DNA from: Tubiluchus corallicola
Lineage: Eukaryota; Priapulida; Priapulimorpha; Priapulimorphida; Tubiluchidae
DNA: 64,000 nucleotides
Direction of reading: 5' to 3'
NCBI GenBank assembly: GCA_030141605.1
Contig: JAQGDQ010001052.1
Span: forward strand, 1-64,000
The position numbers and the translations under genes were made by a program. A model generated the notes under the pieces. It saw only the letters and a list, made by a program, of their open reading frames with translations, had not been told where the DNA came from and ran no database searches. How positions within the stretch are numbered: the first letter of the stretch is position 1; every line of letters starts with the position of its first letter. Shown piece by piece: positions 1-64,000 of the stretch.

Positions 1-1066
1 AATATTAGGAAAAATGGCTTCATCAGATTCGCCATTTCTATTTACTTTTTCTGCCTGGTGCTTTTGTAGCATCAATTTTACCCTATTATCATCTACAAAT
101 AATCCAAAACAATGCGTAAGGGAATTAATAATACTATTTTTGTTTTTAATGAATCTTGTTACCGACTGTGTAATGAAAACCAGTTACCGACTATAGTATA
201 ATAATCACGAAGTTCAGATTATCGAAATTTTTTGATTTTAATGTACAGGTTTCGTTTATGTTGATTCGAAAGAACAATCTTGAAAATCTTGAATTTTGAA
301 CAAAAATCTTCAACTCGGCTAGTTAACACCGACTAACCAACAGAGTAATTATTTTAACGAGCCAAAACTGGAATCTATAAGCTATAATTAAGACGTTTAG
401 TAGCTATTGCATGCCTGCAGAATTCCGTGCTTATTAGTAATTCTATCATGAGTGGTAGCACTTACTGTATTTTTATGTATATTAGAGCTGTGTAAGCACT
501 TTAAAGGTTTTGCTAATTCATCCCACGACTAATTTTCCCGTAAACACAATTAAACACAAAGATTTACTCAGCTAGAATAACAGAATTGCCAGAGTGAACC
601 GCAGAAGTGCCATAATTTCAAACATGTCCGCCGCGATGTTTAGTGGAAGATAAGAATAATTCAAATTTCTTTTGCATTTTAACCAAGGCATTTTATGCGT
701 AGGTTTGCGTGGTAATTCAATATTCTTTCTGTGCGTATTGAAATTCAGTGCACATTGTCAAGCGGTTAGTTTTTCTTTAAGAAACAAGATGATGTTGCAT
801 TTCATTTTTAGAATAATTTATGCTAGAAACAAGGTGTATGAGTGAACACGTTCATAGCGAGTGAACGTTCATCACCTAAATCTACAATATGAAGAGAAGA
901 GTAAATGTGTGTTTGCAAACCAAAATCGTTCATAAGTCGGCATTGTTAAAACTATGTTGTGATGTAAAGTAGAATGCAGCAAAAATTTCATCAAATGTCA
1001 AATGTCTGTATTAACAGATGGGCTACGTTTTTATACTAACATCAAAGCATCAGGGAAATTGTTTAG
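1..1066. repeat. Left arm of large inverted repeat
   Basis: Reads as the reverse complement of 2594-3686 with scattered mismatches and small indels. Shared landmarks are the CATGCCTGCAGAATTCCG block near 411 and its partner near 3251, and the GTTACCGACTGTG block near 159 and its partner near 3509. The arm may continue beyond the window start. It includes 901-1066, an end of the TIR element seen intact at 2107-2761. Confidence 0.9.
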
Positions 1067-1164
1067 ACTCAATCCCATTTTAATTTACTGTCCAAAATAT
1101 GCATTTTCTTACCTATAAAAGATAACAAATGTTTCTTATATTTGAATAATTAGCTTAGAAAGTT

Positions 1165-1600
1165 AATTAATGGCAACCGAACGCAGCTATTGCTTACGTC
1201 AGAACTAACCACAGTTTGTGCAATGGCGGGCATCTTCCCTTACGCTTCAAGCACACTTGCATAGGTGTTACAGTACAGTTTAAATGCATGATGTCATGAA
1301 AAATGGGCTTTACATCATATCACGTCATGAAACTAGCACTGCAGTTCATGATCATGGTTATCACAGTACCGCCTTCTATTTCTCGGCTACACGCATGTGA
1401 CAAAAAGGCGCCGTTGCCAATCTTAGTAGATTCACTGAGCCGCGCGTAGCTTTGAAAGTTTAAAGAAATTTGAGTATCCGAGGTAATTAATATTTAATCT
1501 AAGCTTTGATTTAAAATAAGCTATTATAGTTTTCAATATTTTAGAGCATTCTTTATTCTGAACTCGTGTTTACACAATCATCCGGTTCTCCTTTAAGTGA
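1165..1600 (+). repeat. Dispersed repeat, copy 1 (related to 13885-14305)
   Basis: Shares GTTCATGATCATG, TAGCTTTGAAAGTTTA, TATCCGAGGTAATTA and other blocks in the same order with 13885-14305, about 75-80 percent alike by eye. The class is not recognised. It lies between the MINDY3 polyadenylation signal and the left inverted-repeat arm. Confidence 0.75.
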
Positions 1601-1654
1601 CTTTTATCACACAAAAGCTGCATTATAACAGAGACAAAACTAAAAAAACACGTT

Positions 1655-1660
1655 TTTATT
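1655..1660 (-). promoter_or_regulatory. Likely MINDY3 polyadenylation signal
   Basis: AATAAA on the minus strand about 240 bp past the stop codon; another lies near 1709-1714. Either would end the transcript before the left inverted-repeat arm. Inferred from motif and position only. Confidence 0.5.
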
Positions 1661-1897
1661 TGAAAGTATTACAAAGTACAATTAAAGTTTTAAACTTTTA
1701 ATTAATTAAATTTATTAATTTATACAGTAAAGCTGCAAGTGCATAGAAGCGGCAACAACAAACATGCGTTACTTTGAAAGTTGCCTACATAGTTAAGGTA
1801 GTTTCACACCCAGACAAAAGAAACAGAAATTTTCACACCTGATATTGTTTCTTTTATAAAATCTGCTATATACAAGGTGCCTAAGAAACCCTAAATG

Positions 1898-2044
1898 TCA
1901 ATTTAATGATGGATTTGCACCGTTTTTCCAATGAACTTCTATATTATGCCACTTTGTCTGCAGACAGGTGAGAATGGGTGTGGAGTCCTGGACGCAGGGC
2001 ACTTCAAATTCTGACACGCAAGCTTCACCTTCGCTGTACGCAAC
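1898..2044 (-). CDS. MINDY3: MINDY3 exon 11 (last exon and stop)
   Basis: Encodes VAYSEGEACVSEFEVPCVQD, then TCLQTKW and ends NPSLN followed by TGA (1900-1898). It matches the human C-terminus, which also ends PSLN. Acceptor CTACAG at 2050-2045. The exon lies in the spacer between the two arms of a large inverted repeat. Confidence 0.93.
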   Translation of the reverse strand, partial: VAYSEGEACVSEFEVPCVQDSTPILTCLQTKWHNIEVHWKNGANPSLN

Positions 2045-5000
2045 CTGTAGGTAAAACAAAGTGTTAAAATAAAGGAAGATTAGCTGTCATTCAGAAAAAA
2101 ATTATAATGTGTGCTTGCGTAGCAAAATCATCCATAAGTTGGCAATTAAGCTTTTCTAGTTATTCACATATCCTGAGTCTCCATTTCATGAGGATCATTT
2201 TGATACCAAGTTCATCACTTTGCATTATTTATAAGCTGAGATAATCTACATTGAAGTTGAGGTGCAGGCTGCTCATTCAAAAACATAATATTGAGAAAAT
2301 CACTGTTAAAGTCAGCCATTGTTTTTTGCCACGTTTCTACAAACACTTAGCAACCGCGCAAATGTTGGTTGCTATGGACTTTACAAGAACACATTGAAGT
2401 TATGTTTAAATCCAGTAGATGGCTCTTCCTGATGAAGGTCTGGGGTTATCAGCAGAAAAAACCCAAAGCAAAATGGCTGCTTCCACACAAGCTACTATCA
2501 GAGTTTGAAAATACAAGTTTTTAACAATTGCAGTACTAGCTTTTAGCCAGAGAAATGGATATGGGGTTATAAAAGATCAATTTTTAGTATTTTCTAAACA
2601 ATTTCCTGATGTTTTGATGTTAAAATAAAACGTAGCCCATTCTGTTAATACAGATGATTTGACATTTGATGAAATTTTTGCTGCATTCTACTTTGAAGCA
2701 TCACAACATAGTTTTAACAATGCCGACTTACGAACGATTTTGGTTTGCAAACACACATTTACTCTTCTCTTCATATTAGAGATTTAGGTGATGAACGTGT
2801 TCACTCGCTATGAACGTGTTCACTCATACACCTCTTGTTTCTAGCATAAATTATTCTGAAAATGAAATGCAACATCATCTTGTTTCTTAAAGAAAAAACT
2901 AACCGCTTGACAATGTGCACTGAATTTCAATACGCACAGAAAGAATATTGAAATTACCACGCAACCTACGTGCATAAAATGCCTTGGTTAAAATGCAAAA
3001 GAAATTTGAATTATTCTTATCTTCCACTAAACAAACATCGCGGCGGACATATTTGGAACAAAATGGCGGCACTTCTGCGGTTCACTCGGCAATTCTGTTA
3101 TTCTAGCTGTGTAAATCTTTGTGTTTAATTGTGTTTACGGGAAAATTAGTCGTGGGATGAATTAGCAAAACCTTTAAAGTGCTTACACAGCTTAAATATA
3201 CCTAATTACACAGTAAGTGCTACCACTCATGATAGAATTACTAATAAGCACGGAATTCTGCAGGCATGCAATAGCTACTAAACGTCTTAATTAGCTTGTA
3301 GATTCCAGTTTTGGCTCGTTAAAATAATTACTCTGTTGCTTAGTCAGTGTTAACTAACCGAGTTGAAGATTTTTGTTAAAAATTCAAGATTTTCAAGATT
3401 GTTCTTTCGAATCAACACAAACGAAACCTGTACATTAAAAATGCAAAAATTTCGATAATTCAACTTCAAGATTATTATACTATAGTCGGTAACTGGTTTT
3501 CATTACACAGTCGGTAACAGGGATTCATTAAAAAAAACAAAAAATAGTATTAATAATCTCTCATTTACTGTTTTGGATTGTTTGTAGATGATAATAGTAA
3601 AATTGATGCTACAAAAGCACCAGGCAGAGAAAGTGTTTATGTTGGCATGGTAACCCGATTAAGCCATTTTTCCTTAATAATGAGTCGAGAGCATGAAGTG
3701 ATCACGTGTTTAAATTAATTTTACTAATTACACTTATCACAATTTTACTGCTGAAACTTTCTAACATTTCTCACAATAAGCTCAACTTTTCCGAGACTTG
3801 GCTTTTGTCTTGAAAACGTAACATCTACTACGAGTGACTATTAATGTTTAGTTAGCAGCTGTAGAGTTTGGCCTAATAGAAAACCTATTAGCGGTAAGTG
3901 CAGCATAGATACATACCTTTCTATTTTGACAAGCACGAGGCTGACCGTTGTAATGAAAGACCTTAAACGTTTCGTCGTTAGAGAAATTGGCCTTGTTAGG
4001 AAAGAAATTTGTGAGAAAACTCTGCAAAGTGATGACACCAAGTTGCTCCGGATCCAGTGTTTTCTTCATCACATCTACACTGCAAGTTTAATATGTTACA
4101 TTTATTATGAGCTGCGTGACCTTGATGTGTGACCTTGATGCATGACCTTGATGTGTGACCTTGATGCATGACCTTAATGAATGACCTTGATGTATGACAT
4201 TGATGTACAACCTTGATGTGTGACCTTGATGTATGACATTGATGTACAACCTTGATGTGTGACCTTGATGTAGGATGTTGATGTACAACCTTGATGTGTG
4301 ACCTTGATGTAGGATGTTGATGTACAACCTTGATGTGTGACCTTAATGTACGACCTTAATGCACGACCTTAATGTGTGACCTTGATGTAGGATGTTGATG
4401 TACAACTTTGATGTGTGACCTTGTTGCACGACCTTAATGTGTGACCTTGATGTGAGACCTTTATGGACAACCTTGATGTTTGACAATGATGCACAATCTT
4501 GATGTGCGGTCCTGATGTATGATCTTGATGTGTTACCCTGATGCACGACCTTAATGTGTGACCTTCATGTGTGATCTTAATGTGTGACCTTAGTGTGTGA
4601 CACTGATGTGTGACATTGATGTGTGACCTTGATAAATGACCTTGATGTAAGACCTTGATGTGAGATACAATGAGATCATACGTTCTACTCTTTTACACGT
4701 TCCACATGAATAAATTTGCTGTTGTAACATTTGGTAAGAACATAAAAAACACCACAAATCACAGTAGAGTTACTAGAGTATGAATTAATCTAATAGTAAC
4801 ACTACATTAATAACAAAGTCTGCCCTTCCCTTCCTTCGTATGGAGGATCAGAAACAAGATCCAATGTACTTAGTACATCTCCAAGTACTACTACAGAATT
4901 GTCAGTGCTACTCTATAAAAAGCTGATACAGCTAGAGAATAACAGGAGATGACAGATCAGGTACTTACTATGGAGGATCAGAAACAAGATCCAATGTACT

Positions 5001-8000
5001 TAGTACATCTCCAAGTACTACTACAGAATTGTCAGTGCTACTCTATAAAAAGCTGATACAGCTACAGAATAACAGGAGATGACAGATCAGGTACTTACTA
5101 TGGAGGATCAGAAACAAGATCCAATGTACTTAGTACATCTCCAAGTACTACTACAGAATTGTCAGTGCTACTCTATAAAAAGCTGATACAGCTACAGAAT
5201 AACAGGAGATGACAGATCAGGTACTTACTATGGAGGATCAGAAACAAGATCCAATGTACTTAGTACATCTCCAAGTACTACTACAGAATTGTCAGTGCTA
5301 CTCTATAAAAAGCTGATACAGCTACAGAATAACAGGAGATGACAGATCAGGTACTTACTATGGAGGATCAGAAACAAGATCCAATGTACTTAGTACATCT
5401 CCAAGTACTACTACAGAATTGTCAGTGCTACTCTATAAAAAGCTGATACAGCTACAGAATAACAGGAGATGACAGATCAGGTACTTACTATGGAGGATCA
5501 GAAACAAGATCCAATGTACTTAGTACATCTCCAAGTACTACTACAGAATTGTCAGTGCTACTCTATAAAAAGCTGATACAGCTACAGAATAACAGGAGAT
5601 GACAGATCAGGTACTTACTATGGAGGATCAGAAACAAGATCCAATGTACTTAGTACATCTCCAAGTACTACTACAGAATTGTCAGTGCTACTCTATAAAA
5701 AGCTGATACAGCTACAGAATAACAGGAGATGACAGATCAGGTACTTACTATGGAGGATCAGAAACAAGATCCAATGTACTTAGTACATCTCCAAGTACTA
5801 CTACAGAATTGTCAGTGCTACTCTATAAAAAGCTGATACAGCTACAGAATAACAGGAGATGACAGATCAGGTACTTACTATGGAGGATCAGAAACAAGAT
5901 CCAATGTACTTAGTACATCTCCAAGTACTACTACAGAATTGTCAGTGCTACTCTGTAAAAAGCTGATACAGCTAGAGAATAACAGGAGATGACAGATCAG
6001 GTACTTACTATGGAGGATCAGAAACAAGATCCAATGTACTTAGTACATCTCCAAGTACTACTACAGAATTGTCAGTGCTACTCTATAAAAAGCTGATACA
6101 GCTACAGAATAACAGGAGATGACAGATCAGGTACTTACTATGGAGGATCAGAAACAAGATCCAATGTACTTAGTACATCTCCAAGTACTACTACAGAATT
6201 GTCAGTGCTACTCTATAAAAAGCTGATACAGCTAGAGAATAACAGGAGATGACAGATCAGGTACTTACTATGGAGGATCAGAAACAAGATCCAATGTACT
6301 TAGTACATCTCCAAGTACTACTACAGAATTGTCAGTGCTACTCTATAAAAAGCTGATACAGCTACAGAATAACAGGAGATGACAGATCAGGTACTTACTA
6401 TGGAGGATCAGAAACAAGATCCAATGTACTTAGTACATCTCCAAGTACTACTACAGAATTGTCAGTGCTACTCTATAAAAAGCTGATACAGCTAGAGAAT
6501 AACAGGAGATGACAGATCAGGTACTTACTATGGAGGATCAGAAACAAGATCCAATGTACTTAGTACATCTCCAAGTACTACTACAGAATTGTCGGTGCTA
6601 CTCTATAAAAAGCTGATACAGCTACAGAATAACAGGAGATGACAGATCAGGTACTTACTATGGAGGATCAGAAACAAGATCCAATGTACTTAGTACATCT
6701 CCAAGTAATACTGCAGATATGAATCCATTTCCTGCAAATATTCAAATCACAACTACAGTCGGTAATACAATGTTCACGGGATGCAAATATTTTTACCTAT
6801 TAAGCGTGTTTCGTACTATCCATTACGTATATTCCTACTAATGTTTTTTCAACGATAAAATAGCAGTTACACATAGGGTTATCATACGTCCGGATTTCCC
6901 CGGACACATCCTCTTTTTGGGCCTCTGTCCGGGCGGGTTTTCAAAAAATCGGCAGTTTGTCCGGGTTTTGCCTCAATCCGTAAGTATGTACGAACGTTAC
7001 CAACTGCAGAGGCGTACGACAGGACGAGACAAAGAAAAGCTCGTTAATTTTCAATACAAGATGTTGCTAACATCTCAAAATGCAACCCTTGTAAAAGCTT
7101 TGTGTACGTATTTACTGAACAAGAGTAAGCGATGCGCACATCGCTACGTGTCACACGAGTGACTTCGGTCTTCGGAAAAGCAATTCGGTCTTTGGAAAAG
7201 TATTCTTGGTCTCAGCCTCGGGCTCAGTCAAGTTCAAGCCTAACTGTTTCTGAGAGCCAAGAAGAAGCAGGCGACTGACAGTTGCAGTGTGTTAATGTTT
7301 TTTGCAGTATAGCCATTTGGTATTGCTATTAGAATACATGTAGGCCTATTTGTATAATTTGAATTTTATTTTGCATTGTTTTAATAGACCCTAGACTGGT
7401 CATTTTTGCCTACTTACAAGTGTGCGAAAAACTGTCCTCTTTTTCAACTCGGACAATATGGTAACCCTAATTATACGACACCTGCAGCCTTTACATTGGT
7501 TACCTGTTAATCCGAGAACATCATTTAAGTTAGTTTAACCCCCTCTTTCCCACAAGTACAATGTTGTCAGTTGGTGTAGTACAGTAGTAACAAGCCTGCA
7601 AGCAAGAGGGTTAGTGGTGCCAGAGAGTCTGCAGTATACAGCTTTCTGCTACTTTAGTATTACATGCAGGCAGTAAGAAAAATAGGTGATTTAAACTACG
7701 TAATGGTAAATTGCAATCAGAGTGGGAAGCCAAAGTCTTTTCAAAAACTAATAATTCCAATTGGCGCAAGTGGCAAAAAGGCAGTTTTCTAGGTGATCAC
7801 TCATCCAATTGCTGACCAAACTCACCACTGATTAACTTGAGTCAATACGATCAATCGGGGCCACCCAGCTGTTTGTAATTGCGCCCAGTTTAAAAAGATT
7901 TTATTGTCACTTTATGTCAACTTTCCGTGTGAAATATCATAGGCGAGTTGTGGTGATTCCCAGACAAACAACCCGAGTTCAAAACCGGCTGGCGCATTTT

Positions 8001-11000
8001 TTTGCCAATCATTAATTCTTTTTACTTAAAAGAGAGTAAATTCTTCGAAGTTTCTCTAAATTTCAAAGGAAACTACAGTCGCCTAGAATCAATCTATGAA
8101 ACAATAAAGAAGCAATTTACCTTCCGGATCAAAACTTTTGAAGACTCTTTTAGCTGCTTCTTCTGGAGTTTCTGGAGCTACAAGAGATTTGTCCTGAAGA
8201 AAAAGAGGCAACATTTCATGATGACATTAAACTGAAACTGAAACTTGACGACTTGGCAAGCAAGAGGAGGCAAATTAGAGTATGTGATTAGTAATGTCCC
8301 AGTGAGATGATTGTATGCAAGATTCTTTGTGTTACCTGCTCAATTCACCTTTGATATTTACCTGTGTAATGTCATGTGACTCGTTAGTATCAGAGCTGCA
8401 AGTCTTTACATTGTGCGCGCTTTTGTTGTGCACATGGCAGTTGCTGTAGGTCAAAGGTTAAGTGTACCACATCAACGAATCTTAACTACAACTGTCACGT
8501 GATGTGTGGGTAAAGCGAAGCTGTCTGTCGTATCAGTTCAGTATCTTCAGTTGTTTTACGTGGACTTTACTTAATTACGCATTAGTCTGTGCACAGAGTG
8601 ATTTACTAGCAGGATCTTGCTTGGGAACAAGAAAAATGAACTAGGTAAGGTTCTAGCTAGCTGTTAAACTGTTACTATTACAACAGCATGGAGTGCGAGG
8701 CTTTGCCAATTGTGCACACACACTGTCCGGTACACTCAACCTTTGACCTTTTCATGATCATCATCAATCGCTGAACCTGTGAAAAGGCTTATTGTGCAAT
8801 GATTCAAGGATTTAACATCAAGAATCAAACAAAAAAATCTTTGACTAAATTTTGCAATACCCCAGACACAAGAAATTACTGAATGAAGCAAAGTAGGATT
8901 GTTGTTAGCGGTAGGGTTAGGGTTGGGAAACTATGGCCATATCACATTGAAAACAAAGGTTCTCGTCTGATCACCGAAGTTAAGCAACGTAGAGCCTGGT
9001 TAGTACTTGCATGGGTGACAGCCTAGGAACACCAGGTGCTGTAGGCTTGCGGGAAGCCCACACTGTATCTCGACACTAGGCGGAGGAGCTACACAAGCAG
9101 CCAACGGCTAGAGGGCAGAGGAGGTCAAGTGACCCAACGGTCATGTTTAGAGGAGTAAACCTTCCAAATCAGGAGTGGACTCCGGCACCTCTTGCAGCCA
9201 ACCTGGTGCTAAACGTATCGCTCCGCTTTCCTCTGGACTACACCAGGGAGGAAGAGAGGGGGTTCCTGTTGTCTGGGCAACTCAGGATCTCCATACACCT
9301 TGCCCAGGCTTGCGCCCTGGAGACGTTCAAGGATCGCACTGCTCAGCCACAGTCGACGCTGCAGCTCCATCAATGTGATCAATAACTGACACTCTTGGCG
9401 CACACTCCATTGTCTTCCGAGACAGAAGGATGCCAACAACAAGGGTTAGGGATGGTGTTATGGTTACAAATGGGTTAAGGTTAGAGTATTTATATTGTGT
9501 GGGGAATTGTAAACTCCTTCAAAATCGTTTAAATGATAAACGTTTAAAAAAACCGTAATTCTTCTACTGAAAAATCACTGTTCCATAAACAAGGAAGCAG
9601 TTCTCACTAAGCAGCAAGATGGACGTGCTTACCTCAGAAAACACGATGGTCAAGTGCGTTTCACTTCCCATCAACCAGATTGGAAACTTTGGACACTTGA
9701 GAAACCAACCAACCTGCTTAAACGTGAATGAAAACATCAAAGTCAACTTAAAATCCAACTCTCATTACGAATATTCAATTCATTTTATCATAAACTTTCT
9801 GTAAAACTTGTTTCTTTTGGTTTTTTATCACTTCCTTGTTAGCGAAATTAAATTTTTACGAACTGCAATTTTCGTTGTGCGACACGACTGACGTAACGAG
9901 TACAGTCACGAGGTCACCAAAGATCGGTAAACAAACATCGGAAACTAAAGACGCTTTCTGTACCTCATACGTCATTCTCGCTGACTCGCGTAAAAGACGC
10001 CAAACACGGCAATCTTTATGACTTTCACGCGTTCGAAATTCGACAGAAAAAGGTAAGTTATTTAATTTGTAAGTTTCTTTTGCTTAATAATAACTATGAA
10101 TTCTTTGTGTAATCATAATTATGTATTAAAAAACTTTAATGTGTGTTTGATATAGGCATTTAAAATGAATGATGTTGCAATCAACAAACAACACAGTATT
10201 GTCTAAATTGTGTATCTCATAATTATACACTAATACATACAATCATTGTTTTTACCTCGCAATAACGTAAGTGTTCCAGCAGTGTGAGAAAACCAACTGT
10301 TGATTGTCTAGATATTCCTCGCAGCTCTGTAAAAAAAATCAATAAATTCCAGCAAATGCTTTTATTTTCCAAGGTTCTTGGCAGCGTGAACAAATGCGGG
10401 GTGCTGCACCACCAAGAAACACATGCTTTTAGTATGAAAATGACAGAAAATCATTTCATTTCGTACCAGTCGCAGCGCGCAGCTAAAATTACTGGGGGGG
10501 GGGGGGGCTGTTTCAGAAACTGCTTCAGTACTGCTTTAATACTGTGTAAAACAAAACAGACGTGAAATTTTATTGTTGTAATTTTAGTGAACAAACATAT
10601 GAAAATTTATACATGAATTTGACAAACTTGTAAACAAAAAGCATTTTTTTCTTACGAATAGCCTAAATTGTCACAGTTGAAGAATATGCTGGTACACGGA
10701 TTTAAAGCACGTGACAACTGACAACACATACAGCGTGTTATCTCAGACATACACTCATGGCTGCATACCCACAACAGCCAAATACCATGGTGCTCGAGCT
10801 GTGAGCACCAAATACACCACTGTGCTGGGCTGTGAAGCAAACAGTACTACCCTCACGCGCTCTGGTTTCGTACAACTGCAAAACACACTGCACTGGGCTG
10901 TGAAACAAACAGTACTACCCTTACGCGCTCTGGTTTCGTACAACTGCAAAACGCACTGTGCTGCGCTGTGAAGCAAACAGTACTACTCTCACGTGCTCTG

Positions 11001-14000
11001 GTTTAGTACAACTGCGAAACGCACTGTGCTGGGCTGTGAAGCAAACAGAACTACTCTCACGTGCTCTGGTTTAGTACAACTGCGAAACGCACTGAGCTGG
11101 GCTGTGAAGCAAACAGTACTACTCTCACGTGCTCTGGACCGTACAAGTATAAAGAAAGAACTAAAGAAAAAAGACTTATTATATTGAATATTATATCGAC
11201 AATATTGAGTGAAAATAGGGGGGACTGCAGTTCCATACAGTACCTATACACGAGCCACCACTGTTTCATATGAAATCACATATGAAACACAAAACTCGTA
11301 GAATTGAAATATAGAAAACTTACTAAGGCCTGAAATATCTTTCTCGTTGTCAAACACGTGAGCAGCTGCTTGTCCTGTCAGTAACAAATTTATTAAACTT
11401 TGGCTACCATGTCCATGGATAGGATCAATTAAAGGTTGACTAGTATCTTCTCTTTCATTGTTTATATTCTCCACACCCTAAAAATCAATAATATTAGTTC
11501 ACCAAAACTGTTTTAATTTTTAAAATGGTAATACTCCTTCAGGACAGTAAGCGTTTGCTGCATTTTGCACGGGTTCATGAAAAACTGCTCTCTCTAAGCA
11601 GCGATCACGTTATATTTGATAATTTTTGCAAGTTTCTACTCCTCACACAACGGATTTTCATGCAAAATTACATATCAAATGCATTTGTTTACCTTAAACA
11701 AATTAAAAATCAATTTTTGATGAAAAAATTGAAAAATGTTTCAGTAACTGCAGTGTTTGCACTGTAACAATGTACAGTATCACTTGTGTGAAATCAGCTA
11801 ATGTAGAAAATTTCAACTATCCAGACACAACACTCTGATAAACATTGACCTCAAGTCTACTCTATTGTTAAGGAGAAATTCCTGTTAAAAATGAAATGGC
11901 CTTAATTGGTCTTTCACTGATCGTTTGGTTTTTCCTGGAATAGCAGCAGAACCTTGCACAGCATGGACTATAGCAAGTAGGCGATCAATAAATCAGTGTG
12001 TACGATCACGCAAGTGTACACCAGACTAAGCTACTCAATAAGCTAGGTTAGAGCGCCTGAAAAGGGTGTGTTTTTCTTAATTTTATCCAATTAAATCACT
12101 TATAAATGTTTAAACTAACAGCATGATTGGATAGCCGATATTCTCCTGAATAGAAAAGTATCTAATTTGTAATCATTTAGTTATGTCTGTGCTCATACAG
12201 TAGCAGAAAAGTCATAGGTCTTGTAACACGTATTTTGAATAGTGCAGTGCTGAAGGAATTAACATTTTTTACAAACTTTGAATGAAAAACATATAGCCAG
12301 TTTTATGTTATTTAATTGTCACAGTAACTAGTACAGTCGTCGTACCTTTGTCAATAATACTGAATAGAGGAAGAGAATAACACCGCATGGTCCCTGTAGA
12401 AGCTGCAACTTTTCTTTCAGCGCCGACTTTACATTTTCCAGAGATCTATAGCTGCACATGCTACAAAAATTACAATACATTCTGCACATGTTACAAAAGC
12501 AACAATCATTTCACAATGAACCATCAATAAGTCTTTTCACAGTCTTAGCGGCTGACAATAATCGTGGAAAGGTCAAAGGTTAAGTGAACCAGACAACACA
12601 CTTGTGTACACTTGACAATGCCTCACAGCCCGTGCTATTGTAATACCAACAGTTTTAACAGCTAGCTAGAGCCTTACTTTTCATTTTCTGTTGTTCCCAA
12701 GCAAGATCCTGTTAGTAAATCGCTCTATGCACAGACTAATGCATAATTAAGTAAAATACACATAAAACAATTGAAGTTACTGAACTCCTGCAGCTGACGG
12801 CTTTGCTTTACCCACATGTGACGTGACGACTGTACTTAAGATGTGTTGCTGTGGTATACTTAACCGCTGACCTACAGCAACGGGGAGTGCACACAACAAA
12901 ACTGCGAAGAGGCTTATGGCGGAAAATGACAAGAGCATTTTGGCAATTTTCTTACTTTCAGGTTAGCAAAACATCAACTAAAGCAGTGAAAAATATTCCA
13001 GTATTAGATTTTCATTAAATTTTGATCCTAGCCCTAATCCTGGCCTACCAACTTATAAGAATCCACAGAATCCACTTATAATGACTAGAAATGAACATTA
13101 ATATTATAAATTATATTTAATTATAAGTAAAAATGAACATGATTAATTCACACCTAAGATTAGCATGGAATTGTGCCTGAGGTATGTTAACGAGTTTGTT
13201 ACTATTCGTAGAAGGTATGATCTCGTTATCCTCATCCTCATTTTGAACAGAACTCAGCGGACCGGTGTACCAGATGAGAATGACTTGCTCACGGTAGACC
13301 TGTTCCAATATGTCACACATTGCCATGATAAGACGTTCACACACTTCTTCACCTAAAACACATTTGTTCAAATCAGAGCATTTTTTTATAATTGTTCATT
13401 TACAACCATTTAGACAGGATCTTACTTGACATATTAGACAGTTCAACATCGCATATATATTTAATTTCCTTTTATCATGTATATTTTGTTGTCCATTATT
13501 AATTCATCAATTATAATATATTTTCTTCTTTGGTTTGACCTGATTTGTTTATTTATTTTTTAGTTTAATCAATTACTTATATAATAATTTACTGATATGG
13601 TTGAGTACCGTTGCATATTTTCACTTTATTACGTTGTTCTCCAACCATGTAGTCTATTTAGTTAGCTTGTCTTTCATACATAATTTGTTCTCTTATTGAA
13701 CTTTCAGTGACAGTGATTATTCTTCTACTCTGTATAATAATAACACAGCAGCGCTATGAAATTTGCTTATAATTTACATTAATCTGAAAGAGGTAGGAGA
13801 ATTTTATGACCAATTGTTCCTTCGCTACCCTTTCTCTTGCACCCCCTAACATTTTCCTTTACGTATATTTTTATCGCAATTGTTAATTAACGACAACCGA
13901 ACACAGCTGTCGCTTACATCACAAACTAACCAGTTTTGCGTAATGGCAGGCATCTTCTCTGTGCGTCAAGCACGTTTGCGTAAGCAAAGATCATTACAAG

Positions 14001-17000
14001 ACGCTGATGTGATGTCACGAAAATGAGCTCGACGTCACAGACAAACACTGCAGTTCATGATCATGCTTATCACGGTACCACACCTATTTGTCGGGAATTT
14101 GACGAAAAGGTGCCATTGCTAGTCTTAGTGGATTCGCTGAGCTGCACGTAGCTTTGAAAGTTTACAAAATGTAACTATCCGAGGTAATTATTATTATTTA
14201 ACCTAAGATTTGATTTAAAAAAGTCCAAGTTTTCAATATTTTAGAGCATAATTTATTTGAACTAATGTCTACACAATAACTCAGTTTTCCTTTAACATTT
14301 TACTTGATATTACATCTTATGAATGACGTTTAATTTGGCCTTGTACTGTAGGATTCTATTGCAACCATAAACCTTTGTCTTTTTCCATTACTTACACTCA
14401 ATCTGCATTGCTTCAGTTTGTTAATTTCAACATGAAGAAACTTTTGCCACATATTTCATTCTTCATTCTGTTTTAAATCGCTTAACAGTAAACAATCTTA
14501 CTATCAAAACTCGTTACAACTTTGAGCAATTGTGTTTTTTACGTACCGCACGTGTCTCGCCATCCCTCAATGAAGTCACATGCAAACATTATGTTCTTAA
14601 GCAAAAAGGCTTGCACGGGAGCGATCACAGCACATGGACCACCGTCATACTGTACCAATGCTGTAGGCTCGTTCTCGCTAAACACGAAACCTGAAATATA
14701 ATATTTAATAGTATAAATTTGAATTGAAATAAATTGTTAGAGGACAGCCATGTACGTACTAATCTTATACATGCGTACTTTAAACAACAAATGATCTAGA
14801 ATTACGAAACAGCAAAAACTTCAATGGATATTATAATTCACAACTCAATACAATCACAATTAATGCACAGTATTTTGGCTGCCGGGTTTATGAAGCAGCT
14901 GCAATAGAATAATAAAAGTTCCACAAAAATCAAAATGACATTTTAAATGTTTATGGTAAACAAAAGCTTTGCAAACAATGATAGTTACTGCACAGACTGC
15001 ACAGACTGTGAAAGACAGGATTGGTGGTGGTACAGTAAATAATCAATAATCATTACATCTACTAGGGTTTGTAATGTTATACCTGAACTGAACAATCATT
15101 TATCAATATAAGGGCAGCTGATGTACTGTAACTACTGTTAATGTATACAACTTTATGCAACCAGTCTGTGATGAATGAAGCCATGCTTATGTACTGTAAC
15201 TACTGTTAATGTATACAACTTTATACAACCAGTCTGTGATGAATGAAGCCATGCTTATGTACTGTAACTACTGTTAATGTATACAACTTTATACAACCAG
15301 TCTGTGATGAATGAAGCCATGCTTATGTACTGTAACTACTGTTAATGTATACAACTTTATACAACCAGTCTGTGATGAATGAAGCCATGCTTATGTACTG
15401 TAACTACTGTTAATGTATACAACTTTATACAACCAGTCTGTGATGAATGAAGCCATGCTTATGTACTGTAACTACTGTTAATGTATACAACTTTATACAA
15501 CCAGTCTGTGATGAATGAAGCCATGCTTATGTACTGTAACTACTGTTAATGTATACAACTTTATACAACCAGTCAGATGATATTACTTTATGCATCTGAA
15601 TTTTCTTCACAAACATGCTTATCACTGCGCTAGCCACAAATGAAATGTTTAACTATGAAGACAGCGATTCGTTCTTTTTACTCAAGTGGCTTAGCAACTG
15701 CTTGTAGCACCGGGGGGCAAAAAACTTCTGGCGCCCTGCCCTTTTTAATGTTTTGAACATTTGTTTCGTGGGTGAAATCACAAAATGTGCGTGTTTTTGC
15801 ATCTCCCACCCTGACCTTCCCTTTTTGACATGATGGGATAAAGATAAACGAATTTCTTCAAAGATCACCCAGAGTTTGATTTGTGGTACTGCAGCAGAGT
15901 AACTCTTTTCTAGGCATTAGTTGCTCATAACAGTCCTTAAACATTCAGCTCCAACATTAAAACATGCAAAGATTATGAAAGATACAGAACACTACAGGTT
16001 TTCACAATAATACAATCTGCATTTAGAAGAATGTCACCGTTTCTTCCAAAATTATCTATCAGCCACACGACATCTTACACATTAGCACTTTTTTCTAGGC
16101 TGTATATACATGTAGTAAGTAAGTCAGCTACGATGATCTCTGACTAGGTAATTTTGTTATAGTTTGAAAATTTTTGTTAATGTTGGATTAGTAATTAATA
16201 GTTAACAGTCATTGAGCTATACGTAGGGTGCCGAGTAACACACTAGCTGAAGTAGGACACTTTCGGTAAAACGCATGTGCTAAATTTGTGGAAAAGCAGT
16301 GTCGTACATGGGCAGCCCAAGTAGGGCACTAGCGATTTCTGTCGAGAATCGAGATCTATGACATAATAAAACATAAAACTAAATTTGTTTTAGAAAAAAG
16401 TAACTTTATAATAATGATGGATAGTCCTTGACAATTTACTTTTTACAACAATATCATCATTATTATTTGCTCCATTAACAATTATCATCATAACATTAAA
16501 CTAAGCATCTAATGCTTTAAAGAGAGAAACTACGTAGTTCACATAACTCGCTAACCCATTTACTTAGTAGAAAATAATTATTTGTCCAAGAAGGCGTGAA
16601 AGGAATCACCTGTCTGTGAAGGAAGATAAAATAAAAAATGATATACCTTAACCAAATGTTGGAATCACCTAAAAAGTGCGCTTATTTCACTTCAAGGAAG
16701 ATTAATATTGGCAAAATTATACTAATTCAGAATAAAATTCGTTTATTTTATCAGATGTATAATAAATTATTCAACATGTATTGACGTGTTTAATTATTAT
16801 TATTACATAAAAAGGACAATGGACGGTGCCAGTGCGATTAACGCCTCAATTCGCGACCGCTCTCTAGTGTCCTATGTGGGCAGCCCATGTAAGATGTGTC
16901 CTACTTGGGCTAGCCCATGTGTGCCAATTGTCCAACTTCGGTTAGTGGATTACTCGGCGCCCAACACTATAGATAGATTTTGCGTCCTCTCACCCTAGCA

Positions 17001-20000
17001 CCCTGCGCCCCACCTTGTCACACCTCTGTTTTACTCAGCAGATCAAAATTGCATTAGTTCATTAAAACTATTGTTTAGATAGATGAATATCCGACTCAGT
17101 AACTTATAGAAATGCAACCGCAGTTCCAAAGTGTCACTTAATGCCAAATAAAAAACAGGTATCACCGTTTCATTAGTCCGTCCATAAATGGGCAAAGTGA
17201 GACATTTTCAAAAACTGTAGTTATCGTCGTCGTCGGCGGCTTTCACTCGTTTCCGAGTATTGTCCTTTCGGTCGAAGTTACTAGCTGTGGTGGGCACGTT
17301 AGTGTTAACAGCCCGATCCTTGCTCGAAACATTCTGGTGCATTTGTCACATTGGATGGTGGGAGTTACCTGAGGTTGACGGGCCTTCTCTTTCCTTCGTT
17401 GACGTTTGGCTTCAATTGCTGCTCGTCTGGTTGTTTCAAAATGCTCAGTCCCTTCCTGGATGACTCTTCTCCACTTTGTTCGCTGCCGCGCTGTCTGTTC
17501 CCAGGTTTCTGGATCGATCCTTGCTGATTGCAGGGTTTCTTTTAGTTGGTCCTTGTAGCGGCGCCTAGGGCGGCCCAGGGGGCGTTTTCCAGTGCTCAGC
17601 TCACTAAAGAGGATCCTTCGGGGAAGTCTGTTTTCGTCCATACGTGCTACATGACCTGCCCACCTTAGCCGATGTTTCGTAATCATAGCTTCTATACTAG
17701 TGGTGTTGAATCTCTCGAGAACTGAATTATTGGTGACATAATCATCCCATCTGATGTTGGAAACTGAGCGAAGCTTTTTCTGGTGGAACCGTTCGAGTTT
17801 TTTCAGGTCTTGGCGGTACAGAGTCCATGTTTCACATCCGTAAAGGAGTGTGGAAACGACAATAGCATTATAGACCATCAGCTTGGTTCGACGAGTTAGA
17901 TGAGCATTACCAAAGACACGGGTTGAGAGTCTGCCGAAAGCGGCATGGGCAGCTCTAAGCCTATTTTCCACATCCTTTGTTGAGTTGCACTGGACGGAGA
18001 GTAGACTGCCCAGGTACGGGAAATGTTCAACACATTCTAGACCTGCACCATTAATGGAAACGTTACATACTGGTGTGTCTGCTTCAGGTGATGGTTGGAC
18101 AATAACTTTGGTTTTTCCTATGTTGACTGTAAGGCCAAAGCGAGAATATGCGTCACAGAAGTTGCTGACTGATTGTTGCAGGTGATTGGCTGAGTGGGCT
18201 GGTGCCGCATTATCATCCGCATATTGCAGCTCTGTCACTCTGAAGGTTGTGGTGCAGTTCCTGGCTCGAAAACGCGACAGATTGAAGAGCCCCCCATCAA
18301 AGCGGCATCTCAATTCCACCCCTGGATTGTCTGGTGGAAGGTCATGAAGCATAGCAGTGAGATAGAGTGAAAAGAGCGTTGGTGCGAGAACACAGCCTTG
18401 TTTTAGTCCACAAGTGATTGGGAACTCTTCTGAGATAGTGTTTTGGTTGATAACACGTGCCGTCATACCATCATGCATAGCTTGTATCATCTTGATGAAG
18501 TCATCTGGAAGACTAAAACGTTGCAGGACAGCCCACATGGCTTCTCTCGGAACGCTGTCATAGGCTTTTTCTAAGTCATAGAACATGAGGAAGAGAGGCT
18601 TCCGCTGCTCACGGGCCTTTTCCTGCAGTTGTCGCGCACAGAAGATCATATCAATGGTCCCACGTAAAGCTCGGAACCCACACTGAGATTCAGGTATGAT
18701 CCTTTCTGCAACCTCCTGAAGACGGTTCAAGATAATTCTTGACAGAATCTTTCCGGCAATTGAAAGCAGTGATATCCCCCTGTAGTTTCCACACAGGTTG
18801 CGATCCCCCTTTTTAAAGATAGTGACAATGAGTGCGTTTTTCAGGTCATCTGGGACTCGTTTTGCTTCCCACATTTGAAGCATCAGGTTGAACAGTCGGT
18901 TCTTGAGAGCAGGTCCACCATGACTGATGAGTTCCACTTGGATATTGTCGGGTCCAGCAGCCTTCCCTCGAGGCATACGCTTAATGGCTGTTTCAAACTC
19001 AATAAAGTTGGGTGGAACCGATAACTGGGGTTGCAGGGGATGCTGTGGAACATTCCTTAGGAAGTCAGCTGCTGTCGTTGAGTTCCGGTTTAGCAAGGTA
19101 TTAAAGTGCTGTTTCCATCGGTCAAGAATATCTTGGCTCTCGGTCAGGAGGGTGGTGTTGTCGGCTGACATAAGAGTTCCCACTGATGTTCTTCTAGGAC
19201 CATAGATCTCCTTGGTGCCTGCGTAGAAACTTCTAAGGTCTCTGCAATCTGCATGATGTTGAAGATCTTCTGCCTTCTGTTGCCACCAGTTGTTTTGGAG
19301 CTCCCTCATTCTGGACTGACATTGGCTTTTCAGTTGTTGGAACCTGACTTTCTTCTCGAATGACATGGGATGCTGCTCATGGTCTATGAAGGTCTATATA
19401 ACTGTATAACTGTATAACTATATAACTGGTCTATATAACTGTAGTTATATATACTACACATTTCACTGGAGTGGTAAATATCAGTTGGTAACCCATGTAT
19501 ATATATTATCTTGTTTGCAAGCGAGTATTTAAAAATATCTATACAATCACAGTTTTATACTATTTGGAATTATGACCTCTTAAAACGAGACTAAGCATGT
19601 ATGTAAAAAACATTAAATTGATGGCCTAAATAATTAAGATCAGGACACATTTTGCGACTAGTTTTAAATTACAATCTAGTTTCTAGAGCCAAGGTTGTAG
19701 TAGTCGATGGTCAACCAAAAGAGCAACCGGTCTTTTTTCAGGTCACACATACATCACAAAAAGCAGTAACATTGTTTGGGACCATTATAATGATCATTAG
19801 CACAAGTTAAATACAGTTGCCAATAGGCATGGCTGCAGTTATGGAAATAATCATAACAAACGTTCTTGATTTCATATATTTGACTCGAATTCAGAAATCA
19901 GACGAGTCTGCCACTACAACATCAGTCACTTATCATGTCGCACCTATATTTGCCGTACAATATGATACAGATAGCAATTCAAGTGTGCCAAGCCTCTGAA

Positions 20001-21122
20001 TTTAGGAAGCCTATAATTTAGCATGGTTAATACCAATTAGTATTGTTGGGAGCCGAGTGGACCACTGAGCCAAGTAGACCAATTGGTCTACTTGGGCTGC
20101 CCAAGTAGGACACTAGAGACAGGTCGCGAATTGAGTCGTTAAGTGTACTGACACCGTCAGTTGTCCTTGTTTATGTAATAATAATAATTAAAAACGTTAG
20201 TACACGTTGAATAATTTATTATACATCTAATAAAATAAAAGAATTTTATTCTGAGCTGGTAGAACGGAAATATTAAATTTGATTTCGATATTAATGTTGT
20301 TAAAGTGAAAAAAAAACACTTTTTTGCGAATTCAACATTTGTTTAAGGTATATCACTTTTGATTTTGTCTCACTTCACAAACAGGTGATCCGTTTCACTA
20401 CCTCTTGGGCAAATAATTGTTTTCTTATAAGTAAACGTTCTAGCAATCTATGTGTCCTACATGGGCTAGCGAGCCATGTAGGACAGTGCCCTACATGTTA
20501 CAATACTACTGATAATATTAAAACTAATTATCCTTGCTTTTCCTAAATGTTAAAAATTACTTTTTGGTGTTGTGAAGGCTTAGCAGCATCTGTCTCATTT
20601 TTAAATTTGCAATTATTTCTGTAATAACTGTGTGCAGAATTTCTCTCTTTGAAGCATTAGATACTAGTTTTAATGTTATGATATATTAATGGAGTTAATC
20701 ATAATGATGAAATTAATGTAAGAAATGCATTTGTAAATTGCCAAGGAATATCAATTTCTAAAAGAAATTTTGTTTTATGCTTTATTGTGTCATAAGATTA
20801 AGAATACTTATATTATAATTATAAACAATGGTACTAATATGAACTGGAAACAAGTTTTGCCAGAGCAAGTTTCTCGACAAAAATCGCTAGTGTCCTACTT
20901 GGGCTGCCCATGTAGGACACTACTTTTAGCGCATCGGTTTTACCGGAAGTGGTCTACTTGGCTCAGTGGTCCACTCGGCTCCCTACAAGTATAACTATAC
21001 CCACCTTGGCACCATCTTTGAAAAACGTCTTCCTTCATAAGAGGTCCCCAAACCAATTCTTTTAGTATCTTAAGAAGGTCCGCTGACACGGCTATACTAT
21101 TTTCACTAGAGTGCGATGCCAT
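1898..21122 (-). CDS. MINDY3: MINDY3 (FAM188A) deubiquitinase, complete, 11 exons
   Basis: MINDY-family cysteine protease that trims K48-linked ubiquitin chains (family knowledge). The exons join in phase to 1323 nt, 440 residues plus stop, close to the roughly 445 residues of vertebrate MINDY3. Exons (high to low coordinate): 21122-21005, 14690-14547, 13352-13154, 12445-12346, 11477-11324, 10326-10256, 9713-9633, 8193-8121, 6731-6659, 4079-3917, 2044-1898. Seen: GGPCAVIAPVQ with predicted catalytic Cys59, HGHGSQSLINLLLTG, PKFPIW and GSETHLT with predicted catalytic His282, an EF-hand-like loop starting DPEGNGFIS at the exon 8/9 junction, and LQTKW near the C-terminus ending NPSLN. All introns are GT-AG. 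The start is the first ATG, followed after about 20 codons by the family's ELVWG motif. Introns are stuffed with repeats, and exon 9 is tandemly reiterated downstream. Very sure of family; expression is not shown. Confidence 0.95.
2107..2761 (+). mobile_element. Non-autonomous TIR element, family A, copy 1
   Basis: The ends are inverted repeats of about 35 bp (TGTGTGCTTGCGTAGCAAAA at left, the complement of TGTGTGTTTGCAAACCAAAA at right). A second copy at 61871-62489 has the same order of internal blocks. No coding capacity; superfamily not assigned. Confidence 0.75.
2594..3686. repeat. Right arm of large inverted repeat
   Basis: Partner of 1-1066, in MINDY3 intron 10. It spans the last 168 bp of the TIR element at 2107-2761 and about 925 bp of flank. 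The spacer of about 1.5 kb between the arms holds the last MINDY3 exon and its 3' UTR. Confidence 0.9.
3917..4079 (-). CDS. MINDY3: MINDY3 exon 10
   Basis: Encodes YVDVMKKTLDPEQLGVITLQ, SFLTNFFPNK and FKVFHYNGQPR, matching the LDPEGLGIILLGPFLQEFFP and VYHYNG blocks. Acceptor CTTGCAG, donor AAAG|GTATGT, phase 0 exit. Confidence 0.95.
4108..4672. repeat. 13-bp minisatellite (TGTGTGACCTTGA)
   Basis: About 43 degenerate copies with higher-order 26- and 39-bp patterns. It starts about 30 bp upstream (in the gene's sense) of MINDY3 exon 10, so it abuts the branch-point and acceptor region of intron 9. Confidence 0.9.
4841..6706. repeat. 130-bp exon-derived tandem array (MINDY3 exon 9)
   Basis: Fourteen full units of exactly 130 bp and a partial fifteenth, almost identical. 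Unit starts are at 4841, 4971, 5101 and so on to 6661. On the minus strand each unit is the last 52 bases of exon 9, the GTAAGT donor and 72 further intron bases ending TTCTGTAG. The duplication joints show microhomology: exon TCTGCAGTA against intron TCTGTAGTA. The outermost copy (4841) has lost the donor (CATACGAAGG). Confidence 0.95.
6659..6731 (-). CDS. MINDY3: MINDY3 exon 9 (functional copy of an amplified exon)
   Basis: Encodes GNGFISAVLLGDVLSTLDLV then SDPPY, matching NGFIPDSLLEDVMKALDLVSDPEY. Acceptor TTTGCAG, donor CCATA|GTAAGT, phases 1 and 2. The 3'-terminal 52 bases and the donor are repeated every 130 bp towards lower coordinates (4841-6658); this copy alone has the full 5' part and the normal acceptor. 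Confidence 0.92.
6874..7469 (+). mobile_element. hAT-type MITE, copy 1
   Basis: TIRs TAGGGTTATCATACGTCCGG at left and the complement of TAGGGTTACCATATTGTCCG at right. Flanking octamers GTTACACA and ATTATACG agree in 5 of 8 bases, an eroded duplication. Homologous to the cleaner copy at 41720-42103, shared block CCTCAATCCGTAAGTATGTA. Located in MINDY3 intron 8. Confidence 0.8.
7476..7538 (+). pseudogene. LINE reverse-transcriptase fragment
   Basis: The plus strand reads LQPLHWLPVNPRTSFKLV then a stop. This resembles the LHWLP...R..FK motif near the end of RT in CR1/Jockey-like non-LTR retrotransposons. A very short remnant directly beside the hAT MITE. Confidence 0.55.
7540..8120. other. MINDY3 intron 8 remainder, nothing recognised
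   Basis: AT-rich sequence with no open frame showing conservation and no clear repeat. Short open frames here look like chance. Confidence 0.5.
8121..8193 (-). CDS. MINDY3: MINDY3 exon 8
   Basis: Encodes DKSLVAPETPEEAAKRVFKS then FDPE, matching KDMALVAPEAPSEQARRVFQ. Acceptor TTCTTCAG, donor GTAAAT, phase 1. It supplies the first residues of the EF-hand-like loop. Confidence 0.93.
8409..8794 (-). mobile_element. TIR element family B, copy 1
   Basis: Related to 12524-12918 and 53339-53651 in the opposite orientation. Inverted sub-terminal blocks are GGTCAAAGGTTAAGTGTACC (8449-8468) and its near complement at 8729-8749. Outer ends are related to CAATAAGCCTTTTCACAG. The CAAGCAAGATCCTG core is shared by the three copies. 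Non-coding. Confidence 0.75.
8929..9048 (+). rRNA. 5S rRNA-like sequence (probably SINE head)
   Basis: About 120 bp in 5S rRNA order: CTATGGCCATA at the 5' end, CTCGTCTGATCACCGAAGTT, AGCCTGGTTAGTACTTG (box C region), and GGTGCTGTAGGCTT at the 3' end. Several bases differ from animal 5S, for example the helix near 8945-8965, and no T-run terminator follows. The continuation into GC-rich sequence suggests a retrotransposed 5S-derived SINE rather than a working 5S gene. Confidence 0.75.
8929..9440 (+). mobile_element. 5S-headed SINE (SINE3-like), putative
   Basis: A 5S-like head followed by about 390 bp much richer in GC than its surroundings. It is bordered on both sides by (T/A)GGGTTAGGG-like sequence (8912-8926 and 9443-9453), as if inserted into a TTAGGG-type repeat. 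The body has short open frames on both strands but no recognisable protein. Confidence 0.5.
9633..9713 (-). CDS. MINDY3: MINDY3 exon 7 (catalytic His exon)
   Basis: Encodes VGWFLKCPKFPIWLMGSETH LTIVFSE. The His in GSETHLT (His282) corresponds to the catalytic histidine of the family. Acceptor AAGCAG, donor GTAAGC, phase 0 on both sides. Confidence 0.95.
9755..10150 (+). repeat. Dispersed repeat family D, copy 1
   Basis: Matches 48546-49372 through GAGGTCACCAAAGATCGGTA, GTACGTCATTCTCGCT, GCGTTCGAAATTC and more. The other copy contains an extra segment of about 440 bp. Function and class unknown. Confidence 0.7.
10256..10326 (-). CDS. MINDY3: MINDY3 exon 6
   Basis: Short exon encoding KLRGISRQSTVGFLTLLEHL and RYCE, matching KLLGIHEQAAVGFLTLME of the human protein. 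Acceptor TTTACAG, donor GAG|GTAAAA. Found only by filling the gap between exons 5 and 7. Confidence 0.9.
10475..11262 (+). repeat. Dispersed repeat family E, copy 1, with internal 68-bp array
   Basis: Begins near a run of 14 G and ends GAAAATAGGGGGG then CAGTACCTATACACGAGCCA. The second copy at 33935-34378 shares both ends. Between 10825 and about 11145 a segment with GGGCTGTGAAGCAAACAG is repeated five times at 68-bp spacing; it is single in the other copy. Confidence 0.75.
11324..11477 (-). CDS. MINDY3: MINDY3 exon 5
   Basis: Encodes GVENINNEREDTSQPLIDPI, then HGHGSQSLINLLLTG and DNEKDISGL, one of the best conserved MINDY3 blocks. Acceptor TTTTAG, donor GTAAGT, phase 1. Confidence 0.95.
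11533..12258 (-). mobile_element. piggyBac-like MITE family F, copy 1
   Basis: Reverse-orientation relative of 57781-58505 and 44203-44929. The right end reads CTGAAGGAA then TTAA; the left end, ACTCCTTCAGGACAG, is preceded by a degraded TTAA. Non-coding. It occupies MINDY3 intron 4 between exons 4 and 5. Confidence 0.7.
12346..12445 (-). CDS. MINDY3: MINDY3 exon 4
   Basis: Encodes SLENVKSALKEKLQLLQ then GVILFLYSVLLTK, the family's GVLLFLYSVLLTKG block. Acceptor CTATAG, donor GTACGA, phase 0 exit into exon 5, which starts GVENI. Confidence 0.93.
12524..12918 (+). mobile_element. TIR element family B, copy 2
   Basis: Ends CAATAAGTCTTTTCACAG and the complement of CCATAAGCCTCTTCGCAG. Inner inverted blocks GGTCAAAGGTTAAGTGAACC and GGTATACTTAACCGCTGACC. 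The best-preserved copy of the family. Confidence 0.8.
13154..13352 (-). CDS. MINDY3: MINDY3 exon 3
   Basis: Encodes GEEVCERLIMAMCDILEQVY and a more variable, acidic stretch ending in the FHANLR region. It aligns with the CHTLCDILE and ERFHALI segments of vertebrate MINDY3. Acceptor TTTTAG, donor GTGTGA, ends in phase 2. Confidence 0.85.
13885..14305 (+). repeat. Dispersed repeat, copy 2 (related to 1165-1600)
   Basis: Shares GACAACCGAAC, CTGCAGTTCATGATCATG, GTAGCTTTGAAAGTTTA and TATCCGAGGTAATTA with the first copy. In MINDY3 intron 2. The preceding 13360-13880 is AT-rich with nothing recognised. Confidence 0.75.
14547..14690 (-). CDS. MINDY3: MINDY3 exon 2 (catalytic Cys exon)
   Basis: Begins GFVFSENEPTALVQYDGGPC. 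The cysteine (Cys59) in GGPCAVIAPVQAF is the expected nucleophile of the MINDY fold. Acceptor TTTCAG at 14696-14691, donor GTACGT at 14546. The phase 1 to phase 1 joins with exons 1 and 3 reconstitute Gly codons. Confidence 0.95.
15118..15573. repeat. 68-bp minisatellite in MINDY3 intron 1
   Basis: About 6.7 copies of a unit containing GTACTGTAACTACTGTTAAT, nearly identical to one another. 15580-16225 next to it shows nothing recognised. Confidence 0.95.
16226..16962 (+). mobile_element. TIR element family G, copy 1 (nested palindromes)
   Basis: Ends GGGTGCCGAGTAACACACTA and the complement of GGGCGCCGAGTAATCCACTA. Inside each end lies a palindromic box of the type CCTACTTGGGC / GCCCAAGTAGG. 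An opposite-orientation relative is at 20048-20983. Non-coding, in MINDY3 intron 1. Confidence 0.75.
17243..19366 (-). CDS. Non-LTR retrotransposon reverse transcriptase, 5'-truncated
   Basis: An uninterrupted 707-codon frame encoding a LINE reverse transcriptase, which primes cDNA synthesis at the target site. Visible RT blocks are PRGKAAGPDNIQVELI, NYRGISLLS, PESQCGFR, FYDLEKAYDSVPRE, GLKQGCVLAP and LQYADD (catalytic Asp pair), then YNAIVVSTLLYGCETWT and RWAGHVARM. A C-terminal CDKC start of a zinc-knuckle region ends the protein. The frame stays open a few codons upstream to FIDHEQHP, then meets a TATAACTG microsatellite (19378-19445), so the APE-type endonuclease is missing: a 5'-truncated insertion. 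A GAC-rich tail follows the stop (17221-17240). It lies in intron 1 of MINDY3 in the same orientation. The absence of stops suggests a young copy. Clade (RTE- or CR1-like) not assigned. Confidence 0.9.
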   Translation of the reverse strand: MSFEKKVRFQQLKSQCQSRMRELQNNWWQQKAEDLQHHADCRDLRSFYAGTKEIYGPRRTSVGTLMSADNTTLLTESQDILDRWKQHFNTLLNRNSTTAADFLRNVPQHPLQPQLSVPPNFIEFETAIKRMPRGKAAGPDNIQVELISHGGPALKNRLFNLMLQMWEAKRVPDDLKNALIVTIFKKGDRNLCGNYRGISLLSIAGKILSRIILNRLQEVAERIIPESQCGFRALRGTIDMIFCARQLQEKAREQRKPLFLMFYDLEKAYDSVPREAMWAVLQRFSLPDDFIKMIQAMHDGMTARVINQNTISEEFPITCGLKQGCVLAPTLFSLYLTAMLHDLPPDNPGVELRCRFDGGLFNLSRFRARNCTTTFRVTELQYADDNAAPAHSANHLQQSVSNFCDAYSRFGLTVNIGKTKVIVQPSPEADTPVCNVSINGAGLECVEHFPYLGSLLSVQCNSTKDVENRLRAAHAAFGRLSTRVFGNAHLTRRTKLMVYNAIVVSTLLYGCETWTLYRQDLKKLERFHQKKLRSVSNIRWDDYVTNNSVLERFNTTSIEAMITKHRLRWAGHVARMDENRLPRRILFSELSTGKRPLGRPRRRYKDQLKETLQSARIDPETWEQTARQRTKWRRVIQEGTEHFETTRRAAIEAKRQRRKEKARQPQVTPTIQCDKCTRMFRARIGLLTLTCPPQLVTSTERTILGNE
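19378..19450. repeat. TATAACTG-type microsatellite
   Basis: Repeated TATAACTG and CTATATAACTG units at the 5' junction of the LINE insertion. Confidence 0.7.
20048..20983 (-). mobile_element. TIR element family G, copy 2 (34-bp perfect TIRs)
   Basis: Both ends read GGGAGCCGAGTGGACCACTG then AGCCAAGTAGACCA when oriented inward, identical over 34 bp. Next to the left TIR is the palindrome CTACTTGGGCTGCCCAAGTAG; near the right end is CCTACTTGGGCTGCCCATGTAGG. The centre carries another, near 20456-20490. 936 bp, no long open frame. Perfect TIRs suggest recent movement. Confidence 0.85.
21005..21122 (-). CDS. MINDY3: MINDY3 exon 1 (start codon)
   Basis: Encodes residues 1-39 plus one base of codon 40. 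It contains LKELVWGPL and FQRWCQ, matching the N-terminus of MINDY3. Donor is CAAG|GTGGGT on the minus strand, phase 1. The ATG at 21122-21120 faces the LCMT2 start 1.27 kb away. Confidence 0.9.
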
Positions 21123-22391
21123 ATGGCCTTTATCATTGGCCCGCTGGCCAAAAATTTCCTAAAATTTTTGCAAATTTCACCAGTACGTCGCCATTTTAAT
21201 TTACGAGAAAGCACAGGAAAGATTGTTTTAATAAAAAATAAAATTCTACAAAAATGGCGCAGAATACTCTTGAGTATCAACCAAATTAAAAAATATTTAA
21301 AACTTGTTACATTGACATACAAATTTTTTTTTAATTTGGCAATACTAATATTTACGTTTTTTAGTTGAAAACTTTCGTCACAAGCAACGCTCAAAGACGT
21401 GTGTATATGGATTGTTACACGTTTTCTAGCAACAGGCGAAAATATATCAATAAGAAAAATTTTAGCATTAGCAGCATATTCCAAATTTAAAAAAATTGAG
21501 AGTAAGAGAATCAGTCTAGAAACAAAATTAAAAATCGTTGCTGCACTTGTAGAAACTGTGTTCTGTACAACTCAGATTGTGGACAATCAAAGTACATCAG
21601 AAATCGTTGCAAGAAGAAACTGTAGGAACATTCTGGGAATAAAATTGCCAAAGAAAATAATAAACTAGGATCTGTATAATAAAGTCAAGGTAGAGATTGG
21701 ATAGAGGAATTGACAATTAAAATCAAAAGGAGAAGATTAAGATGGATAGGACCTGTTATACGAGTACCAGGTGACAGTCCGTTAAAATTAGCTTTCAAAG
21801 AAGCACTGCAGGAGAAAAGAAACCACAACGAGGACAACTGATGGCTTACATCAATTTCATCCAGAAAAGTCTTATCAGCCCAACATTAGATATCAAAAAT
21901 ACAGAGACACGGAAGGTTGCGGGTGACATGGTTCAAGTAATAGCAAGAGTCATGTCAGAGGACGTGTGACTCCAGAGATGATGATGATATAGATAGATAG
22001 AAAATTATTAGGTAGTAAATGGCCTGACAGAATAAGTGGGTGATATATTTTAATTGTATACTTGTTGAATTTGAGTAGATGGTCAAGGTCACTAGTCACT
22101 TAAATCTGCTTTCTACACAAAAACTGGCTTCTTTCTTTTAACTAATAACAGAATTTTAACTACAAGCTTCCCATTTTGGAAACCTAAGTGTTGCCTAATG
22201 TTAATTTATTTTAGGTTAGGCTGGAAAGAAATAGTGGCAACATTGTTTGATGTCTATGGATGTGACCTTGTAAGACATTGATGCGTTTTATAATCTGGCG
22301 GTCATGACAACACCAGTAAGTATGATTGTTTTTGGTAGTGGTAAAATGTTGCTGTTTCCACTGCTTCGGAAACAGGAAAAGAGAAGCGTTT
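21123..22391. promoter_or_regulatory. Divergent MINDY3/LCMT2 intergenic region
   Basis: Separates the two start codons, which point away from each other. It must hold the upstream regions of both genes. I see no CpG-island-like stretch or clear TATA box. It contains a LINE remnant (21705-21975). Bidirectional promoter activity is inference. Confidence 0.5.
21705..21975 (+). pseudogene. LINE C-terminal remnant
   Basis: The plus strand reads IKIKRRRLRWIGPVIRVPGD in frame, the usual RRLRWIGHV..R.P.D segment after RT in RTE-like elements, then frameshifts and stops. It ends in GATGATGATGAT and GATAGATA tails. Degenerate copy. Confidence 0.7.
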
Positions 22392-22434
22392 ATGGAACGT
22401 ACGGCATTGCTTAAAGGAAAGAACAAGTCACTTA
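22392..22434 (+). CDS. LCMT2: LCMT2 exon 1 (predicted start)
   Basis: ATG followed by 14 codons (MERTALLKGKNKSL) and a GTATGT donor in phase 1. It joins exon 2 to give a Ser codon before TNDSS. No upstream in-frame start is available in exon 2. Supported by splice fit only, not by conservation. Confidence 0.55.
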
Positions 22435-25400
22435 GTATGTTGGGTTTATTTTACTGTTATCAGTTAAAAATATAACAAAGAAATTTGCAAAGAATTGCAT
22501 AAATTTAAAATATGCTACCTCTGAATAGAAATTTTCGTGCCCGATAGTTGCCGCTATTCTCTTGAAAGTCATGATGTAACTGGGAGGTTTGTGACTTGTC
22601 GTAAATGTGCCATCGCTCTGCTTCAAATTCAAACTTCTACAGCTTACCTAATGTTCATACAAAAATCTTACAAAATTTTTTGTTTTGTAAAAACTTAATA
22701 TACTTTTGGTGAAGATTGACAGCGCTACTTTTCTTCAAGACGAATGACATCACTGGAAGAAGAATTGCCATTGAAAATGGGAGCGCCCAAGCATGAAATG
22801 ATCGCGAATTTAAAGTGATTCTACTAGTTACACGAAGCACACTTATCACACTTTTATTAATAAATCCTTCTAACATTTTTTGTGAACGTTAAAATAAGCC
22901 TAACCTCCTAGAAGGCTTGTTCTTCCCTTTAATAACTAATTCCTTAACTATGTTGTCTAGAAATGCATTAGTGTCATTGTATTACACATTGACCTGTCTT
23001 ATATAATCTATTGCTTTAAGATTCAAGGCACTAATGATTCAAGCACGACAAGCAAGTGTTCGATGTCACGAGCTGGGTATTTTGATGATGACATCATTTC
23101 CCTTTTTGTTAAAAAGTGCAAACGTCGGACACCCTTGATAAACAGGTATGTCAATAGACTTGTATCTTAAGCCAGTGTAACCACATGTATATCAGCATTT
23201 CACTTAATAACTCATAATGAGATTCAGATGACTTGTCAGCCTATCTGAGTCAGAAAATATGTTGCAAAATCTAACCTGTGTAGCTCTAGTAAGTTTCGTG
23301 CTCCAAACTTTGGCTAAAGTTTACAATTTTCCACACGCAAGAAGTTAGTTTGTGAATCGGATTAGGTTGACGGTCAGGATTATGCTTAGGGTTAGTGTTA
23401 GGGTTGGATTAGGGTTAGGATTGGGTTAGGATTAGGATTAGTGTTAGGGTTGGATTAGGGTCAGGGTTCGGTTATGATCAGGGTTAGTGTTAGGGTTGGA
23501 TTCCAGCATTTAAATTGTGGTTTGGAATTGTAAACTCCTTCCCTGAGTTTAAGAAACCAAAGTACTTCTGAATATCAAATATTTTGTTGTTTAATTAATG
23601 GAATAATTGCAAAGACTATTATATTTCTTTGAGCTGGTTGATTAAACATGACTTTTTTAGTTTTTATTTCGTATACAGTTATTACAAAAATATGACACAT
23701 AATAATAAGAAACTAAAGGCAGCACAACAATATACATTGCGTAAATTTTTTGGAAAATAGTTCGACTTTAGTGTAAGATAATTGTGTGTATCCTATAATT
23801 TAAAATATTTTGATAGCTAATATAGTAGGCACCGTATATCAGACTTATAGTAATGTACTATCAATCACGAAACAACGGACTATGTCTATAGTATACAGGA
23901 CTTCTAACGGTCCGGATTTTGTCCGATTTTTCCGATATCCATGAAAACGAGGTCCGGCTACCCAAGATATGAGTGTAGTAATACCATTGTGAAGCAGTTA
24001 TGTAACAGTAATATTAGGTACAAGCCAAGTAAACATACTAAATGGCGATTAATCTTATATACATGATTATTATTTTATTTTATTTATATTGTAGGCAATA
24101 AGGTTATAGAACGTTTAAAAGTTTTTAGCACGTGTTTGTAAATATATATTTAAGATTTGTGTGTGATTGGATGTGTTATGTTATACACTGACAGAGCATA
24201 CAAGTCTTTGATGTGTTATAAGTAAAATCGTTCAGTGCAATACGTTGTTTTTGTTCTAGGGGATATTATGTGAGAGTGAAAACTATTGACAGCCTCATAC
24301 GCAAGTTTCTCCGTATGTTTCAAGACTCGACACAAGTGCAGATCGTTTCATTTGGTGCCGGATTCGATTCTTCGTTTTTTCGACTTCACAGAGACAATCT
24401 GTTGAGCAACACGACTTATTTTGAAGTAGATTTTGTTGACGTATTAAAAAATAAAATCAACCTCATTCGTGAAGCTGAAACATTACAATCTGCAGTTAAG
24501 GACTGGAAGAGCATCTGTAACAATTCTGAGTTACTTGGTAAGTGCAAGCAGTAAAGTAGTTTTTGTAGATGAAGTCTTGTATCAGATGCAGCATTAAAAA
24601 CCTCAAAAATGTTGTTTGGTTAGAGTAATCCAACTGACCGTAATTTCTGGCCGTTGAGTAGAAAAATTTTATTGACATTACAGCTTCAAAAAAACTACTT
24701 TCCATGAAAAGTAACAAAAGAACAAATTTATAGCACAAGAAACATTTGATGACCTAAAACAAGTAAAGATGACAGATTTTTAAAGGACAAGAAACATTCA
24801 ATGACCTAAAACAAGTAAAGATGACAGATTTTTAAAGGACAAGAAACATTCAATGACCTAAAACATGTAAAGATGACAGATTTTTAAAGGACAAGAAACA
24901 TTCAATGACCTAAAACAAGTAAAGATGACAGATTTTTAAAGGACAAGAAACATTCGATGACCTAAAACAAGTAAAGATGACAGATTTTTAAAGGACAAGA
25001 AACATTCGATGATCTAAAACAAGTAAAGATGACAGATTTTTAAAGGACAAGAAACATTCAATGACCTAAAACAAGTAAAGATGACAGATTTTTAAAGGAC
25101 AAGAAACATTCGATGACCTAAAACAAGTAAAGATGACAGATTTTTAAAGGACAAGAAACATTCGATGACCTAAAACAAGTAAAGATGACAGATTTTTAAA
25201 GGACAAGAAACATTTGATGATCTAAAACAAGTAAAGATGACAGATTTTTAAAGGACAAGAAACATTCGATGACCTAAAACAAGTAAAGATGACAGATTTT
25301 TAAAGGACAAGAAACATTCAATGACCTAAAACAAGTAAAGATGACAGATTTTTAAAGGACAAGAAACATTCGATGACCTAAAACAAGTAAAGATGACAGA

Positions 25401-28400
25401 TTTTTAAAGGACAAGAAACATTCAATGACCTAAAACAAGTAAAGATGACAGATTTTTAAAGGACAAGAAACATTCGATGACCTAAAACAAGTAAAGATGA
25501 CAGATTTTTAAAGGACAAGAAACATTCGATGACCTAAAACAAGTAAAGATGGCAGATTTTTAAAGGACAAGAAACATTCGATGACCTAAAACAAGTAAAG
25601 ATGACAGATTTTTAAAGAACAAGAAACATTCGATGACCTAAAACAAGTAAAGATGACAGATTTTTAAATTACAAGAAACATTCGATGACCTAAAACAAGT
25701 AAAGATGACAGATTTTTAAAGGACAAGAAACATTCGATGACCTAAAACAAGTAAAGATGACAGATTTTTAAAGGACAAGAAACATTCGATGATCTAAAAC
25801 AAGTAAAGATGACAGATTTTTAAAGGACAAGAAACATTCAATGACCTAAAACAAGTAAAGATGACAGATTTTTAGAGGACAAGAAACATTCGATGACCTA
25901 AAACAAGTAAAGATGACAGATTTTTAAAGGACAAGAAACATTCGATGATCTAAAACAAGTAAAGATGACAGATTTTTAAAGGACTAGAAACATTCAATGA
26001 CCTAAAACAAGTAAAGATGGCAGATTTTTAAAGGACAAGAAACATTCGATGACCTAAAACAAGTAAAGATGGCAGATTTTTAAAGGACAAGAATATCCTT
26101 TGTTTGTATAAAGCTAAAAATATATTTCTACATGATGTGATATTGCACTCAGAGCTTGTGTTTGTAGTAACGCTGTATAAAACTTGAAATTTGAACCCCT
26201 CCTATAACAGTTAGGTACATACATCTTTCAAACTGGTATGTGTACTGCTAAGTAATATAACTTTACATAGAAAGCTTTTTTGATACATGCTTTAAAATTT
26301 TCCTTTTTCCCCTATAACGATGTCATTTTTGTCCTTCCAACAGAATAAGTCCAATTTGAAGCACTTTACTTTAATCTGCTGTCTGAATGGAATAATTGAA
26401 GCCATAAAAGTTATTTGTTTGCTGATTTTGCTACATTTTTCTATAATCTGCTTTTCTATTTTCTATAAAACAGTAATAGTAGTTAGCGCACGCTATACAC
26501 TCACATCTTGGTTTGCCGGACCTTGCTTTTACGGATTGGAAAAATCGGACAAAATCTGGACTGTTAAAATGTCGCGCATACTATAGACACAGTCCGTTGT
26601 TTTGCGAGCTTACCGCTAGTTGGCAGGCCGTCACTTTGTTTACATGAGTGTAACCAAGCAGCGTGTAACGATACGTGTGTAGCTTGTATGTCAGGAACGG
26701 CCCATACTAGACATTTCTGAGACAATTAGGCGATTGATAGTACATTACCGTGAGTCTAATACCCGGCGCCTACTGTATGAGCTCAGTATCAGTAAATACA
26801 GACAATCAGCAAATTCAGACCGACGTCTCCCAGTCCAGCAACTCGAGATGTGAGTGTATTTACCATGATTAAAAAAACAGAAATGATTGAAATCCTACGT
26901 TCTGACCCATTGCACTTTTTTAAGCGTCACCCTAACCACACATATTTTTGTTTGTCCTAGTTAGATTGTGTGAACATTGATTTTGTTTAACTCTTGGCAA
27001 TTCTCAAACAAGACTTGATTCTAGTGTTTTTAATGCAATATTCTAGTTTAACTTCTAAAACGACTGTATTCGTTCATGCATTTTCGTAAACAATGGTTGA
27101 ACAAATTGGTTTCGTTATCACCTAAACGCACGTGACTACTTTCTTAACTAATTTGTGCAATTAACGGTTTTATGCATTTTGTTTAGTGTTGAATTCACGA
27201 AACTACAAAGCAGTTGGTGCCGATCTTTGCAATTTGAAAGAACTACAAGCAGCTTTGTCTGAGGCCGGATTGAACGAGCAACATCCTACTTTGTTCCTGT
27301 CTGAATGTGTTTTGACTTACGTAGATGTTCCAAGGTAAGAGCTGTATTCGTTCTCTTCCCAGCATGCAATGGGGTATTTCTATTCAGACACACAGCTCAC
27401 CATGTGTTCAGGTTCTCTCGGGTGTAATAAATGAATGCTTGTTGTTAACATAGCAGTGCAGTTAGTTAAAATGTACCAATGGTTGTTTTTATTTTTGAAT
27501 ATAAATGATTACAGTTTCTTCACTGCCGCAGAAGCTTAACAATTGGGTACCCGGGTATAAGGAGAAGGGTACCAGTCTAATTTTTGTTACCTGTGTGTAA
27601 CTGCAATATGCATAACGACACTTATTTATTGGAAGGTGCTGCCCTCTACGAGCAGTGTGGAGAGGAAAGGATAGGAGGAGAACAATGATGGTTGCGCTCT
27701 TATTTACAGCAATGTTTTTTTATCGTTGTTGTGTTATAGTTAATAACAGCGTTTAGTTATTGCCAAATTTGTACCTTGAGAAATTTTATATCTTGACGAA
27801 GAGCCAACGATGTAAGTTACATGAATTTAAATAATTTAATTAAGTTTATGAATTTGATCTCTGAAATTTGAGAAAGTACTTTTACCAATAAGTTGACTTC
27901 TTCTTAATTATTAAGCTTCTGTTTTCATTCTCTTTATTTTTCCTACTTGTTAATGTTCTCTTTATTATTCTCTTTAGAATAAACGACTTTGGAACTTGAA
28001 TGAAATAGTGAAGGCTTTCTGTACGTAACACTGTGTAAACACTATTTACCCCTGATCATTTGTACTAAATTGATAAAAAGGAGTAGGGTACCAGTCTAAT
28101 TTCTGTTACCTTGATAAATGTTTCTATTTGTAGGTCATCTGCAGTAATTAGATGGACGGGTAAGCAGTTTCCGACGTCTGTTTTCATCACCTACGAACAA
28201 GTCTACCCTAATGATGGTTTTGGTCTATGCATGAGGCAGCATTTCGTAACCATAGCTTCTGAGCTAAAGGGTATTGAAACGTTTCCAACTCCTGCTGCAC
28301 ATGAACAAAGATACTTATCTTTAGTACGTCTTATTATTTTATTAGAATTATTCCTACTCCACGTATCATTTCTTTAGATATTTTGATTTTTTGGTTTGTT

Positions 28401-31400
28401 TATGCCCTCTATTTTACTGGCAAGACATTTTGCGTGAAAGCTAAGAATATTAGTTATAAATAAATCATGTATTGTGTCACTTTTGCACCTTGTAACTTTG
28501 TGTTGCAGTAGTAACTTAATTGTTTCTGCATTAGTGAGAATTACATTGTGTCGTTTTATGCTGTTTACACATTGCAATAACTAAATAGTTTTACTACAAG
28601 TCGTAGGATTATGCATGTACATTCGTATCTCGGTTTGCCGGACAGAAGTGGGGAGACGTCAGTCCGAATTTGCCGATTGTTTGTATTTACCATTACTAAG
28701 CTCATGCAGTAGCTACCGTGTATTAGACTCACGATAATGTAGAATCCATCGCCTAATTGTCTCAAAAATGTCTAGTACGGGTCTCTCATATGCAAACATG
28801 CAAAAGTGTATAAAAACTGTCAGCAATTGACTCAAATAACTCTGCTAATTAAAATCACTTAAACAAGCTGACATACAAGCTACACACGTGTCGTTACACG
28901 CTGCTTGGTTACACTGATGTAATGATGTAAACAAAGTGATGACCCGCCAACTAGCGATAAGCTCGCGAAATATCGGACTGTGTCCGTAGTATGCAGGACT
29001 TTTTAATGGTCCAGATTTCATCCGGTTTTTCCGCTGTCCATAAAAGCGAGGTCCGGCAAACCAAGTTATGAGTGTATTGGAAACATTCGTTACTTTGTTG
29101 TTACTAAACTACTTTATTTCTGTCTTCAGGGCTGGCAGGAATGTAGAACAGCCAATATGTGCTCATACTACAACTCATTAGCTGCAGCAGAGAGATGCAG
29201 AATTGAAAATTTAGAACCGTTTGACGAATATGAAGAATGGCACCTTAAGTGCAGTCATTACGTCGTGACGGTAGCGGCAAACGGAAACGGCTGTTCGTTG
29301 CTTCATGTAAGTTCTGGTAAGAAAGTGATCAGTTATCATGAGTTTTGGTTTGTTCGTTGCTTCATGTAAGTTCTGGTAAGAAAGTGATCAGTTATCACAA
29401 GTTTTGGTTTGTTCGTTGCTGAATGTAAGTTCTGGTAAGAAAGTGATCAGTTATCATGAGTTTTGGTTTGTTCGTTGCTGCATGTAAGTTCTGGTAAGAA
29501 AGTGATCAGTTATCATGAGTTTTGGTTTGTTCGTTGCTGCATGTAAGTTCTGGTAAGAAAGTGATCAGTTATCACGAGTTTTGGTTTGTTCGTTGCTTCA
29601 TGTAAGTTCTGGTAAGAAAGTGATCAGTTATCATGAGTTTTGGTTTGTTCGTTGCTGAATGTAAGTTCTGGTAAGAAAGTGATCAGTTATCATGAGTTTT
29701 GGTTTGTTCGTTGCTTCATGTAAGTTCTGGTAAGAAAGTGATCAGTTATCACGAGTTTTGGTTTGTTCGTTGCTTCATGTAAGTTCTGGTAAGAAAGTGA
29801 TCAGTTATCATGAGTTTTGGTTTGTTCGTTGCTTCATGTAAGTTCTGGTAAGAAAGTGATCAGTTATCATGAGTTTTGGTTTGTTCGTTGCTGCATGTAA
29901 GTTCTGGTAAGAAAGTGATCAGTTATCATGAGTTTTGGTTTGTTACTAACTGAAGTTGTAGCTTAAGCGACATTTCTTCTGCTGTCTTGATTCTTCCTTT
30001 TGTTTCTCTTCTTTTTGTTCTTGTTCTTGTGATTGTTCTACTTGCCGTTCTGGTGATTTATTTACGATACATTTCAATGGATTTCAGTTCGTGTTTTAAA
30101 CCTTTTTTGGAAGCCTTTCCTAGATGCTTTCTTCGCAATATTAATTTACTAAATGTTTTTTTAATAAATAAACTTTTTATGTCAGAATAATAGGTGTGCG
30201 GTAAAAATGGCACAGGTAAAAATGACACCAAAAAATACACAAATGGAAAAGTAAGGAAAAATATGTGTCACGTATATTATTTTGATGCAAGTGATTTCTA
30301 TAATAAAACTAGAATGTGCTCTATAGATCTCTGCCAAAGCTATACAGTTTTAAACTTATTCTTCTGATTCTTTTGATAAAAAAATTAACACACACACATA
30401 TATATAAACAAGCAAACATACAAGAATGTATCTGTATTGGTATTATATAGACTAGCAAAATATTTGTTCATTAAATAGATTTATAATCAATAATGCGTAA
30501 ATATTCCACGTAGTGTTTAAAATATCTATCTTTTTCATCATTGATTTCCGCCATGGTAATAGACTGACAGATACATACATACCAAGTTAACTTATAAGGC
30601 TATACAAATTATTAAGCAAAGGTTATAGACTGTGCCATTTTTACCGTGGCAGTTTTTTCCTGTGCTCTTTTTACCTGTGCCATTTTTACCTACATTTGTC
30701 AGAATGGATTTTTTTTCTGATATTAACGCTTTTATTGTTGCATAAATTCATCATATCGTCTCTTTCATGTATGTTTTTCTGTACTGCACTGGTATGTTAA
30801 TTGTGTAAGTTTTGCGCTATCTAAATGTTTGCAATTATGGCTAGTTTTATGCTCTATAATTATTTCATGTATATTATTTCAGGAAATTCCTCAAACTACT
30901 CTACTAAATTATGAGCCATACACAGAGAATAAACTCCAGAGGTGGCAGTTACGTAGTCATTCGGAATTTCAAGCAAAAATGTTTGGCCACTGCAGCGTAG
31001 AGATTGATGGGGTAGCATTCGTTGTGGGTGGCTTTGGAACTGTGGGGTCTGATAGTGAAAAACACCAGAGATTATCTAATGTATTGGCAGTGGAAATGCA
31101 AAGTGGTTCTTGGACCAACTTGAGTCCTCCAGTAAGGGAATGTGGTATGAAAATCAACTGTTCTATAGTTAAAGTCCCGTCTAGACTATCATGCACGCAG
31201 GATGATATGTTGCGCATGCGAGTGAATGACACTCAAAAGCGAGGATGTTGACCTGCCCGAATGACGGCTTTCCATGATACCAGTGAAATTCAATGTGCAC
31301 ATGTGTTCCCGATAACTTTTTCCCAGTTAAGATTTGCCCAATCAGAGGCCCAAACTTTGTCACATGACTATTAATGTTGTTGTAGAGTTCTGTTTTCAAT

Positions 31401-34400
31401 TTGGATAACCGATTAGTCTAAACGCAGGATTCATATAATAATAACAATAATAATAATAATCTTTATTTAAAGTCGGCTTTTGGGTCAACAATTAACATTA
31501 GCTCAAAGAGCTATCATCGCCGACTGTAAATAACAACCTACATCTACATAACAGAGACTATTATTACCCCACTTTTTACCCTAAATACCACACGTCAGGC
31601 AGGGCAACAGCAGGTACCATTTTTGAAGTTTTTGGTATGACCCGGCCGCTGGTTCGAACTCACGACCTCCCAGACGGAAAGCAGATGCGTTATCACTAGA
31701 CTAAACCGTCTGGTCAAATCATCAGGAATGCAAGATATGCAAGAATGATAACTTTGAGTGTCACTGACTCACAGTTTTAACACGTGGTAGTCTAGACTAG
31801 GAATTATTTAAGAATTCTGAAACAACGTCGCCGTAGAAAACAAAACTAGTAAACTGAAGTTTTGTGCTTGAACGTTTGAAAATGAAGTTTCGTTCAAAGT
31901 GTTTTTGTGTTTTATTTTCCAGAATTTGCCACGCTTACAAAGTTGTGTGAAAACTTAATACTTCTGGGTGGACGAACGTCTCCGCTTAAACCTCTTGTCA
32001 CTGTGACATCTCTGCAAGCTCAGCAACTTTTATCTGACTATGCTGTGAAAAGATTTTGCAGTGTTGCCTGCGAGAAATCCTCCTCGCGTTTTACTCGTGA
32101 TAGGACGCAAAGTAAAAACGTTGAAGTTGAAAATCCATGTAAAAATCATCAAAAAGATAACGGATGCGCGGTTTCCATGGTAACTTGTGACTTTTATCCC
32201 AGGTGGCGACACACGGCGACTGCCGTTTCTTACGACGGCGAGCCGTGCTTGTTCGTTTACGGTGGAAGAAGTATAAACAAAGGACACCATGACGGCGAAA
32301 AATGGAATTTTCCCTTGGAAAAAAGGGATAGAAAATATTTAGTGTTAGAAGATAGTTTACTGGCAAGAGTTGTTGCAAATAAAGTCAAGTGGACAAAGGT
32401 CAGTTTAATTGAAAGCCTCTTTCTGTTGACTTTGAATGGATTTAGCTATTATTAGGTGGCGAATAAACTTAACTGCCTAATGGTTAATCCACTTCTAGTC
32501 AGTTCATACTTTAACCCTTTCACTACGGCAGGTGATAAATGCTGCTTGTTTTTCATGCATGGGTCGGAAGATGGTAGACTGCCACCCAAACTCAGCACTA
32601 AGCGCAGACATCCAGGTCTGTTTATTTCACTGCTAAGGCCATGCAAAACATTGTAGAAATGTTTAACAGCCGTGGGATTGGGGTTGCTTTGCACCAAGTA
32701 ATGCTAACTGGCCAATCAGCATCTGAAGCCAGGTGCATTCCACAATACTGTACTGTATGGTATGTTCCCATACAAAATAATTTGTGCATTGTTGATGAAA
32801 CGCATGTTTAGTTGATTGTTCTGCATTCTTATAAAATGATTGAATATTATGGATTAGTATTGTCTTTTGTGAAAACTGGTTTCTAAATATAAGTAAGTAC
32901 ATGCTTATTTATGAGGGTGTGCACGTGTGTGTGTGCGTGCGTGTGTGCATGCGTGTGTGTGTGCACATGTGCGTGCATGTATGTGTGCTCGTATGTGTGT
33001 GCATTGTGGAGAAATAAAGCTAATATTTAATATTAGTACTCAATAACAAACAACTATTTGTTTATTTACAAGGTTTGTTTGCGTAACACACCACAAGAAG
33101 TTATTGACAAATGTACAAAAGTCAATGTGGCCCAATTAAAAAGCAACTGTGTAGTGAAACTGTTAATGTATTCACTTTGGATAGCTCATTTTAAACACGT
33201 TTCTATACTGTTTACTTTAGTTTATCGCAGTTGGAGAAAGTCCGGGACCAAGATTCAGTCATACGTGTTCTCATTGGAATGATAAACTTGTGCTGGCATG
33301 TGGACTCAATGAACATTATCAGCCTCTTGGTTCCGTATTCATTTTAGATTTGTCTAGGAAAGAATGGCGTGAACTCAAAGTTTTTCCGAAGTTGAGACCC
33401 AGGTCAGTAAACTGTTTTTACAGGTAGAATTAATGGTGATAGTAATTAGTGCAAGGTGCAAAACTGAATAATTGCTGTGTGTGCTTAGAGACACAAGTTA
33501 AGCAATGCTAAATCTGTTGAATAAACTGCAGTAGTTGTGTATGTTCTGAGTAGTTTTGTCTGCCACGCTGCCTCTGGTTGGAGGATATTTATGCTGTCCG
33601 AATGTTGCTCAGTCGAGACCGATGCTCGTGTAGTGTTTCTTAGGGTTTTTATTCATGATAATCAAATACATCCTGGTCCTTCCACAACTATCTATATTGA
33701 CTATTTTTGATTGCTGGATAAATAAATAACATGTGGTATTGGGAATGTGCTGGTTTGAGTGCTTCGTTGTGAATGATTTTTCAGTCATGCCGTTATAATA
33801 ATGTTATTTTCTTCATGTTAGGAGCAGTGCAGTCCCTTCACAGAACTAATCTGGCCCCGTTAGTCGTTAAAATAAAGCGATTTTGTCTCTAAGAACTCGA
33901 GAGTTTAGGGGATTTTATCTGCCGACATCAGTAGGATTAAAAATCATTTTAGTGGGGGTGCTTGTTTAGAAAATTGTTGACCATTGTTTTAATATTGCAT
34001 AAAACGAAACAAACATATAAAAGGAAAATTTAGTTATAAAGAAACACTAACTCACACTTGCACAACAGGGTCGGCACTGCATGAGCGACAGTGCTTTTTC
34101 TACCTAGCATGCAGCTTATCTCAGACAAGTGCACATGGACGCATGCACACAACAGCCAAACACTGTGTCGCTGGAACTGTGAAACGCGCAGTTTCGTACA
34201 AGAATTTTTGTGAATTTTTTCATGAACTAATGGCTACTGACATTAAACTTAAAGATTATATAATGTACGACTATAAAGAAAGAATTAAAGAAAAAGACTC
34301 GTATTGAATGTCATTTATCGCATCAAGTGAAAATAGGGGGTGCTGCAGTACCGCAGTACCTATACACGAGCCACCGCTGGCATTGTCATGTAGTTTTGTT

Positions 34401-36665
34401 TTTAAGGTTTTATGTGTAGCCTATCTATTATTCAATTTTTGTAGGTACGAGACTATAACTAACTGGGTAGTATTCATTTTAATGAAAGTTTGTATTTTTA
34501 TGCAACATTTTTTTTACATTTAGGTATTCACACACTGCACACGTTGTACATGGATGTTTAATATTAGTCGGTGGAGTTAGTACAGACTGTGAGCATGCTC
34601 CCGGTGTAGCAATAATAAATCTAGATACCGGTCGTCATCAGGAATTCAAACTGCCTGTGAGTACGAAACAAAAAATCTGTCGCTTTTTCACTGTTAATTT
34701 TGCCACTAAATCTGGATCGTTCGGGGACTTTAGGGTTTTTAGGGTTGCATTGTTGGAACCCATTTTGCAAATTTTTCACGTTGAAAGAAAAGCTAACCCT
34801 GCATTGTTGGAACCCATTTTGCAAGTTTTTCACGTTAAAAGAAAAGTTCACCGTGCATTGTTGGAACCCATTTTGCAAGTTTTTCACGTTAAAAGAAAAG
34901 CTAACCATGCATTGTTAGAACCCATTTTGCAAGTTTTTCACGTTAAAAGGAAAGTTAGCCATGCATTGTTGGAACCCATTTTGCAAGTTTTTCACGTTAA
35001 AAGGAAAGTTAGCCATGCATTGTTGGAACCCATTTTGCAAGTTTTTCACGTTAAAAGGAAAGTTAGCCATGCATTGTTGGAACCCATTTTGCAAGTTTTT
35101 CACGTTAAAAGAAAAGCTAACCATGCATTGTTGGAACCCAGTTTGCAAGTTTTTCACGTTAAAAGGAAAGTTAGCCGTGCATTGTTGGAACCCATTTTGC
35201 AAGTTTTTCACGTTAAAAGGAAAGTTAGCCATGCATTGTTGGAACCCATTTTGCAAGTTTTTCACGTTAAAAGAAAAGCTAACCATGCATTGTTGGAACC
35301 CATTTTGCAAGTTTTTCACGTTAAAAGGAAAGTTAGCCGTGCATTGTTGGAACCCATTTTGCAAGTTTTTCACGTTAAAAGGAAAGTTAGCCGTGCATTG
35401 TTGGAACCCATTTTGCAAGTTTTTCACGTTAAAAGAAAAGCTAACCCTGCATTGTTGGAACCCATTTTGCAAGCTTTTCACGTTAAAAGAAAAGTTAACC
35501 GTGCATTGTTGGAACCCATTTTGCAAGTTTTTCACGTTAAAAGGAAAGTTAGCCGTGCATTGTTGGAACCCATTTTGCAAGTTTTTCACGTTAAAAGGAA
35601 AGTTAGCCGTGCATTGTTGGAACCCATTTTGCAAGTTTTTCACGTTAAAAGGAAAGTTAGCCGTGCATTGTTGGAACCCATTTTGCAAGTTTTTCACGTT
35701 AAAAGAAAAGTTAACCGTGCATTGTTGGAACCCATTTTGCAAGTTTTCCACGTTAAAAGAAAAGTTAACCGTGCATTGTTGGAACCCATTTTGCAAGTTT
35801 TTCACGTTAAAAGAAAAGTTAACCATGCATTGTTGGAACCCATTTTGCAAGCTTTTCACGTTAAAAGAAAAGTTAACCATTCTGTAAAGTTAGAAATGTG
35901 CAGGAAAAATGTTAGAAGTATTTAGTAATAGAACTGTGGTAAGCATCTTTCGTGATTAGTGAAATAACTTTAAACTCATGATCATTTCACGCTTGGATGC
36001 TTCCGATTTGAATGTCATTCATCGGTTGAAAAAAGGCAGCACACTATTAATTTCCGTCAAATGTATAAGTTTCTCCTAGAAATTAAATAACTAATCTTGT
36101 GGTATTTTTGGATGAGCATTAAGTAGGCTGCAAAAGTGTGAATTAGCTTTACGCTTTACAAACTGTTTTTTGCAAGTTTTTTTGTTATATTTTTCTAAGT
36201 TTGAGTGATAATAGTAAAATAAACCAACATGTTTAGTGACTTGTCCTTTGCTTTAAGCCTCCATTGCCTGTTTATTATAAGTTGCAGTTGAGCTTGTATG
36301 CAAAATAAGAGTGGCCTGTAGTAGATACTGTATAACATTGATCATTTTTATTGAATCACTTAAGAAGCATGAGTCACAACAAATCAAATTCTCCCGCACA
36401 CGAGTGTTCAGTGGATAAGAATTCTGTTTCGCTTGCTGGTTGCTTTTCTCGTGTGTGAAAACAACTGCAATATTTTCATCTTTGTTTTCAGGAGCAAGAA
36501 GATTCACATCCAGTCTTGCTCCACGGACACACTTCTCATCTCCATAGCGACGGGAAGCTGATTGTCGTAGGCGGTGGTGGCAACTGTTTCTCATTCGGCA
36601 CACATTTGAACTCATCCCCGTTGCTGATGGATTTACGTCCTTGCTTTCAGTCAGTCGAACTTTGA
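22392..36665 (+). CDS. LCMT2: LCMT2 / TYW4 tRNA wybutosine methyltransferase, complete
   Basis: Leucine carboxyl methyltransferase 2 (TYW4), a SAM-dependent enzyme for the last steps of wybutosine synthesis on tRNA-Phe (family knowledge). Eleven exons join to 2181 nt, 726 residues; human LCMT2 has about 686. Exons: 22392-22434, 23028-23145, 24260-24537, 27187-27334, 28134-28323, 29130-29306, 30883-31144, 31923-32398, 33221-33402, 34524-34656, 36492-36665. Seen: TNDSSTTSKCSM, SAM motif [58 protein letters not shown], then a kelch-like propeller with FVVGGFG, LILLGGR, FVYGGRS, LILVGGV and VVGGGGNCFSFGTH. All introns are GT-AG. The first exon is the least certain, chosen because its donor and phase fit exon 2. 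The exon 6 donor and the sequence just past the stop are tandemly amplified. Confidence 0.95.
22793..22890 (+). repeat. Short dispersed repeat shared with 3693-3785
   Basis: AAGCATGAAATGATCGCG and TTCTAACATTTTTTGTGA correspond to GAGCATGAAGTGATCACG and TTTCTAACATTTCTCACA near 3700-3770. Nature unknown. Confidence 0.5.
23028..23145 (+). CDS. LCMT2: LCMT2 exon 2
   Basis: Encodes TNDSSTTSKCSMSRAGYFDD, then FVKKCKRRTPLINR, matching the NDSS..SK.S...GY and PLI.RGYY region of LCMT1/2 proteins. Donor AACAG|GTATGT. Acceptor set at ATTCAAG by frame. Confidence 0.85.
23322..23540 (+). mobile_element. TTAGGG-core element, copy 2
   Basis: Inverted ends AGTTTACAATTTTCCACAC and GTGGTTTGGAATTGTAAACT enclose about 150 bp of degenerate GGGTTAGG repeats (23351-23503). 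In LCMT2 intron 2. Confidence 0.7.
23828..23975 (-). mobile_element. TA-target MITE family H, partial copy
   Basis: The right end GGTCCGGCTACCCAAGATAT then GAGTG|TA matches the ends of 26498-26856 and 28620-29074. The left part is truncated. Confidence 0.65.
24260..24537 (+). CDS. LCMT2: LCMT2 exon 3 (SAM-binding motif I)
   Basis: Encodes [31 protein letters not shown] (glycine-rich SAM motif) and YFEVDFVDVLKNK (acidic SAM ribose-binding position). Acceptor TTCTAG, donor GTAAGT. Confidence 0.95.
24735..26092. repeat. 52-bp minisatellite in LCMT2 intron 3
   Basis: About 26 copies of a unit containing GACCTAAAACAAGTAAAGAT and GACAGATTTTTAAAGGACAA. A few variants (GATGATCTAA, ACATGTAA). No coding potential. 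Confidence 0.97.
26498..26856 (+). mobile_element. Tc1/pogo-like MITE family H, copy 1
   Basis: TA|CACTCACATCTTGG at the left and GAGATGTGAGTG|TA at the right: terminal inverted repeats flanked by a TA dinucleotide, as made by Tc1/mariner/pogo transposases. 359 bp, non-coding, LCMT2 intron 3. Confidence 0.75.
27187..27334 (+). CDS. LCMT2: LCMT2 exon 4
   Basis: Encodes YKAVGADLCNLKELQAALSE and [14 protein letters not shown], matching the LGLDLRQL and TLLLAEAVLTYL blocks. Acceptor TGTTTAG, donor GTAAGA. Confidence 0.95.
27335..28133. other. LCMT2 intron 4
   Basis: Mostly unrecognised sequence. A 33-bp segment around GGGTACCAGTCTAATTT occurs twice in the same direction, at 27559-27591 and 28078-28110, with two mismatches. 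Confidence 0.6.
28134..28323 (+). CDS. LCMT2: LCMT2 exon 5
   Basis: Encodes [19 protein letters not shown], RQHF and LKGIETFPT, matching FVVYEQMRPQDAFGQFMLQH. Acceptor TTTGTAG, donor GTACGT, phase 0 exit. Confidence 0.95.
28620..29074 (-). mobile_element. Tc1/pogo-like MITE family H, copy 2
   Basis: TA|CATTCGTATCTCGGTTTGCC at the left, AAACCAAGTTATGAGTG|TA at the right. Opposite orientation to 26498-26856, with about 100 bp more internal sequence. Partial relatives occur near 50711-50830 and 55345-55610. In LCMT2 intron 5. Confidence 0.78.
29130..29306 (+). CDS. LCMT2: LCMT2 exon 6 (reiterated donor)
   Basis: Encodes [37 protein letters not shown] and CSHYVV, the end of the methyltransferase domain. 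Ends CTTCAT|GTAAGT; this donor and about 15 exonic bases recur every 59 bp to 29950. The frame closes at TAA if any later copy is read through. Confidence 0.95.
29307..29950. repeat. 59-bp donor-spanning array (LCMT2 exon 6/intron 6)
   Basis: GTAAGTTCTGGTAAG occurs at 29307, 29366, 29425 and then every 59 bp to 29897: 11 donors. Each later one is preceded by a copy of about 15 exon bases (TGTTCGTTGCTTCAT or one-base variants). Confidence 0.95.
29951..30882. other. LCMT2 intron 6 remainder
   Basis: Low-complexity pyrimidine-rich start, then AT-rich sequence with CCATTTTTACC motifs at 30632-30690 and the complementary GGTAAAAATGGCAC at 30200-30213, possibly ends of a short TIR element. No gene seen. 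Confidence 0.4.
30883..31144 (+). CDS. LCMT2: LCMT2 exon 7 (first kelch blades)
   Basis: Encodes a linker, then MFGHCSVEIDGVAFVVGGFG and WTNLSPPVREC. The GHCS..FVVGGFG pattern is a kelch motif. Acceptor TTTCAG, donor TGTG|GTATGA. Confidence 0.9.
31432..31715 (-). mobile_element. tRNA-derived SINE
   Basis: On the minus strand the head has TTAGTCTAGTGATAACGC (A-box-like) and GAGTTCGAACC (B box) with tRNA-like spacing. A body follows, then AATAAAGATTATTATTATT tail (31437-31468). This is the structure of a Pol III tRNA-type SINE, in LCMT2 intron 7. Parent tRNA not determined. Confidence 0.8.
31923..32398 (+). CDS. LCMT2: LCMT2 exon 8
   Basis: Encodes LCENLILLGGRTSPLKPLVT and RWRHTATAVSYDGEPCLFVY then GGRS, two kelch blades separated by a variable basic segment. 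Acceptor TTTCCAG, donor AAAG|GTCAGT, phase 0 exit. Confidence 0.93.
32399..33220. other. LCMT2 intron 8 with GT-rich purine-pyrimidine tract
   Basis: 32914-33003 is an alternating GT/GC/AC tract of about 90 bp (GTGTGTGTGCGTGCGTGTGT). The rest of the intron shows nothing recognisable. Confidence 0.8.
33221..33402 (+). CDS. LCMT2: LCMT2 exon 9
   Basis: Encodes FIAVGESPGPRFSHTC and KLVLACGLNEHYQPLGSVFI, aligning with VEGEVPEARHSHS and ALIAGGLGASEEPLNSVLFL. Acceptor ACTTTAG, donor CCAG|GTCAGT. Confidence 0.92.
33935..34378 (+). repeat. Dispersed repeat family E, copy 2
   Basis: Shares the start (GTGGGGGTGCTTGTTT), middle (ACACAACAGCCAAACACTGT) and end (CAGTACCTATACACGAGCCA) with 10475-11262 but lacks its 68-bp amplification. 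In LCMT2 intron 9. Confidence 0.7.
34524..34656 (+). CDS. LCMT2: LCMT2 exon 10
   Basis: Encodes YSHTAHVVHGCLILVGGVST and VAIINLDTG, matching YSHTAHVLNGKLLLVGG and VTVINLTTG. Acceptor ATTTAG, donor GTGAGT 90 bp before a 54-bp array. Confidence 0.95.
34747..35880. repeat. 54-bp minisatellite in LCMT2 intron 10
   Basis: About 21 copies of a unit containing GCATTGTTGGAACCCATTTT. The period is a multiple of three and the unit has no stop in several frames, so long spurious open frames exist on both strands (34657-35925 plus, 34915-35880 minus). No protein evidence. Confidence 0.97.
36492..36665 (+). CDS. LCMT2: LCMT2 exon 11 (last exon and stop)
   Basis: Encodes LHGHTSHLHSDGKLIVVGGG GNCFSFGTH and ends FQSVEL then TGA (36663-36665). 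Matches the C-terminal LLLGGGGNCFSFGTYFNPH block. Acceptor TTTTCAG. Confidence 0.95.
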   Translation, partial: EQEDSHPVLLHGHTSHLHSDGKLIVVGGGGNCFSFGTHLNSSPLLMDLRPCFQSVEL

Positions 36666-36689
36666 TTGAAAGTGCTGAGTCAATTTTCA

Positions 36690-38575
36690 GTGAGATGTTA
36701 GAGCTGAATTTGTCATCGTTGGTGACAACAGTGAGTGTGAGATGTTAGAGCTGAATTTTTCACTATTGGTGACAACAGTGAGTGTGAGGTGTTAGAGCTG
36801 AGTTTGTCACCATTGGTGACAATAGTGAGTGTGAGATGTTAGAGCTGAATTTGTCACCATTGGTCACAACAGCGAGTATGAGATGTTAGAGCTAAATTTG
36901 TCACCATTGGTCACAACAGTGAGTATGAGATGTTAAAGTTGAATTTCTCACCATTGGTGACAATAGTGAGTGTGAGGTGTTAGAGCTGAATTTGTCACCA
37001 TTGGTCACAACAGTGAGTGTGAGATGTTAGAGCTGAATTTGTCATCATTGGTCACAACAGTGAGTGTGAGATGTTAGAGCTGAATTTGTCACCATTGGTC
37101 ACAACAGTGAGTGTGAGATGTTAGAGCTGAATTTGTCACCATTGGTGACAACAGTGAGTGTGAGGTGTTAGAGCTGAATTTATCACCATTGGTGACTACA
37201 GTGAGTGTGAGATGTTAAAGCTGAATTTTTCACCATTGGTGACTACAGTGAGTGTGAGATGTTAGAGCTGAATTTGTCACCACTGGTGACAACAGTGAGT
37301 GTGAGATGTTAGAGCTGAATTTGTCACCATTGGTCACAACAGTGAGTGTGAGATGTTAGAGCTGAATTTGTCCCCATTGGTCACAACAGTGAGTGTGAGG
37401 TGTTAGAGCTGAATTTGTCACTATTGGTGACAATAGTGAGTGTGAGATGTTAGAGCTGAATTTGTCACCATTGGTGACAACAGTGAGTGTGAGATGTTAG
37501 AGCTGAATTTGTCACTATTGGTCACAACACTGAGTATGAGATGTTAGAGCTGAATTTGTCACTATTGGTGACAATAGTGAGTGTGAGATGTTAGAGCTGA
37601 ATTTGTCACCATTGGTGACAACAGTGAGTGTGAGGTGTTAGAGCTGAATTTGTCACCATTGGTGACAACAGTGAATGTGAGGTGTTAGAGCTGAATTTGT
37701 CACCATTGGTGACAACACTGAGTGTGAGGTGTTAGAGCTGAATTTGTCACTATTGGTGACAATAGTGAGTGTGAGATGTTAAAGCTGAATTTCTCACCAT
37801 TGGTGACAACACTGAGTGTGAGGTGTTAGAGCAGAATTTTTCACCATTTGTGACAATAGTGAGTGTGAGGTGTTAGAGCTGAATTTTTCACCATTGGTGA
37901 CAATAGTGAGTGTGAGATGTTAGAGCTGAATTTCTCACCATTGGTGACAATAGTGAGTGTGAGGTGTTAGAGCTGAATTTGTCACTATTGGTGACTACAG
38001 TGAGTGTGAGGTGTTAAAGCTGAATTTCTCACCATTGGTGACAATAGTGAGTGTGAGATGTTAAAGCTGAATTTGTCACCATTGGTCACAACAGTGAGCG
38101 TGAGATGTTAGAGCTGAATTTGTCACCATTGGTGACTACAGTGAGTGTGAGATGTTAGAGCTGAATTTGTCACCATTGGTGACTACAGTGAGTGTGAGAT
38201 GTTAGAGCTGAATTTGTCACCATTGGTGACTACAGTGAGCGTGAGATGTTAAAGCTGAATTTGTCACCATTGGCGACAACAGTGAGTGTGAGATGTTAGA
38301 ACTGAATTTCTCACCATTGGTGACAACAGTGAGTGTGAGGTGTTAGAGCTGAATTTGTCACCATTTGTGACAACGGTGTGTGTGAGGTGTTAGAGCAGAA
38401 TTTTTCACCATTGGTCACAACAGTGAGTGTGAGGTGTTAGAGCTGAATTTGTCACCATTTGTGACAACGGTGTGTGTGAGGTGTTAAAGCTGAATTTCTC
38501 ACCATTGGTGACAATAGTGAGTGTGAGGTGTTAGAGCTGAATTTCTCACCATTGGTGACAACAGCGAGTGTTGTG
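36690..38575. repeat. 47-bp hairpin-forming array after LCMT2 stop
   Basis: About 40 copies of a 47-bp unit beginning 25 bp after the LCMT2 stop. The unit holds TTGTCACCATTGGTGACAA, a near-perfect palindrome in many copies; others read GGTCACAACA, which breaks it. If transcribed it would be 3' UTR. AATAAA signals follow near 38743 and 38768. Confidence 0.93.
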
Positions 38576-39424
38576 ACCTATGTCTCATTAGCTCAATTAA
38601 ACTTTGGATATGTGAGTCATTAAACAGGAGCTATAGAAACACTGTTACCTTAAAATTACTACTCGAGCATTGAGTTGTCACTTAAAGCAAGTGTTCTTCT
38701 GGTGATAAACTAAATTTAAAGCTTTGGTCATTAATAAGATTTTTAATAAAATTAATGAACAAGCCTGTTAATAAACTGTTTTGTCATGTGATGGCTGTAC
38801 GTTGTCATTGCAATTGTGTATTTTCTGAGATGAGTGCAAGTGTTGCTGCATATTATTATTATCTGAAATTTTTTTCAATATTGGTTCCGTACTAATTGAG
38901 GACGTTTAAGAAACTAGGCAAATTACGGAATTGTAATTTATTTGTTGTAATGCATTTTTACTGTAAATATTATTTATTTGTTTGGTTTATTTAGTGGAAT
39001 TTTGATTAATTATTTTGTTTTTAGAAAAAATGAATTATTATCCGTATCAACTGTGCAATTATTGATCATATGAAAATCGAATTTCATTTAAAGTCAGGTT
39101 TTACATAAACATTAAAAACACTCCTAACAGCTATAAACACTCCACAAAGCTAGTCTACTGAAATAAAAAGTTGGTTAAATCGTAAAAACATCTTACAATT
39201 ATACTTCTAAAATAATTTGGAGCCTAGCAGACATTAAAATGGATACTTAGATAAAATGCTAAAATTAACTGTGTTTCTTTAATCGAGTATAATCAATTGA
39301 GCTAAAGTCACATTTCAGAACAGCTTATATTTTAAATGTACAGTGTAATGAGAAAATGTAAAACATCAATTCAAGCGATATGCAGTACATATACATTCGT
39401 CATCTTTCCACAAGTTTATCATAG
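38576..39424. other. Intergenic, likely LCMT2 3' end then AT-rich DNA
   Basis: Contains TTTTTAATAAAATTAATG and GTTAATAAACTG near 38738-38775, candidate polyadenylation signals. Beyond these nothing is recognised. Confidence 0.45.
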
Positions 39425-40790
39425 GGGTTTTTAAACATACCATAGCTAAATGCATTTCGTACATCGTTTGGCAACTTATTTCACAAAACTGCAGCTGAAT
39501 ATCAAAAAAGAATTTAAACGGTATTTAGTAGATTCAACCTGTGGTACATTTTCAATTTTATCATATCGGAAAGACTGTCTTAATTCTATAATTGCTACAA
39601 GGTCACGTAAGTAGCTAGGTCCTTCTTTGTTTAGACTTCTAAATGTTTGTAAGGCTAATGTTCTTATGTGACTTATGCGCAGAGAAGCCATTTTTGATTT
39701 GTTTAGCAGGATTTCAACTTGAGCCATAATTGCTGTATGCCAATGACCTTTTTTGAATTTTTTCAAATTTGCTCGTTACTGCATGACTGCTAAAATGCCA
39801 AACAAATGACAGTAATTAAGGTTTGATGTATATACAGGCTGCATAAGATTATGGATATCCATAAAATAAGACCAAAAATCAATAAAATAAAATTTGAAAA
39901 ATCCATAAAATAAGAAATGCATAAAATAAAAAAACATTTTTTTTGTGATGTTTTGTACAAAATAAGGCAATCAAAACTGAATACAGGCATTGGATCGGAA
40001 ACTTCAGCCTAGAGGGCATTCTACATTCGTACCACATAGATGAATTATTTAAACTGAAGTGATGAATTACAAGGCATTGTCTCGTAAAATTTGATTAAAT
40101 TTGAAGTGATATGAAACCGATAAAATTAAAACGAAACTGATAAAACTAAAACTAAGTCCTGCGTGTTTAAAAACACGTTTCAAGCACTCCTGTTTTTACT
40201 TTTTAATTTATTTCCCCCTGGGCATCTCGTTCCAGATATAGTCTATTTCTTATTTTATTGATATCCATAAAATAAAATTTCAAAAATGCATAAAATAAGC
40301 TATTTTATACATATCCATAACCTTATGCACACTGTGTATATAGTATGAAAGAATGATATATTATTGTAATTCTTCTGCTTAGAGTTAGGCATCTCCCATT
40401 TGTTTTTTGTTTTGATTCTTTTTTTTTGCTAATATGTGAGATGTGGGTATCGAACTTTAATAGATTATCTGCAATGAGTCCCAAGATTTTTATTTGATTT
40501 TACATGTACCAACGTTGAAGTCTAGATTTAGTGCTTTTGGTTCATTTCGAAACAGCAATAGCGTGAACTTTTCTGGATTAACTTTTACGCATTTATCTTC
40601 AAACCATTTGATCTTTTTGTTAGATTATAAGTTTCTAACACAGGTTTAAGGTTTGTGGCAGACTCTGCACTGCATGATAGCAGGTGACAGTCAGCGTAAA
40701 ATATATATTTTTCCATTGCCAGTAAATCTAAAAATATCATTAATAAAGACGTAAAATAATATAGGCCCAAGAATTTACCTTTGTGGGACG
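39425..40790 (-). pseudogene. CR1/Jockey-like LINE RT remnant, split by insertion
   Basis: The minus strand reads LGPILFYVFINDIF and YIFYADCHLLSCSAESATNL (decayed YADD), then KILGLIADNLLKFDTHISHI. After the inserted element it continues LNKSKMASLRISHIRTLALQ, TFRSLNKEGPSYLRDLV and ENVPQVESTKY, the standard C-terminal order of these elements. Frames are broken many times. Interrupted by the hAT-type element at 39835-40334. Confidence 0.8.
39835..40334 (+). mobile_element. hAT-type MITE with 8-bp target duplication
   Basis: Exactly 500 bp, flanked by identical octamers TGTATATA (39827-39834 and 40335-40342). Ends CAGGCTGCATAAGATTATGG and the complement of CAGTGTGCATAAGGTTATGG. Rich in CCATAAAATAA. 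Inserted into the LINE remnant, so younger than it. Confidence 0.88.
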
Positions 40791-41461
40791 CCTTTAGGAC
40801 CTGTTGATAATTTTAGCCTGCATTGTTTGTATTATTACCTGTATTAATGAATACTACCACAGCATGTTTAATCCTTATTTTTGTAAACAGTATATTGTCA
40901 CAGTAATCACGAATTCACAAGATATACATTCCAGACTCGAGAGTGAATAAAAAGAAAGCCACATCCACTATGGGACAACAGCACAAAATTTATTCCCTGC
41001 TTTTCAAACGAATTTGTGCTTTGACGTAGCCGTAATTGAATTGCGGTAAAATTATGCTTTATCGTGTTTCAATGTGAGCTGTTTCGACACTATACTACAA
41101 ACAGTAGCATCTACTGTCTATTTATTAGTAACATTTATCCAGTACAGCCTCACTGGTCATCCTGCTCATTGACAATAAAGAATTTCTGTTTCTTTTCGTA
41201 CTGTTCCTTTTCTTTTCTCTCTCATCTTGTGTCACAGTTTGCAAATACTGGTCGTTCGCTGCGATTGGAAATCACATGTGATCGCGAACTTGTTTGAAGA
41301 TTTCCATGTTTTTTTCTACGCGCTGATTTTCACGTTTTTTATAACAAAGCAGTTTTCTAAAGATTTACTTAGCTGTGCTGGAATCTGAAAAGTGAGCGCT
41401 ACGGAATGATTTATACTATTAAATAATTTGATTTTTAAATCATACATATTAATTTCGGTGG
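40791..41461. other. Intergenic, nothing recognised
   Basis: May include more of the decayed LINE at its left end. No conserved frame or clear repeat. Confidence 0.4.
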
Positions 41462-41560
41462 TTTCTGGATTTATATATAAGATTCGAGGCTACAGCTCCG
41501 ACGACGGCACCATTTCGGCGATCTATGTAATTATCAAACGAAAGTCTATCTAGTGTCGAT
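41462..41560 (-). repeat. Fragment of the GC-rich repeat at 42950-43745
   Basis: ATAAGATTCGAGGCTACAGC and the GGCGATCTAT block are the reverse complement of 43645-43735. Only this end is present here. Confidence 0.75.
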
Positions 41561-41719
41561 ATCATCGCAAGAGCGAAAATCTTCGCAGCCGGCAAAAATG
41601 TCGGCTAGCTCGACTCGTATCACTGAGCAGCTGGCGTGACTAAAGTTGGGTCTCTTATCGGCTAGGTCAACCGTAGAAATAAACCTGCTGGCGCGGCTCT
41701 TACTTAGTCTGTGTATAGC

Positions 41720-42103
41720 TAGGGTTACCATATTGTCTGAGTTGAAAAAGAGGACCACGTGTTGAGCATTCGGCTTCCTAGTAAACACGTGTACTTGGCT
41801 TTCATTTCATCTGTAAATGCACACTGTCGTTTCGGCATTGCTACTTTCTAATTAACTTTTACCAGTGCTCAAAACAGTGAAACTGTACAAATTTAAAGAT
41901 ATTCACATAAAAACAAACAAAATGACTCCCGGAAGCTGACGTCATTTTAAATCTTTAGCGAATATGAGCTTTTCTTTGTTTCATACTGTTGTACGCCTCT
42001 GCAGTTGGCAACGTCTGTACATACTTACGGATTGAGGCAAAACCCGGACAAACTGCCTAAAAAGAGGACGTGTCCAGGGAAACCCGGATGTATGGTAACC
42101 CTA
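41720..42103 (-). mobile_element. hAT-type MITE, copy 2, with perfect 8-bp TSD
   Basis: TGTATAGC duplicated exactly on both sides (41712-41719 and 42104-42111). Termini TAGGGTTACCAT are perfect 12-bp inverted repeats. 384 bp, related to 6874-7469 in reverse. TSD length and TIR fit the hAT superfamily. Confidence 0.92.
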
Positions 42104-42402
42104 TGTATAGCCAGTCAAATGGGAAGGGTTGGCGAAGAACATACGTTATCGAATTAGTCTATTTATAATTTTTTTGCATGAAGAGCCAATGATCACTGAT
42201 CAAATATAATAATTTTGAATTATATACTGTAAAAGACATTAGGAACAAGTCTTCATGTCTAAATGAGCAAAAACAAAAAAAATGTACTAGCATGCCAAAT
42301 ATGACATAATTTGCATGTGGCTTTAATTTTAGTAATAACTCAATAAACCAAAAAACTAAGAAAAATAAGGAAACATGCATTTTATGAACGTATTAAAATG
42401 AT

Positions 42403-42771
42403 TGTTGTGTTTTGTTTCTCTCGGAAGGCTCGTAGAGAAAACCAGAAAACACTTCATCAAATTAAACTAGTTTATTAAGCGAGAATTCTACAACACAAAA
42501 GTATGAAGGAACACGAAGTGATTACACTAAATGTGAAAATCTGCAAAACGTTTAAGTGTATCCCAAATTACAAGTATACAAGAGAAAGTGTAAGTGGCGT
42601 CCGTGTGAATCTGTGTGCCTCTGTCAGCGACCTGCTTCGCCTTATATAGCGTGCCCCAGAAGCTTCTAGAAGTTTTGTTCCCGAACATTCTACATGGTAA
42701 GACGATCATTCTAACGGAACATTCTACAATGTGCTATGTAATTCTGATAGATGCCAGCGATCTCCACAACA
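42403..42771 (-). mobile_element. Solo LTR with heat-shock elements
   Basis: 369 bp with inverted ends TGTTGTG/CACAACA and an identical 5-bp flank ATGAT (42398-42402 and 42772-42776). In minus orientation: HSE-like GAA/TTC triplets, then TATA box GCTATATAAG (42650-42641), then AATAAA (42476-42471): U3-R-U5 order of a Gypsy/Copia-type LTR. No internal retroelement sequence adjoins, so it is a solo LTR. Confidence 0.88.
42658..42724 (-). promoter_or_regulatory. Heat-shock elements in the solo LTR U3
   Basis: AGAAGCTTCTAGAAG (42658-42672) is three perfect alternating GAA/TTC units. TTCCCGAACATTC (42678-42690) is a second triplet. GAACATTC (42717-42724) adds a partial third. They lie 8-75 bp upstream of the TATA box. 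Confidence 0.8.
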
Positions 42772-42949
42772 ATGATGTAAACCAAAAATTTATGTAAAAT
42801 CATAACCAAATATAAATGCAATAAATCATGTTATGAAATACGTAGTATGCAAACTATTGATACAGATGATAACAAAAACAAAACAAAACAAAACAAAACA
42901 TAAATGATTAAATATAGTAATGTAGCGTGGCAGAATAGCACATTAATTA

Positions 42950-43745
42950 TATGACTAGCAAAGGCCCCGCAAAAGATTTTGCGTAAAAATCCACGTATAA
43001 TCAATAACACGCGAACATCCTACACAGTCCTCATGTATAACGCAAAGCCCGTAACATCCTGCCTACTTACCTAACGCAAAACCTGTACTCGTGCCTACTG
43101 TATGTTTAACTAACGCAAAGCAGCTTTTTGCTGAATTAAAGCTATAAGCAATAATGGATGACGTCAGCACAATGGAATTCGTCACAACAGTTTTCTAAGC
43201 GAAAATCGCCGAAAATAGAACAGCTAATTAACTCGTCGGTAATCCTCTCGGTGGACCTGCCCTAAAATATAACCCACATCATCGTGTAGCCCTGTCCTTC
43301 CTCTTTGTAAAGAGCTATATATCTCCTTCCGAGAGTCCCACTGGGCGACGCTAGAACATTTTTCCCGCAGGCTGTTTGGTCAAAATTTCGAAAAAGTCGC
43401 GAGTTGGGTCCGGGAAAACGCCCGTTGCGGGACGCCGTGGCCCTCTCGGGAATTCTAAATATGCCTACTACACCCACCGCTGAACGGGCTATCTATCCAT
43501 ACCCAGCACTACCCTCGGCCCGTTCCCGTTCTCTACATCTCAGCCGTATAACTTTTGCAAAAAACGGCCGAAAAATGGCCATTTTCGGAGGTTTTTCGTC
43601 CCCCGTTCCTCCCGGTGGGCCCGATTCGAAAAATAAACCATCAATGGCACGACACTAGATCGAGACCTTTCGTTTGATATATAGATCGCCGCAAATGGTG
43701 CCCTCGTCCGGGCTGTAGCCTCGAATCTTATATATATATATATAT
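42950..43745 (+). repeat. GC-rich repeat element, class unknown
   Basis: Markedly GC-richer than the surroundings at 43250-43660 (CGTCCCCCGTTCCTCCCGGT). Ends in CTGTAGCCTCGAATCTTATA and a (TA)n run at 43731-43747, suggesting a 3' tail. Its 3' end recurs inverted at 41462-41560. No convincing protein. Confidence 0.55.
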
Positions 43746-44018
43746 ATTAAGATACCAAGAATATTAATATAATAGTAGATTGATTGAAAAATAAAACAAT
43801 TTTATGCATGTAATGTTTATGTGTAAATTGATTCTGTAACCATATATAAAGTAAACATTTACCTGAAATATAAGTCAACAGAATTTCAAATAAGAAAGGA
43901 ACATTTAATTTTAAAAACGAAAATCTCATCACCATGACAATTGAGACACGTTTGTAAAGGCTGCCGATTTAAGTTAAAATTGATTTAATCTTTTTTAAGG
44001 TTTTTGATTTCGTCTAAT

Positions 44019-44150
44019 ATGAAGGCTCTTCCGTCGTCCACAGTTCAACTTATTGGAAGTGGACAGGTCATCACAACGGTCAGCAGCATTGTGAAGGAAT
44101 TATTGGAAAATTCTTTAGATGCACAAGCAACCACTATTGAAATAAAATTG
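44019..44150 (+). CDS. PMS1: PMS1 exon 1 (start, motif I)
   Basis: [20 protein letters not shown], then [20 protein letters not shown]. The first ATG in the MutL frame at the conserved position. Donor GTATGA, phase 0. Confidence 0.95.
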
Positions 44151-45698
44151 GTATGAGCACCGGAAAATTTATTAAATTTAGAGATAAATTCAGCTAAACC
44201 TAACTCTTGGACCACTTCACTCATAATAGGTCACATAAGACCTCTGACTTTTCTGCTATGGCATGAGCACAGACATAACTAAATGATTATAATTTAGGTA
44301 CTGTTCTATTCAGGAGAATCTCGGCTATCCATTCTTGCTGTTTGATTTAAACATTTATAAGTGACTTATATTGATAAAATTAAGAAAAACTCGCCATTTT
44401 CAGGCACCTCAACATAGCCTATTGATTAGCTTAGTCTGGTGTACACTTACGTGATTGTACACACTTGATTTATTGATCACCTGCTTGCTACAGCCCAAGA
44501 GAACCTGCTGCTGTATAGAGTTCCAGGCAAAACCAACTGATCAGCAAAACAGAAATTAAGATCGATTCGTCTTTTAACAGGAATTGGACCTTAAAAATAT
44601 AGTGGACTTGAGACCAAAGTTTATCAGAGTGTTGTGTCTGGATAGTTGAAATTTTCTGCATTAGCTGATTTCACACAAATGATACTGTACTTTGTTACAG
44701 TGCAAACACTGCAGTTACTAAAAGCTTTTTTTTTAAATTTTCAACAAAAATCGATTTTTAATTTGTATAAGGTAATCAAATGCATTTCGTACATAATTTT
44801 GCATGAAAATCCGTTGTGTGAGGAATAGAAACCTACAAAAATGATCAAATAAATGATTTGTATCAAGTAATCTTTGCTTTGTGCAAGTGGTTTTTCATGA
44901 AGCCATGCTTTTACAGTCCTGAAGGAATTTTAACGCGAATGCTTGAATTACCCATGGAGATAATTATGCTAGTATTTATTAATTTCGAGCACTAATTTCA
45001 TTTCATTTACTGACAATTGCAAATCTTTATTGTAGGAAAATTTTGGTTTTGATAAAATTGAAGTAAGGGATAATGGAAGAGGAATTAAAGCTTCTGACAG
45101 GGAGTACATGGCACGGAGTAGATACACTTCAAAAATCTCTTCACACTTAGATTTACTACAGCTTCATACGTAAGTAAAACAAACAGCTTATTGGTAATAT
45201 AATAATAATAATTCATTTTGTTATGAGCAGTACATTGCGTTTCATCACTCGTTACAATAAAACACAATTAGTTGTAAATTTAGGAAATTAAAATACTAGT
45301 AAAAATGCTACCTATGCAGGTTAAAAGCGGAAAAGCAAACATTTCAAAAATAGTAATGGATTACCTGCACATTCGAAAATTTCTCAAATAGATTTTTGAT
45401 TCTTTTTTTTATATTATTAACATATTTTTAACTTATTAGTAACGTATTTTTAATGGCAAGAATAGTGATAATTACTAACGAAGAAGCCGTTTCGAAAAAT
45501 GAAGAAAAACACCATTTCAAACCACAACTGTCATTTACCTTCAGGTGGGAAAAAGAAAAAAATCACTTCAAATAAGTGAATACAGATTTTTTTGTGTTTT
45601 TTGTATTAAAATATTGATTTTTTGACAAGTTTATTTAAAGTTGATTATTTACGTAAAACCGTGAACACTGAAAGCTCTTTACTGACTTAACACTTTAA

Positions 45699-45736
<38 letters not shown>

Positions 45737-48700
45737 GTATGAGTTTATTTCGCATAAAAATATATAGCTTATAAAGACAACAGGATGTTAGTAAAGTAAC
45801 GCATCTATAGAAATTCAGCTTTGTAATGTCCACTCATTTCAGTACTGTTGTAATTACATTACAATATGCGATGTTGCAAGTATCTATAACAGGTATCTTA
45901 GGGCGTAATCTTTAAATGAGTTGTTTGCCTTCAGTAGTCTTGTAATTACATTACAATATGCGATGTTGCAAGTATCTATAACAGGTATCTTAAAGCGTAA
46001 TCTTTAAATGAGTTGTTTGCCTTCAGTACTCTTGTAATTACGTTACAATATGCGATGTTGCAAGTATCTATAACAGGTATCTTAGGGCGTAATCTTTAAA
46101 TGAGTTGTTTGCCTTCAGTACTCTTGTAATTACATTACAATATGCGATGTTGCAAGTATCTATAACAGGTATCTTAAAACGTAATCTTTAAATGAGTTGT
46201 TTGCCTTCAGTACTCTTGTAATTACGTTACAATATGCGATGTTGCAAGTATCTATAACAGGTATCTTAAAACGTAATCTTTAAATGAGTTGTTTGCCTTC
46301 AGTACTCTTGTAATTACATTACAATATGCGATGTTGCAAGTATCTATAACAGGTATCTTAAAACGTAATCTTTAAATGAGTTGTTTGCCTTCAGTACTCT
46401 TGTAATTACATTACAATATGCGATGTTGCAAGTATCTATAACAGGTATCTTAAAACGTAATCTTTAAATGAGTTGTTTGCCTTCAGTACTCTTGTAATTA
46501 CATTACAATATGCGATGTTGCAAGTATCTATAACAGGTATCTTAAAACGTAATCTTTAAATGAGTTGTTTGCCTTCAGTACTCTTGTAATTACATTACAA
46601 TATGCGATGTTGCAAGTATCTATAACAGGTATCTTAAAACGTAATCTTTAAATGAGTTGTTTGCCTTCAGTACTCTTGTAATTACATTACAATATGCGAT
46701 GTTGCAAGTATCTATAACAGGTATCTTAAAGCGTAATCTTTAAATGAGTTGTTTGCCTTCAGTACTCTTGTAATTACATTACAATATGCGATGTTGCAAG
46801 TATCTATAACAGGTATCTTAAAACGTAATCTTTAAATGAGTTGTTTGCCTTCAGTACTCTTGTAATTACATTACAATATGCGATCAGTGATACTTGATAT
46901 ACAGCAGCAGTATCAACTGATTCATTCTTGCTAAATTCAAGCCTTGATCTCTATTCCCGCACTGTCACTATGTGCAGTATTTTGTTTGCTTCGTGCTACG
47001 AAACTTTCATATTTTTTTGCAAGGTATGGTTTTCGAGGTGAGGCCTTGTATGCCCTGTGTGTCCTGTCCGATGTTACGATTACCACAAAGACAGCTGACG
47101 ATTCGGTTGGTTTTAGCTACACTCTGGATCACAGTGGCTACATAATTGGCAAAAAACCTTCACACCTGGAGACAGGTAAAATTATCAAATTTTGTATAAT
47201 GCTGTAGTGAAATTGTTTCTAACATGTTAATTTGCTCTTCTTTGACCAGTCCAATTGCGATAAACAGTTTGTGCAAAAGTTTACAATTCTCCACATCATT
47301 TAAATATCCTAACCCCAATCCCAGGGTTCATCCAACTCTAGTTCTAATCCAGTCCAATTGCAATAAACAGTTTGTGAAAAAGTTTACAATTCTCCACATG
47401 ATTTAAATATCCTAACCCCAATCCCAGGGTTCACCCAACTCTAAATCTAATCCAGTCCAATTGCAATAAACAGTTTGTGAAAAAGTTTACAATTCTCTGC
47501 ATGATTTAAATATCCTAACCCCAATCCCAGGGTTCACCCAACTCTAAATCTAATCCGGTCCAATTGCAATAAACAGTTTGTGAAGAAGTTTACAATTCTC
47601 CACATGATTTAAATATCCTAACCCCAATCCCAGGGTTCACCCAACTCTAAATCTAATCCAGTCCAATTGCAATAAACAGTTTGTGAAAAAGTTTACAATT
47701 CTCTGCATGATTTAAATATCCTAACCCCAATCCCAGGGTTCACCCAACTCTAAATCTAATCCGGTCCAATTGCAATAAACAGTTTGTGAAAAAGTTTACA
47801 ATTCTCTACATGATTTAAATATCCTAACCCCAATCCCAGGGTTAACCCAACTCAAGTTCTAGTCCGCTTCACGAACTAAGTTCTTGTGAATGTGATAGGG
47901 TTGAGACAGTTAACCCTTTAACCGACTATTAACTGATGTAACTGTTTTGAAAATCACTAACCGTTTAACCGTTACTTAGCCAAGTTTTCTACGTATCCGT
48001 ATCAATGAAACCTTGTATGTTAATGAACCCTTGTATGTTTTCTCAGTTGGTGTACGCAGTTAGCAATGTCCCGCTTACGTAAAATTCTGCTATTTACAAC
48101 ATTGTTTCAATTAATTCGGTTGCCTAAGAAGCATCTAAATGATAAATTGCAAAAAGTTTTGCACTCGTGTATGTTACGAGGAACCAGTCAACCAATGACA
48201 ATTAATAACGGTCAAACAGTTTAAAAGCCTAATCATCTCAGCTCTGCTGTCGAGAATTGTAAACTTTTGCCATAGTTTCATATCCAGGCCTGTGCATGTA
48301 CGCGTAAAATAATAATTTTTTCTATATAGGCGATCGAGTCTTCACTTGTCAAAAAAGATTTCTGATGTTGCTTCAGCCTGTTGTGAATTCTGTAGACTAA
48401 TTCTCTCCCGCTAAACTGATAAGTAAGCCGTATTCATAAGATCCTGAAATCTGCATTTATCTCCTTTCTAGCTACTCAATTAGCTTAGCTTGGATATTGA
48501 AATTGACTGTCGCAAACTAAACCCTCACTATAATATCAGCTTTTACAACTTAAAATCCAACTCACATATGAATATTTAATTTAATTTATTATAGACTTAA
48601 TGTAAAACTAGTTTCTTTTGATTCATTATCACTTCGCTGTTAGCGGTGTTAAATTTGTAGAACTGCGAGACAAAGGATGTTATGAGGTCACCAAAGATCG

Positions 48701-51700
48701 GTAAACAAACATCGCTAACTAAAGATGCTTTCAGTAGTGTTTGGGCTTTACGGTGACAAAAACAAAGTCATCATTTCTTGCTTAGCATAACAGTTTATTG
48801 TTTGTATACAATCTTCACGTCATGTGCCCCTTAGTCATTTACTTCATATCTGACACTGAGACGCCATTACCCAAAATTATACATTTTATCTGAAACGAGA
48901 TATATGAATTTCTTTAATAAACTAATTCATTTCTTATCAAAAGATCGATTACGATTACGTGAAATTAATGAGAGACTTACAGTAAATAACTAAATAAAAT
49001 TTACATATATCGTTGGCATTAAATCGTGAGTTACACAGAAACACGTCATCACATGAACACATTGAAACTTGAATGACCGAAAATTGACTAAGATGCAAAT
49101 ATTGAAGCCAGATGTCGCCACTTGTAACTGTAAAACACTATATTAAATTTAACAAACAAAAAACCTTGACATGTAGGCTGTACGTCATTCTCGCTCACTC
49201 ATGCCAAAGACGTGAAACGTGACGATCTTTACGACATTGCAAGCGTTCGAAATTCACCAGAAAAAAGTTTGTTATTTAATTTAAAGCCTCTTTTGTTCAA
49301 TAATAACTACGAATTCTTTGTATAATCGTAATAATGTGTTAAAAAAGTTCAGTGTCTGTTGGGTCTATATAGATGTTTAAGCATATATTCTTGGAGAAAG
49401 AGGTGGCAACAGAATCTGTCTCTGTTTTTTACCAGGAACGTGTGTACTGGTCACCAGGTTATTCCACAATCTTCCCGTAAGAAAACAGTTTTGCACAAAC
49501 AAACAGAATTTGTATTTGTTTTTTACCAGGAACATGTGTACTGGTCACCAGGTTATTCCACAATCTTCCCGTAAGAAAACAGTTTTGCACAAACAAACAG
49601 AATTTGTATCTGTTTTTTACCAGGAACGTGTGTACTGGTCACCAGGTTATTCCACAATCTTCCCGTAAGAAAACAGTTTTGCACAAACAAACAGAATTTG
49701 TATCTGTTTTTTACCAGGAACGTGTGTACTGGTCACCAGGTTATTCCACAATCTTCCCGTAAGAAAACAGTTTTGCTCAAACAAACAGAATTTGTATCTG
49801 TTTTTTACCAGGAACGTGTGTACTGGTCACCAGGTTATTCCACAATCTTCCCGTAAGAAAACAGTTTTGCACAAACAAACAGAATTTGTATTTGTTTTTT
49901 TACCAGGAACGTGTGTACTGGTCACCAGGTTATTCCACAATCTTCCCGTAAGAAAACAGTTTTGCACAAACAAACAGAATTTCTGTCTGTTTTTTACCAG
50001 GAACGTGTGTACTGGTCACCAGGTTATTCCACAATCTTCCCGTAAGAAAACAGTTTTGCACAAACAAACAGAATTTGTATCTGTTTTTTACCAGGAACGT
50101 GTGTACTGGTCACCAGGTTATTCCACAATCTTCCCGTAAGAAAACAGTTTTGCTCAAACAAACAGAATTTGTATCTGTTTTTTACCAGGAACGTGTGTAC
50201 TGGTCACCAGGTTATTCCACAATCTTCCCGTAAGAAAACAGTTTTGCACAAACAAACAGAATTTGTATTTGTTTTTTTACCAGGAACGTGTGTACTGGTC
50301 ACCAGGTTATTCCACAATCTTCCCGTAAGAAAACAGTTTTGCACAAACAAACAGAATTTCTGTCTGTTTTTTACCAGGAACGTGTGTACTGGTCACCAGG
50401 TTATTCCACAATCTTCCCGTAAGAAAACAGTTTTGCACAAACAAGAAGAAACGAAGCACAGAATTGAACAAGGTCATAGAGCTTCTTCGTGCTTACGGTC
50501 TGGTTTACCCGCGAGTTCGTTTAATTCTGAGACACGACAGGGACGTTGTTTGGCAAAAAGATGTTTTTCACGACACGCGATCGTCACTATCGTCGTTGCT
50601 TGGTGTTGACCTGGCAAATAGTTTAGAGCATGTCAAACTGTGCAGAGATCAGGTTTGTAATATTTGATCTCATTGAGGTAAGATTTGAGTTTGGCTTGTC
50701 GTCAGGTAAGGAAGTACAATAGGTGACATTTATTAGACTCACGGTTAATTGACTCAATCGCTTAATTGACTCAAAAACATCTAGTACGGGCCGCTTCTGT
50801 TCAAATGTACATAAAAACTGTTGGTAATTGACTCAATATTTTTACTTCATATACTTAAAATAAGATACTTGTGTGTGCCCAAAGAGCTTTTATTGCTTGC
50901 ATATCATCTTTATATTGATTTTATGTATTAAATATTGACTATAATATACATATAAACAGTCATGTTAAGTACAGCTTTGTTTGTAAGCAGATACAATACG
51001 TTTATCACATGCACTAATATGTTAGCTTAGCGGGTTTGCTTTGAATCTGTCACCCGCTTGTCCACTGCAATTAACCTCGTTGTTTCTGGAAGCTAAACAT
51101 TTAATCACTTGACCAGCGGTTTGCTTTGAATCTGTCACCCGCTTGTCCACTGCAGTTAACCTCGTTGTTTCTGGAAGCTAAACATTTAATCACTTGACTA
51201 GCGGTTTGCTTTGAATCTGTCACCCGCTTGTCCACTGCAGTTAACCTCATTATTTCTGGAAGCTAAACATTTAATCACTTGACCAGCGGTTTGCTTTGAA
51301 TCTGTCATCCGCTTGTCCACTGCAGTTAACCTCGTTGTTTCTGAAAGCTAAACATTTAATCGCTTGACCAGCGGTTTGCTTTGAGTCTGTCACCCGCTAG
51401 TCCACTGCAGTTAACCTCATTGTTTCTGGAAGCTAAACATTTAATCACTTGACCAGCGGTTTGCTTTGAATCTGCTACCCGCTTGTCCACTGCAGTTAAC
51501 CTCGTTGTTTCTGGAAGCTGAACATTTAATCACTTGACCGGCGGTTTTGCTTTGAATCTGTCACCCGCTTGTCCACTGCAGTTAACCTCATTGTTTCTGG
51601 AAGCTAAACGTTTATTCACTTGACCAGTGGTTTGCCTTGAATCTGTCACCCGCTTGTCCACTGCAGTTAACCTCATTGTTTCTGGAAGCTAAACGTTTAT

Positions 51701-54700
51701 TCACTTGACCAGTGGTTTGCCTTGAATCTGTCACCCGCTTGTCCACTGCAGTTAACCTCATTGTTTCTGGAAGCTAAACATTTAATCACTTGACCAGTGG
51801 TTTGCTTTGAATCTGTCACCCGCTTGTCCACTGCAGTTAACCTCATTGTTTCTGGAAGCTAAACATTTAATCACTTGACCAGCGGTTTGCTTTGAATCTG
51901 TCACCCGCTTGTCCACTGCAGTTAACCTCATTATTTCTGGAAGCTAAACATTTAATCACTTGACCAGCGGTTTGCTGTTGAATCTGTCGCCCGCTTGTCC
52001 ACTGCAGGTAACTTCAATGTTTCTGGAAGCTAAACATTTAATCACTTGACCAGCGGTTTGCTTTGAATCTGTCACCCGCTTGTCCACTGCAGTTAACCTC
52101 ATTGTTTCTGGAAGCTAAACATTTAATCACTTGACCAGCGGTTTGCTTTGAATCTGTCACCCGCTTGTCCACTGCAGTTAACCTCATTATTTCTGGAAGC
52201 TAAACATTTAATCACTTGACCAGCGGTTTGCTTTGAATCTGCTACCCGCTTGTCCACTGCAGTTAACCTCATTATTTCTGGAAGCTAAACATTTAATCAC
52301 TTGACCAGCGGTTTGCTTTGAATCTGTCACCCGCTTGTCCACTGCAGTTAACCTCATTGTTTCTGGAAGCTAAACATTTAATCACTTGACCAGCGGTTTG
52401 CTTTGAATCTGTCACCCGCTTGTCCACTGCAGTTAACCTCGTTGTTTCTGGAAGCTAAACATTTAATCACTTGACCAGCAGTTTGCTTTGAATCTGTCAC
52501 CCGCTTGTCCACTGCAGTTAACCTCGTTGTTTCTGGAAGCTAAACATTTAATCACTTGACCAGCGGTTTGCTGTTGAAGTTCCCGCTGCTTTTCACAGGG
52601 GAAACAAGGTCATCACTTCAGCTCAAGCACTAGGTGACTAGGTGTTTTGAGTGAATATGTACAGTATACAGTAACAGATTTTCAATGTTTTTATCATTAT
52701 GAGAATTTCATAAACCAACTTCTTCGTGAAGAAATGAAGTAACCGACCTTGCATGAAGTTTTGTAATTTTTAGTGCGATTTTTTAATCAAATTTTTGCAA
52801 TTTTTTTTATTTCTTTATTAATTCACTTATATAAATTAATTTTCTTATATAATTGCACATAGGAATTTTGTTATTAATTCGTTTCTAAAATTCATTTAAA
52901 TCCTTTCCAATGCATACTAACATGAAGAATGAAGGCTCATTTTTCTACAGTAGTAGTGGGTTAAAGCCTTCAGTTAATTTGGTCAAAACACTTGCATCCC
53001 AAAGCGAGTCTATTAAGGGGTGCCTACTGTATTTCGAATTGTCAACAACAAAATTTGCTTAGAACTATTGAGCACTAAGTGCATGTTGAGATCTCTAAAA
53101 ATATTCCTCAGTTTTCATGTTTAAAGGAAAGGAAAACACTTCATAAATGAAGCTTGGAAAATTTGTATCACTCACATGCTGTCTTGCTGCACACAGGGCT
53201 TGCAGTAGCAGTAACGGTGTATAAAACTTAAACTTCTGTGATGACCATTAGGCACAGACACTTTAACGCTAAGTCATTTGAAAGGAGTTTTGATTACATT
53301 GCGTACAGTTTGAAAAAAAATAATCAGCGCGCGATTCACTAACTACTGTAATAGTAACAGTTTTAACAGCTAGCTAGAATCTTACCTAGTTCATTTTTCT
53401 TGTTCCCAAGCAAGATCCTGCTAGTAAATCACTCTTTGTACAGACTAATGCGTAATTAAGTAAAGTATTAAATATAAATTAGTAAAGTCCACGTACAACA
53501 ACTAAAGGTACTGAACTGATGTGCCAGATGGCTTTACTTTACTCACACGTGACATGGCGGTTGTAGCTAAGATACATTGCTGTGGTACACGTAACCTTTA
53601 AACCTACAGCACTTGTGCTTGTGTACAACGAAACTGTGAAAAGGCTTATTGAAATTTGATTTGCAAATAATGGCATCACAGAGTTGTGTGTTTCTTATAA
53701 CACCAAAAGAGACATTACATGATAACTCGTATTATTAATTAATTATTCTATAAACAGGTAACGATGGAAGCTTTTTTGCCAAAGCCCGACCCAACAGGTA
53801 GATTTCTGCAATCATCTGATAGCAAAACCTTCATGTTTGTCAACAACAGACCCGTGGAATTAAAAGAATTTTCTGCTGTAGGTATTCTTAACGAACTTCT
53901 TTCTTGGTACGGAGGATGTTCAAGTTTTCTGCCCATGTTCTAACATCACTAAGCTTTATTAGATTACGTTTTGCTCCATAGTATCAGTCCTGTCTTAAGG
54001 ACTCCCCATTTAGCGACAGTCTGTTTTAACAACGCTGAACATTTGACATCTTTTCTCGCTTGACGACGCACGTTTCATTTAAATTTTCATTTTATCAACA
54101 ACATTTGTAACACTAAAGCAGCACATATTGCATCATTCTGTTCTATGAAAAAGACTAGTAATTAAAATAGTGTAGTTATTTATCTATGTTTTTGCTGTCT
54201 TACTGACTACTACATGCTAGTCATTTGCTGATTATTTAATTAATATGCAATCAACAACTGTATCTAGATATTAATATCTATATTCTTTTGGGTTAAACAC
54301 TTCTCAGAGACTAAGGAGTGAGTTCAGAATGCTTTAAGGACAAGATACATTTCATGTCAGCAACGTTGCAAGCTTTGTATAGGCTTCACACTGAATACGT
54401 TTATTCAAACATTTCGAGAGATTTAGGTATACGCTTCTCTACTGAATACTATGCTTTAAACACTTCTCAGAGACTAAGGAGTGAGTTCAGAATGCTTTAA
54501 GGACAAGATACATTTCATGTCAGCAACGTTGGAAACTTTGTATAGGCTTCACACTGAATACGTTTGTTCAAACATTTCGAGAGATTTAGGTATACATTTC
54601 ACTACTGAATGCTATGGTTTAAACACTTCTCAGAGACTAAGGAGTGAGTTCAGAATGCTTTAAGGACAAGATACATTTCATGTCAGCAACGTTGGAAACT

Positions 54701-57700
54701 TTGTATAGGCTTCACACTGAATACGTTTGTTCAAACATTTCAAAAGCTTTTAATGAAAGTTTCATAAGGAAACCATTTGTTTAAGCATTTCAAAGCTTTC
54801 TAGAATACATCTGACTAATCTTGAACAAAACGAACGTTTCTAGTACGGGTTGTTCACACTGAATATGTTTACTCGTGGATTTCTAAACTTCCAGTTTAAG
54901 TTTCACAGCGAAAACGTCTACTTTCAAATTTACTGTTCATTGTTGTGCAATAATTTAGCTTTGACGTTGAGTAACAACTCAAGACATTCTACTGGATAAA
55001 CGTTTAGTATTAATTTATTGAATTTTAAGCACCTGGGTGCAAACTTTTCTGTGCAACCTGTAGATCGGTAGTTAGACTAACATGTCGTTAATTAAGTTTT
55101 TAACTTATTATTTAATTATTAGAAATACTTTGGCATTATCGTATGTGTTAAAATATATACATTTAACCATACTTCAAAATGATATGAAAAATCATCCTGT
55201 TTTGCTTTAAATGTAATAACTTGCTTGCATTGAAAATCACCATAGATACAGGGATGAGAATTTTCCGTGGATACGCGGAATTCCGAGTTTTTGGAAGACC
55301 AGTAGTGCCACTTTTGTAAATCGCGTAAATTCGTTGAGAAAATTTTTACGGACCCAGTACATTATTTCGCAAGCTGGCCGCTAGGTGGCAGGCCGTCACT
55401 TTGTTTACATCACGTACATCAGTGTAACCACGTGTATATCTTTATGTGTAAAAATATAGAATCAATTGTGTGGAGTTATTTGAGTCAATTGCAGACAGTT
55501 TTTATAAACTTTTGCATAAGAGCAGCCAGTACTTAGGCGTTTTTGAGACAATTAGGTATCATGTATCCTTGATAGTTGGATATTTTAAATTATGCATGAA
55601 ACAAGGTAATTGATATTGTAAGTCCACTTAGAGGCTCTCTATGGCCACAAAATTGCAATTTGTTGCTGGTTCCAAGGGGGTTTCCCTTGAACCCCATTGG
55701 GGAAGGCCCCCAAACCCCCGGCCTGTTTCAGAGTTTTTTGCAATTTGTCATTCTCATCCCTGTAGATGTTGAAAATGGGTGAAATTGATAAAAACCCATT
55801 ATCTTTAAAATCTTGTATCTAATCCATTCCATGAACTTAAATAAATATTCATAATTTTAGGCGTTAAAGCGGCACTTTTTCTCAGTTCACTCGTGCAAAG
55901 TAGGTAGCTCTTTGCGACATCCCGTTGCGCTACTTTTCATCACAGTGCCACCTGCAGGCGTGGACGTGAACTTAGAACCGAACAAAACTAAAGTGCTTCT
56001 TCAAGAAAAGGTAATGTGTTGGACTATTAAACGTTCTTGCATTTTCATAAGCACAATTGTTCATAGTGTTCTAAGTGTATTTTGCTTGATCAATTTGGCA
56101 TTTGATTGGTCGGTTTGTTGATTAGCTTGTTTATACATTAAAACATATTGTAAATATAGGTATTAGGATAAATAGATAAAATAGATTGAGAAAGTATGCT
56201 AACTAATTTGTTAAAATAGATTCTTCTTTCGATGAGTTTTTTTATTACTGCTAATTGTAAATTATTTTATGAAATTTGTTTTGTACTGATAAAGTCCAAT
56301 CAGTGAAAATGAAGCAAAATTTTCACTTAGGTGCGTATTGATGTATCTCAGAGTATAAAGAGTCAAGAAAGTTGGTGAAAAGGCACCAGTTCTTTGAAAA
56401 CATGCTCAGGGGAGCAGTTGCTCCCCTTACTCCCCCTTAATAGCTACGCCCCTGGTATAAACTGCAGCAAGGAACTGTTACATTATTAGCGTGGCATTGA
56501 AAATGATGATTTTGTTACAGGACGGTGTTTTTGCTATGTTTGAAGAATGTTTAGTCAAAGTGTATGGACACCCTGCTGTGAAAACATCTGTGCAAGGTGC
56601 TAGAGCAACTTCAGTAGAAGTGGAAGAAGCCACTTTCAAGTGCAGTGCATTTAGTTTGAGTAGTGACCACACTGACCACACTCTCCGGGATGATGCAACT
56701 ACTAGCAATGATGTCGAGGCAGGTGCTAGTGTTCAAAACAGAACCGACGTTACACGGTGTGATGTTGCGACCGCTATAGATTTGCAACATGGTGTCGAGG
56801 CAGGTGCTAGTGTTGAAAACAGAACCGACGCTACACGATGTGATCTTGCCACCGCTAAAGATTTGCATAATCTTGTTGAGACAGGTACTAGTGTTCAAAA
56901 CAGAACCGACGCTACACAGTGTGATCTTGCCACCGCTAAAGATTTGAAAAATGTTGTTGAGAAAAGTAGTTCTTTGAATAACGCAAGCAGGAGAGAAGAG
57001 AATCGACAATCGTTATGCAAAATTGCACTTACAGACTCTCACACGGATGCGAAAAAATATGAAGTTGACGAATATAGACCACTCTGTGATTTTCCGTGCA
57101 GTTTTGACGACGACTTAGTGGAAGATTTGACTCTAGAAGAAGATGATTTATTGAGAAACGTGTCAGACGTTCTCGAAGAAGCAGCGTATTTTGAAAAACC
57201 TCGTGCTGAGATGACGGAAAATTGTGCAGGCGATATTGGTGATGTTTATGCTAGTGGGGCAGCAACTGAGTGCGAGTTTCATAATAGCATTAAAAATACT
57301 GAAGTAATTAGTGATGCTTATCACAGTGGTGAAGCCAGGTTCAATGTCCAACTAAACACAACTAAAACATCCTCGCATTCGTTAGCAGATTCTGAAGCAG
57401 CAGCCCCCGCGCTGTCGGTTGACCTTGAATCTTGGACTTGCGGACGTGCATTTGTGGATCAAACTAAGCAACCAGTGGAGGTATGAATAGTTTTTGTAGG
57501 AACGTGTGAAGATGGACATGATAGAGACGAAACCACTTTGATGGCTTCTTTTCTCACCTGTATTTAGGCTTGTTACTGAACAGCAATGCTTCCATACATG
57601 GTGATATGTACCTGTATCATTATAATATGGATAATTAATATTTACATGCTTGAGCATTTGCTGATAAAAGAAATGTGAAATCATTGAAGCGTACAGTAGA

Positions 57701-60700
57701 TTGTACTGTAGATACGTAACAATCAATGCAGCGAGCGTACCATTAGTTCACTTAATGAGCTAAATCAGCAAAGTGTTAACTCTTTCGGGACAGCACCATT
57801 CAAAATTGGTCTTATGAGACCTATGACTTTTGTACTACTGTATGAGCACAGACATAACTAAATGATTACAAATTAGGTACTGTTCTGTTCAGGAGAATCT
57901 CTGCTATCCAATCATGCTATTTGTTTAAACATTTATAAGTGATTTAATTGGATAAAATTAAGAAAAACACGCCCATTTTCAGGCTCTCCAACTTAGCCTA
58001 TTGAGTAGCTTAGCCTGGTGTACACTTGTGTGATCTCACACACTATTTTATTGATCACCTGCTTGCTACAGTCCAGAGAAATGTCTGCTGTACAGAGTTC
58101 CAGGAAAACCTAACCGATCATCCTAGGAGAAATTAAGATCATCTCATCTTTTAACCGGAATTTCTAATTAAAAACAGAGCAGACTTGAGGTCAAAGTGTT
58201 TCAGAGTGTTGTGTCTCTGGATAGTTGAAATTTTCTGCATTAACCAATTTTGTACAAGTGATACTGTACATTGTTACAGTGCAAAGACTGCAGTTACTGG
58301 CAGATTTGTTCCATTCTTTGTCAAAAATCAGTTTTAGTTTGTCTAGGATAAGCAAATGCATTTCATATATAATTTTGCATGAAAATCCATCGTGTGAGGA
58401 GTAGAAACCTACAAAAGTTATGGAATATAACGTCATCGCTGCTTAGTGAGAGCACTTTTCATGAACCCGTGTAAAATTCAGCAAACTCTTACAATCCTGA
58501 AGGAATTAAAAAAGGCTGACCTGTAACGTGAATAAGTTAATTAGTTAACTACATTTTTGCATATAAACTATTGAAATGATAAACCTGAATCTGAAAATGC
58601 AATAGGATCTTTTAATTTAAAGTATTGAAATGGTTTGCTTTTCTGATGGATTACGCTGTAAACTTTACACACTAATGAGTGAAAATTGAATACCATGTTG
58701 AGTTTTTTAGCATTTACCATTCACAAAATTGATTGTCGACAAATATATTTAGCATTTTATTTATAAAGCCTGCATAAATTAACTCGCGTATCGTGATACA
58801 TATCATATCATGAGGTTCGTATCGTGATACATATCATATCATGAGGTTCGTATCGTGATACATATCATATCATGAGGTTCGTATCGTGATACATATCATA
58901 TCATGAGGTTCGTATCGTGATACGTACGTGTGTCATGACCTAAGTGTATCGTTACAGTCTTTAGACAGGGACTAATTTATTCATTTTTTGTTTATGACTT
59001 AGCCTGTTAAAGTTTTCACTTCGGATGCAGCGCCAATCAAACGTCTTCCTTCGTCTCCGTCTGACGGGAACGCTTTGAAGAAACAAAAGATCAATCGAAG
59101 CCAGACAACTTTGTTTGAGTCGTTTAATAGAGAAAGTATCAAGCAGTCTCCGTCGTCGTACATTTCGTTTTGCAATCATACCCGTCGCAAAAGTACGTTT
59201 ATTTCTAAAATATCTCAGCATCAATTTCTGTACGTAGAGCTTCCGTATTAATATTCAAGTAATGCAAGTCCTCGCTTAACAACGCTAATGGGTTCCAACA
59301 AAATGTGATGTTAAGCAAAACGTCATTAAATGAAGCCAAGACTTCCGTAGAAAGTAATGTAAAACAATTGGGATACGTTCCGGAGACAAAAATCAATCCT
59401 GCTTGACTCATATTTGTTAAACATTCTATGAGTTTTATTCATATTTCTACTGATTAATGTCTTCCTGTTTGCCTAAAACCACCTATATATTTTACTTACC
59501 AATACCTAGCTATAGCGGTTTCTATAGTAGGTTAACGTTTAAGCCTAGCCAGGGGTTAAACAATAAACACTGAAGAGTCTAACCCTGGTGTGACCTTGAG
59601 AATTTTACCTACATACTTAGTCTGGTTGCTATAGCAACAGGTTGCAGGCAAAACTGCCCGCTGGTCACTTGATACTTGATACAAACCGCTAGTAATACAG
59701 TAGTAACATAAGCAGTCAGTAGGGAAACAAAAACATGTATAATAATTGCTCTGTTTACGTTATTAGTGCATTTCTAGAACTGAATAATGCGATAGGTACT
59801 GTTTTAATGCATCAAATTAGGTAAAAATTTTGTTGCTCAAATAAAAATTTGCCTTGAACAAAGTAAAAAGTTCGTTGTTAAAGTGAGACGTGTGTCGTTT
59901 AGTGAAAAAAGGGGTCAAATGATCGGCGTCATTAAAACGAAACATCGCTAAACGGGCAGTCATTAAGCGAGGACTTACTGCAGTCATCTTGTAAATACTT
60001 TCATTTGTTAATGCATTTTCTAATTTCTTTTAGGGATTCCAGCTTCCAACGCTTTTTTTATTTATGAAAATCCTCTAACTACACATTGTAAAATCAATTT
60101 GCCACATTGCTAAAACACTTGTCATTTATTTATTAGTAATAGAGGAAAACCTGGGTGCCGACTTCAAACAAATCGGAAATCTTCTGAACAAAAAATGGCA
60201 AGAATTATCCGACGATGAAAGAAAGTCTTACAGAAATTTACCCAGCCAAGGCTTGCCAGGGTGAGTACTGTTCACATGTGAAGTGATGCCGGGGTGAGTA
60301 CTGTTCAAACGTGAAGTGATGCCAGGGTGAGTACTGTTCAAACGTGAAGTGATGCCGGGGTGAGTACTGTTCAAACGTGAAGTGATGCCGGGGTGAGTAC
60401 TGTTCACATGTGAAGTGATGCCAGGGTGAGTACTGTTCACATGTGAAGTGATGCCGGGGTGAGTACTGTTCAAATGTGAAGTGATGCCAGGGTGAGTGCT
60501 GTTCAAACGTGAAGTGATGCCAGGGTGAGTACTGTTCAAATGTGAAGTGATGCCAGGGTGAGTACTGTTCAAACGTGAAGTGATGCCAGGGTGAGTACTG
60601 TTCAAATGTGAAGTGATGCCAGGGTGAGTGCTGTTCAAACGTGAAGTGATGCCAAGGTGAGTACTGTTCAAACGTGAAGTGATGCCAGGGTGAGTACTGT

Positions 60701-62747
60701 TCAAATGTGAAGTGATGCCAGGGTGAGTACTGTTCACATGTGAAATTTTAATGTTGGTGTACGCAGTTATCAATGTCCCGCTTACATAAATTTCTACTAT
60801 TTACAACATTAATCTGCTTGCCCAAGAATCATCTAAGCGGTAAATTGCAAAAACTCTTTCTCTCTCGCGTATGTTACAAGAATTCCGCCATGTTGGACAT
60901 TCTTGCTGGCGTGTGCTAGATTTGAACCACGCCTCTTACTCGTGTAATACTTGGAGTTTGCACACTTGGTGACTCCAAAATGTGTGAGTAAACGTGATAT
61001 GATTCGGAGGCGATAATTGTCTCGTAGCTCTTTCTTTAAAAATTGAATTTTGTTGTTCAAAAACTTCTTCAAACATTCAAAAGGGTTCATCATTTATTCA
61101 CTTACTGAAGAAATACAAAGTTGAGTGAATTGCTATGATGATATAACGGGTTTAGAGTTGGGCAATTTCTTCATATTAGTTCATCATGTATATTTGATGT
61201 TTTGTTATATGTATGACGTCACCGGGAACGGTTAACCTGCCACATTTAATAACATTTAAACGGTTAGCTGAAAAGCTTAACCATCTCACCTCTAAGATGA
61301 GGCGGCTTTCTGGGTGTTAACAAGATTTTTTGTTTGTTTCACAGCTGCAGTAAAAAGAAAAGTCGTACTCCGACCAGCACAAAGTTACTTAAACAGAAGA
61401 ATTCTAAGAAAGCGCCACCTGAACATGTAACAGAACAACTTATTTTACTTTGATTACAGTTTTTGTGTTTGAATAGCAATAGGTTTAGACCGTGCGCTAG
61501 AAATAGATCTCATAAACAAAAATTATGTTGTTAATCAAATAGTTATCTCTATTTTGAAGATAACTCCTTCACTTTTGACTCATCTTTGCATCTAACTTTA
61601 TTATTTTTGCTGTTTTTGAGGCTTTCATTTTGGTAGCCCTCGTGTAAGGAACCAAGTACTGGGTTATATCAAATCTCTAAACAAACTTTTTGTGGTACTT
61701 GCACTTTAACTACCACGATTGTAATGGTTTGATACATTATATACAGCATATATACAATTTTACACCTACGTAGAGCAAAAACTTGGGCATTTATAACTAA
61801 GGGCAGTAGTATCATCATGTAGAAAAAATTCAGTGTTTGTAGACATGTTTTTCATGAATCTGATCTGTATTTGTGTGCTTGAATAGCAGTATCGTCCACA
61901 AGTCGGCAATTGAGTTTTTCTAGTTATTCACGGTATCCTGAATCTCCATTTCACGAGGATCATTTTGATGCCAAGCTCATTGCTCTATGTTGTTTCTAAG
62001 CTGAGATAATCCACGTTGAAGTTGAGGTGCAGGCTGGGCACTGAGAAACATGATCTTGAGAAAATCACTGTTAAAGTCAGCCATTGTTTTTTACTTAGCA
62101 ACCGCACAAATGTTGGTTGCTACGGACTTTGCAAGAACACATTGAAGTTACATTTAAATCCAGTAGATGGCTCTTTTTGACAAAGGTCTGGGTTTGGCAA
62201 CAGAAAAAACCCGAAGCAAAATGGACTGCTTCCACGAGCTACTTCACATTTGAAAATACAAGTTTTTCACAATTTCAGTACTAGTTTCTAACCTGAAAAG
62301 TGGGTACAGGATTTTAAAATTTGATTTTTAGTGTTTTTTGAACATTTTCTTGATAATTTGATCCTAGTTTGTTTTATAAAAAACAAAAAAGACATTTGAC
62401 CAAAGTTTTGGTTCATCCTACTTTCAAGCATCATAACGTAGTTTTAACTATGCTGACTTACGGACGGCTTTGATTTACAAGCACACATTTCGTTCTTCAA
62501 TCACAAGTGATAATTGATAAATATGTTTTAGAAATATTTCTAACATTATCTTTAATATTTGTTTCAGTGCTAATTAAATTTTATTTTGTTGATTTTAGAG
62601 AGGAACTAGACCGATTATCGATTTACTCAAATCTGCTGCAAAGACTGGTCAGCCAATCGCAAACAAGTCACTGCTTCGAAAAGTAATCAGCATTCCATTT
62701 TTCGCGGTCAGCTTAAGAGAAAGGTTAAAAGAACATTCTAGTCGTCG
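44019..62747 (+). CDS. PMS1: PMS1 MutL-homologue mismatch-repair protein (3' end outside window)
   Basis: MutL-family GHKL ATPase that pairs with MLH1 in mismatch repair (family knowledge). Twelve exons in window join to 2522 nt (840 codons plus 2 bases): 44019-44150, 45036-45169, 47024-47175, 50378-50652, 53758-53877, 55861-56010, 56521-57480, 59003-59192, 60034-60087, 60137-60260, 61345-61426, 62599-62747. Seen: [10 protein letters not shown] with Glu27 and Asn31 (ATPase motif I), VRDNGRGI (motif II, residues 54-61), [13 protein letters not shown] (motif III, 90-97), [21 protein letters not shown], a long low-conservation linker, and an HMG-box-like segment from [10 protein letters not shown] to [12 protein letters not shown]. 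The HMG box and [10 protein letters not shown] start identify PMS1 rather than PMS2 or MLH1. The C-terminal dimerisation domain must follow beyond 64000. Two splice borders are tandemly amplified. Confidence 0.95.
44203..44929 (+). mobile_element. piggyBac-like MITE family F, copy 2
   Basis: Same block order as 57781-58505 (TTCAGGAGAATCTC, ATTTATAAGTGA, TTTTGCATGAAAATCC). The right end CAGTCCTGAAGGAAT is followed by TTTAA. In PMS1 intron 1. Confidence 0.7.
45036..45169 (+). CDS. PMS1: PMS1 exon 2 (motif II)
   Basis: [20 protein letters not shown] and [23 protein letters not shown] is the ATP-binding motif II. Acceptor TTGTAG, donor GTAAGT, phase 2. Confidence 0.97.
45706..45738. repeat. (ATT)n microsatellite
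   Basis: Uninterrupted ATT triplets in PMS1 intron 2. 45170-45700 before it shows nothing else recognisable. Confidence 0.9.
45838..46883. repeat. 92-bp minisatellite in PMS1 intron 2
   Basis: About 11 copies. The unit contains TTGTAATTACATTACAA (near-palindrome) and TATCTATAACAGGTATCTTA. Alternate units differ at AAAACG, AAAGCG and AGGGCG. Confidence 0.97.
47024..47175 (+). CDS. PMS1: PMS1 exon 3 (motif III)
   Basis: [20 protein letters not shown] and [13 protein letters not shown]. Acceptor TTGCAAG, donor ACAG|GTAAAA. A 103-bp array starts 70 bp after the donor. Confidence 0.95.
47244..47870. repeat. 103-bp array derived from the TTAGGG-core element end
   Basis: Six copies containing AAGTTTACAATTCTCCACAT, ATTTAAATATCCTAACCCC and CCAGGGTTCACCCAACTC, related to the complement of the right end of 23322-23540. 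It starts 70 bp after the exon 3 donor. Confidence 0.93.
47896..48242 (+). mobile_element. Possible TIR element family J, copy 1
   Basis: Shares GTTGGTGTACGCAGTTA, CAATGTCCCGCTTAC and CTATTTACAACATT with 60750-61292. Ends resemble TGAGAYRGTTAA in inverted orientation. Class unknown. Confidence 0.55.
48546..49372 (+). repeat. Dispersed repeat family D, copy 2, with insertion
   Basis: Homologous to 9755-10150 but split by an extra segment of about 440 bp (roughly 48736-49176) of unknown origin. In PMS1 intron 3. Confidence 0.7.
49405..50445. repeat. 94-bp acceptor-spanning array (PMS1 intron 3/exon 4)
   Basis: Eleven CAG acceptors at 49433, 49527, 49621, 49715, 49809, 49904, 49998, 50092, 50186, 50281 and 50375. 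Each unit is 27 intron bases (with TCTGTTTTTTACCAG) plus 67 exon bases, and also carries an in-exon GTAAGA. Units at 49715-49998 and 50092-50375 share the same variants (TTGCTCAAAC, an extra T, TTTCTGTCTG), so a 377-bp block of four units was itself duplicated. Confidence 0.97.
50378..50652 (+). CDS. PMS1: PMS1 exon 4 (reiterated acceptor)
   Basis: [20 protein letters not shown], then [13 protein letters not shown] and VVWQKDVF, matching [14 protein letters not shown] and AVIWQK. Only the last of 11 acceptor copies (CAG at 50375) continues into the full exon. Donor CAG|GTTTGT, phase 0. Confidence 0.95.
50711..50830 (-). mobile_element. Family H MITE fragment
   Basis: TTATTAGACTCACGGTTAAT and AACATCTAGTACGGGCCGCT match internal parts of 28620-29074. 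Ends missing. Confidence 0.6.
51031..52575. repeat. 85-bp minisatellite in PMS1 intron 4
   Basis: About 18 copies containing GGTTTGCTTTGAATCTGTCA and CCACTGCAGTTAACCTC. Variants GCTACCCGC and GTTTATTCAC are shared by neighbouring units. 52580-53338 after it shows nothing recognisable. Confidence 0.97.
53339..53651 (+). mobile_element. TIR element family B, copy 3
   Basis: Right end CTGTGAAAAGGCTTATTG and core CCCAAGCAAGATCCTGCTAG match 12524-12918; the left end is truncated. In PMS1 intron 4. Confidence 0.7.
53758..53877 (+). CDS. PMS1: PMS1 exon 5
   Basis: [16 protein letters not shown] and [18 protein letters not shown], matching GFLPK and RSFIFINSRPV. Acceptor AAACAG, donor GTAGGT. Confidence 0.93.
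53990..54105 (-). mobile_element. pogo-like MITE fragment
   Basis: CCCATTTAGCGACAGTCTGTTTT and the GAACATTTGACATC block correspond to the complement of the right part of 59261-59983. Confidence 0.55.
54300..54745. repeat. 163-bp tandem repeat in PMS1 intron 5
   Basis: 2.7 copies starting at 54301, 54464 and 54627, with CAGAGACTAAGGAGTGAGTT and CATTTCATGTCAGCAACGTT. A few point differences. Confidence 0.93.
55249..55762 (+). mobile_element. TIR element with CAGGGATGAGAAT ends
   Basis: 13-bp inverted ends CAGGGATGAGAAT / ATTCTCATCCCTG. A C/G-rich segment with CCCCAAACCCCCGG near the right end. A family H fragment (55345-55610) is nested inside. The flank shares TAGAT but no clean octamer, so hAT assignment is tentative. 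Confidence 0.7.
55861..56010 (+). CDS. PMS1: PMS1 exon 6
   Basis: [32 protein letters not shown] then [12 protein letters not shown]: the end of the MutL N-terminal domain with the VDVNL.P.K motif. Acceptor TTTTAG, donor GTAATG. Confidence 0.95.
56340..56453 (-). mobile_element. Transposon end fragment (CAGGGGCGTAGC)
   Basis: The minus strand begins CAGGGGCGTAGCTATTAAGG then GGGAGTAAGGGGAGC, typical of hAT-type termini starting CAGGGG. The other end is not found in the intron. Confidence 0.55.
56521..57480 (+). CDS. PMS1: PMS1 exon 7 (linker exon with 27-residue repeats)
   Basis: 320 codons. Begins [16 protein letters not shown], still conserved, then a disordered-looking acidic linker. Three copies of an 81-bp unit ([20 protein letters not shown] type) run from about 56713 to 56955. 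Acceptor TTACAG, donor GTATGA, phase 0. Confidence 0.9.
57781..58505 (+). mobile_element. piggyBac-like MITE family F, copy 3
   Basis: TTAA (57777-57780) then CTCTTTCGGGACAGC at the left; CAATCCTGAAGGAA then TTAA (58506-58509) at the right. TTAA flanks and TTAACYCTTTC-like ends suggest piggyBac. 725 bp, non-coding, PMS1 intron 7. Confidence 0.78.
58787..58925. repeat. 31-bp tandem repeat in PMS1 intron 7
   Basis: About 4.5 nearly identical copies of GTATCGTGATACATATCATA then TCATGAGGTTC. The unit includes the near-palindrome GTATCGTGATAC. Confidence 0.95.
59003..59192 (+). CDS. PMS1: PMS1 exon 8
   Basis: [20 protein letters not shown] and [25 protein letters not shown] resembles a short protein-interaction motif, an inference. 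Acceptor GACTTAG, donor GTACGT, phase 1. Confidence 0.85.
59261..59983 (+). mobile_element. pogo/Tigger-like MITE
   Basis: Ends AAGTCCTCGCTTAACAACG and the complement of GTAAGTCCTCGCTTAATGAC; this CCTCGCTTAA-type terminus is characteristic of pogo-like elements. It fills most of PMS1 intron 8. Confidence 0.7.
60034..60087 (+). CDS. PMS1: PMS1 exon 9 (HMG box, first part)
   Basis: 54-bp exon encoding [17 protein letters not shown], the opening helix of the HMG box. Acceptor TTTTAG, donor GTAAAA, phases 1 and 1. Splits the box. Confidence 0.88.
60137..60260 (+). CDS. PMS1: PMS1 exon 10 (HMG box, second part; reiterated donor)
   Basis: [20 protein letters not shown] and [14 protein letters not shown], the remaining HMG-box helices. 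Only 49 bp from exon 9. Donor CCAGG|GTGAGT, repeated 14 more times every 33 bp; reading past it gives GGG TGA at once. Confidence 0.92.
60254..60745. repeat. 33-bp donor-spanning array (PMS1 exon 10/intron 10)
   Basis: TGCCAGG|GTGAGTACTG-type donors at 60261, 60294, 60327 and every 33 bp to 60723: 15 in all, two with GTGAGTGCTG. Each unit repeats about 7 exon bases and 26 intron bases. The period is a multiple of three, so the minus strand shows a spurious 181-codon open frame. Confidence 0.96.
60750..61292 (+). mobile_element. Possible TIR element family J, copy 2
   Basis: Homologous to 47896-48242 at its left part, longer internally, ending near AAGCTTAACCATCTCACCTC. In PMS1 intron 10. Confidence 0.5.
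61345..61426 (+). CDS. PMS1: PMS1 exon 11
   Basis: [27 protein letters not shown], a basic linker. Acceptor TTTCACAG, donor GTAACA. Read-through of the donor also gives a short open tail ending TTTGA at 61450-61454. Confidence 0.8.
61871..62489 (+). mobile_element. Non-autonomous TIR element, family A, copy 2
   Basis: TGTGTGCTTGAATAGCAGTA at the left; TTTACAAGCACACA at the right. Shares GAAGTTGAGGTGCAGGCTG and CACTGTTAAAGTCAGCCATT with 2107-2761. In PMS1 intron 11. 61455-61870 before it is unrecognised. Confidence 0.75.
62599..62747 (+). CDS. PMS1: PMS1 exon 12
   Basis: [20 protein letters not shown] and [20 protein letters not shown], matching PKLDELLQSQ and VQIPFSMKNLK. Acceptor GATTTTAG, donor CGTCG|GTAAGA, phase 2, so further exons are required to the right. 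Confidence 0.92.
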
Positions 62748-62870
62748 GTAAGATTTAAACCATACACAAAAATACACAAAACTATTTATAGTTTCAAAAA
62801 GTACTTGAAAAGGACCATTTTTGATTTATACTTATAATACCTCTATGTAAATTAAACATACACTGTGGTC

Positions 62871-63797
62871 GTTTCTTCTCCTCTTTTCCTTCTTCCTATC
62901 CCTAATCTTACTATTTTTTTCCATTCCATCATGTCTACTAACCCTAACCATTCTTTCATTCACTCATCCTCCCCTCCCTTCCTTCTTCCTATCACTAATC
63001 TTACTATTTTCTCCATTCCGTCATGTCTACTAACCCTAACCATTCTTTCATTCACTCATCCCCTCCTCCCTTCCTTCTTCCTATCACTAATCTTACTATT
63101 TTTTCCATTCCAGCATATCTACTAACCCTAACCATTCTTTCATTCACTCATCCTCCCCTCCCTTCCTTCTTCCTATTCCTAATCTTACTATTTTCTCCAT
63201 TCCATCATGTCTACTAACCCTAATCATTCTTTCATTCACTCATCCTCCCCTCCCTTCCTTCTTCCTATCCCTAATCTTACTATTTTTTCCATTCCAGCAT
63301 GTCTACTAACCCTAACCATTCTTTCATTCACTCATCCCCTCCTCCCTTCCTTCTTCCTGTCCCTAATCTTACTATTTTTTCCATTCCATCATGTCTACTA
63401 ACCCTAACCATTCTTTCATTCACTCATCCCCTCCTCCCTTCCTTCTTCCTATCCCTAATCTTACTATTTTTTCCATTCCGTCATGTCTACTAACCCTAAT
63501 CATTCTTTCATTCACTCATCCTCCCCTCCCTTCCTTCTTCCTATCCCTAATCTTACTATTTTTTCCATTCCATCATGTCTACTAACTCTAACCATTCTTT
63601 CGTTCACTCATCCTCTCCTTCCTTCCTTCTTCCTATCCCTAATCTTACTATTTTTTCCATTCCATCATGTCTACTAACCCTAACCATTCTTTCATTCACT
63701 CATCCTACCCTCCCTTCCTTCTTCCTATCCCTAATCTTACTATTTTTTCCATTCCATCATGTCTACTAACCCTAACCATTCTTTCATTCACTCATTT
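62871..63797. repeat. 92-bp pyrimidine-rich array in PMS1 intron 12
   Basis: About 10 copies containing CATGTCTACTAACCCTAACC and CCTCCCTTCCTTCTTCCTAT. Short overlapping open frames on the plus strand come only from the repeat. Confidence 0.97.
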
Positions 63798-63819
63798 CTG
63801 CCACCCTAACAAGCCAAGC

Positions 63820-63976
63820 TTTCAAGGTGTCATACAGCAACTCTTTTATTTGGTTAATTTGACTTCATCAACGTTTTTTACCCATACTGTTTCTTTTTGT
63901 TTCAATAATATTGTATGTTGATGTATTGTATATGTATTGCTGGAGTGAAATAAATTGATTGATTGATTGATTGAAC
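63820..63976 (+). mobile_element. Possible LINE 3' end
   Basis: Ends GAGTGAAATAAATTGATTGA then (TTGA)n, the kind of 3' tail found on CR1/L2-type LINEs. No RT sequence is recognisable upstream in the window. Confidence 0.45.
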
Positions 63977-64000
63977 CAGGCTTCATAGACTTACACAACC

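Follow-up and report, generated by a model that had tools for sequence, protein, structure and literature searches.

Tandem arrays that cross the border of a coding exon, and carry a splice site in each unit, were found in three genes of the window (the whole stretch of 64,000 nucleotides analysed here). They are not local to it and recur in many other genes. The arrays are best explained as ordinary minisatellites formed by blind tandem duplication and expansion, which selection filters towards growth into the intron; a probability of about 0.78 is assigned to this reading.

The window is part of a 343.5-Mb assembly of 2344 contigs from an animal, as its genes indicate. Pfam and PDB matches were used to place PMS1, MINDY3, and LCMT2, and the exons were further checked against human protein queries in tblastn. 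Both approaches locate MINDY3 on the minus strand and LCMT2 and PMS1 on the plus strand. The gene structure used for the simulations comprises 31 exons with 57 internal borders. Two further Pfam matches, Lysostaphin_N and Sortilin_C, were rejected as spurious because both sit within tandem arrays. According to TRF, 17 sizeable tandem arrays make up 23% of the window, and most of them are away from exon borders. One array of 40 copies of a 47-bp unit (36690-38571) starts about 25 bp past the LCMT2 stop codon and hence lies in or near the 3' UTR of that gene. A degenerate TTAGGG-like array (23386-23502) represents an interstitial telomere-type repeat. Other repetitive sequences include a LINE-like element between MINDY3 exons with a reverse-transcriptase open reading frame of 707 aa (17243-19366, minus strand), and a large interrupted inverted repeat (139-3537) whose arms are 88-100% complementary and which overlaps the 3' end of MINDY3. 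At 8929-9047, a 5S rRNA match (86.9 bits) is fused to other sequence and is perhaps a 5S-derived repeat.

The four arrays crossing coding-exon borders in MINDY3, LCMT2, and PMS1 (arrays A to D, Table 1) were all present where the original prediction had put them, as seen by TRF and by listing donors and acceptors. The exon part of each unit ranges from 7 to 66 bp and is accompanied by the splice site. All four are minisatellites by their TRF unit lengths and copy numbers (130 × 14.5, 59 × 11.1, 94 × 11.0, and 33 × 14.9, with matches of 94-99%), and all four resemble the human IFI6 case in that the splice site lies within the unit and one of the end copies forms the actual boundary of the exon. 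Array A contains 14 donors (6658..4968) at a spacing of 130 bp. Its fifteenth copy is exon-only and breaks off right at the exon boundary, with no donor behind it, so that the extra donors number 13 rather than 14. The counts for the other arrays agree with the prediction: 11 donors in array B (29307..29897, spacing 59 bp), 11 acceptors in array C (first exon bases 49436..50378, spacing 94 or 95 bp), the last of which is the real one, and 15 donors in array D (60261..60723, spacing 33 bp). Units and genes differ, and the four arrays arose independently, as had been proposed. By eye, direct repeats of 4 bp (TGTT and AACA) were noticed at the ends of arrays B and C, respectively, and no clear pattern of microhomology was seen at the ends of the other arrays.

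Table 1 Border-crossing arrays, the coding exons they adjoin, and an exonic repeat in the window
Feature	Position	Strand	Composition	Source
Array A, MINDY3	4839..6717	-	130-bp unit: 51 bp from the exon end, 79 bp intronic	
MINDY3 coding exon (NGFISAVLLGDVLSTLDLVSDPPY)	6659..6731	-	copy 1 of array A forms its 3' end	tblastn
Array B, LCMT2	29292..29944	+	59-bp unit: 15 bp from the exon end, 44 bp intronic	
LCMT2 coding exon	29131..29306	+	copy 1 of array B forms its 3' end	tblastn
Array C, PMS1	49408..50444	+	94-bp unit: 28 bp intronic (with poly-T and CAG), 66 bp from the exon start	
PMS1 coding exon	50378..50652	+	the final copy of array C forms its first 66 bp	Pfam/PDB match, tblastn
In-frame repeat in a PMS1 exon	56707..56961	+	81-bp unit (27 codons), about 3 copies, entirely within the exon	TRF
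Array D, PMS1	60254..60744	+	33-bp unit: 7 bp from the exon end, 26 bp intronic	
PMS1 coding exon (start approximate)	60141..60260	+	copy 1 of array D forms its 3' end	

The reading frame separates the terminal copies from the decoys tested. In four of four arrays, the terminal copy next to the exon body joins the neighbouring exon in frame; the MINDY3 exon, for instance, continues into the exon at 4080-3921. Every decoy tested leads to a frameshift or a stop codon. With the decoys of array A the stop spans the junction codon itself, and any one of those in array D gives a stop 1 nt beyond the normal junction. The stop follows 60-81 nt beyond the junction in array B and 137-512 nt in array C. 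The expectation that one terminal copy preserves the gene model while the others are decoys was therefore borne out. Together with exon definition, the decoy stops suggest that the spliceosome uses the exon-proximal site.

How such arrays may form can be outlined as follows. Tandem duplications, some 20 to 130 bp long, would arise blind to gene structure, and the duplicated units would then expand via slippage or unequal exchange. Where the founder straddled an exon border by accident, the splice site would be copied too. Survival would be restricted to arrays growing into the intron, since the copy at the exon body then stays intact and the extra copies leave with the intron. This presupposes that the spliceosome chooses the exon-proximal site, as exon definition would have it. 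The 81-bp repeat within a PMS1 exon would be a product of the same duplication process, filtered for frame. The duplication mechanism is inferred. Array C shows a 377-bp higher-order period in TRF, which fits expansion and is typical of unequal exchange. Moreover, the abundance of arrays in the window, the location of most of them off borders, and the one in-frame exonic array all speak for a blind origin.

Several border-crossing arrays were identified in other contigs. Donor arrays lie at exons of an EAAT/SLC1 gene (contig C620; PF00375 match, 1.2e-20), of Smoothened (C32; PDB match, 1.8e-24), and of mitochondrial HSP60 (C29, locus L086, around 99722; GroEL match, 1e-18). The copies of the HSP60 array, read by eye, spell the exon-end residues VITVK with two silent differences. 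Further donor arrays belong to a navigator-like exon (C34; sub-threshold Pfam match, E 0.0035) and to an exon on C5 that is taken to be phosducin-like, in part on a weak match (E 5.7). On C1289, a donor array is found at an unnamed exon that continues in frame beyond the array. Arrays on C24 (a signal-peptide exon) and C922 are probably at exon ends as well. Among the genome loci examined, border-crossing arrays have units of 18-130 bp and up to 48 copies. Two samples were centred on conserved genes. The first consisted of 46 myosin-head exons (46 kb) taken from a family search regardless of repeats; three sizeable arrays occur near them, one of which crosses a border, namely a donor array on C2144 with a 36-bp unit and 9.9 copies. 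The second, 19 chaperonin loci (L043-L061), yielded one sizeable array, off any border. The window is far richer in arrays than these neighbourhoods, which are themselves exon-centred and in conserved genes.

A dispersed element with an internal 42-bp array carrying AGGTAAGT was observed at loci L090 and L091 (C17 and C38). This element (C17, C38) and a myosin gene (C917) are present as inverted duplicates, each within one contig, possibly an assembly palindrome. These inverted segments with identical arrays or genes hint at assembly trouble, and it could be argued that the array copy numbers as such are artefacts of assembly. The assembly was searched for a second haplotype that would allow alleles to be compared; none was found, the PMS1 exon being single copy there. 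Against an artefact, the copies carry distinct variants and higher-order structure, the unit differs from gene to gene, and the same structure appears in many contigs. An assembly origin is considered very unlikely. The arrays being real in the assembly and recurring elsewhere, this genome tolerates decoy splice sites, as the original prediction had offered as one option.

Another explanation is that the extra splice sites are useful, strengthening or regulating splicing or producing isoforms, and are kept by selection. In its favour, almost every copy in the four arrays of the window has preserved GT and AG. Young arrays retain GT throughout, and it is invariant in seven arrays (chance product 0.011), nearly all of which were found via a GT-bearing motif; this invariance was rejected as a signal of selection and attributed to ascertainment. 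The high identity of copies can likewise be ascribed to youth or homogenisation in addition to ascertainment. In the myosin array on C2144, which was found without a donor motif, GT is lost in 6 of 10 copies and kept in 4 of 10, and the copies of the Smoothened array decay distally. In the blind-origin account, the decoys are not maintained and decay with age. As every decoy tested would, moreover, disrupt the protein, selection for useful sites is judged very unlikely. Neither GT loss, distal decay, nor the silent differences in HSP60 call for a decoy function, and the decoys appear to be neutral.

Whether arrays prefer splice borders bears directly on the blind-origin reading. When the founders of the 17 window units were placed at random, 0.98 border crossings were expected and 4 were observed (P(>=4) = 0.013, uncorrected for these arrays being the reason why the window was chosen). 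This founder excess counts against a blind origin. It could instead point to a lineage-specific process that favours duplication at borders, such as breakage or slippage between donor-like motifs in the course of transcription-coupled replication. The window and the myosin sample together give 5 border founders against about 1.3 expected (P = 0.012). When whole arrays were dropped randomly in the window, 7.5 border overlaps were expected, so arrays generally avoid exons, as selection would require. The window does show the predicted excess, but it was selected on that account and holds far more arrays than unselected exon neighbourhoods.

A motif test covered the genome, with donor motifs only, tandem triples or pairs, and reversed motifs as controls. 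AGGTRAGT occurs 30067 times against 20540 for the reversed motif (ratio 1.46), and CAGGTAAGTA 1363 times against 775 (ratio 1.76). In tandem, the difference is larger than these single-motif ratios, with 2072 rows against 268 for AGGTRAGT triples and 17 places against 3 for CAGGTAAGTA pairs, as a border-favouring process would predict. The raw excess was nevertheless rejected as a measure of enrichment, because the counts are swollen by microsatellites, by arrays of great length, and by dispersed families with 20-, 26-, and 42-bp units. Array-level counts and the reading of flanks were used for this reason. Flanks were read at one place per array, and dispersed families, transposon-like repeats, and microsatellites were excluded by judgement. 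Real or likely exon ends were found at 8 of 18 non-dispersed donor-motif arrays, namely those on C620, C32, C29, C34, C5, C1289, C24, and C922; in the AGGTRAGT subset the proportion was 4 of 5, which counts against blind capture. From the reversed control and Markov expectations, 24-49% of single motif occurrences are real donors, and blind capture would accordingly place 5.8 to 7.4 arrays at exon ends (P 0.19 to 0.48). The motif is taken up into arrays at real donors at about the same rate as in other places, and blind motif capture suffices. Contigs C1-C48 contained 5 donor arrays and 2 control arrays, which likewise speaks against a border-favouring process.

A preference for splice borders beyond chance is thus not supported by the motif-matched count in these small samples, and a process directed at borders is regarded as unlikely. 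The original prediction is partly supported: the arrays recur outside the window, but a process favouring borders, with junction arrays above chance, is not supported, as the genome motif scan gives no enrichment beyond the matched expectation. A bolder statement can be made about the lineage, namely that junction arrays exceed the blind prediction several-fold and affect about 1% of splice borders, each with 5 to 48 competing near-identical sites. We hold this to be doubtful. If true, the genome would amount to a natural collection of many splice-site competition experiments, each of which the exon-proximal site has to win.

The arrays are of wider use. An intact protein results from the exon-proximal copy alone, which makes them a natural experiment on spliceosomal choice between many identical sites in succession. 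They are also a warning for gene predictors and domain searches, as exon fragments present 10 to 48 times in introns can mimic exon duplication.

In the literature searched, the coverage of which is partial, no report of many border-crossing arrays in one genome was found. In the human gene IFI6/G1P3, alternative donors are reportedly used to some extent. The present arrays involve many genes and units of 18-130 bp, where IFI6/G1P3 is one human gene with a short unit. Both have a tandem array repeating a splice donor at an exon end, a likeness that follows from the title of a 1995 study. According to this title, an interferon-induced human transcript obtains multiple splice donors from a minisatellite (cited in PMC2572611). 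With this title and a potato duplication (PMC4974935), the view that no described system matches does not hold. Large minisatellite regions in invertebrate introns are known from earthworm metallothionein genes, and the parts of that source consulted do not report them crossing a splice border (PMC12783039). In the potato RdRp gene, a tandem duplication across an intron-exon boundary made a new intron; as here, the duplication runs across a splice border, so that splice signals are copied as well (PMC4974935). The potato duplication has two copies and created an intron, whereas the arrays described here reach up to 48 copies and their gene models need no new intron.
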